NCBI RefSeq assembly: GCF_000425145.1
Contig: NZ_AULF01000029.1
Span: 1-64,000, forward strand
DNA from: Pedobacter glucosidilyticus DSM 23534
Lineage (GTDB): Bacteria; Bacteroidota; Bacteroidia; Sphingobacteriales; Sphingobacteriaceae
Direction: 5' to 3'
Length of the DNA: 64,000 nt
This document shows positions 1 through 64,000 of the stretch, piece after piece. Numbering within the stretch: the first letter of the stretch is position 1; every line of letters starts with the position of its first letter. The notes beneath the pieces are model-generated. The model was not told the origin of the DNA. It was given only the letters and a program-made list of their open reading frames with translations, and did not search any database. The translations under genes and the position numbers were made by a program.

Positions 1-41
1 AGAGTTAAGGCTTTTCAATAACTGGTAAAAATTTCATAAAC

Positions 42-69
42 AAAAAAACCGATACATACATATCGGTTT
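42..69 (-). terminator. Intrinsic terminator of the acyl-ACP desaturase gene
   Basis: A perfect 9-bp inverted repeat (AAACCGATA at 46-54, TATCGGTTT at 61-69) with a 6-nt loop. Read on the minus strand the stem is followed by a run of seven T. It lies just past the stop codon of the minus-strand desaturase gene. Confidence 0.75.
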
Positions 70-99
70 AAATCATTTTAATGAAGATAATCTGTAATA

Positions 100-1080
100 T
101 TATAATATCCAGCTAAATTTATATTCTAGATTTGGGGTTTTTATTCTGTCTGCTATTCTGATTAGTCTATCAGGTAGTCTCATTAAGTATTCTCTGGCTT
201 TTTCGCCGGCTTCATTTAAATCCTTAACTTCTTCTATCTTCCAATCAACAATAAGTTCTTTTAAGATGTCTACATAATCAACAGCTGTATAAACGCCTAA
301 TCTTTGTGCTGCATCTGTGAAGTGACCAAAAGTTTGCCCCATTTTTAAGCCTATTTCTCTTAAAAAATGAGCCGGCATAACAATTTTCTTTTTCATCATA
401 TCTTCAAAGGCAATCATCACTTCGCTGGCATCTACTTCAAAAGCTTTACTGATAAATGCTTTGTATGCTTTGGCGTGTCTGGCTTCGTCTGATGCAATAA
501 CACCACACATTTTAGAAAGTAATTTATCGCCAACTTGTTTAGCTAAACTTGCAACTCTTCTGTGCGAAACATTGGTTGCCATTTCTTGAAAAGAGGTATA
601 AATGAAGTTTCTGTAAGGGTCATGACCAGTGCCTATATCAAAACCATCTTGAATAAGGTATTGGGTTGAGGCTTCCATCATCCTCATGTTTACCCTGCCG
701 GATAGGTACAGATATTTGTTTAGTAAATCGCCATGTCTGTTTTCTTCTGCTGTCCAAGCTCTTACCCATCTCATCCATCCTCCTTGTTCATTTCTAGAAA
801 CATCATCAACCATGGTTAACCATGATTCATAAGTTGGTAAAGCTTCTTCGGTAATGGTATCGCCAATTAAAACAGCTAATAAATCGTAAGAAAGTTCTTT
901 GGTGTTGCGTTGTAGTTCTTTTACTTCGTCAAAAAAAGTTTCTTTGCTAGAGTCTGGTAAAAAGTCTGCTGGTTGCCACATCTCTTCCACAGGCTTTAAA
1001 TATTCAGACATTTCATTTAACATGAAAGGTTCTAAATACGTCATTACTTCTTTTCTTGATCCAACGGGTAATTCTAACAT
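100..1080 (-). CDS. Acyl-ACP desaturase (plant-type, diiron)
   Basis: A soluble diiron desaturase that would insert a cis double bond into acyl chains carried on acyl carrier protein, so it contributes to unsaturated fatty acids in the cytoplasm. The protein (about 326 residues) carries the two helix-bundle iron motifs of the family: EENRHG near residue 112 and DEARHA near residue 198, with further conserved glutamates around. The length fits bacterial members. I place the start at the second methionine (MLELPVGSRKEV); the longer reading adds eight hydrophobic residues that look like leader sequence. The gene is followed by its own terminator and separated from aconitase upstream by another, so it is probably monocistronic. 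Family assignment is firm; the double-bond position and substrate chain length cannot be read from the sequence. Confidence 0.9.
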   Translation of the reverse strand: MLELPVGSRKEVMTYLEPFMLNEMSEYLKPVEEMWQPADFLPDSSKETFFDEVKELQRNTKELSYDLLAVLIGDTITEEALPTYESWLTMVDDVSRNEQGGWMRWVRAWTAEENRHGDLLNKYLYLSGRVNMRMMEASTQYLIQDGFDIGTGHDPYRNFIYTSFQEMATNVSHRRVASLAKQVGDKLLSKMCGVIASDEARHAKAYKAFISKAFEVDASEVMIAFEDMMKKKIVMPAHFLREIGLKMGQTFGHFTDAAQRLGVYTAVDYVDILKELIVDWKIEEVKDLNEAGEKAREYLMRLPDRLIRIADRIKTPNLEYKFSWIL

Positions 1081-1185
1081 AAAAATTATTGATATTATAT
1101 TCAAATATAAGCATATAGCATTATAATATGTAATATCTTTTACTTATTAAGGTAATGACTTGATTACACGAGCAATTAAAGGGTA

Positions 1186-1213
1186 TAAAAAAAGGCTACT
1201 TTTGGTAGCCTTT
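1186..1213 (-). terminator. Intrinsic terminator of aconitase
   Basis: Perfect 9-bp stem (AAAGGCTAC at 1191-1199, GTAGCCTTT at 1205-1213) with a 5-nt loop; on the minus strand it is followed by a T run (complement of 1186-1193). It sits 24 bp downstream of the aconitase stop codon. Confidence 0.8.
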
Positions 1214-1237
1214 CTGTGTGTTATGATCAAGGAAACA

Positions 1238-3505
1238 TTAAGCTCCCATATTTTTTCTAATGATGTTTAATGCACCTCCGGCTTTAAACCATTCTATTTG
1301 CTGCTCATTATAAGTATGGTTTACTTCAAATGTATCTGAAGAACCATCTGTATGATGAAGAACAATCTGAAGTGATTTACCAGGAGCAAAATCATTTAAG
1401 CCGATGATATCAATTAAATCGTCTTCTTGAACTTTATCATAATCAGCAGGGTTAGCAAATGTTAAGGCTAACATACCTTGTTTTTTCAGATTGGTTTCAT
1501 GTATTCGGGCAAAAGATTTTACCAGTATTGCTCTTACCCCTAGGTGACGAGGCTCCATAGCTGCGTGTTCTCTTGAAGACCCTTCACCATAGTTTTCATC
1601 ACCAACTACTACAGAACCAATACCTGCGGCTTTGTAAGCTCTCTGTGTTGCAGGAACCGGACCATATTCGCCCGTTAATTGATTTTTAACGGTATCAGCT
1701 TTATCATTAAAATAATTGATAGCACCAATAAGCATGTTGTTAGAAATATTATCTAAATGGCCACGGAATTTTAACCAAGGACCAGCCATAGAAATATGAT
1801 CTGTTGTACATTTTCCTTTAGCTTTGATAAGAAGTTTTAAACCTTTAAGGTCTGTGCCTTCCCACGCTTTAAATGGATCTAATAATTGTAATCTTGAAGA
1901 TTTTGGATCTACCAAAACATCAACTTTACTGCCATCTTCTGCCGGAGCTTGGTAACCTGCATCTTCAACAGCAAATCCCTTAGCTGGTAATTCCCAACCT
2001 TTAGGCTCGTCAAGTTTAACTTGCTCACCTTTCTCGTTTGTTAAAGTATCTGTTAATGGGTTAAAAGTTAAGTCGCCAGCAATTGCCAATGCAGTAACCA
2101 TTTCTGGAGAGGCAACAAAAGCATGAGTATTTGGATTGCCATCAGCTCTTTTTGCGAAGTTACGGTTGAAAGAAGTGATGATAGAGTTTTTTTCTTGTTT
2201 TTCTGCACCATGACGAGCCCACTGACCAATACAAGGACCACAAGCGTTTGCCAAAACAACTCCACCCATTTGACCAAATGTATCTAAGAAACCATCACGG
2301 TCTACGGTGTATCTTACTTGTTCTGAACCTGGAGTGATGGTATATTCTGATTTAGCAATCAAATTCTTGTCTATAGCTTGTTGTGCAAGAGAGGCTGCTC
2401 TTGAAATATCTTCGTAAGAAGAGTTTGTACAAGAGCCAATTAAACCAACATCTAATTTTGCAGGCCATCCGTTTTCTTTAACGGCCGCTGCAAATTTAGA
2501 AATTGGCCAAGCCAAATCTGGTGTAAAAGGACCATTGATGTGTGGTTCTAATTCTGATAAGTTGATTTCAATTACTTGATCAAAGTATTGCTCAGGATTA
2601 TTGTAAACTTCGTCATCACCGGTTAAATGTTCTTTTACGGCATTTGCTAAATCAGCAATATCAGCTCTGGCTGTATTTCTTAAGTAGGCTTCTGATTTTT
2701 CATCATAACCAAATATGGAAGTTGTTGCACCAATTTCTGCACCCATGTTACAGATGGTACCTTTACCTGTTGCAGATAGTGAACGAGCACCTTCTCCAAA
2801 ATATTCTACGATATAGCCTGTACCACCTTTTACAGTTAAAATTCCTGCTACTTTAAGAATAACGTCTTTAGCAGAAGTCCAACCAGAAAGTTTTCCAGTT
2901 AATTTAATACCTATTAATTTAGGGAATTTAAGCTCCCAAGCTAAACCAGCCATTACATCACAAGCATCAGCACCACCAACGCCAATAGCAATCATCCCTA
3001 AACCGCCGGCATTAGGTGTATGAGAATCTGTACCAATCATCATACCGCCAGGGAAAGCATAGTTTTCTAAAACTACTTGGTGAATAATACCCGCACCTGG
3101 TTTCCAAAATCCTAAACCATATTTGTTAGAAACAGAAGAAAGGAAATCGTAAACTTCTTTATTTTGAATATTTGCAGTTGCTAAATCTTTATCAGCGCCA
3201 ACTTCTGCTTGTATTAAGTGGTCACAATGAACAGTAGAAGGTACGGCAACTTGTGGCCTGCCAGCTTGCATAAATTGCAATAATGCCATTTGTGCGGTAG
3301 CATCTTGCATAGCTACACGGTCTGGTGCAAAATCAACGTAATCTGCACCTCTTTTGAAAGCTGTACTAGCGTTTCCGTCCCAAAGGTGTGCGTAAAGTAT
3401 TTTCTCTGTTAAAGTTAAAGGTTTTCCTACAACTTTACGAGCAGCATCAACTTTGCTTCCGTAGTTGCTATAAACCTTTTTGATCATGTCTAAATCAAAT
3501 GCCAT
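1238..3505 (-). CDS. acn: Aconitate hydratase
   Basis: Aconitase, interconverting citrate and isocitrate through cis-aconitate in the TCA cycle. At 755 residues it has the length of the mitochondrial-type bacterial aconitases rather than the longer AcnA/IRP type. The three [4Fe-4S] ligands are visible: Cys359 in GSCTNSS and Cys422/Cys425 in ACGPCIGQW. The substrate-binding segment [15 protein letters not shown] of the C-terminal swivel domain is also present. The start [12 protein letters not shown] is preceded by AT-rich sequence with no competing upstream methionine. It stands alone between a terminator and the polysaccharide deacetylase gene; sucD, another TCA-cycle gene, lies 5 kb away on the other strand. 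Confidence 0.97.
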
Positions 3506-3693
3506 GGTATTGAATTGATTATAAGTTTAATATACGTTTCTATGTTGGGCGGCTAATTTACAAAAAAAAGCACTTTAGAATGCCATTTATGTGTACTTTT
3601 ATTATTTATATAGAGTCTAAATAGGATGTGTTGCCAGATATTATAGTAGATTTTCTGAAAAACTCTAAAAATAATTATTGATATGGAGAGAAT

Positions 3694-4323
3694 TTAGTGG
3701 ATTGAACGGAATTCATATCCTTGAGCTTGCCAATGTGCTAAAGCTTTTGGAAGTGTGTATTTAAGCCTATCAAATGCTTTTAAACTATCATGAAAAACTA
3801 CTACAGAACCATTTTCTGTATGCTTTAAAACATTTTTAAGGCATTTTTCTGGAGATAGTTGTGCATCAAAATCTCCACTCAAAACATCCCACATGATGAT
3901 TTTTAAGTTTTGTTCAATTTTTAACTGGTTTATTAATGTGATTTGCGATTTTTTAATTCTTCCGTAAGGAGGTCTAAAAATATTTGTTTGAGTTAATTCT
4001 TGACATTTTGAAATATTGTTGATGTAGGTATTGTTGTCTGATTTCCAGCCGTTAAGATGGTTGTAAGTATGGTTTCCTATGGCATGTCCTTCAGTTTTAA
4101 GTTGTTCAAAAATTTGAGGATGTTTGTTGATATTTTCTCCAATACAAAAGAAAGTAGCTTTGGCATTAAACTTTTTTAAGATTTCCAACACAAATGGTGT
4201 AACAATAGGTATGGGTCCGTCGTCAAAAGTCAAATAAATAATTTTTTCAGCTCTGGAATTGTTCCAAACTAAGTTTTTAGGATAGAACTTTTTTAATAGC
4301 CAGGGTGTTTTAACCAAATACAT
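3694..4323 (-). CDS. Polysaccharide deacetylase (NodB domain)
   Basis: A carbohydrate esterase family 4 (NodB-homology) protein of 209 residues, expected to remove N- or O-acetyl groups from a polysaccharide such as peptidoglycan or an exported glycan. All main motifs are present: TFDDGP with catalytic base Asp34 and metal ligand Asp35, the metal-binding HTYNH (His85 and His89), RPPYG at 117-121, a Trp-Asp pair in IMWDVLSGDFD and the late histidine in VVFHD. No convincing signal peptide is seen, only a short basic N-terminus, so it may be cytoplasmic or use an uncleaved anchor. It is divergent from the TolC-type gene with 46 bp between the two starts, so they probably share a promoter region. 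The substrate is unknown. Confidence 0.9.
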   Translation of the reverse strand: MYLVKTPWLLKKFYPKNLVWNNSRAEKIIYLTFDDGPIPIVTPFVLEILKKFNAKATFFCIGENINKHPQIFEQLKTEGHAIGNHTYNHLNGWKSDNNTYINNISKCQELTQTNIFRPPYGRIKKSQITLINQLKIEQNLKIIMWDVLSGDFDAQLSPEKCLKNVLKHTENGSVVVFHDSLKAFDRLKYTLPKALAHWQAQGYEFRSIH

Positions 4324-4369
4324 TGCTTAAGATTGCTTTATTAATAAGAAGCAAAGATGAAATATAAAT

Positions 4370-5710
4370 ATGAAATATATTAAAATGAAGTTTTTACTTA
4401 AGAATTTTAGTGCTTTTGCCTTTTTTCTGATTCTTTCATTAATAGTAAAAGCGCAAGATTCTCTAAGAATTGATCTTAATGAGGCAATTAGGTTAACTTT
4501 ACAAAACAATCTACAGGTGAAGCAGGCGCAATTTCAGACGGATATTACTTCTGAGAACCTTAAACAATCGAGATATGAAATTTTGCCTAATATTAGAGGG
4601 GCTGCTTCTGCTAATAGGCGTTTCGGATTATTCTTTGATCAAATTACTGGTCGTCTTGTTAATGATGCTGATGGTTTAAATGGAAATTTAAATTCATCCG
4701 TCACTCTTTTTCAAGGTGGGCAATTAAGAAACCAAATTCTACAAAATAAAGTAACACTACTGGCAGATAAGACCAATATTGAGAAAGTTAGAAATGACCT
4801 TACACTTTCAGTAGTTACATCTTATTTACAGGTTCTCACTAATAGGGATTTAATAACGGCAAGTGAGCAACAAGTGGCATTATCAAATGCTCAACTTAAT
4901 GTTGAACAAAAGAATTTTGATGTTGGTAATAAAACATTAGCAGATTTATCTCAAGTTAAAGCCCAATTGGCAACTAATGAGTTGAATTTGACAAATGCTA
5001 AAAATGCTTATGACCTCTCAATTTTAGAGTTAAAGCAATTGATGGAGTTAAATCCTCAGCAAGAAATTACAGTGCAAACCCCTAATTTATCTCTTCAATA
5101 TACACATGTTTATCGTGAAGGAAATGAGGTTTACAAGAAAGCAGTTGAAAATTATCCAGACATAAAACTTGCTCAATATAACTCAGAGGCTTTTAAAACA
5201 GCTATAAAAGTCGCAAAAGGAGGGTTTTATCCTTCTCTATCTTTTGGTGGCGGATTAGGGACATCTTATTCTAATATTTCACCTTTTTCATTTAAAAGTC
5301 AATTAGAAAATAACGTGAGTAAATTCATTGGTGTTGATTTAAGTATTCCTATTTTTAATAATTATCGTTCCAGATCTAGTGTTAACATCGCCAAAATAAG
5401 ATATCAAGACGCTTTAGTAACAGAGCAACTTGCTAAAAACAATTTAAATAAAATCATCAATCAGGCGGTTTTAGATTTACGTTCAGCAGAAAAGAGATAT
5501 GTTTCTACGCAATCCAGCTTAACTTCATCAAAAGACGCATTTGAAGTTATTAAGAAAAGGTATGATGTTGGCTTGGCTAATGCTATAGAGTTAAATACTT
5601 CTCAAACCAATTATAACAAAGCCCAGTTTGATTTTATACAAGCAAAATACGATTTGCTTTTTAGAGCAAAAGTTATCGACTTTTATTTGGGTAATCCTAT
5701 CAATTTATAA
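4370..5710 (+). CDS. TolC-family outer membrane efflux protein
   Basis: An outer-membrane channel protein of 446 residues. After a signal peptide ending near VKAQD it shows the two repeated coiled-coil halves of the TolC family, with the typical LNEAIRLTLQNN start, LTLSVVTSYLQVLTNRD, and the second-half motif VGLANAIELNTSQTNYNKAQFDFIQAKYDLLFRAK (motif split here by family knowledge, read directly in the protein). A second ATG five codons downstream (4385) gives an equally good signal peptide. It is followed after 11 bp by an HlyD-type adaptor gene, so the two form an export pair. No ABC or RND inner-membrane component follows; its partner must be encoded elsewhere. Confidence 0.9.
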   Translation: MKYIKMKFLLKNFSAFAFFLILSLIVKAQDSLRIDLNEAIRLTLQNNLQVKQAQFQTDITSENLKQSRYEILPNIRGAASANRRFGLFFDQITGRLVNDADGLNGNLNSSVTLFQGGQLRNQILQNKVTLLADKTNIEKVRNDLTLSVVTSYLQVLTNRDLITASEQQVALSNAQLNVEQKNFDVGNKTLADLSQVKAQLATNELNLTNAKNAYDLSILELKQLMELNPQQEITVQTPNLSLQYTHVYREGNEVYKKAVENYPDIKLAQYNSEAFKTAIKVAKGGFYPSLSFGGGLGTSYSNISPFSFKSQLENNVSKFIGVDLSIPIFNNYRSRSSVNIAKIRYQDALVTEQLAKNNLNKIINQAVLDLRSAEKRYVSTQSSLTSSKDAFEVIKKRYDVGLANAIELNTSQTNYNKAQFDFIQAKYDLLFRAKVIDFYLGNPINL

Positions 5711-5721
5711 ATCAATACAAA

Positions 5722-7056
5722 ATGAATAAGAAATTAAGAAATATATTAATTGTATTAGGTGTAATTGCTATTGCACTTGTTGTGAGTAAGAAAATGGGCT
5801 GGATAGGTAAGCCTAAAGCTATACAAGTGGCTGTAACCAAAGCAGAAGTTAAAGATGTTATTGAAACAGTTTCTGCAAGTGGTAAAATACAACCTGAAAT
5901 TGAAGTAAAACTGAGTCCTGAGGTGTCTGGAGAGATTGTAGAGCTTCATGTTAAAGAGGGTGATATGGTTAAAAAAGGACAGCTTTTATGTAAAATAAAG
6001 CCAGATATTTTAGCTTCTGGATATGAGCGAACAGTTGCTTCATACAATGCACAAAAAGCAACAGTTGCCAGTGCACAACAGCAAATTGTACAAGCACAGG
6101 CTAATTTCAAAAATATTGAGGCCAGATATAAAAGAAACCAGACACTTTATAAAGAAAAAGTAATATCTGCGGCAGAGTTTGATGCTGTACAAGCAGAATA
6201 TTTAACAGCTAAATCAAACTTAGAAACAGCTAAGCAAAATTTGATAGGAGCTAAGTTTGGCTTAGAACAATCTGGCGCTGTTGTAAAAGAAGCTAGTGAT
6301 AACTTGGCTCGTACCAATATTTATGCTCCGGTAGATGGGGTTGTTTCTAAACTCTCTGTAGAAAGAGGAGAGCGTGTTGTAGGGACTGCACAAATGACTG
6401 GTACCGAGATGATGACCATAGCCAACCTAAATAGTATGGAAGTTAATGTGGATGTAAATGAGAATGACATCAACAGGTTAAGCTTAGGCGATACCGCAAT
6501 TATAGAAGTAGATGCTTTTTTGGATAAAAAATTTAAAGGTATTGTAACAGAAATTGCAAGTTCTGCAAATGTGGTTGGAGAAACAGCAGATCAGGTAACT
6601 AATTTTAAAGTGAAGATTAGAATTCTGAAAATATCTTATCAAAATTTAGGACAACAAAATGCTGATGTATCACCTTTTAAACCTGGTTTATCTGCAACAG
6701 TTGATATACAAACAGAAAAAACAAGAGGTTTGGTTATTCCTATTCAAAGTGTAACTATTAGGCAAGAAGAAAATAAAGACGAGAAGAAGGATGGACCAAG
6801 TAATAACGACGAGAAAAATGGAAAAAGCAAAGAAAAGCCTAAAGAATATGTTTTTGTTGCAGAGAATGGGTTGGCTAAACAAGTAGCTGTTAAAACAGGT
6901 ATTCAGGATGATCAAAACATCATTATTTTATCGGGTTTAAAAGCTGGTCAGCAAGTCATTAGTGCGCCTTACTCTGCCATATCTAAAACTTTAAAAGATA
7001 AAATAGAGATTGAAATTGTAGATAAATCAAAGCTTTTTAATACTGAAAAGAAATAG
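5722..7056 (+). CDS. HlyD/MacA-type periplasmic adaptor subunit
   Basis: A membrane-fusion (adaptor) protein of 444 residues that would link an inner-membrane pump to the TolC-type channel encoded directly upstream. Residues about 7-25 form a membrane anchor; then comes a beta-barrel/lipoyl domain (VSASGKIQPEIEVKLSPEV, GDMVKKGQLL), a long alpha-hairpin (about 95-190, rich in Ala/Gln/Lys), the second lipoyl half (ARTNIYAPVDGVVSKLSV) and a C-terminal barrel. Around residues 355-375 there is a highly charged Lys/Glu/Asp/Asn-rich insert, unusual for MacA-like adaptors and probably a disordered loop. A strong terminator follows at 7113, so the operon ends here without a permease gene. Confidence 0.9.
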   Translation: MNKKLRNILIVLGVIAIALVVSKKMGWIGKPKAIQVAVTKAEVKDVIETVSASGKIQPEIEVKLSPEVSGEIVELHVKEGDMVKKGQLLCKIKPDILASGYERTVASYNAQKATVASAQQQIVQAQANFKNIEARYKRNQTLYKEKVISAAEFDAVQAEYLTAKSNLETAKQNLIGAKFGLEQSGAVVKEASDNLARTNIYAPVDGVVSKLSVERGERVVGTAQMTGTEMMTIANLNSMEVNVDVNENDINRLSLGDTAIIEVDAFLDKKFKGIVTEIASSANVVGETADQVTNFKVKIRILKISYQNLGQQNADVSPFKPGLSATVDIQTEKTRGLVIPIQSVTIRQEENKDEKKDGPSNNDEKNGKSKEKPKEYVFVAENGLAKQVAVKTGIQDDQNIIILSGLKAGQQVISAPYSAISKTLKDKIEIEIVDKSKLFNTEKK

Positions 7057-7112
7057 TGATTAGGTTAACTTAGATCACGCAATCGTTTGATTTTCGAGGA
7101 AAATCTGTAATT

Positions 7113-7145
7113 TGTCCCGTTCTGCTCAAGAGCGGGACATTTTTA
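7113..7145 (+). terminator. Intrinsic terminator of the TolC-HlyD operon
   Basis: An 11-bp stem (7113-7123 with 7129-7139) holding one G-T wobble, GC-rich core GTCCCG/CGGGAC, 5-nt loop, then five T. It ends the two-gene export operon and precedes gpsA. A smaller perfect 7-bp hairpin, GATTTTC GAG GAAAATC, lies just upstream at 7089-7105. Confidence 0.85.
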
Positions 7146-7167
7146 TTTAAAAACTATTTATTCAGCC

Positions 7168-8175
7168 ATGCAGGATAAGTTAAACAGGATAGCCGTTATA
7201 GGAGGTGGTAGTTGGGCAACAGCAATAGTGAAGATGCTGAGCGACAATTTGTTGGAAAAAGATATCTATTGGTGGATGAGAAGTAAGGATGCTGCTGAGC
7301 ATATTCGTAAATATAAACACAATCCCAACTATTTATCATCCGTAGAAATTAAGGTAGATTCAAATCATATTTATACAGATATAAGAAAGGCCGTAAAAAA
7401 CGCACAAATTTTATTGTTAAATGTACCTGCGGCATTTTTGAAAGATGCTTTTGCTGATTTAACTCCGAAAGATTTAAAAGGGAAAAAGATTATTTCGGCA
7501 ATTAAAGGCATCGTTCCTGATGAAAATCAAATTATAGCCGAGTTTATTCATCACCAATATCAAGTACCGTTTGAAGATATTGTAGTAATTAGTGGGCCAT
7601 GCCATGCCGAAGAAGTAGCGTTAGAAAAACTTTCTTATTTAACCATAGCCTCGCCAGATTTACAGCTAGCAGAAACATTTGCCTCAATGATTAGTAATAG
7701 ATACATCAAAACAAATATTTCTGATGATATTTATGGAACTGAGTATGCTGCTGTTTTAAAAAATATTTATGCAGTTGCCAGTGGTATTTGCCACGGGGTT
7801 GGTTATGGAGATAATTTTCAAGCGGTATTAATTTCTAACGCCATCAGAGAAATGGAGAGATTTGTTGCTGCTATTCACCCGATTAATAGAGACATTAAAG
7901 AATCTGCATATTTAGGTGATTTATTGGTAACTGCTTACTCTCAGTTTAGTAGGAACAGAACTTTTGGTAATATGGTAGGGAAGGGATATACTGTAAAATC
8001 TGCACAGCTAGAGATGAATATGATTGCAGAGGGTTATTATGCAGTTAACTCTATTCATCAAATTAATAAAACCTATAAAGTGAATATGCCTATTGCTAGG
8101 GCTGTTTATGCCATTCTTTATGAAAAGCATTCGCCACATATAGAAATGAAATTATTAACAGAGGTTTTGACTTGA
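7168..8175 (+). CDS. gpsA: Glycerol-3-phosphate dehydrogenase [NAD(P)+]
   Basis: Reduces dihydroxyacetone phosphate to sn-glycerol 3-phosphate, the backbone of membrane phospholipids. The 335-residue protein has the Rossmann dinucleotide motif GGGSWATA near residue 12, the conserved segment SGPCHAEEVA (about 149), and the catalytic-lysine region YAAVLKNIYAVASGICHGVGYGDN (split over residues about 193-215). Length is normal. The first ATG (MQDKLNRIAVIGGG) gives the expected distance to the nucleotide-binding loop. It stands between the terminator of the efflux pair and sucD, with no clear operon partners. Confidence 0.95.
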   Translation: MQDKLNRIAVIGGGSWATAIVKMLSDNLLEKDIYWWMRSKDAAEHIRKYKHNPNYLSSVEIKVDSNHIYTDIRKAVKNAQILLLNVPAAFLKDAFADLTPKDLKGKKIISAIKGIVPDENQIIAEFIHHQYQVPFEDIVVISGPCHAEEVALEKLSYLTIASPDLQLAETFASMISNRYIKTNISDDIYGTEYAAVLKNIYAVASGICHGVGYGDNFQAVLISNAIREMERFVAAIHPINRDIKESAYLGDLLVTAYSQFSRNRTFGNMVGKGYTVKSAQLEMNMIAEGYYAVNSIHQINKTYKVNMPIARAVYAILYEKHSPHIEMKLLTEVLT

Positions 8176-8230
8176 AGGATTTAAATAGAAAGTAAAAAGA
8201 TCTGAAATTGGCTTTTTACGCTATTTTATC

Positions 8231-8256
8231 TGTGGAATGCCACAAATTATTTTTTT
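8231..8256 (+). terminator. Possible weak terminator after gpsA
   Basis: A short 5-bp stem TGTGG/CCACA (8231-8235, 8240-8244) followed after a few bases by seven T (8250-8256). A second low-GC stem GTAAAAAG/CTTTTTAC lies at 8192-8219. Either could end gpsA transcription before the sucD promoter; both are weak. Confidence 0.35.
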
Positions 8257-8276
8257 AGAAAGTTATTTGCCAAATC

Positions 8277-8308
8277 TTTTGCGGTTTTAGCCGATTATCT
8301 TAGTTTTG
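8277..8308 (+). promoter_or_regulatory. Bacteroidota-type promoter of sucD
   Basis: TTTTG at 8277-8281 and TAGTTTTG at 8301-8308, separated by 19 bp, match the Bacteroidota housekeeping consensus (TTTG at -33, TAnnTTTG at -7). The -7 box ends 18 bp before the sucD ATG, leaving a very short leader. Matching is by eye to the known consensus; no transcript data. Confidence 0.55.
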
Positions 8309-8326
8309 CGATACAAAAAATTGACC

Positions 8327-9205
8327 ATGAGTGTACTTGTAAATAAAAATTCGAAAGTTATTGTTCAAGGTTTTACCGGAAATGAGGGTACTTACCATGC
8401 TACCCAGATGATTGAGTACGGAACTAACGTTGTTGGCGGTGTAACACCAGGAAAAGGCGGACAAACCCATTTAGACAGACCTGTATTTAATACGGTTAAA
8501 GAAGCAGTTGAGAAGGCTGGTGCAGATGTATCTATCATTTTTGTACCTCCTGCATTTGCAGCAGACGCTATTATGGAAGCTGCTGAGGCTGGAATTAAAG
8601 TTATCGTTTGTATTACTGAAGGTATCCCAACCAAGGATATGATTCAGGTAAAAGAATATATAGCAGATAAAGATTGCCGTTTGATTGGACCTAACTGTCC
8701 AGGTATTATCACTGCTGATGAAGCTAAAATTGGTATTATGCCAGGTTTTATCTTCAAAAAAGGTAATGTTGGTGTAGTTTCTAAATCAGGTACTTTAACT
8801 TATGAGGCAGTAGACCAAGTAGTAAAAGCAGGTTTAGGTATTACTACGGCTATTGGTATAGGTGGAGACCCTATCATTGGTACCCCAACTAAAGATGCTG
8901 TAGAGTTGTTAATGAATGATCCGGATACGCATGGTATCATCATGATTGGTGAAATTGGTGGTGGTATGGAAGCAGAAGCTGCCCGTTGGATTAAAGAACA
9001 CGGAACAAAACCAGTAGTTGGTTTTATAGCTGGTCAAACAGCGCCCCCAGGACGTAGAATGGGCCATGCTGGTGCTATTGTTGGTGGTGCAGAAGATACT
9101 GCTGCTGCTAAAATGAAAATCATGAGTGAGTGCGGTATCAGAGTAGTGGAGTCTCCTGCTGGTATTGGTGCTGCAATGGCAGAAGAATTAGCAAAACTTG
9201 CATAA
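8327..9205 (+). CDS. sucD: Succinyl-CoA synthetase (ligase) alpha subunit
   Basis: Alpha subunit of succinyl-CoA synthetase, which couples succinyl-CoA cleavage to nucleotide triphosphate formation in the TCA cycle and carries the phosphorylated histidine. At 292 residues from [15 protein letters not shown] it matches the usual 290. The CoA-binding Rossmann part ([22 protein letters not shown]), the GPNCPG segment and the active-site histidine His247 in [13 protein letters not shown] are all present. A TTG start seven codons upstream is open but would overlap the -7 promoter box, so the ATG is preferred. The beta subunit gene (sucC) is not adjacent, which is common in this phylum. Confidence 0.96.
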
Positions 9206-9230
9206 ACAATAATAATCTAAAATAAACTTT

Positions 9231-9261
9231 AAAGGCTGGAATCTCAATCCGGCCTTTTTTT
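9231..9261 (+). terminator. Intrinsic terminator of sucD
   Basis: A 9-bp stem (AAAGGCTGG at 9231-9239, CCGGCCTTT at 9249-9257) with one G-T pair and a 9-nt loop, followed by a T run to 9261. It overlaps the stop codon of the convergent histidine kinase gene at 9260. Confidence 0.8.
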
Positions 9262-11191
9262 ATGGACTTATTGGGATATAAATATTTACCAATGTGCCAC
9301 TTCCAAAACGGCTGTCATACTCTAAATTTCCTTTTAATGCATGTACTCTGTTTTGTATATTTTTTAATCCTATGCCAGAAGTCTGATTCACTTCCTTCAC
9401 ATTAAAACCAATTCCATTATCTTCTATGGTTAGGCTGATGCCCTGCGTATCTTTAAAAATCTGTATACTAAGCTTTGAAGCTTTGGCATGTTTAACTACA
9501 TTATTAACCGCTTCTTGTATGATTCTGTAAATAGCAGTTTCTATATTTTCATCAAGCTTTTCATCTAAACCTTCTGTTTCAAGACTTATTTTAAGTTTTT
9601 GCTCGTCAATTTTATTGATAAATTCTCTTACAGCAGTAGTTAATCCAGATTTTATTAAAGCATTAGGCACCATTTGGTGCGAAATAGAGCGCATTTCATC
9701 ATAGCTTTCATTAAGTAAGGAGAGTGTTTTTTCTGCAAATAAACTTTGTTGTTTGTCTTGCAAATTTATTTTTGAAACCAAACTATGTAAATTCATTAAT
9801 GCGGCAGAGAGTGTTTGGCCAACGCCATCATGTAAATCACTAGCAATACGTCTTCTTTCTCTTTCTTCTGCTAATAAAATTTCTTTAACCATTAGCTCTT
9901 GTTGTTTGTTAGCATCTTCTTTTAATCTCATTTGTTGTTTTATTTTCTGCCGATTGAAAAGAAGGTAAGCTGTTAAAATACCTAGTGCTATTACAATAAT
10001 TGCAAACAGGAGATAGCTGTTTTTTTGTTTTAGTTGTAGCTGATTAATTTGTGCCTGCTGGTTAAGGTCTGCAATTTTAAGTTCTTTTTTTTCTGTTTCG
10101 TATTTAGTCTTAAGCTCTTCTATAATTTTTGTTTTATCAGAGTTGAGTATAGCGTCTTGCATTTGATTTGATACAAGAAGCTTTTGGTAAGCTTGCTTAA
10201 AATTTTGATCAGAGGCATCAATTTTAGAGAGCTGTTGGTTGGTTTCTTTAAGTATTTCTGTTTCCTGAATAACTGAGGCTAAGTTCATTGCTTTTTTAAA
10301 CCAACTTATAGCTGCTGTAGTATCTTTTAAAAGCTTGTAGGATAATCCAATATTGTAATAGCTATGGCTTAAGTATTTTTTGTCGTTTGCCCGTTCAAAA
10401 GAGGTTTTACTTTTTTGATGAAAATCAAGAGCAAGCCTATGCTTGTTGATACTATTGTAAAGGCTTCCTATATTTTGGTAGGTCATGCCAAGGTTACTTT
10501 CAGAACCCTTTTTTATTTCATAAGCTAGAACCTTTTTATAGTAAAATATGGCAGAGTCTGGTCGTTTAAGCTTTTCATAAGCAGAGCCAATATTATTGAA
10601 GCTGCTGGCAATCTCATTTTCGTCTTTTGCTTTTTGTACCAGATGGTTGTAATTAAAAAAATACTTCAATGCTGTTCTATAATCGCCCTGTATGTAGGTA
10701 GCTATTCCTAATAAATTTAAAACCCGGCCTTCACCATTGGGGTCATTAACTTTCCTGAAATATTTTAAGGCTTCTAAACCATATTGTATGCTTAAAGGAT
10801 ACTCGTTTTTATGATTATAAGAAGTTGCAATATTGAGGTTTGCTTTACCAATTTCCAAATCATCTTTTAAGGTGGTAAAAATCTCTAAGGCATCCTGATA
10901 ATACTGAATAGCTTGGTTAAAGTTACTTTTTGCATGCGCATATATACCTTTAAACTTTAGCGCATTTGCCTTCCCTTTGGCATAACCTGCTTTATCAGAC
11001 CATTGGTAGGCTTGTTCTGCATAAACAATCATACTATCGGGCATGAGTAGTTTTTTTCTGGCCTGCTCATTTAAAAGGTCTATTTTTTTTCTAAGCTCTA
11101 CTTCATCCGTTTCTTGTGCATTTATAGGTATTAAATAAATACATAAACTTAATACAATAGTTAAAAAAAGTTTTACATAAGCGTTTATCAT
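9260..11191 (-). CDS. TPR-repeat sensor histidine kinase (NarL-type, HisKA_3)
   Basis: A membrane sensor kinase of 643 residues. After a signal peptide (about 1-25) come roughly seven tetratricopeptide repeats (about 35-330) that would lie in the periplasm, a coiled coil (about 345-390), one membrane helix (about 392-412), the HisKA_3 dimerisation domain with phospho-acceptor His454 in RRRIASDLHDGVGQ, and an HATPase_c domain with N-box IIQEAVNNVVKHAKAS and G-box DNGIGF/GSGTLVNIYIP. It is a close paralogue of the kinase directly upstream (18 bp apart, same strand), and both resemble the two-component kinases that phosphorylate LuxR-type regulators such as the one encoded divergently at 13266. 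The ligand or stress sensed by the TPR part is unknown. Confidence 0.9.
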   Translation of the reverse strand: MINAYVKLFLTIVLSLCIYLIPINAQETDEVELRKKIDLLNEQARKKLLMPDSMIVYAEQAYQWSDKAGYAKGKANALKFKGIYAHAKSNFNQAIQYYQDALEIFTTLKDDLEIGKANLNIATSYNHKNEYPLSIQYGLEALKYFRKVNDPNGEGRVLNLLGIATYIQGDYRTALKYFFNYNHLVQKAKDENEIASSFNNIGSAYEKLKRPDSAIFYYKKVLAYEIKKGSESNLGMTYQNIGSLYNSINKHRLALDFHQKSKTSFERANDKKYLSHSYYNIGLSYKLLKDTTAAISWFKKAMNLASVIQETEILKETNQQLSKIDASDQNFKQAYQKLLVSNQMQDAILNSDKTKIIEELKTKYETEKKELKIADLNQQAQINQLQLKQKNSYLLFAIIVIALGILTAYLLFNRQKIKQQMRLKEDANKQQELMVKEILLAEERERRRIASDLHDGVGQTLSAALMNLHSLVSKINLQDKQQSLFAEKTLSLLNESYDEMRSISHQMVPNALIKSGLTTAVREFINKIDEQKLKISLETEGLDEKLDENIETAIYRIIQEAVNNVVKHAKASKLSIQIFKDTQGISLTIEDNGIGFNVKEVNQTSGIGLKNIQNRVHALKGNLEYDSRFGSGTLVNIYIPISP

Positions 11192-11209
11192 ATAGATACA
11201 ATCTGGATT

Positions 11210-13174
11210 TTAAACCGGTAAAAAGAAAGTGATGAGTGTGCCTTTATGTGGCCTGCTATCTAGTTCTATGGTGCCTTTCATGGCATATATCCTGTTCTGC
11301 ATATTTTTTAAACCAAAACCTAGATGCTGTATTTGTTTATCAAAGCCAACGCCGTTATCTTCTATAGATACGGTTAAACCTTCCTCATCCTGTAAAATTT
11401 GTATGGTTAATGCAGTAGCTTTGGCATGTTTGATAACATTATTTGTTGCTTCTTGTATAACTCTGTAAATAACAGTTTCTATGTTTTCCTCTAATTTATG
11501 GTTTAAGCCAATAATTTCTAAACTTATTTTTAGTGCCTGATGATCTATTTTATTGATAAATTCTCTGATAGCAGACGCCAAGCCAGACTTTAAAAGCGCA
11601 TTAGGCATCATTTGATGAGAAATGGACCTCATTTCCTCATAACTTTCATTTAGAAGTGCGATAGATTTTTCTGATAACAATATCAGTTGTGGGTCTTGTA
11701 AGTTTGTTTTGGCTATCAAGCTGTTAAAATTTAGCAATGAGGCTGATAGTAGCTGGCCTACTCCATCATGCAAATCAGAAGCAATACGTCTTCTTTCTCT
11801 TTCTTCTGCTTTAAAAATCTCTTTTGTAGTAATTTCATGTTGTTTGTTTATTTCTTGCTGAAGCCTCACTTGATTTTTAATTTTTTGTCTGTTAAGTAGT
11901 AAAAAAGCAGATAAAACACAAAAACCAATAAAGATAACTGCTGCATAGAGGTAGATATTGGTTTGCTTTATTTCAAGTTTTTGTATGGCAGATTGTTGAT
12001 TTAATTCGGTAATTCTACGTTCTTTTTTTTCTGTTTCAAATAACACATTAAACTGATTGAGCTCTTTTTGTTTTTCTATTTTAAACAAAGAGTCTTTTAG
12101 CGTACTGTAACCAATGTAATTTTCTAAGGCTAGTTTATGCGCTCCTTTAAGCTCGTAAATATCAGAAAGTAATTTTCTAGCATCCATCATTTCTGGAATA
12201 GAGGCGCAATCTGTGGCATGTTTAAGTGCATTTTTTGCAAAAGCAAGCGATGAATCTTGGTTAACTGGCATGTAATTTCTAGCTAAGTGAATAAAGGTAA
12301 AGGCCAGCTCTTTCTTGTTGTTAAATGCAGTATGGCCTTGTATCGCCTTTTTTAAAAATGATACCGATAGTTTAAAATTCCCCATTTTTCCATAAGCTAA
12401 ACCTATATTTGCCCTTACTACGGGTAAAAATTTATCTACTTTTAAGTCAATAAACTTTTTTTCTGCAAGTTTTGAATAATATAAACACTTCTGATAGTTG
12501 TTTAAATAGAAATATACCGAGCCTAAATTGGCTTCGCTTGCTCCCATTTCAAAAGTTTTACCTAATTCTTTATAAATCTCATAAGCTTCTAAATAGTACT
12601 TTAAAACCTTTTTATATTCTTTTTGCGCTTTAAATAAAATTCCCAGATTTAAATTAATCATGGCAACATCTTCTTTACTATTATTTTTTTTATAAATCTC
12701 ATAAGCTTGTTTATAATAAAAAACTGCTTTTGGGAAATCTCCTTTCTGATCATAAATACCCGCTAAATTGTTATAACTATTAGCTATGCCTATAACATCA
12801 TGTATTCTTTTTTTAATAGCTAGAGATTTTAAATTGAGTTCCAAAGATTTATCGAAATTACTTTGCGCCTCATATACCACAGCTAAATTGTGGTAGGCAA
12901 TTGCCAGTACGGGTAGATTATTATTTTTTTGTGCTAAAGAAATTGCTTTCGCTCCATACAACCTTGCACTGTCCGGATAATGGTACCTATACTCCCAACA
13001 AATTTTAGCCATTACATCCTCGGTATTTTCTTGCTTACTTTTAAGTAAATGTTTAAGACTATCAATTTTAGTATAGGCTAATACCTGCATGTTGGATAGG
13101 CCTACAAAATATATACATAAGATAAGCCGAAAGGCTTTAAAGTTGATGAGTTTAGGTTTACTTTTGATAATCAC
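11210..13174 (-). CDS. TPR-repeat sensor histidine kinase (NarL-type), paralogue
   Basis: Second member of the tandem kinase pair, 654 residues with the same order of parts: signal peptide (about 1-33), periplasmic tetratricopeptide repeats (about 60-330), a charged linker, a membrane helix (about 408-428), the HisKA_3 domain with phospho-acceptor His469 in RRRIASDLHDGVGQ, and a C-terminal HATPase_c domain ending GTLITFFLPV. The cytoplasmic halves of the two kinases are much more alike than the TPR halves, so they probably serve the same regulator but read different inputs. It is divergent from the response regulator gene, with 91 bp between the starts. Upstream of its start the sequence is AT-rich and probably holds both promoters. 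Confidence 0.9.
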   Translation of the reverse strand: MIIKSKPKLINFKAFRLILCIYFVGLSNMQVLAYTKIDSLKHLLKSKQENTEDVMAKICWEYRYHYPDSARLYGAKAISLAQKNNNLPVLAIAYHNLAVVYEAQSNFDKSLELNLKSLAIKKRIHDVIGIANSYNNLAGIYDQKGDFPKAVFYYKQAYEIYKKNNSKEDVAMINLNLGILFKAQKEYKKVLKYYLEAYEIYKELGKTFEMGASEANLGSVYFYLNNYQKCLYYSKLAEKKFIDLKVDKFLPVVRANIGLAYGKMGNFKLSVSFLKKAIQGHTAFNNKKELAFTFIHLARNYMPVNQDSSLAFAKNALKHATDCASIPEMMDARKLLSDIYELKGAHKLALENYIGYSTLKDSLFKIEKQKELNQFNVLFETEKKERRITELNQQSAIQKLEIKQTNIYLYAAVIFIGFCVLSAFLLLNRQKIKNQVRLQQEINKQHEITTKEIFKAEERERRRIASDLHDGVGQLLSASLLNFNSLIAKTNLQDPQLILLSEKSIALLNESYEEMRSISHQMMPNALLKSGLASAIREFINKIDHQALKISLEIIGLNHKLEENIETVIYRVIQEATNNVIKHAKATALTIQILQDEEGLTVSIEDNGVGFDKQIQHLGFGLKNMQNRIYAMKGTIELDSRPHKGTLITFFLPV

Positions 13175-13265
13175 GGACTTTTTTAGGATTAGCGATAAAG
13201 ATAAGTTGATTTTAGCTCTGCATTTCTTAATTTAAAGATAATATCTTAGCGCAAATATTTTACTC

Positions 13266-13883
13266 ATGAATATATTATTAGTTGATGATCATATTATCTT
13301 AAGCGAGGGTGTAGAGTATCTTATTAAAGAGCATTTGCAACCACAAAGTATTCATAAGGTAACTTCTGGCGTTTTTGCATTGGCTACACTAAAGTCTACC
13401 GCTATAGATTTAATGGTTACCGATTATAGTATGCCAGACATGAGTGGGTTAAATTTAGTGAAACAAGTAAAACAATTATTTCCTGATTTAAAGGTGATTG
13501 TTTTAACTATGCATGATGAAGCCCAAATGGTACAAGAGATGGTTGCAGCAGGCGTAGATGCCTATCTTCTAAAAAAATATACACATCATGAACTCTTACA
13601 AGCCATAACCATTGTAATTAATGGCGGGCATTTTTGGAGTAAAGAAATCAGCCAGTTATTGGTAAAAGGTTATACACAAACCCCAGAAGAGGCAGAGCTT
13701 ACAGATCGAGAACTGGAAGTTTTGAAATTACTTTGTGAAGAATTAACCAGTAAAGAAATTGCTGAAAAGCTATTTATTGGCGAGCGTACGGTAGAAACTC
13801 ATAGAAAAAATCTACTAAGAAAAACAAAATCTACATCCACAGTGGGCTTAATTAAATATGCCTTCTCAAAAAAAATCATATAA
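13266..13883 (+). CDS. NarL/FixJ-family response regulator
   Basis: A 205-residue DNA-binding response regulator. The receiver domain (1-120) shows the acidic pair Asp7/Asp8 (LLVDDH), the phospho-acceptor Asp53 in VTDYSMPDMSG, the conserved Thr in VIVLTMHDEA and the lysine in YLLKKY. The LuxR-type helix-turn-helix lies at about 140-200 (LTDRELEVLKLLCEELTS, KEIAEKLFIGERTVETHRKN). It is encoded head-to-head with two TPR histidine kinases and is their obvious partner. Its target genes are unknown; the exported-protein operon that begins 88 bp downstream on the same strand is a candidate by position. Confidence 0.93.
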   Translation: MNILLVDDHIILSEGVEYLIKEHLQPQSIHKVTSGVFALATLKSTAIDLMVTDYSMPDMSGLNLVKQVKQLFPDLKVIVLTMHDEAQMVQEMVAAGVDAYLLKKYTHHELLQAITIVINGGHFWSKEISQLLVKGYTQTPEEAELTDRELEVLKLLCEELTSKEIAEKLFIGERTVETHRKNLLRKTKSTSTVGLIKYAFSKKII

Positions 13884-13971
13884 ACTACGTAAAGTTACGG
13901 ATGCAAAATCAGTAATTCAACGGAAAACACAATGCGCCAACATGGTTTAGCTTTACTAAAAAAAAGCAACC

Positions 13972-15033
13972 ATGAAACAAATTAAAAAAATTTTAATGAT
14001 TTGCCTGTTGATTTCCGGAGGAAGTCTTATGGCGCAACAAATCCAGTTAGGTGAGTTTAAACCTAAGGATACTTCTTTTGGTTTAGGAAAGCTGAAAGGT
14101 AAAGCTAAAAAGGTTTATATAGCAGCCTTTAATGTAAACTATCAGGTTTATAATGAAAAGCAGGATTTTAAACAAGGAGGTTCAACATTGGGCGGAGGGT
14201 TTAAAGGAGATGCTTTAGCTGAAATTTCTGTAGGATTAGATGGTCTTACCAACCAAGATGTTCAAAAAATTACCGATAAGCTTTATGCTGATTATGTGGC
14301 TCAATTAAAATCAAAAGGATTAACTATCGTAACCGCAGATGAAGCGGCAAAGACTAGTGTGTATGCTGATTTTGAGAAGCTTAAAGGTGGGGAAATCAGT
14401 TTAGCACAATTACCGGGTACACTATCAAGCGCACCAAGTGGATATGAGTATTTTGTTAAAAAGGTTGATAAATCTGGTAAAGTCAAAAGTGGAGGCTTTT
14501 TAGGTACAACTGCAACTTTATATCCAAAACTTTCTAGCGAGTTAGATGACGCTATTATTGCTGAGGTAAATATGTATGTTCTTTTTATAGAAAGTGCAAA
14601 TGCCTTTAAAGGTAATGGTGCAAATATAAAGGTGCAAACCAACCTCAGGATATCTGGCCCCGAAGCTATAGAAATGACAAGCGATAATAAGGTGAAGTTT
14701 AAAGGACAGAATGAATATTTTATGGCTAGTAGCGGCGTAAATTTCTATCATGGCAAGATGGGAATGGGGGCAACTACTACATATTCTGGTTCACTAAGTA
14801 AATCATTAGAAATTAATGGTGTAATAGAGGATACTAAGCTTCAAAGCTTTGCTAACAGAAGCTACGGTACAGCCAATCAAACGGTTTACGGTACTTTCTT
14901 TACAGCGCAAAACAAATCTGCTAAAAATTCTAAAGTTGTAGAGGTTGACGGCGCAAAGTATTACGAAGGAGTTTACATGGCAGCAAAGAAATTTATGGAT
15001 CATCATACTCAGGAGTTTCTTAAAGGATTTTAA
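13972..15033 (+). CDS. Exported protein of unknown function
   Basis: A 353-residue protein with a clear signal peptide (MKQIKKILMICLLISGGSLMAQQ, cleavage after about residue 22). I do not recognise the family. The mature part begins with GLGKLKGKAKKVYIAAFNVNYQVY, then a long amphipathic stretch (QKITDKLYADYVAQLKSKGL), and later alternates short beta-like segments; glycine- and lysine-rich, no cysteine in the mature part. It is the first of four consecutive genes on this strand, all encoding exported proteins, and could be a periplasmic or outer-membrane-associated partner of the next two. The layout strand-helix with VYIAAF near the start loosely recalls CsgG/TolB-N-like folds, but this is only an impression. 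Confidence 0.6.
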   Translation: MKQIKKILMICLLISGGSLMAQQIQLGEFKPKDTSFGLGKLKGKAKKVYIAAFNVNYQVYNEKQDFKQGGSTLGGGFKGDALAEISVGLDGLTNQDVQKITDKLYADYVAQLKSKGLTIVTADEAAKTSVYADFEKLKGGEISLAQLPGTLSSAPSGYEYFVKKVDKSGKVKSGGFLGTTATLYPKLSSELDDAIIAEVNMYVLFIESANAFKGNGANIKVQTNLRISGPEAIEMTSDNKVKFKGQNEYFMASSGVNFYHGKMGMGATTTYSGSLSKSLEINGVIEDTKLQSFANRSYGTANQTVYGTFFTAQNKSAKNSKVVEVDGAKYYEGVYMAAKKFMDHHTQEFLKGF

Positions 15034-15051
15034 GCAGTAAAAATTTTAGAA

Positions 15052-15933
15052 ATGAAGGTGCTGTTTTATATACTCTTGGTAGTAACATTTGTGCTAAGCA
15101 TGGTGATAAAAGAATCTCATGCACAGAAGCTTGATTATGCTAAAGTGGCTGATAGTCCGGAACAGACCATTAACCACATGCTTAATATTGCTCCTGTAGA
15201 GGGCTTTGTTTCTACCAGTAAATATGCAGCCAGTTCATTAATGTTGGGTATAAACGGAGTTTATGGTTTTAACCACAAGCTTGGTTTTGAGGGTTATGCA
15301 GGCATTCCTTACTTTACAACAAAAGGTATTAAAGGGTTAAGCTATGTCCAGGGAGGTGCATTTTTTAACTTTTCTACCAAAGAAAAAATGAGAGATACCA
15401 AAGTCATCTTAAATTATAAAAGAACTCTTGATGTAATCAGCAGTACAGAAACTTATACTTATTTAGCTATACCGGCAAAAGTTAAACATGTTTTGGGTTT
15501 AAGAGCTGGGATACAACATAACAGTAGTAGCTTAAGAACTGATGGAATTAAGATAGCACAAGCCGAAGCAGATTTTAAACTGACCGGTATATACGCCGGA
15601 ATCCAATCAACATCAAGTCATCTGATTAAAACACAGCTTAAAGGAGAGCCACAGGCAGTACCAACAGGATCTATCTATAAATTATTTGCAGATGTGATGG
15701 TTTATCCGGTAAGCAAAATTGATAATGCGTTCTTGTCAGACCAAATCAGTAGCGGTAATCTAGGGGCAAGGGCAGGAGTAGTATGGGTACAAAATCCTTA
15801 TGCTAAAAAGCACCAAACAAATGCTTACAATCCATTTTTGGGGCGTATGAATATGGCTTTAGAAATTGGAAACAGACCCATAGACGGTTTTTATTTTAAG
15901 GGTGGTGTTTATTGGGGCATAATTTATAGGTAA
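15052..15933 (+). CDS. Exported protein, probable outer-membrane beta-barrel
   Basis: A 293-residue protein with a signal peptide (about 1-24, ending SHAQK). I do not recognise the family. Alternating hydrophobic/polar strands rich in Gly, Tyr and Phe (LMLGINGVYGFNHKLGFEGY, GGAFFNFSTKE, GLRAGIQHNSSSL, GIYAGIQSTS) and a C-terminus ending GGVYWGIIYR suggest an outer-membrane barrel. It follows the preceding exported protein by 18 bp and is presumably co-transcribed with it. No lipobox. Confidence 0.55.
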   Translation: MKVLFYILLVVTFVLSMVIKESHAQKLDYAKVADSPEQTINHMLNIAPVEGFVSTSKYAASSLMLGINGVYGFNHKLGFEGYAGIPYFTTKGIKGLSYVQGGAFFNFSTKEKMRDTKVILNYKRTLDVISSTETYTYLAIPAKVKHVLGLRAGIQHNSSSLRTDGIKIAQAEADFKLTGIYAGIQSTSSHLIKTQLKGEPQAVPTGSIYKLFADVMVYPVSKIDNAFLSDQISSGNLGARAGVVWVQNPYAKKHQTNAYNPFLGRMNMALEIGNRPIDGFYFKGGVYWGIIYR

Positions 15934-15935
15934 CT

Positions 15936-16001
15936 GCACAAGCTTCATGGTTGAAGACGAAGCTTTTGCAGAGCTATCACCACCAGTGTATTCTGGTGGT
16001 G
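15936..16001 (+). other. Two consecutive hairpins between co-directional genes
   Basis: Hairpin 1: GCACAAGCTTC at 15936-15946 with GAAGCTTTTGC at 15959-15969 (10 of 11 pairs). Hairpin 2: CACCACCAG at 15978-15986 with CTGGTGGTG at 15993-16001 (9 of 9), followed only by TTTCTAAAA. They fill the 87-bp gap between the second and third genes of the run. They could be a partial terminator or an mRNA-processing/stability element that sets different levels for the two gene pairs. Confidence 0.55.
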
Positions 16002-16020
16002 TTTCTAAAATTAAATAGAG

Positions 16021-16464
16021 ATGAAAACTAAACAAGTAAACATTTTAATCATCTTGTCTTTGCTATGTACACTTACTGTAAAGACAGTTAAAGCACAAAA
16101 TTTACCTCTTGTTTTGGGAGATAGTGTAGAAGTATATGGACCATTTCAGCAGGTTATTGTTGCAGGTGAAGTACTTAAAGTAAGAACCAAATTATTAAGA
16201 CATTGGGGTACAACCTGTCAATACGATGTAGAGATTACCAATACCGGCAATAAATTGGTATCAGCAAGAACAGGCTTACTGATGAATAATACCAATAGTT
16301 TAAATATCAATACTTCTGTTAACTTAAATCTTAAACCCAATTATTATGTGATTTATAAATTGGAGGTAAGAGAATGTTTAAAAAGAAGAGAAAAAAATCC
16401 AATAATCAGTTGTATGACATGTCCTCCGGTACTAGGATTTTATCAAGCCTCATCAAAAAAATAA
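16021..16464 (+). CDS. Small exported protein of unknown function
   Basis: A 147-residue exported protein with a signal peptide ending near VKAQN (residue 26). Family not recognised. The mature part is a short beta-rich domain with four cysteines (in TTCQYDVE, VRECLKRRE, ISCMTCPPV), which could form disulfides in the periplasm; the C-terminal CMTCPP resembles a CxxC but without a thioredoxin context. The gene ends 3 bp before the next start, so the two are translationally close. Third gene of the exported-protein run. Confidence 0.55.
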   Translation: MKTKQVNILIILSLLCTLTVKTVKAQNLPLVLGDSVEVYGPFQQVIVAGEVLKVRTKLLRHWGTTCQYDVEITNTGNKLVSARTGLLMNNTNSLNINTSVNLNLKPNYYVIYKLEVRECLKRREKNPIISCMTCPPVLGFYQASSKK

Positions 16465-16467
16465 GAT

Positions 16468-17262
16468 ATGAAGAAGAACCTTTACCTTTTCCTAATTTTC
16501 ATGCTATTATCTGTTATAACAGGATATGCACAGAGTTTTAAAGACCTTAAAAATAAAAAGAATAAGAATCCATTTACAGAGGGAAACATTAAGCTTTTTG
16601 TAAGATATACCCATTTGAAAGGGAAATTTACCGAACCTTTATCTGGACCTACTGTAAATGTTGCAACCAAAAGAGATCGTTTTCAGGCAAACCAGTTCAG
16701 ATACAGATTTGAAAATCCTACACTTGGTGATGGTATTTTTACTATTGTAAGAGGATTTAAAAGGTTAAGTAACGATGAAAGTAGGGTTACAACCAATCGC
16801 TCTGAACTTACTTTGGCATCAGGCTTCGTAGGATGGCATCAGGCAAGTTATAATGTGCTGGCAAAAGATAGGCTTATTGTTAGTCCTGGCGTAAGTTTTG
16901 GCGATGTTTTGCTAGGTACAAAAAGAAGAACCAATACGCAATCTGGCTCTTTGGTAACAGACCCTGCCGGATATTATTTTTATGCTGGGCCTCATGTTTT
17001 GGTAAGTTATCTGGTTAATAAATCTATCTGGATTGATACTTATCTGAATTATGATATCACCTTTGTAAAAGTAGCAAATCCTAAAAATGATTATGTAGAA
17101 AATCCCGACTATGCTTTACCTACCTTATTTACCATTGGTGGAGATGTTTTTACTTCAAAAAGTAAATTGTATGGTGGGGCAAGATTAGTGAAAATGATGG
17201 ATACTGGAGAAAATAAAGATTCTGGAACTCGCTTTGATCTTTCGTTGGGCTTTGTATTTTAA
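16468..17262 (+). CDS. Exported protein, probable outer-membrane beta-barrel
   Basis: A 264-residue protein with a signal peptide (about 1-22, ending GYAQS). Family not recognised. The mature part is built of alternating strands (FRYRFENPTLGDGIFTIVR, LTLASGFVGWH, YYFYAGPHVLVSYLVN, IWIDTYLNYDITFVKV) and ends DLSLGFVF, the terminal phenylalanine typical of outer-membrane barrels. It starts 3 bp after the preceding gene and is followed by a good terminator, so it is the last gene of the 13972-17262 run. Confidence 0.55.
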   Translation: MKKNLYLFLIFMLLSVITGYAQSFKDLKNKKNKNPFTEGNIKLFVRYTHLKGKFTEPLSGPTVNVATKRDRFQANQFRYRFENPTLGDGIFTIVRGFKRLSNDESRVTTNRSELTLASGFVGWHQASYNVLAKDRLIVSPGVSFGDVLLGTKRRTNTQSGSLVTDPAGYYFYAGPHVLVSYLVNKSIWIDTYLNYDITFVKVANPKNDYVENPDYALPTLFTIGGDVFTSKSKLYGGARLVKMMDTGENKDSGTRFDLSLGFVF

Positions 17263-17298
17263 AATGAAATAATTTTTGTACAATAGTTTATTTTGTTG

Positions 17299-17331
17299 AA
17301 AGAGGAATGATAATATCTTCCTCTTTTTTTG
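17299..17331 (+). terminator. Intrinsic terminator of the exported-protein run
   Basis: Perfect 9-bp stem (AAAGAGGAA at 17299-17307, TTCCTCTTT at 17318-17326) with a 10-nt loop and a T run reaching 17330. It separates the four-gene run from msrB. Confidence 0.8.
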
Positions 17332-17371
17332 TTTTAGGATAAAACTAAGTCCATAAATTAACGTTATTTAT

Positions 17372-17740
17372 ATGATGAATTACAATAAATTAACACCCGA
17401 AGAAGAATATATCATTTTACATAAAGGTACAGAAATGCCCTTTACCGGGGCATATACCAACCTAAAAGATGCTGGTACTTATGTTTGCAAAAGATGTAAT
17501 TCCCCTTTGTATAAATCTGAAGATAAATTTGAGTCGCACTGCGGATGGCCAAGTTTTGATGATGAAATACCTGGTGCAGTTAAAAGGGTGATGGATAGAG
17601 ATGGTAGAAGGGTAGAAATTGTTTGTGCAAATTGTGGCGGACATTTGGGGCATGTATTTGAAGGGGAGCGTTTTACACCAAAAAATACACGCCATTGTGT
17701 AAACTCTTTAAGTATGATTTTTGTTCCTAAAGAAGCTTAG
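17372..17740 (+). CDS. msrB: Peptide-methionine (R)-S-oxide reductase
   Basis: Reduces methionine-(R)-sulfoxide in proteins back to methionine, a repair step after oxidative damage. The 122-residue SelR domain is complete: structural zinc CxxC pairs Cys39/Cys42 (CKRC) and Cys85/Cys88 (CANC), the HCGWPSF motif with Cys57, the GGHLGHVF segment, and catalytic Cys109 in TRHCVNS (cysteine, not selenocysteine). No signal peptide, so cytoplasmic. Two adjacent ATG codons begin the frame; either may be used. It stands alone, between a terminator and the RlpA-type pair. Confidence 0.95.
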   Translation: MMNYNKLTPEEEYIILHKGTEMPFTGAYTNLKDAGTYVCKRCNSPLYKSEDKFESHCGWPSFDDEIPGAVKRVMDRDGRRVEIVCANCGGHLGHVFEGERFTPKNTRHCVNSLSMIFVPKEA

Positions 17741-17805
17741 ATTTTTATTTTTAAACTAATTCTTCTATCTTCGGATAATTTCTAATTATCTGTTAATCAA
17801 TAAGT

Positions 17806-18189
17806 ATGAAAGTTTTACTTCTTTTAAGCACTTTTTTACTGATGAATTTTAGTATTTCATTCAGTAATGATAAAGAGAAAAATCTAGTACAAAAGCAGGT
17901 AAGAGCTACCTACTATGCCAGTAAATTTGTAGGTAGGAAAACCAGTAGCGGACAAGTTTATACTCATGATAAATTCACTGCTGCACATAAAACTTTGCCT
18001 TTTGGCACTGAGGTTACGGTTGTAAATCCAAAAAACGGAAAATCAGTTATTGTTGTGGTTAATGATAGGGGACCATTTGGTAAAGGCTTAGCTATCGATT
18101 TATCTCAATCTGCTGCCAGAGAAATTGGTATTATGGGGCAAGGGATAGCTACTGTTGAAATTTCATACTCGCTTCCAGAGGTTGAATAG
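17806..18189 (+). CDS. RlpA-like double-psi beta-barrel protein (secreted form)
   Basis: A 127-residue exported protein: signal peptide (about 1-20), then a single double-psi beta-barrel of the RlpA family. Conserved landmarks are [31 protein letters not shown], and [21 protein letters not shown]. RlpA proteins act on, or bind, septal peptidoglycan; the N-terminal Asp/His environment for lytic activity is kept ([15 protein letters not shown]). No SPOR domain is present, unlike E. coli RlpA. It is followed 16 bp later by a paralogue that is a lipoprotein, so the two look like a tandem duplication with different anchoring. Confidence 0.85.
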
Positions 18190-18205
18190 AAATTTACCAT
18201 TCATC

Positions 18206-18568
18206 ATGATTTTACAAAATTTTACATACTTTTTAGGTGTACTCACTTTTTTAGGGGCCTGTTCTCCAAAAGTTACGCAAAGTGGAAAAGCATCATACTA
18301 TGCCGATAAATTTGATGGCAGAAAAACAGCAAGCGGCGAAGTATTTAGAAATCATAAACTAACAGCTGCTCATAAAACTTTACCTTTCGGTACAAAAGTT
18401 AAAGTAACCAATCTAAATAACGGAAAGACTGTGAAGGTAAGAGTTAATGATAGAGGACCTTTTGTTGCAGGTCGCATCATTGATCTCTCTAAACAGGCGG
18501 CTAAAAAGATAGCCATAGATAAAGTAGGTGTGGCCAGGGTGACAATTTCTTACAAAAAGAAAAAGTAA
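18206..18568 (+). CDS. RlpA-like double-psi beta-barrel lipoprotein
   Basis: A 120-residue paralogue of the gene just upstream. The start at 18206 gives a type II signal peptide with lipobox FLGAC (Cys about residue 19), so this copy is a lipoprotein; a longer in-frame reading from 18155 would overlap the upstream gene and hide the signal. The barrel has the family motifs [30 protein letters not shown] and [16 protein letters not shown]. Canonical RlpA is also a lipoprotein, so this copy is closer to the classical form; it too lacks a SPOR domain. Very basic C-terminus (YKKKK). Confidence 0.87.
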
Positions 18569-18631
18569 AAAACTGTTGAGATAACGTATGTATAGCCTAT
18601 AGTTTATAAAGCTATCAAACTCTAATAAATC

Positions 18632-18668
18632 AAAAAATATTTCCATTCGCAAAACACGAATGGAAATA
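18632..18668 (-). terminator. Terminator between convergent genes
   Basis: Perfect 12-bp stem (18638-18649 with 18657-18668, TATTTCCATTCG/CGAATGGAAATA), 7-nt loop, and on the minus strand a following run of six T (complement of 18632-18637). It ends the minus-strand T9SS protein gene and may also stop read-through from the RlpA pair. Confidence 0.8.
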
Positions 18669-18678
18669 CTATAATAAT

Positions 18679-21600
18679 TTACTTCTTTATAAGAATTTTG
18701 GTTGCTATGTTTTGATTACCACTAAATTGAATCAAATAGCTAGCTGGTGCTAAATCTCTTAAGTCAAGAAGTATTTCTGTAGCTGGTGCTGTTAATGCTT
18801 TTTTCAGTATCACTTTACCGTTCATATCCATCAAAGCCATAATTGTGAATTTTCCAGCGTTAAAAGTAATATTTACTATATCTGAACTTGGGTTAGGATA
18901 GATATTAAAGCTAATTTCGTTGCTTAAATTGATATTTACGGTTACAATACCTAGTTCTTTTCTAGTACCATCTACATCCATTTGTAGCAATTTGTAGTAA
19001 TTAACGCCACTTTTAGGTTTGTTATCCAGATAGCTATAGAAATTACGCTCAGTGGTATTTCTTTTGCCATCTAGGGTAGTTAAGGTTTCAAAATTTAATC
19101 CATCGGTTGATCTTGCAATTTCGAAGTATTTATTACTTTGTTCAGAAAAAGTATCCCAGGTTAATAGTACTGTTCCATCTGTTTGTGCTTTGGCTGCAAA
19201 TTCATTTAACGAAACAGGTAAAACTGTCTCTACTATGATGTCAAAACTATCTGTTATTGTACCTCCATTACCATCATTTGCAGTAACATCAATAGTGATA
19301 GTACCCACATCGCCATTTAATGGTGTGCCAGAAAAAGTTCTTGTTGCAGCATTAAAACTTAACCAGGCTGGTAAAACACCACCACCGTTTAATTGAGCTG
19401 TATAAGTTAGGGTAGTACCTGCATCAATATCTGTAAAGGTATTAGGAGCAAATTGAAAATTAAACGCAGAATTTTGAGTCGCATTTTGATTAGGAATGGC
19501 GTTTGCTATAGTAGGAGCATCATTTACATTACTTACCGTTATGTTGAAATTATCGGTAACAGTTCCACCATTGCCATCATTTGCAATGACATCTATACTT
19601 ATGGTACCCACATTTGCATTTAATGGTGTGCCAGAGAAACTTCTGGTTGAAGCATTAAAACTTAACCAAGTTGGTAAAGCGCCACCACCTGTTAACTGTG
19701 TGGTATAAGTTAATATTGTACCTGCATCAATATCAGCAAAAGTATTGGTTGCAAATTGAAAACTGAATAGTTGGTCTTCGGTAGCGTTTTGATTGGGAAT
19801 TGCGTTTGCTACGGTTGGCGCATCATTAATATTAGCTATAATTATGCTAAAATTATCGGTAACAGTTCCACCGTTGTTGTCATCAGCTGTTACATCTATA
19901 CTTATGGTACCCACATTTGCATTTAATGGTGTACCAGAAAAAGTTCTTGTTGCAGCATTAAAACTTAGCCAAGATGGTAATGCACCGCCACCTACTAATT
20001 GTGCAGTATAAGTTAATACATTTCCTGCGTCAGCATCTGTAAAACTATTAAGCGCAAATTGAAAATTAAACGCAGAATTTTGAGTCGCATTTTGATTAGG
20101 AATGGCGTTAGCTATAGTAGGAGCATCATTTACATTATTAATCGTAATGGTAAATGCTTTTTCATAAGTTAAGCCTCCTTGGTCGGTTGTTCTAATTCTT
20201 ACCGAATAGCTACTTTTTGACTCAAAGTTAGGGCTATTATTGATTCTTAAACTGCTTCCACTGATGTTGAAGCTTGCATTATCAGTACTTCCTGTACCAG
20301 CAACTAAAGTGTAGGTAAAGGTGTCACCAGCATCTGGATCTGTACTTGAAAAAGAACCTATTACTGAGTTGGCAGCTACATTTTCGTTGATAGCTGTTGC
20401 TGATAAAGTAATATCAGTAGGGGATTCATTTACATTATTAATGGTAATGGTAAAAGCTTTTTCATAAGTTAAGCCCCCTTGGTCGGTTGTTCTAATTCTT
20501 ACCGAATAGCTACTTTTTGACTCAAAGTTAGGGCTATTATTGATTCTTAAACTGCTTCCACTGATGTTGAAACTTGCATTATCAGTATCTCCTGTACCAG
20601 CAACTAAAGTGTAGGTAAAAGTATTACCTGCATCTACATCGATGGTGGATAATAATCCAACTGTTGAGTTTGCAACAACATTTTCATTGATACTATTTGA
20701 GGATATAGTAATGTCTGTTGGTGCATCATTGATTGGCGTAATATTTATTCCGATTGTTCCAATAACGATAGTATTTCCGCCACCAATGCCGGTATTTCCA
20801 TTATCATTAATAGATACAATTACTGAGCCTACCGCAATGCCACTAAGATTAGCATTAGGTCTAAAGTAAATATTTGACGGTATGTTTATGTAGTTATTAA
20901 GGTTTTGAATTGTACCGCGGGCTGTTAATTGATTGGTAAGATGACCAGTTAAGCTAATTCCTGTACCAGCGGCTACATCAAAAATACCATCTGTTGATGT
21001 TAAAATTAAAGTCAATTCTCCACTTCCTGCATCAACATCATTGATGGTTGCAGCTGAAATATCAAAATGATCATTGTTTGAATCTTCTTGGACAGTAACA
21101 GTGGTTGGTAGACCAGTAATGGTTGGCGCTTCATTAACATTATTAATCGTAATGGTAAACGCCTTTTCATAAGTTAAACCTCCTTGGTCGGTTGTTCTAA
21201 TTCTTACCGAATAGCTACTTTTTGATTCAAAGTTAGGGCTATTACTAATTCTTAAACTATTTCCGCTGATGTTGAAGCTAGCATTATCAGTACTTCCTGT
21301 ACCAGCTACTAAAGTATAGGTAAAAGTATTACCCGCATCTGCATCTGTGGTGGATAATAATCCAACTGTTGAGTTTGCTGCTACATTTTCATTGATACTA
21401 TTTGAGGATAAAGTAATGTCTGTTGGGGCATTATTAACAGGTACTGTAACTACCGCTCCATAGGTGAAGTTATCTATGGCAAGATATAAATCTGCTCCCT
21501 GAATTCTAATTTCATCTACATCATAAAAATCAGGATCAGCGTTAAATAGAGATACCCCATTAAAAATTATGCTTTTTGCCGACCCAACTGGTACACCATT

Positions 21601-21948
21601 TTTAAAACCTTGAATAGTTCCAGAAGCTGAACTAAGTCCGTCTCTATTTCGTAAGAAAATACTTACAAATTGAAATTCTGATCCACCATCTTTAGTGATA
21701 GTCCATCGGGTAAGTCCACCTACATCTAAATTTCCATCTACTAAAGCATAAGAGTTGTTTAAACCTGCACTACTGTTAAAGCCAATATTATAAGAAGGGT
21801 TCGCTATTGTGGCTGCAAATGTAAATCCACCTATTGAAATAGACTTAATTGCTCCAATAGATGGTGGGTTTTCAAAATCAATAATAGTTTGACCGATTGC
21901 CTGTTGAAGAAAAAATGAAATTAAAAAGATTGATAGAAGTTTTTTCAT
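18679..21948 (-). CDS. Modular T9SS-secreted protein with cadherin-like and Ig-like repeats
   Basis: A 1089-residue surface or secreted protein. Signal peptide (1-19, ending AIGQT), an unassigned N-terminal domain (about 20-170), then repeats: a cadherin-like unit (about 171-270), a different acidic module (about 271-405), two more cadherin-like units of exactly 100 residues (about 406-505 and 506-605), and three putative-Ig (He_PIG-like) units of about 100 residues (606-905). A FnIII-like segment (906-1014) and a type IX secretion C-terminal sorting domain (about 1015-1089, INIYPNPSSD-type start and ILIKK end) finish it. The role is probably adhesion or matrix building. Each cadherin-like unit carries DxDAG and ITINNVN motifs that would bind calcium. 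It stands alone, divergent from the beta-helix protein gene. Confidence 0.88.
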   Translation of the reverse strand: MKKLLSIFLISFFLQQAIGQTIIDFENPPSIGAIKSISIGGFTFAATIANPSYNIGFNSSAGLNNSYALVDGNLDVGGLTRWTITKDGGSEFQFVSIFLRNRDGLSSASGTIQGFKNGVPVGSAKSIIFNGVSLFNADPDFYDVDEIRIQGADLYLAIDNFTYGAVVTVPVNNAPTDITLSSNSINENVAANSTVGLLSTTDADAGNTFTYTLVAGTGSTDNASFNISGNSLRISNSPNFESKSSYSVRIRTTDQGGLTYEKAFTITINNVNEAPTITGLPTTVTVQEDSNNDHFDISAATINDVDAGSGELTLILTSTDGIFDVAAGTGISLTGHLTNQLTARGTIQNLNNYINIPSNIYFRPNANLSGIAVGSVIVSINDNGNTGIGGGNTIVIGTIGINITPINDAPTDITISSNSINENVVANSTVGLLSTIDVDAGNTFTYTLVAGTGDTDNASFNISGSSLRINNSPNFESKSSYSVRIRTTDQGGLTYEKAFTITINNVNESPTDITLSATAINENVAANSVIGSFSSTDPDAGDTFTYTLVAGTGSTDNASFNISGSSLRINNSPNFESKSSYSVRIRTTDQGGLTYEKAFTITINNVNDAPTIANAIPNQNATQNSAFNFQFALNSFTDADAGNVLTYTAQLVGGGALPSWLSFNAATRTFSGTPLNANVGTISIDVTADDNNGGTVTDNFSIIIANINDAPTVANAIPNQNATEDQLFSFQFATNTFADIDAGTILTYTTQLTGGGALPTWLSFNASTRSFSGTPLNANVGTISIDVIANDGNGGTVTDNFNITVSNVNDAPTIANAIPNQNATQNSAFNFQFAPNTFTDIDAGTTLTYTAQLNGGGVLPAWLSFNAATRTFSGTPLNGDVGTITIDVTANDGNGGTITDSFDIIVETVLPVSLNEFAAKAQTDGTVLLTWDTFSEQSNKYFEIARSTDGLNFETLTTLDGKRNTTERNFYSYLDNKPKSGVNYYKLLQMDVDGTRKELGIVTVNINLSNEISFNIYPNPSSDIVNITFNAGKFTIMALMDMNGKVILKKALTAPATEILLDLRDLAPASYLIQFSGNQNIATKILIKK
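19232..20131 (-). repeat. Three tandem Ig-like coding repeats, about 300 bp each
   Basis: Three consecutive units of about 300 bp; for example TATCGGTAAC recurs at 19551 and 19854 (period 303). Each encodes IPNQNATxN, a LTYTxQL strand, PxWLSFNAxTRxFSGTPL and a NDGNGGT strand. Long stretches are nearly identical in DNA, so recent duplication or gene conversion is likely and unit number may vary between strains. Confidence 0.75.
20132..21436 (-). repeat. Cadherin-like coding repeats, 300-bp units
   Basis: Units at 20132-20431, 20432-20731 and 21137-21436. The first two are exactly 300 bp in phase and almost identical over about 200 bp (TACATTATTA recurs at 20131 and 20431); the third is separated by a different module at 20732-21136. 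The protein unit runs from TDITLS through NENVAANS, DxDAGxTFTYTLVAGTG and SSYSVRIRTTDQGGLTYEKA to ITINNVN. Confidence 0.8.
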
Positions 21949-22340
21949 GAGATAATAATTTAAGAATGAAAAATGAAGACGTTTTATTAATTATATGGAT
22001 TTATCCCTAATGTTTAAGTAAACCTTTTTTCTAATGGCAAACTATTTTATACTTTGAATTTTATTAAAAATTTATTTTTTGAATAACCCAAAAATCTTTT
22101 AAAATTATGATTTTTACGTTAAAAATCTGTTAAAAATTAAAAATTAACAGTTTGGTTTTAAATAAAACTTAAAAAGTATTTGTTGATTAATATAAGTTTT
22201 GATTAGGTAATTTTGGTATTGTTAAGTATGGTTTAAAGTATATGGTTTAATACATCTTCTGTTTACAATTTTAAACCATCTTCAAATATTAAAGTCTTAG
22301 AATTTTAACCTCTTATTAAACCTAAACACATAACCAATTC
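21949..22340. other. Divergent intergenic region
   Basis: A 392-bp very AT-rich gap between two divergent exported-protein genes. TAATTTTG at 22208-22215 fits the -7 consensus TAnnTTTG on the plus strand, with a TTG 22 bp upstream (22183-22185), slightly longer than usual spacing; it could serve the beta-helix gene with a leader of about 120 nt. I see no ORF, RNA or repeat, and no copy of the HTCS-type operator found elsewhere in the window. Confidence 0.35.
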
Positions 22341-23984
22341 ATGATGAAGTACAAGTTCTTAATTTTAATTTTTAGTATAGTAAATTATACTTTTGGACAG
22401 TCAAAAAATGAAAGCGGAAATATTAGCATTACCTCAAACAAAACGGCAACAAAAGTAAGTATTCAGGATAATGGAGAGCTTTTGGTTAACGTTTCTCCTC
22501 AAGATTTACAGAAAATTAAAAGTAAGGCATTTGTTAGTTATAGTGATTTTGGTGCAGTAGGAGATGGGAAAACAGATGATATAGATGCCATAGCGGCAAC
22601 TCATGCTTTTGCTAATCAATACCAAATTCCTGTTAAAGTTGATGGTAAATCAAAATATTATATCAGTGGTAAAGGGCGTACTGCTATTATCCAAACAAAT
22701 ACTGATTTTGGTGATGCCTCTTTTATGATTGATGATACCCAGGTACAAAACCGTAATCTTCCTGTGTTTATGGTGAGTTCAACTTTAAAATCCTTTAAAT
22801 TAAAGGGGATAACCTCTCTTCAAAAAAATCAAGAGAAAATAGATGTTAGTTTAAACGGACCTCATTTGGTTACGGTAAGCAATGCTACGGTAAAGCAATA
22901 CATTCGTTTTGGTGCAAACCAAAATAGTGGAAAAGCACAAACCGATATTTTTATAGTAGATAAGCATGGTTATGTAGATGCTAAAGCGCCTATCATTTGG
23001 GATTTTAATACCATTACAGATATGACAGCTTTACCAATGGATAGCACTACATTGACTTTAAAAGGGGGACATTTTACGACCATGGCTAACAAAGAAAACT
23101 CAAAATATAGCTATTATAGTAGAGGGATTTCGATAAGACGTTCTAACGTTGTGGTAGAAGGTTTAGAGCATCGTATTATTGGTGAAGGCGAAACCGGAGC
23201 GCCTTACGGCGGATTTATCAACATTGGCGATTGTGCAAATGTGACTGTAAAAAATACCCTGCTTACAGGTCATAAAGTTTATAAAACCATTGGCGCTGCA
23301 GGCGTTCCGGTATCTATGGGTACCTATGATCTTTCTGTTAACAAAGCTCTAAATGTATCTTTTATCAACTGCAGTCAAACCAATGATATTAATGATAGTA
23401 ATTATTGGGGTATACTAGGTTCTAACTATTCTAAAAATTTATTGTACGATGGTTGTTCTTTCTCAAGATTTGATGCGCACATGGGTGTAGCTAATGCAAC
23501 CATCAGAAATTCTAAATTAGGGCACCAAGGTATTAATGCTATTGGGAGTGGCAAGTTTATAGTAGAAAATTCAACTATTTATTCAAGGCATTTAATCAAC
23601 CTACGCCCTGATTATGGCAGTACTTGGGAAGGCGAGTTTATCATTCGTAATTGCACTTTTGCACCCTCAAACGTTAAAATGGCTAGTCTTATTGGAGGGT
23701 CTTATTCTGGTCAGCATGATTTTGGATATACTTGTTATATGCCAGAAAAAATCACGATAGAAAACTTACGTATTGATGATACAAAGTCTCCATTAGATTA
23801 TGAAGGACCTGCAATTTTTGCAAATTTTAATCCCAAGATGAAAGATGAATCCTATCAGGAAAAATTTCCTTATGTGAAAACCAAAGAAGTTAATATCAAA
23901 AACCTCAATATTTTAAGCGGAAAACCTTTAAGAGTAAGTGATAATACTTTTATGTTTAAAGATGTTAAAGTAAACAAGCAATAG
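22341..23984 (+). CDS. Pectate-lyase-like right-handed beta-helix protein
   Basis: A 547-residue exported protein (signal peptide about 1-20, ending FGQSK). After a short linker it has the N-terminal cap of the pectate-lyase-3/GH28-like superfamily, SDFGAVGDGKTDDIDAI at about 69-85, followed by irregular parallel beta-helix repeats (about 150-530) rich in Asn and short aromatic strands. It is expected to be a polysaccharide lyase, hydrolase or binding protein acting in the periplasm or outside. I cannot place the catalytic residues with confidence, and the substrate is unknown. It is the first gene of the carbohydrate-related part of the window and is the only plus-strand gene in it besides higBA. 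Confidence 0.75.
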   Translation: MMKYKFLILIFSIVNYTFGQSKNESGNISITSNKTATKVSIQDNGELLVNVSPQDLQKIKSKAFVSYSDFGAVGDGKTDDIDAIAATHAFANQYQIPVKVDGKSKYYISGKGRTAIIQTNTDFGDASFMIDDTQVQNRNLPVFMVSSTLKSFKLKGITSLQKNQEKIDVSLNGPHLVTVSNATVKQYIRFGANQNSGKAQTDIFIVDKHGYVDAKAPIIWDFNTITDMTALPMDSTTLTLKGGHFTTMANKENSKYSYYSRGISIRRSNVVVEGLEHRIIGEGETGAPYGGFINIGDCANVTVKNTLLTGHKVYKTIGAAGVPVSMGTYDLSVNKALNVSFINCSQTNDINDSNYWGILGSNYSKNLLYDGCSFSRFDAHMGVANATIRNSKLGHQGINAIGSGKFIVENSTIYSRHLINLRPDYGSTWEGEFIIRNCTFAPSNVKMASLIGGSYSGQHDFGYTCYMPEKITIENLRIDDTKSPLDYEGPAIFANFNPKMKDESYQEKFPYVKTKEVNIKNLNILSGKPLRVSDNTFMFKDVKVNKQ

Positions 23985-24221
23985 TTGTTTAATAATCCAA
24001 CTTCAAAAGAAAAAATTCTATTAACAAAAAAATGAATTTATGAGTTTTTTAGTCTCTTAGGCCAATATTATGCTTGCCGAATAACACAAGAACATCCTTT
24101 TGTACTATAATGGTTGATTGATTACGCCTTGCTGGTGCTTTCTGAATTTTGGTGCTTTTATTGATATTGCCCTGCTAAAGCTTTTTTAAATGCTTTCTAA
24201 AATCTATTTGATTTTTGCTTA

Positions 24222-25352
24222 TTAACGGAATAGTTTTAAATATTGCTCAAACGCAAATATTCTATTTCGCTTAAAACCTGTTAGTTCTAATAATATTCCA
24301 AGTTTTACAAAGTCATTTAATAATCTTGAAACGGTGGGTATACTTACATTTACCTCATTAGAAATACTTTGCATATCTGTGATAGGCTGACTATACAAAT
24401 ATTGTAGCACATTTTTGGCCAGTATTTGCTTTTTACCTAATGAAATAATTTTAGTTTCTACTGAAGCTCGTAAAGCGATAATTTCTTTAAAAGTTTGAAT
24501 TGAGTTTTCAGCAGTTACACGCATGCCTTCTAGAAAAAATTTAAGCCATTGCACTAAATCATTTTTAGTTCTTACCATGGTTAAATTGTCGTAGTAGTGC
24601 TCTTTATTTTTTTCTAGGAAGTCGGATAAATAGAGGGTTGGTTTCACCAGTAAACCTGAATTTACTAGATAGAGTGTTATTAAAAGTCTGCCTATTCTAC
24701 CATTACCATCCAAAAATGGATGAATGGTTTCAAACTGATAATGCAAGATGGCTATTTTTATTAAATGAGGGAGATTACTGTTTTCGCTATGAATAAATTG
24801 CTCTAAATCTGACATATATTCTAATACACCATCTTGATGAGGTGGAATAAATTTAGCGTCGGCTAGGCTATTTCCTCCTATCCAGTTTTGACTTATGCGA
24901 AACTCTCCAGGTTGCTTATGTTTTCCTCTAACTCCTTGCAGTATTATTTTATGAGTATTTTTTAATAATCGATTGCTTAAAGGTAAACTATTCAAGTTAT
25001 TAATGGCAGTATTCATAGCTTGTACATAGTTTTGGACTTCTTGCCAATCATCTTTTTTTTCGGGGTTAATGTATTCTTCTTTTTGCAGCGCTTCGTCTAT
25101 ATTGGTTTGAGTACCTTCTATACGACTGCTTTTTGTACCTTCTTTAAAGACATGCATTTTTATAAAAAAATCAACATCAGGTATTAATTGGCTAAAAGCA
25201 TTCAGTTCTCCCAGTTTTTGATCAGCTTGGCTTAATAATAATGCTACATCATCATTATCTAAATGCCATTGGGTATCAATTAATGTTGGTTCAAAACTTT
25301 TGTATTTAAACCTTTGTACTAATTTTCCTGACCTGAAACCACTAATATTCAT
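24222..25352 (-). CDS. Fic family protein with winged-helix C-terminus
   Basis: A 376-residue Fic-domain protein, a family that transfers AMP or other phosphate-linked groups from nucleotides to hydroxyl side chains of target proteins. The catalytic motif HPFLDGNGRIGR (211-222) is complete, with His211 as base and the GNGR anion loop. The inhibitory helix motif SSRIEG (75-80) lies N-terminal to the Fic domain, as in class II Fic proteins that block their own ATP site through the glutamate. The C-terminal 80 residues form a winged helix-turn-helix (SISNEVNVSIPTVSRLLNDF), suggesting DNA binding and possibly autoregulation. It lies between PUL genes on the same strand as the permease but behind that gene's terminator, so it is probably independent cargo. 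Confidence 0.93.
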   Translation of the reverse strand: MNISGFRSGKLVQRFKYKSFEPTLIDTQWHLDNDDVALLLSQADQKLGELNAFSQLIPDVDFFIKMHVFKEGTKSSRIEGTQTNIDEALQKEEYINPEKKDDWQEVQNYVQAMNTAINNLNSLPLSNRLLKNTHKIILQGVRGKHKQPGEFRISQNWIGGNSLADAKFIPPHQDGVLEYMSDLEQFIHSENSNLPHLIKIAILHYQFETIHPFLDGNGRIGRLLITLYLVNSGLLVKPTLYLSDFLEKNKEHYYDNLTMVRTKNDLVQWLKFFLEGMRVTAENSIQTFKEIIALRASVETKIISLGKKQILAKNVLQYLYSQPITDMQSISNEVNVSIPTVSRLLNDFVKLGILLELTGFKRNRIFAFEQYLKLFR

Positions 25353-25667
25353 TGAATGTTAAATTCTGTTGCCAAATGCAAATATAAGATTTTATATTTT
25401 CATTTACATAGATATATGAAAATATGTGTTTTTATATTTTCAGATAAATCCATTTTAAAGATGATGAATTCGATATTATTTCAATTTTATAACCTGTAAT
25501 ACTATAGTGCGTTTTTCCTAGGGGATTATATAAGATATATTAAGGAAAAAAGCGAAGTCAAAGTGTTATTATACTTAAACTCCGCTTAGATGATATGTTG
25601 AGTGATCATGATTAACAGCTGTGGCTAAATCTCGATCTCATTTTTTTAATAAAGGGTTACTTTAAAT
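25353..25667. other. Intergenic region between Fic and permease genes
   Basis: A 315-bp gap. It holds the terminator of the permease gene (25545-25587) and AT-rich sequence that should include the Fic promoter. A palindromic ACTATAGT core at 25500-25507 recalls part of the HTCS operator but lacks the other elements. Nothing else is evident. Confidence 0.4.
25545..25587 (-). terminator. Intrinsic terminator of the ROK-permease operon
   Basis: Stem of nine positions with one mismatch (AAGCGAAGT at 25550-25558, ACTCCGCTT at 25579-25587); on the minus strand the stem is followed by TTTTTT. It lies 80 bp past the permease stop codon. Confidence 0.65.
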
Positions 25668-27269
25668 TTAATGTCCACCTTCGGCTTCTATTTTATTGAC
25701 ATCAAAACCTTGCTTTTTTAATTCGTTAGATACTTTCCAAGCGAAGAAAAGTAAGTATACAAAACACAATACCGGAACAATGTAAGAGAAATGTATTCCG
25801 CTACCATCCGCTAAAATACCTTGCACTGGAGGAATAATTGCTCCTCCTAATATCATCATGATTAAAAAAGAAGAACCTTGACTAGTATATTTTCCTAAAC
25901 CTGTTATCGCTAAAGAAAAAATACATGGCCACATAATAGAGCAACACAAGCCTCCGCTTATAAAAGCATAAATGGCTATTTTACCTTCGCTTAGTAAACC
26001 AATTACCATTGCAATAACACCTAGAGCCGAGAATATGGCTAACGTTTTGGCTGGCTTTTCTTGTCCGTAAAAGAAAGCAGCAATCAATACCAGAACAAAT
26101 ACTGCATAAATGTACATTTGGCTAATATCTGTACCCGAAATATGATTGAAAAATAATATTATACCAAAAGCAATAAAGGGTACAACAATGGTTAATATCC
26201 GTTTGGCAGTTAAACTGAGTTTGAAAGCGCTTACGGCACCTGTCCAACGACCAATCATTAAACTACCCCAATACAATGAAATAAAAGGAGAAATTGAGGC
26301 ATCGTTATAACCTCCAAACTCGGGTAGTACTAATAGAGCTCCCATATTACTTTGAATGCTTACTTCTACCCCAACATAAGTAAAGATAGCTAGCATCCCT
26401 AAAACTAACTGTGGATATTTCATGGCTCCCCATCCTTCTGGGCTTTTTTTAGCTGCTGATGAAGCTAATACTAAAGTAAAAACTATAATAACTAATGATG
26501 TATATACAAATATGGGTGTAGATATACTAGTTAAAGCTTCTAATGAATCTGAGAACAATATCAATAAGAAAGCAATAAACATTATCAACAAAGGAAGATT
26601 GGTCTTTTTGCTGGCTTCAATTTGTTCATCGCTGGTAACCTTAGGTAGTTTTGATACAGAGAAGAATATTGCTACCGCGATAAATAAGCCTGCTAAGATG
26701 TAGTATAGATTATTGATGGCGCCAATTTCTACTGCTTTAGGACTCGCATTTGCAGCACTACCAAAAAGTACTAAACTTACGATGATTGGCCCTAAGATAG
26801 AACCAAAATTATTAACTCCTCCTGCTAAGTTTAATCTATCAGCTCCGGTTTCGGGGGTTCCTAAGGCCACAGCAAAAGGGTTTGCTGCAGTTTGTTGTAA
26901 TGAAAAACCAATGGCAATAATGAAAAAAGTAGTAAGTATAAAGGCAAAAGAACCTGAATTAACTGCAGGAATCATTAATAATGCGCCAATAGCTGAAATG
27001 ACTAAGCCATAAATGATTCCATTTTTGAAACCAATTTTATTTAATAAATCCACCTTCAAAATTTGAGAAGCATAGTACAAGATTAGCGACCCTATAAAGT
27101 AACCTCCATAAAAAGTAAAGTCAATTAATTGAGATTCAAATTGGGTTAAATTAAAATGGGTCTTACAAAATGGAATAAATATACCATTTGATGCGGCTAC
27201 AAAACCCCAGAAAAAAAATACTGTTATAAGGGTGTATAGGGCCGAATTATAATTCTTTTGTTCGCTCAT
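25668..27269 (-). CDS. FHS-type MFS sugar permease
   Basis: An inner-membrane major-facilitator permease of 533 residues, related to the fucose/glucose/galactose:H+ symporter (FHS) group. N-terminal landmarks: TVFFFWGFVAASNGIFIPFCK, then GGYFIGSLILYY and the segment FSLQQTAANPFAVALG (split over residues about 130-145), all typical of FucP/GluP/NagP-like proteins. At least 12 membrane helices are visible; it is about 100 residues longer than FucP because of an extra hydrophobic segment near 225-280. It follows the ROK kinase gene by 79 bp on the same strand, so the two likely import and phosphorylate the same monosaccharide released by the PUL enzymes. The exact sugar cannot be read. Confidence 0.9.
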   Translation of the reverse strand: MSEQKNYNSALYTLITVFFFWGFVAASNGIFIPFCKTHFNLTQFESQLIDFTFYGGYFIGSLILYYASQILKVDLLNKIGFKNGIIYGLVISAIGALLMIPAVNSGSFAFILTTFFIIAIGFSLQQTAANPFAVALGTPETGADRLNLAGGVNNFGSILGPIIVSLVLFGSAANASPKAVEIGAINNLYYILAGLFIAVAIFFSVSKLPKVTSDEQIEASKKTNLPLLIMFIAFLLILFSDSLEALTSISTPIFVYTSLVIIVFTLVLASSAAKKSPEGWGAMKYPQLVLGMLAIFTYVGVEVSIQSNMGALLVLPEFGGYNDASISPFISLYWGSLMIGRWTGAVSAFKLSLTAKRILTIVVPFIAFGIILFFNHISGTDISQMYIYAVFVLVLIAAFFYGQEKPAKTLAIFSALGVIAMVIGLLSEGKIAIYAFISGGLCCSIMWPCIFSLAITGLGKYTSQGSSFLIMMILGGAIIPPVQGILADGSGIHFSYIVPVLCFVYLLFFAWKVSNELKKQGFDVNKIEAEGGH

Positions 27270-27348
27270 ACTTGTTATTTGTAGTTTATAATTATGTTTT
27301 TATAAGTCGTTTTATTCTAAATTACGCTATTTTACTTTTAATACTGGG

Positions 27349-28227
27349 TTAATTTTTATTGGCCCACAAATTAGCTGCGCCCAATAAAGCCGCTACCTCG
27401 TTTAGTTTTGAAAGATGAATACTTGTGTTCATATTTGATTGGTTAAGGTGATTCATCATTTCACCTTTAAATAAATGAAAAGCGTTTGCAATATTACCTC
27501 CAATGATAATTACTTCGGGATTATCTATTTTGATAAATTCTTCAATAAACAAAGCCAGATTAAGTCCAAATTCTTTAAAGATTGACTTTGCAAATTCATC
27601 GGTCTCATAAATTTCAGCTAACGCTTTAACATCTTTTATGGATAAGCCGCTCAATTCTTGATACTTATTTACAAACCACCTAGTAGAAATATAATCTTCG
27701 GCAATAGAATTTTTGAAAGGCATGCACCATAAATTAGCATCATCGCCAACACCATCATAGTAACGGGCTGTTCCTAAACCTGTTCCTAATGTTAATCCAA
27801 TAACATGGTTAAATCCTTTTGCCGAACCTGCATAAACTTCACCTTGTAAAAAGCAACCAGCATCGTTCATCATTTTTATTTGTGAAGTTGTTATTCCTAA
27901 TTTATGGGCAAGCATTTCCTTCACATTCAAACCATAAAGCGAATTAAATTTAGATACATTATTAATTTTTGAAATACCTTTTTCATAATCAAAAGGACCA
28001 GGCATAGCAATACCAAAATGTTGAACTTCATCTTCGTAGCCCTTGAGGGTTCTGATAATACAACTACTCCAGTTATCAATAATTTCTTCTGGAGTGCCCT
28101 GCGGGTTTACTCTTTCTCTGATTAAGGTTTCCTGAAGAAGGCTTTGTTGCGTAATGTTTACAAGCGCTGTGGTTATATGAGAACCACCAACATCTGCACT
28201 CATCACGATATGGGATGTACTTTCCAT
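27349..28227 (-). CDS. ROK-family sugar kinase
   Basis: A 292-residue ROK-type kinase, expected to phosphorylate an incoming hexose (glucose- or hexosamine-like) with ATP in the cytoplasm. It has the N-terminal phosphate motif ADVGGSHITTALV, the catalytic Asp in MMNDAGCFLQGE, the GTGLGTARYYDG loop and the C-terminal IIIGGNIANAF. The usual ROK zinc motif (CxCGxxGC) is not present, which is known in part of the family. The start MESTSHIVMSADVGG is preferred; five further upstream codons are open. It lies directly upstream of the permease gene. A truncated copy of its 5' half, with its upstream region, occurs at 51774-52131. Up to two conserved boxes shared with that copy (AGCAATGTT at 28272, ACATAAGCTCTA at 28288) precede the start. 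Confidence 0.92.
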   Translation of the reverse strand: MESTSHIVMSADVGGSHITTALVNITQQSLLQETLIRERVNPQGTPEEIIDNWSSCIIRTLKGYEDEVQHFGIAMPGPFDYEKGISKINNVSKFNSLYGLNVKEMLAHKLGITTSQIKMMNDAGCFLQGEVYAGSAKGFNHVIGLTLGTGLGTARYYDGVGDDANLWCMPFKNSIAEDYISTRWFVNKYQELSGLSIKDVKALAEIYETDEFAKSIFKEFGLNLALFIEEFIKIDNPEVIIIGGNIANAFHLFKGEMMNHLNQSNMNTSIHLSKLNEVAALLGAANLWANKN

Positions 28228-28358
28228 TTGGTTAAAAATCAAAAAGACAATTTTATAATTTAGGTTTTTAGAGCAATGTTTAATAGAACATAAGCTCTAA
28301 CTGTATGCAAGATTGAAATTAATATTAAATAATAAGCATGAAAACGATAATTACTTTA

Positions 28359-29582
28359 CTATTTTAATTTTTTTCCAGCATTTTTTAGAATCTGATCAAA
28401 ATAAGTCATCGCCAGCCCTATGGTTCCATCTGGTTTAATCAGCCAAAGGCCTTTTAAATCTGCTTCATTTCTGGTAAACTGAGGTTGCATAATTTTTTTA
28501 TCTGTTGCATTCTCATTACAGTAAAGCTCCCATTGCACCAGATACTTAACATTTAGTGCTAAGCATACTGCTAAATAATTATCCCAAGAATCTTTAACTT
28601 CTTGAGGTTTTCTTTTAGTTAACATTTCTGGGATACCAATTTCTCCTAAAAATACAGTTGGCTGCTTTATGTAAGCAGTAGGTTTCATTTGCTCTTTTAA
28701 AAATGATACTCCTTTGTATAACCTCGTACCAGTAGGGTCAGGCGCTGTTGCATCATAAGCAGACCAAGCAACCATATCTGTTTCAACAAAAGGTAATACA
28801 TGTGTAGCCAAGCTCGGAATACCATTCATAGCCTCCATTACCTTGTTAACTTCTATAGCATGATAAACCTTACATTTTGTATTCTTTACCTCAGAGCGAG
28901 CTTTGTTTACTCCGTCTTGTCTTGCTTTAAAGATATTTTGCATACTCTTTATCCTTTGGTCAAGATTTGCTGGTAAATTATCTTTATCCCATTTTATTTT
29001 CGCTGAAACACCACCCCTAAGAATCCAATCGCCCTCCCAATTCTGAAATACAAAACTTACTGATCTATCTTTATATTTTTTTAAGAAATATTTAGCTAGC
29101 TCATAATACTCTTGCTCTTCAATTTTTAGCTCCTCTTCTTTAGCATTGATCATGTTTTTAACAGATCCTTTTGTACTTAAAATGAAAGTAGAGAATGGTA
29201 AATTAAATGCTTGTTGGTAATATGGATGTTCTGCTAATTGAGTTAAACTAAACTCAGCAGGTAAATTCCAATTAGAATTGTATTGATATCCTTTAGGATC
29301 TTTATAAAACCATAGCTTACAAACGCCAAAACCTAAACTATCTAATTTTTTTGCCCCCTCTACCAAAAAGGGTTCTGTAGTATGAAAGTATTTACCTCCA
29401 ACGTGGGTTGCGCCTATCCTATGTTTAATATCTTCTGGGATTAATGCACCTTTTAAGGGTTTATTTTTTTCAATAATACTTAAAATAGCTGCATCACTTA
29501 GTTTCGCTTTGTCTTGAGCTATTGCGTTGCAAGTTAAAAAACAGCAATACAGGGCTAATATTTTCTTTGTAAATCCGGTCAT
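28359..29582 (-). CDS. Exported TIM-barrel-like protein, candidate glycoside hydrolase (copy 1)
   Basis: A 407-residue exported protein (signal peptide about 1-23, ending NAIAQ) that I cannot assign to a named family. It is paralogous to the protein at 38218-39477. Shared blocks, in order: FxxxNWEGDWxL, YHxIExNxVxxxMNGxP, DxxxxSxY, VFxGExG and a final xWxxYxNE. The order and spacing look like strands 4 to 8 of a clan GH-A (beta/alpha)8 barrel, where the acid/base glutamate ends strand 4 (here the Glu of NWEGDW, codon 29034-29036) and the nucleophile ends strand 7 (Glu of GEIG, codon 28641-28643). The start at 29582 lies one base after the stop of the GH2 gene upstream, so the two are translationally coupled. 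Function as a hydrolase is inferred, not shown. Confidence 0.7.
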   Translation of the reverse strand: MTGFTKKILALYCCFLTCNAIAQDKAKLSDAAILSIIEKNKPLKGALIPEDIKHRIGATHVGGKYFHTTEPFLVEGAKKLDSLGFGVCKLWFYKDPKGYQYNSNWNLPAEFSLTQLAEHPYYQQAFNLPFSTFILSTKGSVKNMINAKEEELKIEEQEYYELAKYFLKKYKDRSVSFVFQNWEGDWILRGGVSAKIKWDKDNLPANLDQRIKSMQNIFKARQDGVNKARSEVKNTKCKVYHAIEVNKVMEAMNGIPSLATHVLPFVETDMVAWSAYDATAPDPTGTRLYKGVSFLKEQMKPTAYIKQPTVFLGEIGIPEMLTKRKPQEVKDSWDNYLAVCLALNVKYLVQWELYCNENATDKKIMQPQFTRNEADLKGLWLIKPDGTIGLAMTYFDQILKNAGKKLK

Positions 29583-29583
29583 C

Positions 29584-32466
29584 TTAATTAGTTGAAGCAA
29601 TTTTAATATTATTTGTGTTTTGGATGTTATAGCCATCCACCGCAATTTCTACCTCTTTATTTTGATTTGGATACTCAACTTTAATTTTACGACTTTCGCC
29701 AGGTAATAAATTAAAATATCCATCAGAGAAATAAGCAGGTAAGATAATCTCTTTAGTCTGGTAATCTTTAAGATTTAACTTGATAGCAATTGCCGGAACT
29801 GATGATTTATTAGTGATGTTAAAATAAGTTTCTGAAGATTCTGCCTTCTTAGTACTTGTAACGTTAATTCCTAGTTTTGCGCTTTCTAAATCGTTAAAAG
29901 CCAGAAAATTGCCAACATTTTTATTGTTTTTCCAGTAATCATTATCAGATATAATATTACCATTTTTATCTTTTAAAATTAATCTAACCAAGTAATTGTT
30001 TGGTAAATCAGCTGGTAATGTAGCTTTAAATGCTTTATTTAATTGATTACTTAAGATATTTAAATCTGCTTTTTGTGTAAAGATTGATTTACCTTTTAAG
30101 TCAAATACCTCTAAAGTTACTACCGCATTTTGTATAGATCTTAAAGATGTATTTACAACTACAACCTGATTATCATTTAAATTCATTTGAACATGTATAG
30201 GTTCACAAGCTTTTTGAGAGGCAAAGTAAGACCCAAAAGTTTCAAAATCCCATGAATAAACTTGCCAAATCATACTTGGCCATGCTGGATGAGTCATCCA
30301 AAGTAATAAACCGCTAGTGTTATTCCATAATTTACTATTCCAAGCTTCAAACATATATCTGTGGCTATCGTAATTCACCATTTGCGCTTTTTTAGTGAAA
30401 TCTTCTAAACTTGCAGAAGGTCCATACAGTGAATCAATTGTTTTAAGATATGGTTTTTGCCCGAAATGTAAATCGTGATAGTACCATACATCACTAATAG
30501 GCCAAACATCTTCTTTTGCCATCATTTTACGCATAGAAGCTGCTGTAGGAATAGACGGAGTCCCTAATTCGGTACTAAATCCATCAGCAATTTTGTTAAA
30601 ATAAATCATGGGATGTTTCTGAAAATCCCATGGGCCGCTATTTCTTAAATTTAGCGATCTTGAGTTCCCTTGATATAAACGAGTTCCGTCTTCTTGAGCT
30701 ATTAAAGTAGCCAATTTTAAATCTAATTCTTTAGGAGCATAACCTTCGTTTCTTGGACACCAAATAGCAATGGAGGCGTGGTTTCTATAACGTTTAACCA
30801 CATCAATGGCATTATCCATAAACAAATTTTCATCCGATACATCTAGGTTATAACCTTGAGTAGAGATCCAGAAGTCGTTCCACACTAACATTCCATATTC
30901 ATCACATAAATCAAAGAATACTTCTTCTGTACTTTCACCAGTCCAGTTTCTAATCATGTTAAAATTAGCGTCTTTGTGTAGCTTAAAAGCAGGTTCTAAC
31001 TGTGCTCTAGACACTCTCTTCATGGCATCATCCATCCCCCAGTTTCCACCTTTGCAATAAATTTTTTGCCCGTTTACCTTTAATACTAAAAATGGAGCTG
31101 TACTAGTTTCAGAGCTTGGTTGTAAAAGGTTTGGGTTTACGTTTGGCAATAAAGAAGGAATAGAAACTCGTCTAACTAATTCTCTTCTATTAGCATTATC
31201 AAAAATGGGTTGACCCGATTTAAAGGCGGTAATAGGATTCAATTCAACTCTTTTTGCTGGTTCTGATGGCATATCAACCGTTAAATCATAAGTATATTCT
31301 CTTACTCCAAACCGAACTGATTTTTCATCAGAAATTTTGCCGTTAATGGCAACAGTTAAGTTTAATTGATATAACTCTGGCTTACCATAACCATTTGGCC
31401 ACCACAAACGTGGGTTCTTCATTTTTAATTGTGGAAATTGATCTGGTGAAAAAGAAACTTTTTTAGTTTCATCAGCTTTTAATTCAAGCTCTTGCGAGAA
31501 TTTTATTTCTCCGATTTTACCGGTTATAACAACTTTTTGGTTCGTTTTTGATTGGTTTACAAGCTCCGTACTGATAAAAACATTAGCTTTTGTAGTATCA
31601 GGAAGTGGTAAATCTGTTACGATGTGAGGGTTTAAAATAGTTACCTCATCAACTAATTTAAGTCTTACATCTTGCCAAATACCAATATTTCTATCTCTAA
31701 TACCTGGCATCCAATCCCAACCTTCTGATGCAATAAAAGTAGGACCATCTAAAGTTAAAAGACCTCCGTTTGGACCACGACCAGCTGTAGGAGATTCTTC
31801 ATGAGGAATACCAGGGTTTTGCGGTGGAATAATTCTTACTGCAATTGCATTTTCTCCAGTAGTTTTTAAATATTTGGTAATATCATAGCTTCCTGTTTTA
31901 AAAGCACCATTAATTTTTCCCAATAACTTACCGTTTATCCAAATATCGGCTTGATAATTAATGCCATTAAAAACCAATAAAACCTTCTTTTTATTGCTTA
32001 GGTCTGGAGTTTTAAAAGTAGTTCTGTACCACCAATTTTGTCTTGATAAATCTTCCGGAATAGCCAAGTTGTTTAAACCAAAGTAAGGGTCTGGATAAAC
32101 ACCTTGATTCACTAAGGTTGTTAAAACAGTACCAGGTACGGTTGCATTATACCATTTTGGTGTACTTAAACTTGGGTTAGAAACATACTCGCCAGAACCA
32201 TTAATTTCTGATGCCTGTATCATTTCCCAACCACCTGTAATTTCAAACTCGTTATGGTTTAAGGGTTTTAAAACAGTAACCGCATTTATTTTATCTTTCT
32301 TTTGAGGAAAAACAATAGGCACCTTAGATTTAGGGAGCGTTGCAGGATCTTGTGGCTGAGACAAACCATAATTTATTTTGTCTTGAGCTACTGCAACCGA
32401 AAAAGCAAACATTAAACAACTAGAAATAGTTGTTTTTTTTAATTTAAAAAAGTTGTCTTTTAACAT
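29584..32466 (-). CDS. Glycoside hydrolase family 2 enzyme (exo-beta-glucosaminidase/mannosidase-like)
   Basis: A 960-residue exported GH2 enzyme (signal peptide about 1-27, ending VAVAQ). The N-terminal sugar-binding jelly roll (about 60-260; YRTTFKTPDLSNKKKVLLVF, ADIWINGKLLG), the immunoglobulin-like domain and the TIM barrel follow in the usual order, with two further beta-domains at the C-terminus. Candidate catalytic residues are acid/base Glu574 in PRNEGYAP and nucleophile Glu633 in STELGTP. The segment EGWDWMPGIRDRNIGIW resembles exo-beta-D-glucosaminidases and related GH2 mannosidases more than beta-galactosidases. It is first in a short operon with the TIM-barrel-like protein (1-bp gap). 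No HTCS-type operator is clear upstream. Confidence 0.88.
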   Translation of the reverse strand: MLKDNFFKLKKTTISSCLMFAFSVAVAQDKINYGLSQPQDPATLPKSKVPIVFPQKKDKINAVTVLKPLNHNEFEITGGWEMIQASEINGSGEYVSNPSLSTPKWYNATVPGTVLTTLVNQGVYPDPYFGLNNLAIPEDLSRQNWWYRTTFKTPDLSNKKKVLLVFNGINYQADIWINGKLLGKINGAFKTGSYDITKYLKTTGENAIAVRIIPPQNPGIPHEESPTAGRGPNGGLLTLDGPTFIASEGWDWMPGIRDRNIGIWQDVRLKLVDEVTILNPHIVTDLPLPDTTKANVFISTELVNQSKTNQKVVITGKIGEIKFSQELELKADETKKVSFSPDQFPQLKMKNPRLWWPNGYGKPELYQLNLTVAINGKISDEKSVRFGVREYTYDLTVDMPSEPAKRVELNPITAFKSGQPIFDNANRRELVRRVSIPSLLPNVNPNLLQPSSETSTAPFLVLKVNGQKIYCKGGNWGMDDAMKRVSRAQLEPAFKLHKDANFNMIRNWTGESTEEVFFDLCDEYGMLVWNDFWISTQGYNLDVSDENLFMDNAIDVVKRYRNHASIAIWCPRNEGYAPKELDLKLATLIAQEDGTRLYQGNSRSLNLRNSGPWDFQKHPMIYFNKIADGFSTELGTPSIPTAASMRKMMAKEDVWPISDVWYYHDLHFGQKPYLKTIDSLYGPSASLEDFTKKAQMVNYDSHRYMFEAWNSKLWNNTSGLLLWMTHPAWPSMIWQVYSWDFETFGSYFASQKACEPIHVQMNLNDNQVVVVNTSLRSIQNAVVTLEVFDLKGKSIFTQKADLNILSNQLNKAFKATLPADLPNNYLVRLILKDKNGNIISDNDYWKNNKNVGNFLAFNDLESAKLGINVTSTKKAESSETYFNITNKSSVPAIAIKLNLKDYQTKEIILPAYFSDGYFNLLPGESRKIKVEYPNQNKEVEIAVDGYNIQNTNNIKIASTN

Positions 32467-32601
32467 GGTGTTTGGGGAAATTATATTAAAAACTTTAGAG
32501 AGACACTGTTTCAGTCCTCTTTAAAAACATCAATAAGGTTTAATTTTTAGGTTATATACTAATCAAAATTTGCATCACATAAAATGATTGACATTGTCTT
32601 G

Positions 32602-32634
32602 AAAAGTCGTTCTTTTAAATCCAGACCGACTTTT
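32602..32634 (-). terminator. Possible terminator of the sulfatase gene
   Basis: Perfect 8-bp stem AAAAGTCG (32602-32609) / CGACTTTT (32627-32634) with a 17-nt loop. It lies just past the sulfatase stop codon. The U-tract is part of the stem, so efficiency is doubtful. Confidence 0.4.
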
Positions 32635-32649
32635 GTTTTAGATAAAATT

Positions 32650-34212
32650 TTAATGCTGTGCTCCCGGAGCCTCTGTTTTTTCTCTCTTGAGATATGAGGG
32701 AAATTGTGCTGCTGGCGAACCAAACTCATATCTTAGAATACTTTGACCTCCTCTATCGGGATTTAGCGGAATAAACATGCCTCCTGTTTCTGTTAATTGC
32801 TTAAACAGCTCGGTATTCATCTCTTTCACAATTGATTTGTATTTGGGATTTCTAATGAGGTTTTTAGTCTCTAATGGGTCATCAATCAAATCGTATAACT
32901 CATCAGTATCCCAAATTCCGGTATAGTGTATATACTTATAACGCTCACCTCTTAGCGCATGAATGGTAGGTGTTTGAGGGTAATTGCGTTCCCAGTAATA
33001 CTCATACAATAAACCATTTCTCCAAGGTTGATCTTCTCCTTTTAAGAAAGGTAAAAAGCTTTTTCCATCCATATAGCTAGGGGATTTTAAACCAGCTGCT
33101 TCTAAAAAAGTAGATGCTACATCAATATTTGCAACTACTTGTTTTACCACAGTTCCTGGTTTAATCATTTCTGGACAATAAGCCAGCATGGGCACTCGCA
33201 TAGATGCTTCGTAAGCTACACGTTTATCAATAAGTCCGTGTTCGCCAAATTGGAATCCATTATCTCCCATATAAATAATTAGGGTAGACTCTAGTAAATT
33301 CTGCTTCTTTAAATATTCGATTACTCTACCAACAGACTCATCTACACTATAAAGCGTTTCTGCATATCTTTTATAATACTCTCCAATATTTAAGTTGCTG
33401 TGATATGGATATTCTACACCATGCCAAGAATTACGTTGATTTTGTAACCACATGGGTGCACCTTGGTGTGTGCCAACATTCATGTTAAGCGGTGGATTAA
33501 AGGCTAAATCGCCAGACATTCCTTTGTACTTATCCTCTGGAATAAAATCTGCATGCACTCCTTTATGCGATAAATAAAGCATAAAAGGCTTTTTAGCATC
33601 TCTTTTATCTAAAAATTCTAAAGCATAATCGGTTAACTCTGTAGTAATATATCCTTTTTGTTTAACACGATTACCATTTACATTTAATCCATTTTTTTCT
33701 GGTAAATAAGAACCTTGTCCTTTAAAGGAAACCCAATAATCAAAACCTCTTTGCGGGCCATCAAATTCTCCGCCCATGTGCCACTTACCAATCATTGCAG
33801 TTTGATAACCTATTTTTTGTAAATACTGAGGATAAAAAACTAAGTCTTTAGATACCGGGTTGTTATTGTCTACTACTTTATGTTTATGTGCGTAAATACC
33901 AGTTAAAATTGATGCTCTGGATGGCGAACATAACGAGGTGGTAACAAATGCATTAGGCAAATAAGCACCATTTGAAGCAAGAAAATCAAGATGAGGAGTT
34001 TTAATAAATGATTGAGCTTTTAAAAATCCTAAAGCATCAAAGCGATGATCATCTGTTAAAATAAAAACAATATTTCTTGGTTTTACTCCCGAGTTTTTAA
34101 TCAGTTTTAATGAGCCATCCTTTTGTTGTACAGCTGCAGATTGCCCGTTTACAATTTTGAACTGAATAATTAATAAGGCAATGTAAAACAGTTTAATTCT
34201 TAAGTGTTTCAT
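32650..34212 (-). CDS. Sulfatase (formylglycine type, S1 family)
   Basis: A 520-residue exported sulfatase (signal peptide about 1-23, ending VNGQS) that would remove sulfate esters from a glycan in the periplasm. Metal ligands Asp54/Asp55 appear in FILTDDHRFDA, and the C-x-P-S-R motif at Cys95 (SLCSPSRASILTG) is the cysteine type, which needs conversion to formylglycine by an anaerobic-type or FGE maturase encoded elsewhere. Other landmarks: GKWHMGGEFDGPQRGFDYW, and DNGFQFGEHGL for the second metal site. The C-terminal half is complete (YDLIDDPLETKNL). An HTCS-type operator/promoter lies at 34385-34449, about 170 bp upstream of the start. Confidence 0.93.
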   Translation of the reverse strand: MKHLRIKLFYIALLIIQFKIVNGQSAAVQQKDGSLKLIKNSGVKPRNIVFILTDDHRFDALGFLKAQSFIKTPHLDFLASNGAYLPNAFVTTSLCSPSRASILTGIYAHKHKVVDNNNPVSKDLVFYPQYLQKIGYQTAMIGKWHMGGEFDGPQRGFDYWVSFKGQGSYLPEKNGLNVNGNRVKQKGYITTELTDYALEFLDKRDAKKPFMLYLSHKGVHADFIPEDKYKGMSGDLAFNPPLNMNVGTHQGAPMWLQNQRNSWHGVEYPYHSNLNIGEYYKRYAETLYSVDESVGRVIEYLKKQNLLESTLIIYMGDNGFQFGEHGLIDKRVAYEASMRVPMLAYCPEMIKPGTVVKQVVANIDVASTFLEAAGLKSPSYMDGKSFLPFLKGEDQPWRNGLLYEYYWERNYPQTPTIHALRGERYKYIHYTGIWDTDELYDLIDDPLETKNLIRNPKYKSIVKEMNTELFKQLTETGGMFIPLNPDRGGQSILRYEFGSPAAQFPSYLKREKTEAPGAQH

Positions 34213-34725
34213 ATTTTTCGTTTAAAAATTTTCTATCATTTGATATTTAAATGAATAGAATAACTGAATAATAGGTTACTATTTTAATTTATAATGGGCT
34301 TTAGAAAATGCAGAGACTAAATGTTTATAATTTTTGATCTTAATTTTCTATCATAAAATTCTTCACTCAATCATTTTAATAAGAACAATTTTACGTTTAT
34401 CCTCAAGTGAATGATTGTACTATAGTATCTAAAAGTTATATATGAGTCCTAAAACTATAATCCTTAAGTAACTACATCATGAACTTTAATTCCCAATCAG
34501 AAAGGGTTAAGCAAAGGCATAAATAAATATCTTAGTAGAGGATAAGTTACTGTTTAACAATCATCAATTTGATTGAGGACTATATTATGCTTACTTAAGT
34601 TTAGAAATATTTTATACAAACCAGATTCTAATTAAAAGCGGCATTAAAAGTCCTTCTCTAATGGAAAAATACAATTGCCCTCAAAATTTTTAAAAATATC
34701 TAACCAATTCTTTCTGTTTCAGGTC
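34213..34725. other. Intergenic region upstream of the sulfatase gene
   Basis: A 513-bp AT-rich gap without an ORF. It contains the promoter/operator cassette at 34385-34449 and a leader of about 170 nt between it and the sulfatase start. The remaining part up to the RbsD-like gene shows no hairpin or repeat. Confidence 0.4.
34385..34449 (-). promoter_or_regulatory. HTCS-type promoter/operator of the sulfatase gene
   Basis: Written on the plus strand: ACAATTTTACGTTTATCCT (34385-34403), 10 bp, ATTGTACTATAGTAT (34414-34428), 6 bp, GTTATATATGAGTCC (34435-34449). The 19-bp first block is identical to that at 40879-40897. In gene direction the order is distal half-site, proximal half-site 21 bp apart, then TAAAATTG, which resembles the -7 box TAnnTTTG. 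No -33 TTG is present at the proper distance, as expected for an activator-dependent promoter. I infer binding by the AraC domain of the HTCS at 40963-45165. Confidence 0.6.
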
Positions 34726-35298
34726 TTAAGGATGAAATCTCATATTAGTTCTTAAATTATTCTCTTTTTCAGTGGTCCAGTATTTACAGTCCAATTGTAT
34801 AAATACCGAAGAATAGGGTATTACCTCATCTGTTTTTAAAACAAGCACCTTAAACAATTTTGAAGCTTTATCTATATTCACAAAAACAGAGTCATGCAGC
34901 ATGCTTTGGGGCTGATACTTCCCAATACTTTTTAATAAGGCAGCTCGGTAATCACCTATATTTTCAACTTGTTCTTTGCTAATATAGTTGAGCTCTTTAT
35001 CTGTATAGATTAGAGGTTTTACATGGGATGAACTATCTATTTGACTTAAAGTATAATCAAGTACTTTTAGCAAGTCTTGGTGGGTATCAATGGTAACAAT
35101 ACCGGTAGAATTTTGCAAGGGAAAAGCTTTATCAACAATTAAAATCCAATTTCTATGGCCGTATTCTGAAAGCTTCTTTTTAAATTCTAATTTCCATGAT
35201 TCAGAAGTTGATTCCTCTATTTTTGAAGCTTCATTTTTACAAGCAATAGCGCAACTAATTATCAGTAAAAGGGCTAATAAATATTTTAACGTTCTCAT
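34726..35298 (-). CDS. RbsD/FucU-like lipoprotein, possible periplasmic sugar mutarotase
   Basis: A 190-residue lipoprotein: from the start at 35298 the signal peptide MRTLKYLLALLLIISC leads to the lipobox AIAC (Cys about 20). The mature part resembles the RbsD/FucU family: FKKKLSEYGHRNWILIVDKAFP matches the family opening (xGHGDxIxxxDxxFP, with the catalytic His and the Asp kept), and the end SKLFKVLVLKTDEVIPYSSVFIQLD matches the FucU end with its tyrosine. The second His of AHFP is lost. RbsD/FucU proteins are normally cytoplasmic and interconvert anomers of ribose or fucose; an exported lipoprotein version would act on sugars in the periplasm. It starts 4 bp after the GH116-type gene stop, so both are co-translated. 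Homology is by eye. Confidence 0.6.
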   Translation of the reverse strand: MRTLKYLLALLLIISCAIACKNEASKIEESTSESWKLEFKKKLSEYGHRNWILIVDKAFPLQNSTGIVTIDTHQDLLKVLDYTLSQIDSSSHVKPLIYTDKELNYISKEQVENIGDYRAALLKSIGKYQPQSMLHDSVFVNIDKASKLFKVLVLKTDEVIPYSSVFIQLDCKYWTTEKENNLRTNMRFHP

Positions 35299-35302
35299 CA
35301 AA

Positions 35303-37861
35303 TTATAAATTAATTTCTTTTTGCTCACCAGCTTTCAATATAGTGGGCTTTACTTTCGTTGATATATTGCCTAAACTGAATTTTGAGAATGAAAGCGTAC
35401 CATTTAAAACAGTTAATACCGCTTTTTTATTCTCTACTTTACAAGTACCCCAAGCATACCCATTACTCCAAAAATAATTCCCAGGAGTTGAGGTGAATGA
35501 AATACTGCCTTTTACTCCAGAGTACTGAAAACCGCTTAGCGCTAGAATTGAGGCCCAGCTAGCCATGGCTCTACCATAGTGGTGACCACATTCTGGCTCA
35601 TCGTAAGGATTTCTTTTTCTTCCGTCAAATCTATCTCTGATACTCGTAATACATTTTAGTGCATTATCCATTTGGCCTTCATACATCATCCCAACAGCAG
35701 CAGTATATTCAAAACCGGTCATAGATTCAGCAAAATAAGGGAAAGGAACTTTTTCTCGTCCGTTTGGCCAGCTCGCCATAATCAGTCCGCTTTCATTGCC
35801 CATTACGAAGGAGCGCATATTGTTGAATGTAGAAGAGAAATCTGCCACATAATTATATTTCATAATTGATTTTAGCGTGGTATCGATATTCTCCTTTTGA
35901 GCTAGGTAACCCAATCCACAGATATGTGCCATGTATTGTCCAACTAACTGATCAACCAGACAGCCTTTACCCAACTGAAAGTTCGGATTTTTCATTTTAT
36001 TGATATCTATTTTACCTCCGCCTCTTAGTCCTGGAAAAATGTCAGTTGTAGGTAGTTGAATTTTATGGATGTAATATTCTCCATTGAAAAGGTTTGCATC
36101 TGTCCATGCGCTTCCTTTTTTAAACAGCATATTACACTTTTTGGCAAAGGCATCATCTTTTAAAAATTTAGCCATTTCTTCCGCAGCCCTTAGTGCTCCT
36201 AAATACCAAAATTGCATTTGTGGGTTTGGTCCATAATACTCAACATCCATGGTATTATGCTGGCATCCTTCCATCACACCATCTACATCACCATCCCATC
36301 CACCTTTTACCCAAGCAAAAGCTAAGGCATTTTTTACCTTAGGCCAATTAGCTTTCAAAAATTGGTTATCACCCGATAACTGCCATTCTCTATAAAACTT
36401 CATGATGGTACCCATTTGCCCATCGGCAGCGGCTATTGAGCCTTTAGATGCTTCTGATAAGGGTAAATCTGCCCTAAAAGCCATAAAACCATTATCTCTA
36501 GAGGCATAATTAAATTCTACATCCCTCATAGTTTTTGCCAATTCACCATAAAGGAAAGGAGTTGCTACTTCATAGTTCCATACATGGGTACAGGAACCTT
36601 TACAAGAACCAAATTCATCCATCACACCTTCCCATGCCATCATGTGTCCATCTTTTATCCTAAATACAGTTTGAGAACGTAGCGTACTGAGGTTAAAAAG
36701 TGCTGCTTCTTTTACAACTAAGGGTAAGGAAGAATTGATAAATGCATTTAAAAAGAGCTTTGTCTTTTGCTTTAAAGTAGGGATTTGTGGGATAACTTTT
36801 TCTGCCACATCCCAAGCATTTGCATATTTGGTGCTGTAATAATTACCTACAACGGTTTTTGACCATGCAAATCTATTGGGGAAATTCCAAGTGATATAAA
36901 ACTGAAAGGTTTCGGTACTGTTGGGTGCTATCTCTTTTTTAACCGCCAGAGATGCCATAGGATCATTATCATTTAATTTGATTTTGTCGGTTAGTTCGCC
37001 ATCTACGCTAAAATCGTCCCAGAAATCTAGAGTAGAAAGCCCCACCCAGCCGTCGGCTAAAGAAGATCTACGGTAACTTACTCCAGATTTTTCATCGGTT
37101 AGCAAACCAATGGTACCAAAAGCAGGATCAGCTTTATTTACACTGTCAGAGTACATATAAATACCGCTAAACTTTCCATTGTCTTTAAAAGTATTTTGGT
37201 TTTGTTTTGCACCATCAGGAATAAAGTCTCCTTTCCAATCACGATGATAATTGCTGCCATCTCTTCCCACAAAATTGCGCATAGACCCACAAACAGAAAC
37301 TGTCATAGGCTTTGATGTTAAGTTTGTAACCTGATAGGTAAGTACAGCAATTGGAAGTCCGCTTGCATCTGCATCTCCAGGAACTAAAGGGTTAAACCCG
37401 ATGATTTTAACTTTTAATGGCAAATTAGGGTCTGATAAGTTAACCATCCCTACAGGATAAGAAGCATCAAAACTCGCATTTGCAAATCTTGGGAAACCAT
37501 GCTGATTAACGGGCCTGCCTTCGTAATGCTGATATTCAGTATCAGCAAAAGGGCCAATGAGCGCTCTAGTGACAGGTTTTTCACCGGCAGGCTGCATAAA
37601 AATAGCAAAGAAAGGAGCGTTGTTTCCGGCAGTTACAGTGCTGTAGCCAATCCCAGGCTTATTCATGATCTGCCAATCACGCAGCTCTCCACGTCCTCCT
37701 AAAGAAACCGTACCAGTACCAATACCACCTAAAGGAAGTGCAATATTTAGGAGGTGATTTTGGTCGTAATGCTTTAAAATAGGCCAGTCGTCTTTATCTT
37801 GAGCCCTAAGTTGTAGACCGTAAAAAATTATGAATAGTGATACAAGACTCTTTATGTTCAT
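35303..37861 (-). CDS. GH116-type glycoside hydrolase (DUF608 family)
   Basis: An exported enzyme of 852 residues (signal peptide about 1-20) of the GH116 / bile-acid beta-glucosidase-like type. The N-terminal beta-sandwich opens with LPLGGIGTGTVSLGGRGELRDWQI, and the C-terminal (alpha/alpha)6 barrel contains CTHVWNYEVATPFLYGELA (candidate nucleophile Glu) and CQHNTMDVEYYGPNPQM with the candidate acid/base Asp (codon 36245-36247). The family cleaves beta-glucosides, beta-xylosides or beta-N-acetylglucosaminides with retention; which one applies here is open. The start at 37861 is chosen for the signal peptide; a start five codons earlier is open. The RbsD-like lipoprotein follows after 4 bp. 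Confidence 0.87.
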   Translation of the reverse strand: MNIKSLVSLFIIFYGLQLRAQDKDDWPILKHYDQNHLLNIALPLGGIGTGTVSLGGRGELRDWQIMNKPGIGYSTVTAGNNAPFFAIFMQPAGEKPVTRALIGPFADTEYQHYEGRPVNQHGFPRFANASFDASYPVGMVNLSDPNLPLKVKIIGFNPLVPGDADASGLPIAVLTYQVTNLTSKPMTVSVCGSMRNFVGRDGSNYHRDWKGDFIPDGAKQNQNTFKDNGKFSGIYMYSDSVNKADPAFGTIGLLTDEKSGVSYRRSSLADGWVGLSTLDFWDDFSVDGELTDKIKLNDNDPMASLAVKKEIAPNSTETFQFYITWNFPNRFAWSKTVVGNYYSTKYANAWDVAEKVIPQIPTLKQKTKLFLNAFINSSLPLVVKEAALFNLSTLRSQTVFRIKDGHMMAWEGVMDEFGSCKGSCTHVWNYEVATPFLYGELAKTMRDVEFNYASRDNGFMAFRADLPLSEASKGSIAAADGQMGTIMKFYREWQLSGDNQFLKANWPKVKNALAFAWVKGGWDGDVDGVMEGCQHNTMDVEYYGPNPQMQFWYLGALRAAEEMAKFLKDDAFAKKCNMLFKKGSAWTDANLFNGEYYIHKIQLPTTDIFPGLRGGGKIDINKMKNPNFQLGKGCLVDQLVGQYMAHICGLGYLAQKENIDTTLKSIMKYNYVADFSSTFNNMRSFVMGNESGLIMASWPNGREKVPFPYFAESMTGFEYTAAVGMMYEGQMDNALKCITSIRDRFDGRKRNPYDEPECGHHYGRAMASWASILALSGFQYSGVKGSISFTSTPGNYFWSNGYAWGTCKVENKKAVLTVLNGTLSFSKFSLGNISTKVKPTILKAGEQKEINL

Positions 37862-38217
37862 TTGATTATATATCATTGGTTTCTAATAGTCCATTAATTT
37901 ATCAGACCATTGGTAGTTTGTAACTAGTTTCTGTAAGTTTAAAATCAAGATTCAGTCATGCTGGCCTTTTTCCCATCGGCGCAGATGATACGATATTCAA
38001 GGAGCTTAAAAAACTAGTCTGAATTTCTTTTCCTTATGTTGCCTTTGTCTATGTTTAGTAGATAAGTTTTGAAATATTTTAAGCTTATTAACAATCTTAT
38101 TTCTTCTAATTTCTAAATGAACAACAGGCTTAATTACTTAATTATAGAAACTAATTATCCTTTAAAGAAGGAGGTTTTTAAAATCAAATTTATTCATATA
38201 AGGTGTTTCAAAAACAA
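37862..38217. other. Intergenic region upstream of the GH116-type gene
   Basis: A 356-bp AT-rich gap. It must hold the promoter of the GH116-type/RbsD-like pair. TTTGTAACTAGTTTCT at 37917-37932 resembles the HTCS half-site with one inserted base, but the paired half-site and -7 box are not at the right distances. No ORF or strong hairpin seen. Confidence 0.3.
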
Positions 38218-39477
38218 CTAAAGTGAAGCTAATACTTCAATTGCTTTAGTCCTAAACTGTTCTGAAGTTGGATAGGCATTATTCTTTTGCTTTTCTTCCT
38301 TTAGATAATTATTCATTTGTTGATAAAAACTCTGATGCAAATGGTACAACCTTGTTTTTTCCCCTTGTTCATTAATCAATGACATCTGCTTAGACGCTTT
38401 GGTAACATCATCATACTCGTTATTATACATTTGCCAATGCAGTGCAAAAGGTATATTTAGCTCAAATGATATTTTCATGATTTCTTTGCTTTCATCAAAT
38501 TGTTGTTGGAAAGTAGCAGGTCTTGATGCGTCAGCCTGATAACCGTATTCTCCTATAAATACTCTTCTAGAAAATGGGAGTGCAGATTTAGGTTGAAGTT
38601 TTGATTCTAAATAATTAAAAATAGCAGTTAAGTCGGTCTTTTTTCTAGCATAGCTTTTATCCTTGATAGCTTCATAACTAGAATATGATATTAAATCTAC
38701 ATTTACCTGAGGTATAACCGATTGTGCAACGCAAGGTTGACCATTCATGCCTTTCTCAACCAAATTAGCCTCTATATAATGATACATATAAACATTTTGT
38801 GATGTGCTTGCTGCCTTTGCATCATCAATAGCTTTTTGTCTTATCTGAAACCACTTAGCCATATTGTTTAAAACAGCCGGAGATGGTGTTACATTACGGT
38901 CGTAATTAGGAATTAATAACCAATCACCTTCCCAGTTTCCAATTAAAAATGTTTTTCCTGAATTGTTGTACCTATTAAGGATATAGGTGGCAAAATTGTA
39001 CATTTCATCATATAAAATTTTCTCATTTGCTCGCGTAATAGTGCTTTTCCAGTCAACATTTGTTAAAGTATGAACCCAAAAGAAAATGTATTTGAAATCC
39101 AAATCACATGCTATTTTGTAGGCTGCATTATTTGCAAAAAGATCTAATGTAGTTTTACTAGCAATTGTCTCTCTGATTCCGTAAGTTTCAGGAGAGTTTT
39201 TACCCAAAGAAATTTTAAGAATGTTAGAGCCCATCTCTCTCACTTTTTGAGCTTGCTCTATTAAGCCATTACTGTTTGTTAATTTATAACTTCCTGAAAT
39301 AGCATGGGTACCTAGTATGAAATTATAAGGCTCACGTTCAACAAATAAATCTTTAAGAATTACTTTTTTTTCTTCCTCAGTGCCAATTTTCTTGCATGAG
39401 AATAATACCATCGTTACTGCTAACATTACTGTTGCAAGTAATTGTGTGCTATTGTTAATGAGATAATTTCGTTTCAT
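38218..39477 (-). CDS. TIM-barrel-like lipoprotein, candidate glycoside hydrolase (copy 2)
   Basis: A 419-residue lipoprotein (lipobox VLFSC, Cys about 28) paralogous to the exported protein at 28359-29582. It keeps all shared blocks: GNWEGDWLL (candidate acid/base Glu, codon 38929-38931), MYHYIEANLVEKGMNGQP, NVDLISYSSY, RVFIGEYGY (candidate nucleophile Glu, codon 38548-38550) and ALHWQMYNNE. These fit strands 4 to 8 of a clan GH-A barrel. The copy is anchored to a membrane, whereas copy 1 has an ordinary signal peptide. It lies 50 bp downstream of the T9SS protein gene on the same strand and probably shares the HTCS-type promoter at 40879. Enzyme activity is an inference. Confidence 0.68.
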   Translation of the reverse strand: MKRNYLINNSTQLLATVMLAVTMVLFSCKKIGTEEEKKVILKDLFVEREPYNFILGTHAISGSYKLTNSNGLIEQAQKVREMGSNILKISLGKNSPETYGIRETIASKTTLDLFANNAAYKIACDLDFKYIFFWVHTLTNVDWKSTITRANEKILYDEMYNFATYILNRYNNSGKTFLIGNWEGDWLLIPNYDRNVTPSPAVLNNMAKWFQIRQKAIDDAKAASTSQNVYMYHYIEANLVEKGMNGQPCVAQSVIPQVNVDLISYSSYEAIKDKSYARKKTDLTAIFNYLESKLQPKSALPFSRRVFIGEYGYQADASRPATFQQQFDESKEIMKISFELNIPFALHWQMYNNEYDDVTKASKQMSLINEQGEKTRLYHLHQSFYQQMNNYLKEEKQKNNAYPTSEQFRTKAIEVLASL

Positions 39478-39527
39478 TAAGTTTAATTTTAATTAATAAT
39501 CAGGCTGTTATGAAAGTAAGAGAATCA

Positions 39528-40823
39528 TTATTTCAGAAACTTTTGGTTAATGATTTCACTTTCTGTGTTATAGCTTAAAATATGTATTCCGTTTTGAAGT
39601 GTAGCAGGTAAAGAAAACGTATTGTAGCCTTTATTTACTTCAACAAAGGTTTCTGCTAATTTTCTTCCTGAGATATCAAAAAGCTGCAATTTACCTTTTG
39701 TTTTATTTGCTGATGAAAGTGTGATTTTTACATCTGACGGATTTGCGTAAACAGAAAGCTGTGAGGCGGCAATTTTTGAATTTACAGAAATCACCTCTGA
39801 TTCAGATGTTTTACCATCAAAATCATGTTGTATTAATTTGTAATAATTAGTTCCGGCAAATGGGTTGTCATCTACTAAACTATAGTTTTTTACGCTTGTG
39901 CTATTGCCAGCACCGTCAACTTTAGCTACTGCCGTAAATTTTTTACCATCTGCAGAACGCAATACTTCAAAGTAATCATTATCTTGCTCAGAAGCAGTTT
40001 CCCAGTTTAATAAAACATTTTTATCAACCGCTTTAGCACTGAAAGAGGTTAGACTTATGGGTAAAGTGGTAGGTAATGAGGTGATAGTTATATCATCAAA
40101 GTCAAAAGTTCCAGCTAACGTTTGACCAGGTATGGTAAATTTAAAACTTGATAGAGTGGATGCTGTTGCAGAAGCAGTCGCCTCATTTACTTCTAAATTA
40201 TTACCAACCCAAATATCAAATCTATCGTCGCCAACGGTTGCTATTGTTGAACCATCAGGAGCAATATATGATTTTGAAGCACCAGAATTGTTCGCAACAA
40301 GAGTAATGGTTTGAGTTCCAGTGTAAAGTGTTCCCACTGGTGTTGTGGCCCCATTACCTGATACAAACCAACTATTTACTGTAGTTGATGAGTGTGTTAT
40401 TGCTATTCTGCTATGAAAATTTGTTCCAACAACAGCATCTCCTGTTATTGTGCTTCCAATTAAAAAATTCACATTGGGTGAAGTTTGAAAAAGGCTAGCA
40501 TTTGAAACTGTATAGTTAAATTTACATTGAACTAAGTCTATGTTGGCACTTCCAAATCCGCTGGTACGAATCGCATAAAAAGGATTATTACTAGCAGACC
40601 CCGCTGTTGTCTTAACTACTCTTAATGCATTATTGGTTATTGATGGGGTAGAAGTAGTGGTATTACCACTAAATATAGCTGTAAATTTGTTAGCTGCTGA
40701 ACCATCAGCATAATCTGTTAGCGTACTTGATGCACTAAAATCCTGACTAAATAAGGTTGTTTGTGCATTAGCTTTTATTCCGAAATAGAATACAAGTGCA
40801 GAGATAAGTAAAGTTTTTTTCAT
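39528..40823 (-). CDS. T9SS-secreted protein, first gene after an HTCS-type promoter
   Basis: A 431-residue exported protein: signal peptide (about 1-20, ending ANAQT), an N-terminal beta-sandwich-like domain (about 21-255, beginning TLFSQDFSASS, of the kind seen in carbohydrate-binding or lectin-like modules), a FnIII-like segment (about 256-345; LTSFSAKAVDKNVLLNWETAS) and a type IX sorting domain (about 350-431). The last two parts closely resemble those of the protein at 18679-21948, while the N-terminal part differs. It is the first gene after the promoter/operator at 40879-40943, so it is probably induced with the PUL. Binding of the target glycan outside the cell is a reasonable guess; the N-terminal domain is not one I can name. 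Confidence 0.75.
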   Translation of the reverse strand: MKKTLLISALVFYFGIKANAQTTLFSQDFSASSTLTDYADGSAANKFTAIFSGNTTTSTPSITNNALRVVKTTAGSASNNPFYAIRTSGFGSANIDLVQCKFNYTVSNASLFQTSPNVNFLIGSTITGDAVVGTNFHSRIAITHSSTTVNSWFVSGNGATTPVGTLYTGTQTITLVANNSGASKSYIAPDGSTIATVGDDRFDIWVGNNLEVNEATASATASTLSSFKFTIPGQTLAGTFDFDDITITSLPTTLPISLTSFSAKAVDKNVLLNWETASEQDNDYFEVLRSADGKKFTAVAKVDGAGNSTSVKNYSLVDDNPFAGTNYYKLIQHDFDGKTSESEVISVNSKIAASQLSVYANPSDVKITLSSANKTKGKLQLFDISGRKLAETFVEVNKGYNTFSLPATLQNGIHILSYNTESEIINQKFLK

Positions 40824-40878
40824 TTTTTTAGGATTAATTGGTACGGTTTATATTAAAAAAAAGTGTTTTTTAATGAAT

Positions 40879-40943
40879 ACAATTTTACGTTTATCCTAAA
40901 ATGAGTTATTGTACTATAGTATTTAAATATTATATACTAGTCC
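40879..40943 (-). promoter_or_regulatory. HTCS-type promoter/operator of the T9SS protein gene
   Basis: Plus-strand reading: ACAATTTTACGTTTATCCT (40879-40897), 10 bp, ATTGTACTATAGTAT (40908-40922), 6 bp, ATTATATACTAGTCC (40929-40943). First block and proximal half-site are identical to those at 34385-34428; the distal half-site is a relative. It lies 56 bp before the T9SS protein start and 20 bp past the HTCS gene stop. The conservation of spacing as well as sequence makes chance unlikely. Confidence 0.62.
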
Positions 40944-40962
40944 TAAAACATCAAGAAGAGGG

Positions 40963-43900
40963 TTAATTTAACGGTAACTTGTGGTTTGCCCTATATTCTG
41001 CTGGTGAGCAATTATACTTCTTTTTGAATTCTCTGTAGAAATAAGATAGGTTGCTAAAGCCTGTTTTATAAAATATTTCTAAAACTGTGAGCTCAGAATT
41101 TTTTAATAATTCAGAAGCTTGTTGTAAACGAATACTTTTAATTAATTCTCCAGGTGTCATATTAGACAAAGCTTTGAGCTTTTTATAGAAGTTGGCCTTG
41201 CTCATCCCTAGCTTATTTTCAAGATAAACGGCATCTAAACTTTCGTCGTCCATTTTCTCTTCTATCAAAGCGATGGTTTGCTCTAAAAATTCTTTGTCAT
41301 TATGTTTCATTCCAACATCAGGAATTTTTATTGGAGATTGATCTTTATGAAACAAATCATGTAATCTTTGCTGATATTCCAATAATTTTCTAACCCTTAA
41401 TAATAAATTTTCTGTATGAAATGGTTTCGGGAGGTAAGCATCGGCACCAGCCTCATAACCTTCATTTTGCTGATCAATAGTTCCTCTGGCAGATAAAATG
41501 ATAAATGGTATGTGGCATGTTTCTGGGGTGTTTTTAATGATATTACAAACTTCTAAGCCACTCATGTCGGGCATCATAATATCACTTATGATAAGGTTAG
41601 GAATTATTTTTCTTACAATATCTAATGCTTTTTTACCATTCTCGGCCTCGTAAACATTGTAAATATCTTTTAAAACATCTTTTAATAGGTACCTGATTGA
41701 AGGTTCATCCTCAATTATTAAAATACTTTTCTTCTCTTGATTTTCAACGCTATTTAGAATTGCTTGTTTATTATTATCTAATATAATTTTATCTTCAGTA
41801 CCATCTTGTTCAATAGCCATAGAAGTAAGTAGGTAAGATGGTGTATCTAAACTATCTTTGCTGTGCTTCAATTTCTCTTCCTCGGCAGGAATGTAATTAA
41901 GCGGTAATTGTACAGTGAAAAAAATCCAATTATTTTTTGATGAAACAGCTATTTCTCCGTTTAACAAGTTAACCAGTTCTCTGGTAAATGCTAAACCAAT
42001 TCCCGAGCTTATTTTGCTTTGTTGTGTATCATCTGCAACAAAAAATCTGTCAAATAAATTAGATAATTCTTCTTCAGATAAATTATATCCAGAATTTGAT
42101 ACCTTAATTTCTAATTGCTGATTTACTAGATTTTTAACTACAGAAAATTGAATAGTATTACCTGCAAGAGTATGTTTAAAAGCGTTTGAAAGTAAATTAA
42201 AGATGATTTTCTCTAGCTTGTCCTTATCTATCCAAATTTCTATATCAGGTTCTATTTGTGCACTATATTGAAATTTGTTTTGATCATTTACCTGCAAAAA
42301 AAGTTCAGAAATATTAGTTAAAAGTGTACTAATATTCACAAAACTATAATGGTTTTTTAAATGCCCTGCTTCGGCTTTTCTAAACTCTAAAAGCTGATAA
42401 ACCAAGTAGTTTAATCGAGAAGCCTGTTGATTTACAATGGAAAGAAAATAATTATGACCTTGTTTGGTATCTGTTTTTGCTTTAAGAAAATAGCGTTCAA
42501 GAGAACCCAATATAAGTGTTAACGGCGTTTGCAATTCATGAGCAATATTGGTAAAGAAATTAAGTTGTTCTTGATGAACTTCTTCGTCTTTCTCTCTCAA
42601 CATGTGCTCCATAGATAACTCATATTGCATTTTCACCTTATTTCTTCTATATCTATAAAAAACATAAAGCCCTGATGCGGCTATAACAAAATAGCCTAGA
42701 AAAGCTATCCATGTAAGCCAAAAATATTGCTTTATTTGAAGGTTAAAGGCTATAACTTCGTTAGTCCAAACGCCACTTTCATTAGACCACTTTAATTTCA
42801 AGGTATAATTACCGGGTGGAATATTACTGTAAGTGATTTTATTGTCTTGGCTTAAATAATGCCACACTTTATCATTTCCTTCTAAAAAATAGGTATAATT
42901 AGATTTTTCAGAACCTGTATAATCTATTGCTTTAATTCTAAGCTCGAAAAAGTTATCGCCCGGAGATAAAATATATTCTTTTGGACGAGCATTATTTTTC
43001 GCACTTAAAATGTTAAACTGTGATACTTCTTCTGACAATCCAGCCATTTGAATTTCACTAAGCAGCAAATTAGGCTGATAATTATTGGTTTTTATATTCT
43101 TTGGGAGAAAATAATTAAAGCCATAAATCCCACCAAAAAACAGATAGCCTTCACTGTTTTTCCAAACAGCGTTATCACTAAATTCATCACTTTGTAGGCC
43201 ATCTGCTGCTTTAAACCTTACTATTTGTAAAGATTTTGGATTAATCTTCACCAAACCTTTATTTGTACTTGCCCAAATAAAACCTTCGTTATCTTGCGTA
43301 ATGGTATGAACGGTATTATTTGGTAAACCATTCTCTTTAGTGATTTTCTTAAAAACAGGCTTGTCTTTAATTAAGTCCTTTTCTTCAATATAATTCAGTC
43401 CATAGCTGGTGCCTATCCAAAGTTTATTGGTTTTATCTTTATATAAGGCCAGAACATCATTATTTGAAAGACTATTTTTATAAGAAAAGGCGTTGATGGT
43501 CCTAAAAGTCTTTGTTTTTTTGTTAAAGATGCTCAATCCACCATATCTACAACCAACATAAAGCTGATTGTTATTGCCGTTCTCTAAAGTATAAATCACA
43601 TTATTACCAGGTCCAAATCTATTACCTGTATACGGATATTTTCTTAAGTATTGGATGGTAGGTAAGCCAGTCTTATTTCTTTTTATTTTAACATGGATTA
43701 ATCCAAAAGTTTCTAATCCTAACCAAACAGAGCTGTCTCTATCGATTAAAATACTATGAACAGAGTTAAATGAGTCGTATTTATCATGTTCTAAGATTTT
43801 GTCCCAAGTGTACCATTTTTTTTGTTGCTGGTCATACAAGGTAACGCCTAATGCATCAGAACCTACATAAACAAAATTATCTTTCCCTTTTTGGATAGAA

Positions 43901-45165
43901 TAAACACAGTTATCTAATAAGCCATAAACAGAATAAAACGTTTTGATGGAACTGCTAGAGGCATTAGGTTTACCCAAATTGCTTATGGTGATGATACCAT
44001 TTCCTTTAGTTCCAATCCATAATTGATGATCAACTTCATTAAAGGCTCTAATAGGAGTATTGATTTTTCCTCCTCCTGGCAATTGCTTTACCAAACCAAA
44101 ATGATTTTGCTTTTCGGCAATTTTAACTACACCACTTCCATCAGTACCAATCCAAAGTATGTTTTGAGTGCCTACATATAAAGAAGTAATTCTTGTATTT
44201 TGTAAAGGCTGCAGCTCATCTTCTAAATTATTAGAAGGCTTAAAATCAGTATTATATTCAGCTAGTCCTTTAGAAGACCAAGCTAGGATATAGTTGTTTT
44301 TAAAGAAAGTAATGGCTTTTAAAGCATTTGGTAAAACAGCTACTTGTTTAAAATTAAGTTGCTCATTTGCTTTAAACAGTTGTTTATTAGAGGTAGTATA
44401 AAATATAGTGCTGTTGACATCATAAACATCTACTACATCATCTGGCAGGTTTAAATTTTTAATTTTGGTAAACTTATTGTTTCGCTTTTGATAAGCCTGC
44501 AAACCTCCGCCTCTGGTAACAATCCATAATCTATTAGAATGATCACTTATAATTTTAGATATTTTCCCTTGCTTAAATTCAGGTAAATAGCATCTCTTAA
44601 AGTTAGAGGTTTTGGTATCGTAATAGTTAACAAACGAATCAGTTTTCTGGATACCGTAAATAGTTCCATCTAAATCCTTTGCTAAAAGAAAGCCCTTGTT
44701 TATAACCTTATCATTAAGGTCTTTACTATAAAAATAGTGTTCAAAATTCCCGGTTAACTTATCATACTTAGATATGCCTTCAATTGTTGCAATCCATATA
44801 TTCTTGTTTTTATCTTCCTTTATCTGATAAATTATATTGCTTCTGATACTTTTTTTAGTATTGCTTTGGCTGTATTCAAATATGTGAAAAGAGGAGCCAT
44901 CGTACATACTTAGGCCGTCCCAAGTTCCAAACCACATCAGTTTATCAGAATCTTGATAGATGGAATTTAAACAGCTGTTAGATAAACCTGTACTATTGTC
45001 TAATTGTTGGCTAAAGAATTTAACCTGAGCAGAGCTAGTCTGTTGTATGAGTAGCAGAAAAAGCAGCAATAGAGTGCCAATAGATATTTTACGTCTAAAA
45101 ATATCTTTGTAAGAAGAAGTAATCCTCTCACAGATTGTTATTAAAAATCTACAGAAAAAAAGCAA
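40963..45165 (-). CDS. Hybrid two-component system regulator (HTCS)
   Basis: A 1400-residue one-protein sensor, kinase and transcription factor, the usual PUL regulator in this phylum. Order: signal/anchor segment (about 27-46), two periplasmic seven-bladed propellers of Reg_prop repeats (about 50-720), a Y_Y_Y domain (about 745-810), a membrane helix (about 815-837), HisKA with phospho-acceptor His876 in NIAHELQTPLT, HATPase_c (about 985-1095; SNAFKHT, SGIGLAFTREL), a receiver domain with Asp1195 in LIISDIMMPDMSG, and an AraC-type helix-turn-helix (about 1300-1395, LSYFYREFKKKYNCSPAEYR). The periplasmic part should bind an oligosaccharide from the target glycan and the AraC part should bind the cassettes at 34385, 40879 and 52104. 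A member of the family by every landmark; the ligand is unknown. Confidence 0.95.
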   Translation of the reverse strand: MLFFCRFLITICERITSSYKDIFRRKISIGTLLLLFLLLIQQTSSAQVKFFSQQLDNSTGLSNSCLNSIYQDSDKLMWFGTWDGLSMYDGSSFHIFEYSQSNTKKSIRSNIIYQIKEDKNKNIWIATIEGISKYDKLTGNFEHYFYSKDLNDKVINKGFLLAKDLDGTIYGIQKTDSFVNYYDTKTSNFKRCYLPEFKQGKISKIISDHSNRLWIVTRGGGLQAYQKRNNKFTKIKNLNLPDDVVDVYDVNSTIFYTTSNKQLFKANEQLNFKQVAVLPNALKAITFFKNNYILAWSSKGLAEYNTDFKPSNNLEDELQPLQNTRITSLYVGTQNILWIGTDGSGVVKIAEKQNHFGLVKQLPGGGKINTPIRAFNEVDHQLWIGTKGNGIITISNLGKPNASSSSIKTFYSVYGLLDNCVYSIQKGKDNFVYVGSDALGVTLYDQQQKKWYTWDKILEHDKYDSFNSVHSILIDRDSSVWLGLETFGLIHVKIKRNKTGLPTIQYLRKYPYTGNRFGPGNNVIYTLENGNNNQLYVGCRYGGLSIFNKKTKTFRTINAFSYKNSLSNNDVLALYKDKTNKLWIGTSYGLNYIEEKDLIKDKPVFKKITKENGLPNNTVHTITQDNEGFIWASTNKGLVKINPKSLQIVRFKAADGLQSDEFSDNAVWKNSEGYLFFGGIYGFNYFLPKNIKTNNYQPNLLLSEIQMAGLSEEVSQFNILSAKNNARPKEYILSPGDNFFELRIKAIDYTGSEKSNYTYFLEGNDKVWHYLSQDNKITYSNIPPGNYTLKLKWSNESGVWTNEVIAFNLQIKQYFWLTWIAFLGYFVIAASGLYVFYRYRRNKVKMQYELSMEHMLREKDEEVHQEQLNFFTNIAHELQTPLTLILGSLERYFLKAKTDTKQGHNYFLSIVNQQASRLNYLVYQLLEFRKAEAGHLKNHYSFVNISTLLTNISELFLQVNDQNKFQYSAQIEPDIEIWIDKDKLEKIIFNLLSNAFKHTLAGNTIQFSVVKNLVNQQLEIKVSNSGYNLSEEELSNLFDRFFVADDTQQSKISSGIGLAFTRELVNLLNGEIAVSSKNNWIFFTVQLPLNYIPAEEEKLKHSKDSLDTPSYLLTSMAIEQDGTEDKIILDNNKQAILNSVENQEKKSILIIEDEPSIRYLLKDVLKDIYNVYEAENGKKALDIVRKIIPNLIISDIMMPDMSGLEVCNIIKNTPETCHIPFIILSARGTIDQQNEGYEAGADAYLPKPFHTENLLLRVRKLLEYQQRLHDLFHKDQSPIKIPDVGMKHNDKEFLEQTIALIEEKMDDESLDAVYLENKLGMSKANFYKKLKALSNMTPGELIKSIRLQQASELLKNSELTVLEIFYKTGFSNLSYFYREFKKKYNCSPAEYRANHKLPLN

Positions 45166-45510
45166 TGATATTTTACCCGTTTATGTTGGCTTGTACTAAA
45201 CTAATAAAAAAAATGGACTCGGCTAAAGTTTAGCTTGTATTAATTTCTTTTGTTTGAATTATTTTACAATGAGGGATATCAGTGTAATTCTTAAATGGTT
45301 GAAATTATTTATTCCACCAAAAATATAGCATCATCATGTCTTTCAGTCATCTCTACATAGATAAAAAAAGAGGCTGTCTCAAAAATCATATTTGTCACAT
45401 TGAGCGGAGTCGAAATGTTCTCTGATATACTCAGAAAAGGCTTCGACTCCGCTCAGCCTGACACAAAGTGGTGATTTGAGACAGCCTCTAAAACTATATT
45501 TCAGATATAA
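45166..45510. other. Intergenic region with a large palindrome
   Basis: A 345-bp gap between the HTCS gene start and the fasciclin-type lipoprotein gene end. It contains the 121-bp hairpin element at 45369-45489. The 200 bp nearer the HTCS are AT-rich and should carry its promoter; I see no HTCS-type operator there, so the regulator gene appears not to be under the same control. Confidence 0.4.
45369..45489. repeat. Long palindromic element (121 bp), also a likely terminator
   Basis: Outer arms are a perfect 15-bp inverted repeat: AGAGGCTGTCTCAAA (45369-45383) and TTTGAGACAGCCTCT (45475-45489). Inside, a second pair, TTGTCACATTGAGCGGAGTC (with GAA) at 45392-45414 and CGACTCCGCTCAGCCTGACA at 45443-45462, pairs nearly fully. 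The core resembles the TGAGCGGAGTCGAA palindromes known to be dispersed in Bacteroidota intergenic regions. It sits 22 bp after the SusCD-lipoprotein operon, where it may end transcription. Confidence 0.7.
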
Positions 45511-47034
45511 TTATCTGATATTAAATGTTAAGTTAACTAACTGATTATATATACCTCCTTGGAAATCTCTAGCCTCTAAAATTGCAGTATCTGTAATTGG
45601 AGCAGTGCCATTGTATAAGTACTTTACTACACCTTTGGCTATCTGCTCTTGTGTAAAAGAAGAGTTTACCAGTAAGGGGATACCATTTAAAACTAAGAAT
45701 CCGTTTTGAGGAGCTTGAGTTAGCGTATAAGAAATGTTTTTATCAGCAGTACCTTGAAATTTAAGCTCATTTAAAGACAATACTTTAACTGGGTTTGAAA
45801 CCTGAACTTCTAATGGATTATTTGCTGCTGGGCTAATAATACTTACTGGTGGACTGCTAAGTATCAATCTAGATCTTAGTGCTCCGTTGTTAAATTCTTT
45901 AGAGCGAAAATGTGAATTTAGGTCTTGAACAACAGCGCCACCAATATTTACAAAGGTTTTATTTTGCGTTAATGCTGCATTATAGAAAGAGGTAATATCA
46001 ATATTTGCCCACGTATTCCTCATGGCTTGAGTTAAGTTTAAACTTCCAATAGCAATAGCACCAAAAGTTGGAGCAGTGACCCAGCTAACTGTACTCTCAT
46101 TCCAATCAATATTTTGGTCTTCAAAAAAGTTCATAGTAGTAGCATTTTGAATGGTATTGAAATACATTTCAAGCTTTACAGTTCCAATTCTACCATTAAA
46201 ACGGGGCGCTCTAACGGCATATTGGGTTAAGGTTCTCTTACTAAAACTTGCTGCATTACCTGTAGCACCAAACAATTTAGTTTGTACGTCTTGTATACTT
46301 CCATAGTTTAATGTCCTGTTAGCAGTTCCATTCTGAAGGTAGGTATCTTTGGTCACATAAATGGTGTCAGTTAAAATAGAAACATTTGCTGGATTTACTT
46401 GATCTTGAGGATTTGTTTTAGCTATATAATAAGTGAAACTGTTTACCACATGCGCTACTCCATTAATCATTTCTAGATTCTGAGTTCTAACGCTAGCGTT
46501 GACAGAGCTTGCATTTGGCGATGAATTAACGGTTAATACATATTCATTCCCAGTAGCTATAGAGCGTGTAAGATATAAACTATCATTACTTAAACTAGGG
46601 TATGAATAATTTACGCCCGCTGCTAAGTCAAAAGATCTTACACGGCCTTCAATAATACCATTAAGTAATATGTTTTTTAGAATAATTGGAGGTACATCTT
46701 CTACAAAAGTATAGCCTAAGCCCGTAATAAAGGTTTGCAATACATCATCATTAGGAATAATTACAGTAAGATTTTTTTTAGTATCGTTTAATAAATCTTT
46801 TAAACCTGCCTGTTGTATGGCTTTACCAAATAAACCAATCTTGGTAGGGTCATTTTCATGAAAGTTATTTTCTGATATAAACTCCCATATAGTCTTAGTT
46901 TTAAGGTTTACACCAGCTGAAATATGCTCTACATTTTCATTTTTAAGTAGTGAAAATTTTTCACAAGAGGTGATGCTCATACTGAGTATTACCGTACAGA
47001 TAAAAATCTTTAGATAAGTTATTTTCTTCATCAT
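45511..47034 (-). CDS. Surface lipoprotein: fasciclin domain + DNRLRE-type module + CSPG-like repeat
   Basis: A 507-residue lipoprotein (lipobox SITSC, Cys about 24) in the position where a surface glycan-binding protein is normally found, third gene after susC and susD. Residues about 45-205 form a fasciclin domain (GLKDLLNDTKKNLTVIIPND, ending EMINGVAHVVNSFTY). Residues about 220-395 form a DNRLRE/CBM96-like beta-sandwich (DTYLQNGTANRTLNYGS, VKLEMYF, WNESTVSW, WANIDITSF). The end (about 425-507) resembles a chondroitin-sulfate-proteoglycan repeat (LTQAPQNGFLVLNG, SFTQEQIAKGVVKYLYNG). The combination would bind glycan or protein at the cell surface; each assignment is by motif only. Starts 9 bp after susD. 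Confidence 0.72.
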   Translation of the reverse strand: MMKKITYLKIFICTVILSMSITSCEKFSLLKNENVEHISAGVNLKTKTIWEFISENNFHENDPTKIGLFGKAIQQAGLKDLLNDTKKNLTVIIPNDDVLQTFITGLGYTFVEDVPPIILKNILLNGIIEGRVRSFDLAAGVNYSYPSLSNDSLYLTRSIATGNEYVLTVNSSPNASSVNASVRTQNLEMINGVAHVVNSFTYYIAKTNPQDQVNPANVSILTDTIYVTKDTYLQNGTANRTLNYGSIQDVQTKLFGATGNAASFSKRTLTQYAVRAPRFNGRIGTVKLEMYFNTIQNATTMNFFEDQNIDWNESTVSWVTAPTFGAIAIGSLNLTQAMRNTWANIDITSFYNAALTQNKTFVNIGGAVVQDLNSHFRSKEFNNGALRSRLILSSPPVSIISPAANNPLEVQVSNPVKVLSLNELKFQGTADKNISYTLTQAPQNGFLVLNGIPLLVNSSFTQEQIAKGVVKYLYNGTAPITDTAILEARDFQGGIYNQLVNLTFNIR

Positions 47035-47043
47035 TTCTTGATT

Positions 47044-48588
47044 TTATTTGTAAAAATTATTTTGTTCTATCGATGGGTTTAACCTAATCACATTTAAGTT
47101 AATTGGAAATAGGATGTTTTCCGGATTATTTAATCCATTTATTGGTCCCATAACTGATATTGCTTTACCTGTTCTTACCAAATCAAACCACCTTTTGCCT
47201 TCAAAACATAGTTCTTTTTGTCTTTCTTCTAAAATAACATCAATTGCTGCATTTCTTGGAAGTGCCATAAATGCAGCCATTTCAATACTACCCGTTGGAC
47301 CAGTATCAAATTTGTTGTTGGGATTTGGATTATTAATTACATAACCTGTTGGTGAATTTGAATTCGGAGTTTGTATTTCTACAGGTCCAAATGTTCTTTC
47401 TCTAATTCTTTTAAGTAAATTCCAAGCAGCATTTCTATCTCCTTTGGCAATAAAAGCTTCGGCTCTTAGTAACATGATATCTGCCAATCGGTACAATATT
47501 ACATTTTTGTCGTTTTGGGTGTTTCTATCAAAAGTTCCTTTAGGAAATTGTTTAAATATTTGTACGCTAGATCTAAAATTAGTTAAATTCCTTAAATCTG
47601 TTGATGAAAATTTAGAAGCAAAGTTAGCATTGGCTACAAACTGGGCTACACCATCACCACCAGCAAATAAAGCTAATAACCCAGAAGTAGTACCCTCATC
47701 AAAGCTGTATTCAATCTCAAAAATAGATTCCTGACTAAATCCATCAATAAACATTTTAGCATATTCCGTATTATCAATGTCTACTTGTGGCCTGCTTAAA
47801 TAGTCTATTGTAGGATCATATAATGCTGCTAATCTGTATTGTGCGGTATTATCTAGAATATTTCTGGAGAAAATTAATGCGCTATCAACGTTGTTGCGCC
47901 ACATGTAATAGTCAGTAAGAATTGCATCTATTCCTCCTTTGGTTAGCGTAGCTCTGGTTCTTTTAGCATCAGTATAAGATGCTGGTAATAAATCCCTTGC
48001 CTGCAATAAATCTGTCGCAATTTGTGTATAAACTTTCAGAACTTCTGTTCTTGGGGTTTTAAAAGAGTTAATGTCTCCATTATTTAATATAGGCTCGGTA
48101 ATTAAAGGGACATCTCCCCAAACTTTAGTCATCAGTAGATAACAGTACGCTCTTAGGCCCAAAGCTTGACCTAAAACTCTATTATACTCGGTAGTTTGGT
48201 TGGCATATATACCTCTTTCCCTCATTTCTTTTACATTCTTAACAATCAAATTAGCTTGGCTAATCACTCTGTAAAAGTTGGTCCAGTCTGTAATTGCTAA
48301 ATCAGGGTTTAACCTATTTCCTAAAAGTGCTAAGTTGGTTACATTGTCTTCTCTGGGTACGGCAAGCATATCTGCCCTGGCTTCTCCGTATAAAACAAAC
48401 TCTGTATTTAAGGTAGATTGTAGCCTAAAATAAGCTCCACTTAAGGCAGCACTGGCTTGCGAAGGCTCATTCCAGTAATTATCGTAGGCATATTCTGTTA
48501 AAGGGTCACGATCTAAAGCAGATTTACATGAACTAATAACTGCTAAAAGACAGCTTAATCCGGTTAAAAGTTTGATGATATTTTTCAT
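47044..48588 (-). CDS. SusD/RagB-family outer-membrane lipoprotein
   Basis: Glycan-binding lid partner of the SusC transporter encoded 4 bp upstream. 514 residues; lipobox VISSC (Cys about 21), then the SusD opening DRDPLTEYAYDNYWNEPSQASAALSGAY, TPR-like helices (NFYRVISQANLIVKNV) and the C-terminal RagB part with VILYRLADIMLLRAEAFI, ILEERQKELCFEGKRWFDLVRTG (split around residue 455) and the end PIEQNNFYK-like segment. The family binds oligosaccharide at the cell surface and closes over the SusC barrel. Co-transcribed with susC and the fasciclin-type lipoprotein. Confidence 0.95.
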   Translation of the reverse strand: MKNIIKLLTGLSCLLAVISSCKSALDRDPLTEYAYDNYWNEPSQASAALSGAYFRLQSTLNTEFVLYGEARADMLAVPREDNVTNLALLGNRLNPDLAITDWTNFYRVISQANLIVKNVKEMRERGIYANQTTEYNRVLGQALGLRAYCYLLMTKVWGDVPLITEPILNNGDINSFKTPRTEVLKVYTQIATDLLQARDLLPASYTDAKRTRATLTKGGIDAILTDYYMWRNNVDSALIFSRNILDNTAQYRLAALYDPTIDYLSRPQVDIDNTEYAKMFIDGFSQESIFEIEYSFDEGTTSGLLALFAGGDGVAQFVANANFASKFSSTDLRNLTNFRSSVQIFKQFPKGTFDRNTQNDKNVILYRLADIMLLRAEAFIAKGDRNAAWNLLKRIRERTFGPVEIQTPNSNSPTGYVINNPNPNNKFDTGPTGSIEMAAFMALPRNAAIDVILEERQKELCFEGKRWFDLVRTGKAISVMGPINGLNNPENILFPINLNVIRLNPSIEQNNFYK

Positions 48589-48592
48589 GTAA

Positions 48593-51500
48593 TTAAAATT
48601 TAATGTTTAGAGATAGGTTATAAGATCTGGTTCTAGGAAACGAACCATTGTCAACACCAAACCCTAGTGGGTTGTTTCCGGCACTAACCTCTGGATCATA
48701 GCCTGTATAACTACCAAAAGTGAATAGATTTTGAACACTAAAGCCTAAATTAGCAGCGTTTAATCCAATATTTTTTATAGCCTTTGGTGGTAGGTTATAG
48801 CTTAATGCAACATTTTGAACTCTGATAAAAGAACCGTCTTCTACAAACAAGCTACTTACCGAATAATTTCTCATGCGGTCACCTCTTTCTAGTCGTGGAA
48901 CATCGGTTACATCACCTTGCTGTCTCCATCTTCTCAATTGCTTAGTAGAATAATTAACATCAAATTGATTACCATCCAAACGTCTGTTTAAATCGTTAAA
49001 GACATCATTACCAAAAACGGCGTTAATAAATAGGTTTAGGGTAAAGCGTTTGTAAGAAAAAGTGTTTTGAAAGCCACCAAAAGCTTTAGGTGTTGGATTA
49101 CCTATAATTTGCTGGTCATCAATATCAATGATACCATCGTTATTAATATCTTCAAAAATAACGTCACCACCTTTGTATACATCTCCATCAGCCGAACCCC
49201 TTTTATATTGAGAAATTTGTCCATTAGCGTCTATGTAAACATTGTCTTCATCTCGGGCATAAATTCCCAAAGCTTTAAAGCCATAAAAAACACCCACAGC
49301 TTCGCCAACACGGGCCAAACTGAAATTAGTTGGTCTGTAATCTTCATTACCAGGTAATGCGGTAACTTTATTCCTGTTTAAACCAAATGTTACTGTTGAT
49401 GACCACTTAAAGGCTTTATCAATAACTACTCCGTCTACAGATAGCTCAACACCTTTATTACTTAAACTACCGAAATTAAAAGGAATAAAGCTATAACCTG
49501 TTTGGGTAGGTATTTGTACGTTAAACAATAAATCGTTACTGTTTTTAGTGTAGTAATCTGCTGTAAAATTTAGTCGGCCTTTAAAGAAGGATAAATCCGT
49601 ACCTATATCAAGTTGTTTGGTGGTTTCCCATCTTAAATCTGCATTACCTAGAGCATCAGCAGTAATAGAAACTTCACCCAAATAAGAGCCTGCTCTTCCT
49701 AAAGAGCCTTTTGAAGCATAATTAGCAATATTTTGATTTCCGGTGATACCGTAACTCGCTCTTAATTTACCATCGTATAACCAACCTAATTTTTTGCTCC
49801 ATTTTTCTTCAGAAAAACGCCAGCCTCCAGATACCGAAGGGAAATATGAGTTTTGATTAGCAGTTCCAAATCTCGAAGAACCATCTCTTCTCATTAAGAA
49901 AGAAAATAGGTATTTACTTTTATAGTTATAATTTGCTCTGGTAAAATAAGAAAGTAAAACGTTCTCTTGCATACTTTGGTTAAAGGTTGAAATACTTGCC
50001 GAGCCACTAATAGAAGTAATTTGATTGTCGATATTTCCTATCCCCCTAACAAAAGTGCTGTTGGTTTTAAAAATCTGATAAGATTGACCCAATAAAAAAT
50101 TGAAATTATGCTTTTTCTTAATCGTTTTTTTATACGTCAATGTATTTTCATTTACAATTGAAGATCTCATCTCAGGACGATAATCACTGAAAATGGATTG
50201 TGCTGATAAGTTAGTGGATAAAATAGGAGGGTTGTAGAAAAAGCTCTCTGTACTACTATAATCTAATGAAATATTAGTTCTAAAATCTAACCCTTTCAAT
50301 AAAGTAGCTGTAAATTCCTGTTTACCTAAAATACGCCATCTTTTGATATCATTGGTCATGTATAAAGCTTGCGCTAAAGGATTTGGTCTGGAAGATTCAA
50401 ACAAAGGAATAATATTTCCCGTAATAGGATCATAAGGGCTATAAACCGGAAAACTGCCTAAATACCTAAAAATGATACTATTATCTTGTCTGTTATAATT
50501 AAAGTTTGAAAGATTAAAGTTAGTAGAGCCTTTAATAAATTTACTGATATTATAATTTACTTTGGCATTACCAAAAACTTGTTTGTACTGTGTTTCTATA
50601 ACAATGGGTGCTAAATCTCTGTAACCAGCGCTAATAAAATAATCTACATTTTTCTCTTTAGAAGTACCACTTACACTTAAATCTAGCTTTTGCTGAAAGG
50701 TTTCGCGATACATGATATCCTGATAATCATAAGAATCACGATAATATGGGTGTAAAGAATCATATAAAGGAATACGTGTAGGAGGTAAGCCCGTAGCATT
50801 AATAGCAGCATCATAATTTGCACTTCTAAACTGTGTAGCGTTAAGAACTCCGATTTTTCTAGTTATATCAACAAAACTACTATTGTAGGCTAAATTAATC
50901 GTTGGCTTAGTACTTGTTCCTGTTTTAGTAGTAATTAATATAACGCCGTTAGATGCTCTTGAACCATAGATAGATGCGGTTCCTGCATCTTTTAATACTT
51001 CAATAGACGCAATATCTGCTGGGTTGATGTCATTTAAAGGACTAAAAGAGGCACCATCATTTAAGGATTCAAAGGTGTCATTATTTACAGGTATTCCATC
51101 TATGATAAATAAAGGCTGACTTGCCCCGTTAATGGAAGAAACACCTCTTAAGGTAATATTGGCACCAGCCCCAGGCTCTCCAGAATTTGTAGTGATTTGC
51201 AAACCTGCTATTTTACCTTGTAAGCTGGTATTGATAGAACCGCCTGCAAATTGATCTAGCTGATCGGCTTTTATAGAGCTTGCCGAACCCGTGATTTCAC
51301 TTTTAGCCTGTGTTCCGTATCCTACAACTACTACCTCATTTAAATTGGTGTAATTTTCACTTAACTGAACATCAATGATGGATTGATTACCAATTTTTCT
51401 TTCCGTGGTTTTAAAACCTAAATAAGAGAATACCAAAATGGCATTTTCATCCGAAACTTTTATGCTGTATTTACCCTCAACATTAGTTTGTGAAGTAGTA

Positions 51501-51763
51501 TTGGTGTTTTTTACTTTTACAACTACCCCAGGTAAGGCTTCTCCGTTTTGATCGGTTACTTTACCTGTAACTGTAAGCTGTTTTTGTGTTTGCTTGAAGC
51601 TTTCTGATTGCTTTGAAAGAATAATTTGATCATATCCAAAGGCATTAGTCTGCAAGATAATTGCTGTAATTAAAACAAGTGTAAGTTTTACCATGGGCAA
51701 ACTTCTTTTAAAGGAGGTATAATTTTGCTTTTTACGTATAGTGCTTCTACCATAGAAATTCAT
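48593..51763 (-). CDS. SusC/RagA-family TonB-dependent outer-membrane transporter
   Basis: An outer-membrane TonB-dependent transporter of 1056 residues that imports oligosaccharides captured by SusD. It has the N-terminal carboxypeptidase-like domain (about 65-140; VTGKVTDQNGEALPGVVVKV), the SusC signature NEVVVVGYGTQ (about 152), the plug domain (SSIKADQLDQF, LRGVSSINGASQPLFIIDG, ASIEVLKDAGTASIYGSRA) and a 22-strand barrel ending YNLSLNIKF. The start at 51763 has a long basic N-terminus; a second Met at residue 24 gives a compact signal peptide, and both are possible. It lies 10 bp downstream of the decayed ROK fragment and about 340 bp downstream of the HTCS-type promoter, so the fragment is transcribed as its leader. 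Confidence 0.95.
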   Translation of the reverse strand: MNFYGRSTIRKKQNYTSFKRSLPMVKLTLVLITAIILQTNAFGYDQIILSKQSESFKQTQKQLTVTGKVTDQNGEALPGVVVKVKNTNTTSQTNVEGKYSIKVSDENAILVFSYLGFKTTERKIGNQSIIDVQLSENYTNLNEVVVVGYGTQAKSEITGSASSIKADQLDQFAGGSINTSLQGKIAGLQITTNSGEPGAGANITLRGVSSINGASQPLFIIDGIPVNNDTFESLNDGASFSPLNDINPADIASIEVLKDAGTASIYGSRASNGVILITTKTGTSTKPTINLAYNSSFVDITRKIGVLNATQFRSANYDAAINATGLPPTRIPLYDSLHPYYRDSYDYQDIMYRETFQQKLDLSVSGTSKEKNVDYFISAGYRDLAPIVIETQYKQVFGNAKVNYNISKFIKGSTNFNLSNFNYNRQDNSIIFRYLGSFPVYSPYDPITGNIIPLFESSRPNPLAQALYMTNDIKRWRILGKQEFTATLLKGLDFRTNISLDYSSTESFFYNPPILSTNLSAQSIFSDYRPEMRSSIVNENTLTYKKTIKKKHNFNFLLGQSYQIFKTNSTFVRGIGNIDNQITSISGSASISTFNQSMQENVLLSYFTRANYNYKSKYLFSFLMRRDGSSRFGTANQNSYFPSVSGGWRFSEEKWSKKLGWLYDGKLRASYGITGNQNIANYASKGSLGRAGSYLGEVSITADALGNADLRWETTKQLDIGTDLSFFKGRLNFTADYYTKNSNDLLFNVQIPTQTGYSFIPFNFGSLSNKGVELSVDGVVIDKAFKWSSTVTFGLNRNKVTALPGNEDYRPTNFSLARVGEAVGVFYGFKALGIYARDEDNVYIDANGQISQYKRGSADGDVYKGGDVIFEDINNDGIIDIDDQQIIGNPTPKAFGGFQNTFSYKRFTLNLFINAVFGNDVFNDLNRRLDGNQFDVNYSTKQLRRWRQQGDVTDVPRLERGDRMRNYSVSSLFVEDGSFIRVQNVALSYNLPPKAIKNIGLNAANLGFSVQNLFTFGSYTGYDPEVSAGNNPLGFGVDNGSFPRTRSYNLSLNIKF

Positions 51764-51773
51764 ACTTCTAAAT

Positions 51774-52061
51774 TTAGTTTGGTTTATAATTAGGTTTATT
51801 ATACTTGATTTCTTCCAAGTAACTCAAAGTCATTCTTTTCGCATTTAAGCAGAAAACTGTGTTGAATTGGGCTACATTTTTAACCATCAAAATACCTTTA
51901 TGGCCAATCGTAAGACCAAGTATAGTGAAATTAAAATGTTCGCAATCCTTGTTTATGCTAACTTCTCTTATGAGTTGCTGCTGATTGTTATAAACAAGCT
52001 TTGCAATAATGTGCGAACCGCCAACATCTGCGTTCATCACAACATGAGGTGCGCTTTTCAT
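51774..52061 (-). pseudogene. Truncated ROK-kinase fragment in the susC leader
   Basis: A 95-codon open frame that begins MKSAPHVVMNADVGGSHIIAKLVY, clearly matching the start of the ROK kinase at 27349-28227 (MESTSHIVMSADVGGSHITTALVN). After NKDC it skips about 30 residues of the full gene, resumes with EHFNFTILG...KGILMVKNVAQFNTVFCLNAKRM (matching QHFGIAMPG...FNSLYGLNVKEM), and then ends in unrelated sequence. It lacks the catalytic Asp, the phosphate-2 region and the whole C-terminal domain, so it cannot be a working kinase. Homology continues upstream through AGCAATGTT and ACATAAACTTTA (52102-52130 versus 28272-28300). It stands between the HTCS-type promoter and susC, ending 10 bp before it. 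It might still be translated as a leader peptide. Confidence 0.8.
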
Positions 52062-52103
52062 TTGATTTGAAATTTTCTTTATCGGTTTATTTGGTTTATA
52101 AAG

Positions 52104-52167
52104 CAATGTTAGACAAAACATAAACTTTAGTATTGTACTAGAGTCTATTTTGATTGTACCAAAGTCT
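52104..52167 (-). promoter_or_regulatory. HTCS-type promoter/operator of the susC operon
   Basis: Plus-strand reading: CAATGTTA (52104-52111, -7-like; TAACATTG in gene direction), 20 bp, ATTGTACTAGAGTCT (52132-52146), 6 bp, ATTGTACCAAAGTCT (52153-52167). Here both half-sites are strong (12 of 15 identical) and exactly 21 bp apart, the clearest of the three copies. The spacing from -7-like box to proximal half-site is 20 bp, as at 34385 and 40879. Its flank is homologous to the ROK upstream region at 28272-28300, where the operator is degenerate. Confidence 0.68.
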
Positions 52168-52511
52168 AGCTTTTTAGAAAATGCTTGTAATAGCCATGAT
52201 GGGGTGTGTATTAATAGGTAATTAAATACATATTTTAATTCTAAATCATTACATGAGATAAATGATAGAACCTTCCTCTCCGATATATGAGATAAACTTT
52301 AAAAGTATGATGATGTCTTTTTCCATCAAGCTTTCAGGCTAAACCTTCTTTTAAAATTGTGGATGGCTTGAATGCTTAACTATAGAGAGGATATTTTCGA
52401 AAATTCCATTTACTGTTTAATCAAGATGATGATTTATCATCAGCATGTTGATTCGGATTTTGAATGTATCTATTCTTAAAAAATATTTAGTAATCTGCTA
52501 CTGAATATTTT
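52168..52511. other. Intergenic region between GH2 gene and susC promoter
   Basis: A 344-bp AT-rich stretch without ORF, clear hairpin or repeat. It separates the end of the GH2 gene from the operator at 52104-52167. Confidence 0.4.
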
Positions 52512-55500
52512 TTAATCAGCTTTAATAAGTGTTATTTCTGCTAATGATGCTTTAGGATCTTTAGGGTTAAAGCCATTTAAGGCAACAAGTTTTAAGAACT
52601 TCACTGCTACAGGCTCTGGAAAAAGAATCGTCTTTATTTTATTATCATAACTGAAGGCACCTTCAACTAAAGACTTTTCCCATTTTTTACCATCATCACT
52701 AACAAATATGGCGTAATCTTTAATCCAGCTTGCTTTTTCTCCGGTATATTCAGGATCTCTTGCTGGAAGACAAGTAAGTCCTTTTAGTTTAGTAGGATGG
52801 TATAGTTCTAAAATAAGTTCATGCGGATAAGGAGAGACAGGGTCTTTGCCTTTACTCTGCCAAGAAGTTATCGGATCACCATCAATAGCATTTTCTGGTT
52901 TAAAGGTTTCTCTTTTCCCAACTGCATCAAAACTATCTGAAATGATACTGGCAATTTCAGGTGTAAAAAGCTTATCAAGTATTTCTAAATTCAGCTCTTG
53001 CGTGGGTTCAAATTTATCAGAACCGGCGTAATCGTATAAATTGCTTAAAAATTGGCGACAAGCAGCATCCTCAGGGGCTGCCGTTGGATCAAAACCACAA
53101 ACTAAAAGCTTACCCTTACCAACTGTAGCTTCAAAAACAACTCCGAGTTTATGGTTTCTTTTAAAATTATCAATAACCTGAATTATTGGGCGATAAGCGG
53201 CCGGAGTACTATCTAAATTGAAAAAACGAGCGTTCTCCATAAGGTTAAACCATTGCCAATTACTTTGATTTTCAGTAGGAAATTTTGCAAAGAACGGTTC
53301 ATCCGGATTACACAATAAGCCCATTGTATTTGGTCTTTGCGTAGGAAACCATATTGGGCTCCAAAAGACAGGTAAAAACCTGCCAGGCATAGAGGATTTG
53401 GTGTAAGTATGATGCGTAAAAAACACTACTTTTTTGCCACTTTCAAGCATTTTTTTGGCAACATCCCATCTGTTACATACCGTTACGGTTGATGGAGCTT
53501 CGGTTACAACTTTTGTTGGATATACCCAAATATCCCAACTGTTAATTGCTTTTACTCCATTTGTTAATGATACTGTTACCGTAAGCTTACAAGGAGCTTT
53601 TGCACTCAGTAAAGATGCTTGAATATTTCCTATAGAACTTAATTTTCCAGTTGGTAAAACATCAGATTTAAGATTTCCCTCATCTACCAAATGTCCTCGC
53701 TCATCTTTAATCTTCCAATGAACTTGTGCTTTTGATAAATCTGTAGAACCGTAATGTGCCACATCAATACTTGCATTAAAAGATTCATCTTGCGTATAAG
53801 TTCGTTTAGGCATACGTAATAGCGGGACAGTACTAGAACAATATTCACGAAACTTGTTAGGCGTAACAAAGCCTTTAGATTTCCAAAAAGCATCCAGAGG
53901 ACCCACCAATGCAGTTCCTTGAGTTGGATAATCATGTAAATCTAGCAGTTGAAATCCTCCATATCCCGGAGTACGCAAATGAACTTCAATTTCTTCTTTA
54001 TACAATAAGGTAGCAAATTTCCCGCTTGCTTCTACATATTTTGGTGCTTGGTCAAGAAGATTTTTTTTGTTAAGATCATCACGAATCATTTCAAAATTCT
54101 TCAACTCCATCACTCCATTCCATTTTTTTATTTCTTTAAAATCAGGATAATACATCCATTCTCCAATTTCATGACCTATTATTGGTATTTTCTCTTTAAT
54201 AACAGCATTTCTTAAATCTCGAAAAGTACCAGGCCCAAATATCCCTCGGCCACCAACGGTTACGGTAAACTGACGATTTTGAGTCTTTTGTGCATTAGAA
54301 GGAGAGGAGTAAACATGACGAGAATCATGCGTTATAAGCATCTGAACCCATCGTGATAATACTTCATCTTTGCCACCATATTCATTACCTGGTGTCATTA
54401 AACAAAAGGATGGATGATTGCCATAGGTATCAACAATACGTTTTAACTCTGCTTCAATGAATTTATCTCTTTCAGGATTCTGACCTGCTGCCACATTGGC
54501 TTGTGGGGCTTCTGTTTGTACGATGATACCCTCTTGGTCTGCCGCAATAAATGCTGCCTCGGGTGGTGTCCAAGAATGAAAACGAATACTGTTTAGCCCG
54601 TACGATTTCATGATTTTATAGATACGCTTCCAAGCTTCAACATCAGTTGGTGGGTATCCTGTAAGTGGCCAAATCGAACATTCTAAAGTACCACGCAAGT
54701 AAATTGGTCTACCATTTAAAATAAATTGCGATTCTTTTATTCCAAACTCTCGCATCCCAAATTGAATATTACGTTCATCATCACCCAACCTCACCATAAC
54801 CTTGCTCATATTTGGTGTAAACTCATCCCATAGTTTTGCAGTACTCATATCTATTTCTACTTCGGCCTGTCCTCCTTTTTTATCCCAATAGGCTTTAATG
54901 TTTTTTCCGTTGATATTCATCACACCACTATCTGCCCTGCCTGTTACATTGCCAATACCTACTTTTACCACTGCATTTTTTTTAGCAATATTCGGATAAA
55001 CCTGTATATTATGAATCCATACTGGTGGTGTTGCATCTAATGCAATACGGCCGATAATGCCATTCATATTACCCCATGTACCACCAAAAAGTGCAGAAAC
55101 GAAACGACCAAGATCTAGCTTTACCGTATTATCTACACAGATGGTGAGTTTATGTTTCCCAGGTTTAATATTTGTCCCAAATTCATAAGTATGAGGTGCT
55201 ACAAGACTCTCCTGAGTTCCTAAGTATTGATCATCAATCCAGACTTTGGTAGTCCAACGACAACGTTCTAAAAACAGGCTGATTCGCTTTCCTTTCCAAT
55301 TTTTAGGTATTTCAATCTCTCGTTGATAATAAACTGGTCCTGCATAATTAAACTTCCTGTAAGGTCCTTCAAGCGTAGCTGTTGCAGTATTTTTTGGTCC
55401 AATACCGGCATCATCAATAGTGCCGGGTAGACGAATTTTCCCCTTTAATGTTTGGTTAAAAGCCGGATAAGTTGCATCTGCAATTTCAAATCTCCATTGA

Positions 55501-55583
55501 CCAGCAAGAGAAATAGATTTTTCTTTTGCTATAGCGTAAGAGCTAATGATGCAGAATAAAGAAAGTGAAAGAAGCAGTTTCAT
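52512..55583 (-). CDS. Glycoside hydrolase family 2 enzyme with C-terminal F5/8-type domain
   Basis: A 1023-residue exported GH2-type enzyme (signal peptide about 1-19, ending AIAKE). The order is the GH2 N-terminal sugar-binding domain (about 25-185; FLERCRWTTKVWIDDQYLG), an Ig-like domain, the TIM barrel with acid/base Glu401 (PGNEYGG) and candidate nucleophile Glu472 (GHEIGEW), long beta domains, and a C-terminal F5/8-type (discoidin, CBM32-like) domain at about 880-1023 (AIDGDPITSWQSKG, WIKDYAIFVSDDGKKWE). The discoidin domain would target the enzyme to a glycan. The specificity among beta-galactosidase, beta-glucuronidase and other GH2 activities cannot be read. It is transcribed alone, and no HTCS-type operator is clear before it. 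Confidence 0.87.
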   Translation of the reverse strand: MKLLLSLSLFCIISSYAIAKEKSISLAGQWRFEIADATYPAFNQTLKGKIRLPGTIDDAGIGPKNTATATLEGPYRKFNYAGPVYYQREIEIPKNWKGKRISLFLERCRWTTKVWIDDQYLGTQESLVAPHTYEFGTNIKPGKHKLTICVDNTVKLDLGRFVSALFGGTWGNMNGIIGRIALDATPPVWIHNIQVYPNIAKKNAVVKVGIGNVTGRADSGVMNINGKNIKAYWDKKGGQAEVEIDMSTAKLWDEFTPNMSKVMVRLGDDERNIQFGMREFGIKESQFILNGRPIYLRGTLECSIWPLTGYPPTDVEAWKRIYKIMKSYGLNSIRFHSWTPPEAAFIAADQEGIIVQTEAPQANVAAGQNPERDKFIEAELKRIVDTYGNHPSFCLMTPGNEYGGKDEVLSRWVQMLITHDSRHVYSSPSNAQKTQNRQFTVTVGGRGIFGPGTFRDLRNAVIKEKIPIIGHEIGEWMYYPDFKEIKKWNGVMELKNFEMIRDDLNKKNLLDQAPKYVEASGKFATLLYKEEIEVHLRTPGYGGFQLLDLHDYPTQGTALVGPLDAFWKSKGFVTPNKFREYCSSTVPLLRMPKRTYTQDESFNASIDVAHYGSTDLSKAQVHWKIKDERGHLVDEGNLKSDVLPTGKLSSIGNIQASLLSAKAPCKLTVTVSLTNGVKAINSWDIWVYPTKVVTEAPSTVTVCNRWDVAKKMLESGKKVVFFTHHTYTKSSMPGRFLPVFWSPIWFPTQRPNTMGLLCNPDEPFFAKFPTENQSNWQWFNLMENARFFNLDSTPAAYRPIIQVIDNFKRNHKLGVVFEATVGKGKLLVCGFDPTAAPEDAACRQFLSNLYDYAGSDKFEPTQELNLEILDKLFTPEIASIISDSFDAVGKRETFKPENAIDGDPITSWQSKGKDPVSPYPHELILELYHPTKLKGLTCLPARDPEYTGEKASWIKDYAIFVSDDGKKWEKSLVEGAFSYDNKIKTILFPEPVAVKFLKLVALNGFNPKDPKASLAEITLIKAD

Positions 55584-56082
55584 TTTTGATGGTTCTATAC
55601 TTGGAAATTTATGTCTTAGAGCGGGTTAAATATACCCATGTAAGAACACTATTAACATGTACAATTAAATCAAAAAACTAGATTATTCAATCATGCTTAC
55701 CAAGCTCTTAAACATGATGACATCATTTTTAAGATTGTTCTTAATGATAGAGACCTCAACATAAATTTGATACAAAGCAAGTATTAACAGAGTAATAAAG
55801 CGGTACTAACAAGTAAATTAAAAGGTCTTTATAGGGTTATTTACCCTGTTAAAAACGAGTTATGACCCTGTTAGTACCCTGTTAATACCCTGTTAGCACC
55901 CTGTTAAGTAGGGTATTTAACCAGTTTAGCTATAGAAGTAGAATTTCTTAATTGGTTATTGGAGTGATTAAATAATGCTATGTACTTTTTATAAATATCA
56001 ATGGTAGACCCACGTTTGTCTACTTCTTCCTTCAATAATAATAGGTTTTCTTTTTGAAAACTTTTATTTATCTTTGTTATTC
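55584..56082. other. Divergent intergenic region upstream of higB
   Basis: A 499-bp gap between the GH2 gene start and higB. It holds the phased 11-bp repeat array (55843-55906) and, near 55660-55680, ACATGTACAAT, a partial match to the HTCS half-site in the opposite orientation without the other parts. The rest is AT-rich and featureless. Confidence 0.4.
55843..55906. repeat. Phased 11-bp repeat array before higBA
   Basis: ACCCTGTTA occurs exactly at 55843, 55865, 55876, 55887 and 55898. The last four are 11 bp apart, and the first is 22 bp before the second; the position in between (55854, AACGAGTTA) is a degenerate unit matching 6 of 9. So six units stand in one 11-bp phase, about one helical turn each. 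AGGGT copies in inverted orientation flank the array (AGGGT at 55833 and 55910). The pattern is like an iteron or multi-site operator for a protein on one face of the helix. It is about 180 bp upstream of higB. Confidence 0.75.
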
Positions 56083-56394
56083 ATGAATGTCATCAACCGT
56101 AGGACAATTATTTATTACACGGAAAAATATCCGCAAGCTAAAATGCAGTTGTTGGTTTGGTATAATGAGATTCTAAAACAAAGTTTTGGGAATTTCAACG
56201 AATTAAAAGCGGTATATGGTAATGCCAGTTTGGTAAATAACCAACGGGTAGTTTTTAATATCAAAGGTAATGATTATAGGTTGGTGGTCTCTATTAATTT
56301 TAGGCAGAATGCTTGTTACACTATTTGGTTTGGTACACATAAGGAGTACGATAAAATAGATGTAACAACGGTTTCTTACAATCTTAATTTATAA
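56083..56394 (+). CDS. higB: HigB-type toxin (mRNA interferase)
   Basis: A 103-residue HigB-family toxin, expected to cut mRNA at the ribosome when free of its antitoxin. Family landmarks: QKVF-like VFNIKGNDYRLVVSINF and the C-terminal TIWFGTHKEYDKID, which corresponds to the conserved WxGTHxEYDK block. The ATG at 56083 gives MNVINRRTIIYYTEKYPQAK, the normal N-terminus; a TTG three codons earlier is open but not needed. The antitoxin gene follows after 4 bp, in the toxin-first order typical of higBA. The pair splits the PUL genes and is probably independent cargo. Confidence 0.9.
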   Translation: MNVINRRTIIYYTEKYPQAKMQLLVWYNEILKQSFGNFNELKAVYGNASLVNNQRVVFNIKGNDYRLVVSINFRQNACYTIWFGTHKEYDKIDVTTVSYNLNL

Positions 56395-56398
56395 AGCA

Positions 56399-56755
56399 AT
56401 GAACTGGAAATTGATAAAAACAGAAGAAGAACACCAAAAGGCAGTTGATAGGGCTATGGAAATATTCCTTGCGGAACAAGGTACGCCAGAAGATGATGAA
56501 TTAGGTGTATTACTGCTTTTAATCAAAGATTATGAGGATAAAACTGTAACAATGCCCGAAATAGATGTCTTGGAAGTCATCAGAGATAAAATGAATGAAC
56601 AAGGCTTAAAAAACAAAGACCTTGAACCGCTTATTGGCAGTAAAGGTCATGTTTCTTCTGTGCTTTCAGGTAGAAAGGAAATTACGCTGAGAACGGCTCA
56701 AAAATTAAGGGATTTCTTTAATCTACCAGCAGAATTATTTTTAAAAATCGGATAA
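56399..56755 (+). CDS. higA: HigA-type antitoxin with HTH domain
   Basis: A 118-residue antitoxin that would bind and neutralise the HigB toxin and repress the operon. The N-terminal half is acidic and helical (EHQKAVDRAMEIFLAEQGTP, DELGVLLLLIKDYED); the C-terminal half is an HTH_3/Cro-type domain (about 60-115; LKNKDLEPLIGSKGHVSSVL, SGRKEITLRTAQKLRDFFNL). It starts 4 bp after the toxin stop codon. Its own operator is probably between 55,900 and 56,080, where the phased 11-bp array lies. Confidence 0.92.
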   Translation: MNWKLIKTEEEHQKAVDRAMEIFLAEQGTPEDDELGVLLLLIKDYEDKTVTMPEIDVLEVIRDKMNEQGLKNKDLEPLIGSKGHVSSVLSGRKEITLRTAQKLRDFFNLPAELFLKIG

Positions 56756-56815
56756 TTTAATAGTAGATGCTTATTTGGGCTTTAAAACAAAAAACTCTTA
56801 AAAGCAAAATTTAAA

Positions 56816-59245
56816 TTAATGTACCATAAACTTTTTTATCAATTTAATATTTTCTGATGAGGCACCTATTCTCACTTCAAATTCGCCGGGTTCTACCGCC
56901 CAATTCATGTTTTTATCTAATAATTCTAAATCTTGCGGTTTAATAGTAAATGAAATTGTTTTTGTCTCATTAGGGTTTAGCGTTACTCTATCAAAACCAC
57001 GTAATTGGCTTTCATAGGTAGTAACACTACTAAACATATCTTTGATATAAAGCTGAACGATTTCATCTCCTGTGCGGTTTCCGGTATTCTTTAAATCAAC
57101 AGTAACTTTTAATTCCTCCTGACTGTTGATACGATCTTTACTTAATTTCAAATTAGAGTACTCAAAAGTTGTATAACTTAAACCATAACCAAAAGGGTAC
57201 AGTGCACCGTTAACGCTGGTATTTCCATAACCATTATTTTTATCTGTACCAGAAGATTGGTTAGCCTGCGAACCCGGTTTAAAAGGGAAATTATACTCAA
57301 TTTGTCCGGTAGTTTTAGGGAAAGTTATGGGTAATTTTCCTCCTGGGTTATAATCGCCAAACAAAGTTTCGGCAATGGCTTGCCCACCAAATGCAGCCGG
57401 AAACCATGCTTCTAAAATAGATGGAATGTATTTATTTGCCCAGTTAATGGTTAAAGGCTGCCCGTTAATTAAAACTAACACTATGGGTTTACCAGTTGCG
57501 TAAAGCACTCTTAATAATTCTTCTTGGCGGCCGGGTAAGTTTAAACCAGTTCTTGATTTACTTTCCCCAGTTTGATTTTCTCCTTCGCCTAAAACGGCAA
57601 TAATGACATCGTTTTTCTTAGCCTCTTGTACTGCAAAGTCAATAGCTTTTTGTTCCTCAACAGTTAAAGGGGTAAAAATAATCTCGCTTTCGGGCCAGTT
57701 TGCATTTACAACCTCACAACCTTTGGCATAATTTACGTTAACTGTCTTTCCAATAAGATTATTTATACCGTCAAAAACATTAATTAAAGGGTGTCCGGAT
57801 GGGCCGTATCTACTTTCTTGATAGTTTGACTCTTTGGCTAAAGGCCCTGTAATTAATATATTTTTGATTTTACTTTTATCTAAAGGAAGCAAATTACCTT
57901 CATTTTTTAATAGCACTAAAGATTGTTTTTGAATAGCTAAGGCAAGGTCTAAACTTTGCTTTTCGCCTACAATTTTATCAGCTAATCCTACATCTTTAAC
58001 ATAAGGGTTATCAAATAAGCCCAGTTCCATTTTAACTCTTAAAACATCAGCAACCCTATGATCTAGTGTTTTTATAGCCACTTTTCCTTCTGCTACCAAT
58101 TCTCTTAATGGGAGAATATAATCCCCTGGATTGGTAAAATCTGTACGAACATTTAAACCTGCTTCAAAAACCTGACGAACGGCTTCTTTTTCTGAGTTTG
58201 CCACCCTATGTTTTGTAAAAACATATTCTACCGCTCTACTATCCGAAACTACGTAACCATTAAAATCATATTGCTGGCGTAGTAATTCTGTTAAAAAGTA
58301 GTAACTAGCGCTAACAGGTACTCCGTCATAATCGTTATAGCTACTCATAATACCCAACGGATTTGTTTCTTTAATTACTCTTTTAAAGGGATATAAAAAA
58401 AGCTTATGCAGTTCTCTTGGCGATACATGTGGATCTGTACGGGCATTTCCATCTCTAGCTCCTTTTGGTACACTATAAACTGCATAATGCTTTAATGTTG
58501 CTGCAATTCCTTCGTTTTGTATTCCAAGTACGGTTTGTTTTCCTAGCTCGGTAATTAAAAATGGGTCTTCCCCATAGGTTTCTACAACACGGCCCCAACG
58601 TGGGTCTCTGCTTACATCTAAAATTGGGCTGTAAATATTAGTATAGCCTAAAGCTTTACCTTCTTTTCCTATGATTTTTCCGGCCTTTAAGACTAAATCT
58701 CTATTCCAGGTGCTGCCTATCCCAATCGGAGCAGGAAATGGCGTAGCCTTGGTATGGGTTAGTCCATGTATACCTTCATTTGTAAAGTCTACTGGAATAC
58801 CTAATCTGGTTTCTTCCACAAACCATTTCTGAACCTTATTTATGGCCTTTGCATGGTTACTAAACGGGTAGGTTAAATCGTTTTGATAAAAAACTCCTGT
58901 TCCTCTGCCGTTTAAGTGTTCATCTATATTAGCAATACCATCTTTCCAAATCTCATTTTTCCATTGTGGCGTTGGTAAGGAATCTTTTAAAACCCTAGGG
59001 TAGCCGTACAAAGTAGCAAGTTGATTGGTTTTTTCATTAATAGTCATCAAAGAAAGAAGGTTATTTATTCTATCGCTTATTTTAGCTTTTGGATTTTCAT
59101 AAATATCCATTTTACCATTTTTATTAAAATCTACCCAGTCGTCATGATAAATTTTGATAGGTTTTTGTGCAGATAGTGGCAATATGTAAAAAAGTATTGC
59201 TCCAAGAGCTAATACTTTTTTACTCTTCAAAAAATTAAGAATCAT
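56816..59245 (-). CDS. Glycoside hydrolase family 3 (beta-glucosidase-like)
   Basis: An exported GH3 enzyme of 809 residues (signal peptide about 1-26, ending PLSAQ), retaining, and usually exo-acting on beta-glucosides or related sugars. The (beta/alpha)8 domain has the substrate-binding RDPRWGRVVETYGEDPFL and LKHYAVYS, and the nucleophile Asp335 in YVVSDSRAVEYVF. The alpha/beta sandwich (about 430-640; LLPLDKSKIKNILITGP) and a C-terminal FnIII-like domain (about 700-800; YTTFEYSNLKLS) complete it. An EF-hand-like DFNKNGKMDIYEN near residue 39 could bind calcium. It is the last gene of the SusC-SusD-lipoprotein-GH3 operon, 8 bp after the preceding gene. Confidence 0.93.
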   Translation of the reverse strand: MILNFLKSKKVLALGAILFYILPLSAQKPIKIYHDDWVDFNKNGKMDIYENPKAKISDRINNLLSLMTINEKTNQLATLYGYPRVLKDSLPTPQWKNEIWKDGIANIDEHLNGRGTGVFYQNDLTYPFSNHAKAINKVQKWFVEETRLGIPVDFTNEGIHGLTHTKATPFPAPIGIGSTWNRDLVLKAGKIIGKEGKALGYTNIYSPILDVSRDPRWGRVVETYGEDPFLITELGKQTVLGIQNEGIAATLKHYAVYSVPKGARDGNARTDPHVSPRELHKLFLYPFKRVIKETNPLGIMSSYNDYDGVPVSASYYFLTELLRQQYDFNGYVVSDSRAVEYVFTKHRVANSEKEAVRQVFEAGLNVRTDFTNPGDYILPLRELVAEGKVAIKTLDHRVADVLRVKMELGLFDNPYVKDVGLADKIVGEKQSLDLALAIQKQSLVLLKNEGNLLPLDKSKIKNILITGPLAKESNYQESRYGPSGHPLINVFDGINNLIGKTVNVNYAKGCEVVNANWPESEIIFTPLTVEEQKAIDFAVQEAKKNDVIIAVLGEGENQTGESKSRTGLNLPGRQEELLRVLYATGKPIVLVLINGQPLTINWANKYIPSILEAWFPAAFGGQAIAETLFGDYNPGGKLPITFPKTTGQIEYNFPFKPGSQANQSSGTDKNNGYGNTSVNGALYPFGYGLSYTTFEYSNLKLSKDRINSQEELKVTVDLKNTGNRTGDEIVQLYIKDMFSSVTTYESQLRGFDRVTLNPNETKTISFTIKPQDLELLDKNMNWAVEPGEFEVRIGASSENIKLIKKFMVH

Positions 59246-59253
59246 TCTAAAAA

Positions 59254-60159
59254 TTATTTAACCACAACCTCGATAGATTTTACAATTTTTTGCTCGCCAT
59301 AAATAGTTGAGTTTCCTGCAACAAAAGTTGCTGTATAAGTACCAGGGGTAGTGTAGGTATAAGAAAAAACTTCTGGAGTTGGGTCTACATACCCTTTAAC
59401 AGGGATGCTTAAATCAGGGCCTAAATTTTTTGAGCTTACATCAAATCCTTTAGAGATTGCCCAAAAGTAAGTTGTAAGCTCTCTGCCTGCGGTAGAATTA
59501 TTGGCTCTTAAAAGAATGGTACTTGTTGATATGGAAGACCTAGAGGGGTCTATAATAGTAGCGTCTTGTACCAGTCTAAATCCTGCACCTCTATAATCTG
59601 CAAGTTGTAAATCTCCTATAGAAGTCCTTGAGTTTGCTACAAAATTTTGAACCGACCAAGATCTACCTGCTCCGTTAACTGTTTGTGGCAAAGTAGTGTA
59701 CTTAAATGCAATGTAAATAAGTTTCCCATCTACAGCAAGATCAGATAAATCTGCAGAGGTAGGTAAAAAGGTTGCGTTAGTTGCTAAAGTATACCTAGAT
59801 GTAATATCTATCCAAGTGGCTGCATTAACATCGGCTACGGTATAGTTTCCATTAAAGTCTGTAGAGGCTAAAACAGAAAATTGATTTTGCTGGGTTCCAA
59901 AATTAACATTAGTATTAAAAGAAACTCTTAAATCTCCTTTTTCTACTGTTCTACCTAATAAGAATTTATAATCATTTAATACTTCACCTGAATAAAATGA
60001 TATGACATTAGATTTACCACTGAGTGTAAATTTCACAGGAACATTAGCTATTGCCTCTTCTTTTAGTTGTACATCAAATGTTGGTACTTCCACCTGAGGG
60101 TCTTTGGAGCATCCTGCTAAGAAAAAACCCAAAATACATATATAAATAATTTTTTTCAT
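59254..60159 (-). CDS. Surface lipoprotein, DUF5017-like
   Basis: A 301-residue lipoprotein (lipobox FLAGC, Cys about 17) in the position of a surface glycan-binding protein, following susD. The sequence resembles DUF5017-type proteins found after SusD in this phylum (NVISFYSGEVLNDYKFLLGR, LRVSFNTNVNFGTQQNQFSV, WIDITSRYTL); the end (about 225-301) forms an Ig/PKD-like strand set (YTYTTPGTYTATFVAGNSTIYG). Family assignment is by pattern memory. The glycan bound is unknown. 8 bp upstream of the GH3 gene and 13 bp downstream of susD. Confidence 0.75.
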   Translation of the reverse strand: MKKIIYICILGFFLAGCSKDPQVEVPTFDVQLKEEAIANVPVKFTLSGKSNVISFYSGEVLNDYKFLLGRTVEKGDLRVSFNTNVNFGTQQNQFSVLASTDFNGNYTVADVNAATWIDITSRYTLATNATFLPTSADLSDLAVDGKLIYIAFKYTTLPQTVNGAGRSWSVQNFVANSRTSIGDLQLADYRGAGFRLVQDATIIDPSRSSISTSTILLRANNSTAGRELTTYFWAISKGFDVSSKNLGPDLSIPVKGYVDPTPEVFSYTYTTPGTYTATFVAGNSTIYGEQKIVKSIEVVVK

Positions 60160-60172
60160 GATTGTAATTTTA

Positions 60173-61765
60173 TTACCAGCCTTGGTTTTGTGTTAATAAT
60201 TTATTTAAGCCTAACTCTCTGGATGGAATTGGCCAAACAGCATCTCTCTCTGTGACATTATTAAAAGCAGTAGCACCAAATTGCCTTGCTGCTGGTGCAT
60301 TTGCAGTGAAATCTGCAGCTATACGTCTCATGCTAAACATAAAAATATTCCATCTTACCAAATCACTTTTTCTTAAACACTCAAAACTTAATTCTCTAGA
60401 TCTTTCGTCTTGTATAGCTTCTTGGAACGTTGTTTTATCTAAACCACTTAAGTTGGCTTCGGTTAAATTGGTTGCCCCAGGCAATAATTTGCCATAAGCT
60501 CTGCCGCGTACTTGATTTATAGCATCGTAAGCTGCTGTAGTTGGGCCATTGTTTACTTGATTTTCTGCCTCAGCAAACATCAATAAAACATCAGAATATC
60601 TTAGAATAGGAAAGTTTTGATTGGTAAAGTTTTTATTTTTAGGAGATAACAACTCAAACTCTCTTCTAAATTTACCACAATCTCTTTCAAAAACTTGAGT
60701 ACGAGTAAAAGGGACTTTAATTGAAGCTGGGCTCCAAGAAAAAGGAGCAATAGACCAATCTCTTCTTAAATCTGGCGAAGAGCCATCTGAATTTATTTGA
60801 TATAGCCTAAATAGCTGGCCTGTAGTGGCAATAAATCCGTAAGTATAACCTAAAACTTCGTTATCTGTTCTTATACCATTATTTGCACCTACTCTGCCAC
60901 CTTCTTGGTAGGCATCAACTCTGTTTCCCCAAAATTCTATCTCCCAAATACTTTCTTTAATATCGTATTTGTCTTGTGCATAATTGATGAAAATTTGACT
61001 GTAGTTAGGGTTTAATGCATGGGCTGCGGCAGCATCATCCATTACTTTTTTTGCCCAATCTCTTGCCTCTACATATCTATTCATATCATTAACCGGATGA
61101 CCAGCCGCATATAAACAGGCTCTTGCTAATATGCCTCTTACAGCAGATTGATTAACTTTACCACCATAACCAACAACATTTATAGGTTTAACCATGCCTT
61201 CGGCTTTAGTCATATCTTCTATAATTTTATCATAAACTTGCTTTGCAGGTGTACGTGGAATGTCAGTATTTTCTGCATTTGGTAAAGACTCTAATACTAA
61301 AGGGACTGCACCAAAATTGCTTACTAATAATAAGTGATAGTATGCTCTTAAAAATAAAGCTTCGCCTTCAATAGCATCTTTATTTACCTGATTAATACTT
61401 TGTGCTTTGTTAATGTTTTCTAGCAATAAATTGGCTCTGTTAATGCCATTATAACATTGTTGCCAAAAGCTAGTTATATTATTATCTGATGGGGCATTAC
61501 TATAAATGGCTGGTCCTGCTGTAATAACTCTCGTATAATAACCTTCATCACCATCTAAGCTCATTCTGCCTAGCATTAAGTCGCCGTAAAGAGCTGAACT
61601 GCCTAATGGGTCATAAACAGCGTTTAAAGCGGTGTTTAGTTGTGCTTCTGTCTCGTAATAATTAACTGGCGAAACAAAATCTTTTGGTCTGGTGTCTAAA
61701 AAATCACTACAAGCATTTAATGTTAACACCAATAATATAACTGCTATTATTTTTATCTTTTTCAT
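60173..61765 (-). CDS. SusD/RagB-family outer-membrane lipoprotein (second system)
   Basis: Glycan-binding partner of the second SusC. 530 residues; lipobox LNACS (Cys about 19), then the SusD opening DTRPKDFVSPVNYYETEAQLNTALNAVY and helices FWQQCYNGINRANLLLENI, and the C-terminal RagB region (RYSDVLLMFAEAENQVNNG, FQEAIQDERSRELSFECLRK, DLVRWNIF). Only distantly similar to the SusD at 47044-48588, so the two systems probably recognise different parts of the glycan or different glycans. Co-transcribed with SusC upstream (10 bp) and the DUF5017-like lipoprotein downstream. Confidence 0.94.
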   Translation of the reverse strand: MKKIKIIAVILLVLTLNACSDFLDTRPKDFVSPVNYYETEAQLNTALNAVYDPLGSSALYGDLMLGRMSLDGDEGYYTRVITAGPAIYSNAPSDNNITSFWQQCYNGINRANLLLENINKAQSINQVNKDAIEGEALFLRAYYHLLLVSNFGAVPLVLESLPNAENTDIPRTPAKQVYDKIIEDMTKAEGMVKPINVVGYGGKVNQSAVRGILARACLYAAGHPVNDMNRYVEARDWAKKVMDDAAAAHALNPNYSQIFINYAQDKYDIKESIWEIEFWGNRVDAYQEGGRVGANNGIRTDNEVLGYTYGFIATTGQLFRLYQINSDGSSPDLRRDWSIAPFSWSPASIKVPFTRTQVFERDCGKFRREFELLSPKNKNFTNQNFPILRYSDVLLMFAEAENQVNNGPTTAAYDAINQVRGRAYGKLLPGATNLTEANLSGLDKTTFQEAIQDERSRELSFECLRKSDLVRWNIFMFSMRRIAADFTANAPAARQFGATAFNNVTERDAVWPIPSRELGLNKLLTQNQGW

Positions 61766-61775
61766 AAAGTTCTTC

Positions 61776-64000
61776 TTAAAATTTTACGTTTATGCCAAAC
61801 ACTATTGTTCTTGCTCTTGGGTAAGATGAGAAATCAAAACCTGGCGTTAATGTGGAGTTTCTAACAGCTACCTCTGGATCAAAACCACTGTATTTAGTCC
61901 ATGTGTAAAGATTTTGTGCAGATGCAGATAGGTTGATGGTTCCTAATTTTAATTTACTGGTTAACTTTCTAGGAAGGCTATAATCTAAAGAAACAGTTTT
62001 TAACCTTAGAAAAGATCCATCTTCTATTACTCTGCTAGAGTAGACACCATTTGGCCCTCTACCGTTTACCCCAGGTAAGGTATTGCTTGGGTTTGTGGGG
62101 GTCCATCTTTCTATATAGCTAGCAAACTGGTTGGTGCTATTGCTTAAACCAGCTTCAAATAATAGTCTGTTAGCATTATAAATTTGATTCCCGTAAGACC
62201 ATTGTAGAAATACACTTAGATTAAAGCCAGCGTAAGAGAAATTATTAATAAACCCCCCTATATGTTTAGGTAAAGTACGCCCAATAACGGTTTGGTCGGC
62301 AGCATCAACAATTAAATCTCCGTTTAAATCTTTATAGCGTATTTCTCCGGGTCTAATATTTTGTCGTGGGTTTCCGTTTGTTGGTACACCCGGTTTTAAA
62401 AGGTAATTTCCAGGCGAAACCTCATCAAAATCAGTATATTGATAAATACCATCGAAAATAAAACCAAAGAATTGAGCAGCTGGTTCGCCAACTTTACCTA
62501 CATACAAAAAGTTGTTTCTATAAATATTATCCCAAGGTAAACTGGATAATATAAAGTCTTGGTCTTTATTTAAACTTAGTATTTTGTTATCGTTAAAACT
62601 GATATTAAAATTACTTGTCCATTCAAATTTGCCTTTTTTAAGGTTTACAGTGTTTAAGCCAATTTCAAAGCCTGTATTTCTTACGCTACCAATGTTTCTA
62701 AATGCGTTTGGATAACCTGATGTAAAAGGAATATCAGCATTTAGTAAAAGGTCTCTGGTTACTTTATCGTACCAATCTAGCGTTAGCTCTATTCTGTTGT
62801 TTAGTAAAGCTAAATCGTACCCTATATCTAGTGAGCGAGTGGTTTCCCACTTTAAATCAAAATTACTTAGCTCGGTAGGTACAGCACCTAAAGCAGGTGT
62901 GCCATTATTGAAAGAGTAGGAGCTAGCAATTGGGAAATTAAATGCAGATACATAGGCATAATCAGATACTCTGTTATTACCTGCTAAACCATAAGAAACT
63001 CTTAGTTTTGCATCAGAAATAAACTTAATTTTTTTCATGAAGTTTTCACTACTCATTCGCCAAGAAAAAGCACCTGAAGGAAAGTAGCCCCATCTATTTT
63101 CTGGTGCAAAGCGAGAAGATGCATCGGCTCTCATGGTTGCCGATAGGTAGTATTTGTAGTTATAATTGTAATTTACTCTACCAAAAAACGACATTAAATT
63201 TGATACTGCTTGTGAAGAAACACTCGGCTGAGGTATGCCTAAATCAATACCGCTAATCCCTAGCGACTCTATAGGTATTAATATGCTAGATTGACCATAA
63301 CGCTCGGTACTTTGCCCCTGTAAAGAGGTTCCGCCGATAATATTAAAAGTATTTTTATTGATTTTTTTATTAAATGTTAAGGTGTTTTCATTGCTCCAAA
63401 TATTAAGGTTATTGTAAATAATGGAACCTTGTACACCTCTGATATTATTAGGAAGTAATGGTGTGCCACGCGAGGTTTTGGTGTTATAAAAATTATCGTT
63501 TCTAGCACTTCTATTGTTTAAGCCACCTTGTACTCTTAATACTAAATCTTTACTGAAATTATAGGTTGCAAAAGCATTGGTAATGATGTTGTTTGTTCTA
63601 ACTTCACGTAATTCGTTTTTAGCGGATATAATGGGATTGATTCTATAATCGTTGTTTCCATCAATTTCATCGTCTAATAAATCATCAATATAATCTTGTG
63701 TTTCTGTACCCGGAGAAGGAACTGGTCTAAAACCCCAAGTTGCAAACATTAAAGCCGCGGTAGAAGAAAAGCCGCCACCGGTAGCTACATCTTGTCCGTT
63801 AGAAAGATTATTAGAATAATTGATATTTACACCTGCTTTTAGCTTTTTGTTTATATTTTGGTCTAATGAAATTCTACCTTGATACCTTCTAGATCCAGAA
63901 TTAATAATTACCCCTTCTTGGTTAAAGATAGAACCTGATATAGCGTATTTGGTGTCTTTGGTACCTCCTCTAACAGATAGATTATGTATTTGTGTACTAC
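61776..64000 (-). CDS. SusC/RagA-family TonB-dependent transporter (partial, 3' part)
   Basis: C-terminal part (about 741 residues) of a SusC-type transporter; the reading frame is open to the right edge of the window, so the N-terminal domain, the plug and the promoter lie beyond it. The part seen is the 22-strand barrel with typical strands (LSASAQNLYTWTKYSGFDPEV, YPRARTIVFGINVKF) and the plug-adjacent SusC loop. It heads the operon SusC-SusD-DUF5017-like lipoprotein-GH3. The internal ATG at 63749 is not the start: homologous coding sequence (for example DQNINKKLKAGVNINYSNNL) continues upstream of it in frame. Confidence 0.93.
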   Translation of the reverse strand, partial: STQIHNLSVRGGTKDTKYAISGSIFNQEGVIINSGSRRYQGRISLDQNINKKLKAGVNINYSNNLSNGQDVATGGGFSSTAALMFATWGFRPVPSPGTETQDYIDDLLDDEIDGNNDYRINPIISAKNELREVRTNNIITNAFATYNFSKDLVLRVQGGLNNRSARNDNFYNTKTSRGTPLLPNNIRGVQGSIIYNNLNIWSNENTLTFNKKINKNTFNIIGGTSLQGQSTERYGQSSILIPIESLGISGIDLGIPQPSVSSQAVSNLMSFFGRVNYNYNYKYYLSATMRADASSRFAPENRWGYFPSGAFSWRMSSENFMKKIKFISDAKLRVSYGLAGNNRVSDYAYVSAFNFPIASSYSFNNGTPALGAVPTELSNFDLKWETTRSLDIGYDLALLNNRIELTLDWYDKVTRDLLLNADIPFTSGYPNAFRNIGSVRNTGFEIGLNTVNLKKGKFEWTSNFNISFNDNKILSLNKDQDFILSSLPWDNIYRNNFLYVGKVGEPAAQFFGFIFDGIYQYTDFDEVSPGNYLLKPGVPTNGNPRQNIRPGEIRYKDLNGDLIVDAADQTVIGRTLPKHIGGFINNFSYAGFNLSVFLQWSYGNQIYNANRLLFEAGLSNSTNQFASYIERWTPTNPSNTLPGVNGRGPNGVYSSRVIEDGSFLRLKTVSLDYSLPRKLTSKLKLGTINLSASAQNLYTWTKYSGFDPEVAVRNSTLTPGFDFSSYPRARTIVFGINVKF

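Follow-up and report, generated by a model that had tools for sequence, protein, structure and literature searches.

Three copies of a probable HTCS operator-promoter cassette in a Pedobacter PUL

Organization of the PUL and its cassettes

The window, the whole 64-kb stretch of Pedobacter glucosidilyticus DNA that was analysed, contains a PUL whose relevant genes all lie on the minus strand. Among them is an ORF of 1400 aa that unites a propeller sensor, a kinase, a REC domain and an AraC-type HTH in one polypeptide, the composition characteristic of an HTCS. The phosphorylation-motif residues are present, a His within NIAHELQTPL in HisKA and an Asp within ISDIMMPD in REC, and the gene shares its PUL with susC and susD, as expected of an HTCS. 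Three cassettes, numbered here as copies 1–3, precede PUL genes as follows.

40963..45165, minus strand: HTCS, the proposed activator (Pfam: Reg_prop, Y_Y_Y, HisKA, HATPase_c, Response_reg, HTH_18)
32650..34212, minus strand: sulfatase, first gene behind copy 1; then GH2, orf428, ROK kinase and MFS transporter
39528..40823, minus strand: T9SS-tailed protein, first gene behind copy 2; then orf419, GH116 and RbsD-like
48593..51763, minus strand: SusC, behind copy 3 and a 95-codon ORF; then SusD and a CBM96/fasciclin protein

The far end of the PUL carries a gene for a Fic-domain protein with a C-terminal winged HTH (24222-25352). A second PUL-like cluster (56816-63749), encoding GH3, DUF5017, SusD and a 657-aa ORF without Pfam match, gave no cassette of the type described here; between the two PULs, on the strand opposite to theirs, a HigB-like toxin gene is followed by an HTH (HigA-like) gene (56074-56755, plus strand).

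The window contains exactly three instances of CAATnTTA-N20-ATTGTACTAnAGTnT; a scan with CAATNTTA-N20-ATTGTACTANAGTNT returns three exact matches (34386-34428, 40880-40922 and 52104-52146), with zero in 100 shuffles. A preliminary description of this DNA had placed the cassettes at 34385, 40879 and 52104; the last of these starts is correct, and at the other two the pattern begins one base later. The run of 19 identical bases that it noted in copies 1 and 2, ACAATTTTACGTTTATCCT, does begin at 34385 and 40879. Comparison of the copies also bears out the identity of the proximal half-sites of copies 1 and 2, the 21-bp step from the start of the first half-site to that of the second in all three copies, and the presence of two strong half-sites in copy 3, the second of which has one mismatch. 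The component parts are listed below.

34386..34393, minus strand: copy 1 -7-like box, TAAAATTG on the gene strand; sulfatase ATG 174 bp on; 8/8 conserved in G010
34414..34428, minus strand: copy 1 proximal half-site, ATACTATAGTACAAT on the gene strand; same as copy 2; 15/15 conserved in G010
34435..34449, minus strand: copy 1 distal half-site, GGACTCATATATAAC on the gene strand; weak by consensus; 14/15 conserved in G010
40880..40887, minus strand: copy 2 -7-like box, TAAAATTG; ATG of the T9SS-tailed protein 57 bp on
40908..40922, minus strand: copy 2 proximal half-site; 15/15 conserved in G010 and G012
40929..40943, minus strand: copy 2 distal half-site, GGACTAGTATATAAT; 13/15 and 14/15 conserved
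52104..52111, minus strand: copy 3 -7-like box, TAACATTG; leader ORF ATG 43 bp on
52132..52146, minus strand: copy 3 proximal half-site, AGACTCTAGTACAAT
52153..52167, minus strand: copy 3 distal half-site, AGACTTTGGTACAAT; 15/15 conserved in G010 and G012

All three cassettes point at PUL genes, as had been described, except that copy 3 meets the 95-codon ORF (51774-52061) first and susC second. The proximity of the HTCS gene to the middle copy is likewise real, but the gene ends 19 bp from copy 2, which therefore lies behind the HTCS gene rather than in front of it. A scan before the HTCS gene found no cassette.

Anatomy of the cassettes

Each cassette presents a direct repeat with about 21 bp between sites upstream of a PUL operon, the arrangement expected of an HTCS-type operator. 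In copies 1 and 2 the distal half-site is a poor match, differing from the consensus at 6 and 5 of 13 fixed positions, respectively, yet 13–14 of its 15 bases are retained in orthologs.

The boxes of copies 1 and 2 (both TAAAATTG) and of copy 3 (TAACATTG) each depart from the sigma-ABfr -7 element, TAnnTTTG, at one of six fixed bases, in every case the normally near-invariant T-8, which is replaced by A (TAnnATTG). Because homologous cassettes behind other HTCS genes carry an exact TAnnTTTG, the variant probably works as a weak -7 element. The sigma-ABfr -33 TTTG element is missing, as the preliminary description had remarked, and the end of the proximal half-site stands in its place; a -33 element is hardly visible in F. 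johnsoniae as well (PMC6847099). The T-8-to-A change was considered as a general mark of HTCS promoters and set aside, as it is not clearly enriched (pos4A z 1.9 vs 4.9 for exact boxes) and the control likewise has a pos4A z of 3.2.

The 20-bp spacers (34394-34413, 40888-40907 and 52112-52131) are identical at 17–20 of 20 positions between species, a conservation beyond what the HTCS model requires that leaves room for a further factor. Within the window, the spacers of copies 1 and 2 agree at 16/20 positions and that of copy 3 is unlike both (7–8/20).

Distribution and conservation of the cassettes

The 15-bp half-site has three exact matches in the 4.02-Mb genome, all inside one 18-kb part of the PUL. 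Across the whole genome, none of the other half-sites with one mismatch is accompanied by a partner 21 bp off and a -7 box, and these sites were accordingly rejected as distant regulon members. One match with two mismatches outside the window (position 82850, within G000:C5:82839-82892, G000 being the source genome) was also set aside because its ATTGTATAAAAGTTT pair is inverted, not direct. Related matches to this inverted pair occur in G010, G012 and G013, and it represents an element different from the cassette.

In a comparison set of 60 genomes, close orthologs of the HTCS are found only in G010 (96%) and G012 (92%). Exact cassettes number three in the source genome, three in G010 and one in G012, which has another with two mismatches; the remaining genomes of the 60 contain no exact cassette, only scattered matches with two or three mismatches at about the rate of a reversed-pattern control. 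The predicted operator is thus retained in the two other genomes with a close HTCS ortholog and absent where the ortholog is absent. This is the related-genome search that had been proposed at the outset, and the exact cassettes it recovers stand before the same PUL genes. Phylogenetic footprints additionally stop sharply at the distal half-site. Between copy 3 and its G012 counterpart, the half-sites agree at 28/30 positions and the box at 8/8, vs 114/233 in the 233 bp upstream.

Recurrence of the layout at other HTCS loci

More distant homologs of the HTCS include a 71% paralog in G010 and G012 and proteins of 51% (G018), 46% (G036) and 44% (G030) identity. Behind them lie co-directional PUL genes encoding, respectively, a GH3-like protein, a sulfatase, an 829-aa ORF and SusC. 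Directly downstream of the stop codons of these diverged HTCSs, a -7 box is again preceded, at a distance of about 20 bp, by a 21-bp direct repeat of changed half-sites, for example ACTCTAGTACA at the 71% paralog and ATAGTGAAC/ATAGTGTAC in G036 and G030. The weakest case is G018, whose alignment was done by eye. The paralogous PUL in G012 shows the same layout at its susC promoter (L058).

A survey of 60 further HTCS loci, together with genome contig matches, covered promoters behind HTCS genes and those of susC, scoring self-similarity upstream of exact TAnnTTTG boxes with the discovery loci left out (n=25). Self-similarity in these HTCS-linked promoters peaks at 6.40/14 at lag 21, offset 22, vs a grid-wide maximum of 5.32 among 200 shuffles, a comparison that involves mononucleotide shuffles, simple gene calls, phylogenetically non-independent loci and a few matches that are simple repeats. 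Strong individual repeats occur in a minority of HTCS-linked regions, 17 of which reach 9/14 at lag 21, and the repeat lies ~20–22 bp upstream of the -7 box. Other promoters (n=193) give no self-similarity signal. The promoters of the HTCS genes themselves (n=30) show no 21-bp peak, their maximum of 4.97 falling at an unrelated position and being equalled by 144 of 200 shuffles; with the signal absent there, and with no cassette before the HTCS gene of the window, autoregulation was rejected.

Genome distribution, footprints, the layout at diverged homologs and the survey peak together lend good comparative support to the assignment of the cassettes as HTCS operator-promoters, and the HTCS-regulon interpretation of the preliminary description gains by it, since exact cassettes track the HTCS ortholog and the layout recurs at other HTCSs. 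An alternative is that the shared promoter elements serve another regulator, such as an ECF sigma factor, a CRP-like global regulator or another AraC protein encoded elsewhere, and that the link to the HTCS is incidental. In its favour, conservation in the 20-bp spacer is about level with that in the half-sites, so that a different protein may be bound there. However, the exact cassettes follow the presence of the HTCS across the 60 genomes, and the layout reappears with changed half-sites behind other HTCS genes. No other DNA-binding regulator was recognized among the PUL genes scanned between copies 1 and 3, and the rest of the genome yielded none of the sites that a global regulator should have there. 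Control by another regulator is therefore improbable.

Origin of the three copies

Copies 1 and 2 are similar over ~83 bp, spacer included; copy 3 shares only the functional parts with them. Gene order differs among the three species. In G012, the sulfatase operon directly follows orf419 across a gap of ~45 bp, copy 1 is absent, and GH116-RbsD is found on the far side of ROK. In the source genome and G010, GH116-RbsD is located between orf419 and the sulfatase gene, and copy 1 stands just before the latter. On the simplest reading, copy 1 would be a duplicate of copy 2 that retained the sulfatase operon in the regulon once GH116-RbsD intervened, and the duplication looks to have accompanied the change in gene order. 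Loss of copy 1 in G012 is a possible alternative history.

The surroundings of copy 3 point to a different source, involving two further features.

51774..52061, minus strand: 95-codon leader ORF between copy 3 and susC, a decaying remnant of the 5' part of a ROK kinase gene
28289..28330 (boundaries approximate), minus strand: degenerate cassette before the intact ROK gene (27349-28242), homologous to copy 3

The intact ROK gene has a promoter and a 5' end homologous to copy 3 and the beginning of the leader ORF. The leader ORF has a dN/dS of 0.56–0.77, compared with 0.07–0.10 for the intact ROK gene and ~0.05 for susC, and the ROK cassette is degenerate in the source genome and G012 and largely deleted in G010. 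Decay is thus complementary: susC has an intact cassette and a decaying ROK fragment, ROK an intact gene and a decayed cassette. This pattern suggests that susC captured, or else retained, a promoter that had earlier served a ROK gene. A role as a conserved functional peptide was considered for the leader ORF and rejected, since the ORF matches no family and its dN/dS is fairly close to neutral. The final codons of the ORF and the start region of susC are nearly unchanged in the three species and perhaps serve translational coupling.

These histories raise the alternative that the copies are alike by descent only, as duplicated stretches that have yet to diverge and have no operator function, which would account for the ~83-bp match of copies 1 and 2 and for the homology of copy 3 to the ROK upstream region. 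The common ground between copy 3 and the other two copies is, however, confined to half-sites, box and spacing; its cassette has been held in G012 with an upstream flank down to ~50% identity, and the ROK copy, which lies inside an operon, has decayed. Resemblance by descent alone is very improbable.

Proposed mechanism and implications

The cassettes are very probably activator-dependent promoters of the sigma-ABfr type, bound by the HTCS of their own PUL and switching on three operons. The existence of the cassettes, their linkage to the HTCS, their conservation and their geometry emerge from sequence comparison. In the proposed mechanism, the periplasmic sensor of the HTCS would detect an oligosaccharide, after which the kinase would phosphorylate the REC domain. 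The C-terminal AraC domain of the HTCS (40963-45165) would then bind the 21-bp direct repeat, two such domains sitting on the same DNA face with two helical turns between them. The proximal half-site would replace the -33 region, with the proximal AraC domain contacting RNA polymerase at the weak -7 box (TAnnATTG). Three operons would be co-activated: sulfatase-GH2-orf428-ROK-MFS, T9SS protein-orf419-GH116-RbsD and leader-SusC-SusD-CBM96. Binding, activation, operon extents, start sites and ligand are all predictions of this scheme. Repression by the HTCS from the same sites, which overlap the -33 region as with some repressors, is highly improbable, given a weak -7 box that has no -33 element, a direct repeat whose proximal site, like that of AraC-type activators, lies next to where RNA polymerase sits, and the activator role of characterized Bacteroides HTCSs such as BT1754 (PMC11501099).

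Activation through the cassettes might extend to a general rule for Bacteroidota, in which HTCS operators, as two half-sites 21 bp apart, stand at one fixed phase to the -7 box, about 20 bp upstream of it and commonly in the intergenic stretch directly behind the HTCS gene, and regulons grow by copying or capturing a cassette of ~65 bp. This generalization is tentative, its chances falling a little short of even. If the layout is fixed, the recognition sequence and regulon of an HTCS could be read from the stretch behind its gene alone. The operator is known for few HTCSs, so that many binding sequences and target operons would become predictable, and HTCS regulons could be tested one by one in environmental Bacteroidota. 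The window itself illustrates apparent regulon rewiring, with a promoter copy at a change in gene order and a promoter held in common with a kinase gene.

Comparison with known systems

E. coli AraC activates araBAD by way of two half-sites in direct repeat, spaced 21 bp, of which the proximal overlaps the -35 region; the protein senses arabinose directly and also loops DNA. The Pedobacter cassette has the same 21-bp direct repeat, but its predicted AraC-type partner is fused to a membrane kinase and its promoter is of the sigma-ABfr type. Gel shifts show the response-regulator domains of the HTCSs BT4124 and BT4663 binding to susC promoters (PMC11253607); they comprise the same REC and AraC-type domains and were tested experimentally, whereas the Pedobacter HTCS is described from sequence.

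The kind of operator is already known; the proposed duplication history and ROK-promoter ancestry go beyond the preliminary description. Ravcheev et al. 2013 predicted 16 Bacteroides HTCS motifs as direct repeats averaging 21 bp (PMC3878776). The B. thetaiotaomicron regulons of that report likewise place an HTCS in the PUL and two direct-repeat sites ~21 bp apart before susC and other operons; the system described here differs in its Pedobacter host and its half-site. The distance from repeat to -7 box does not appear in the available part of the same report, to which the present analysis adds a value of ~20–22 bp, measured in many HTCS-linked promoters.
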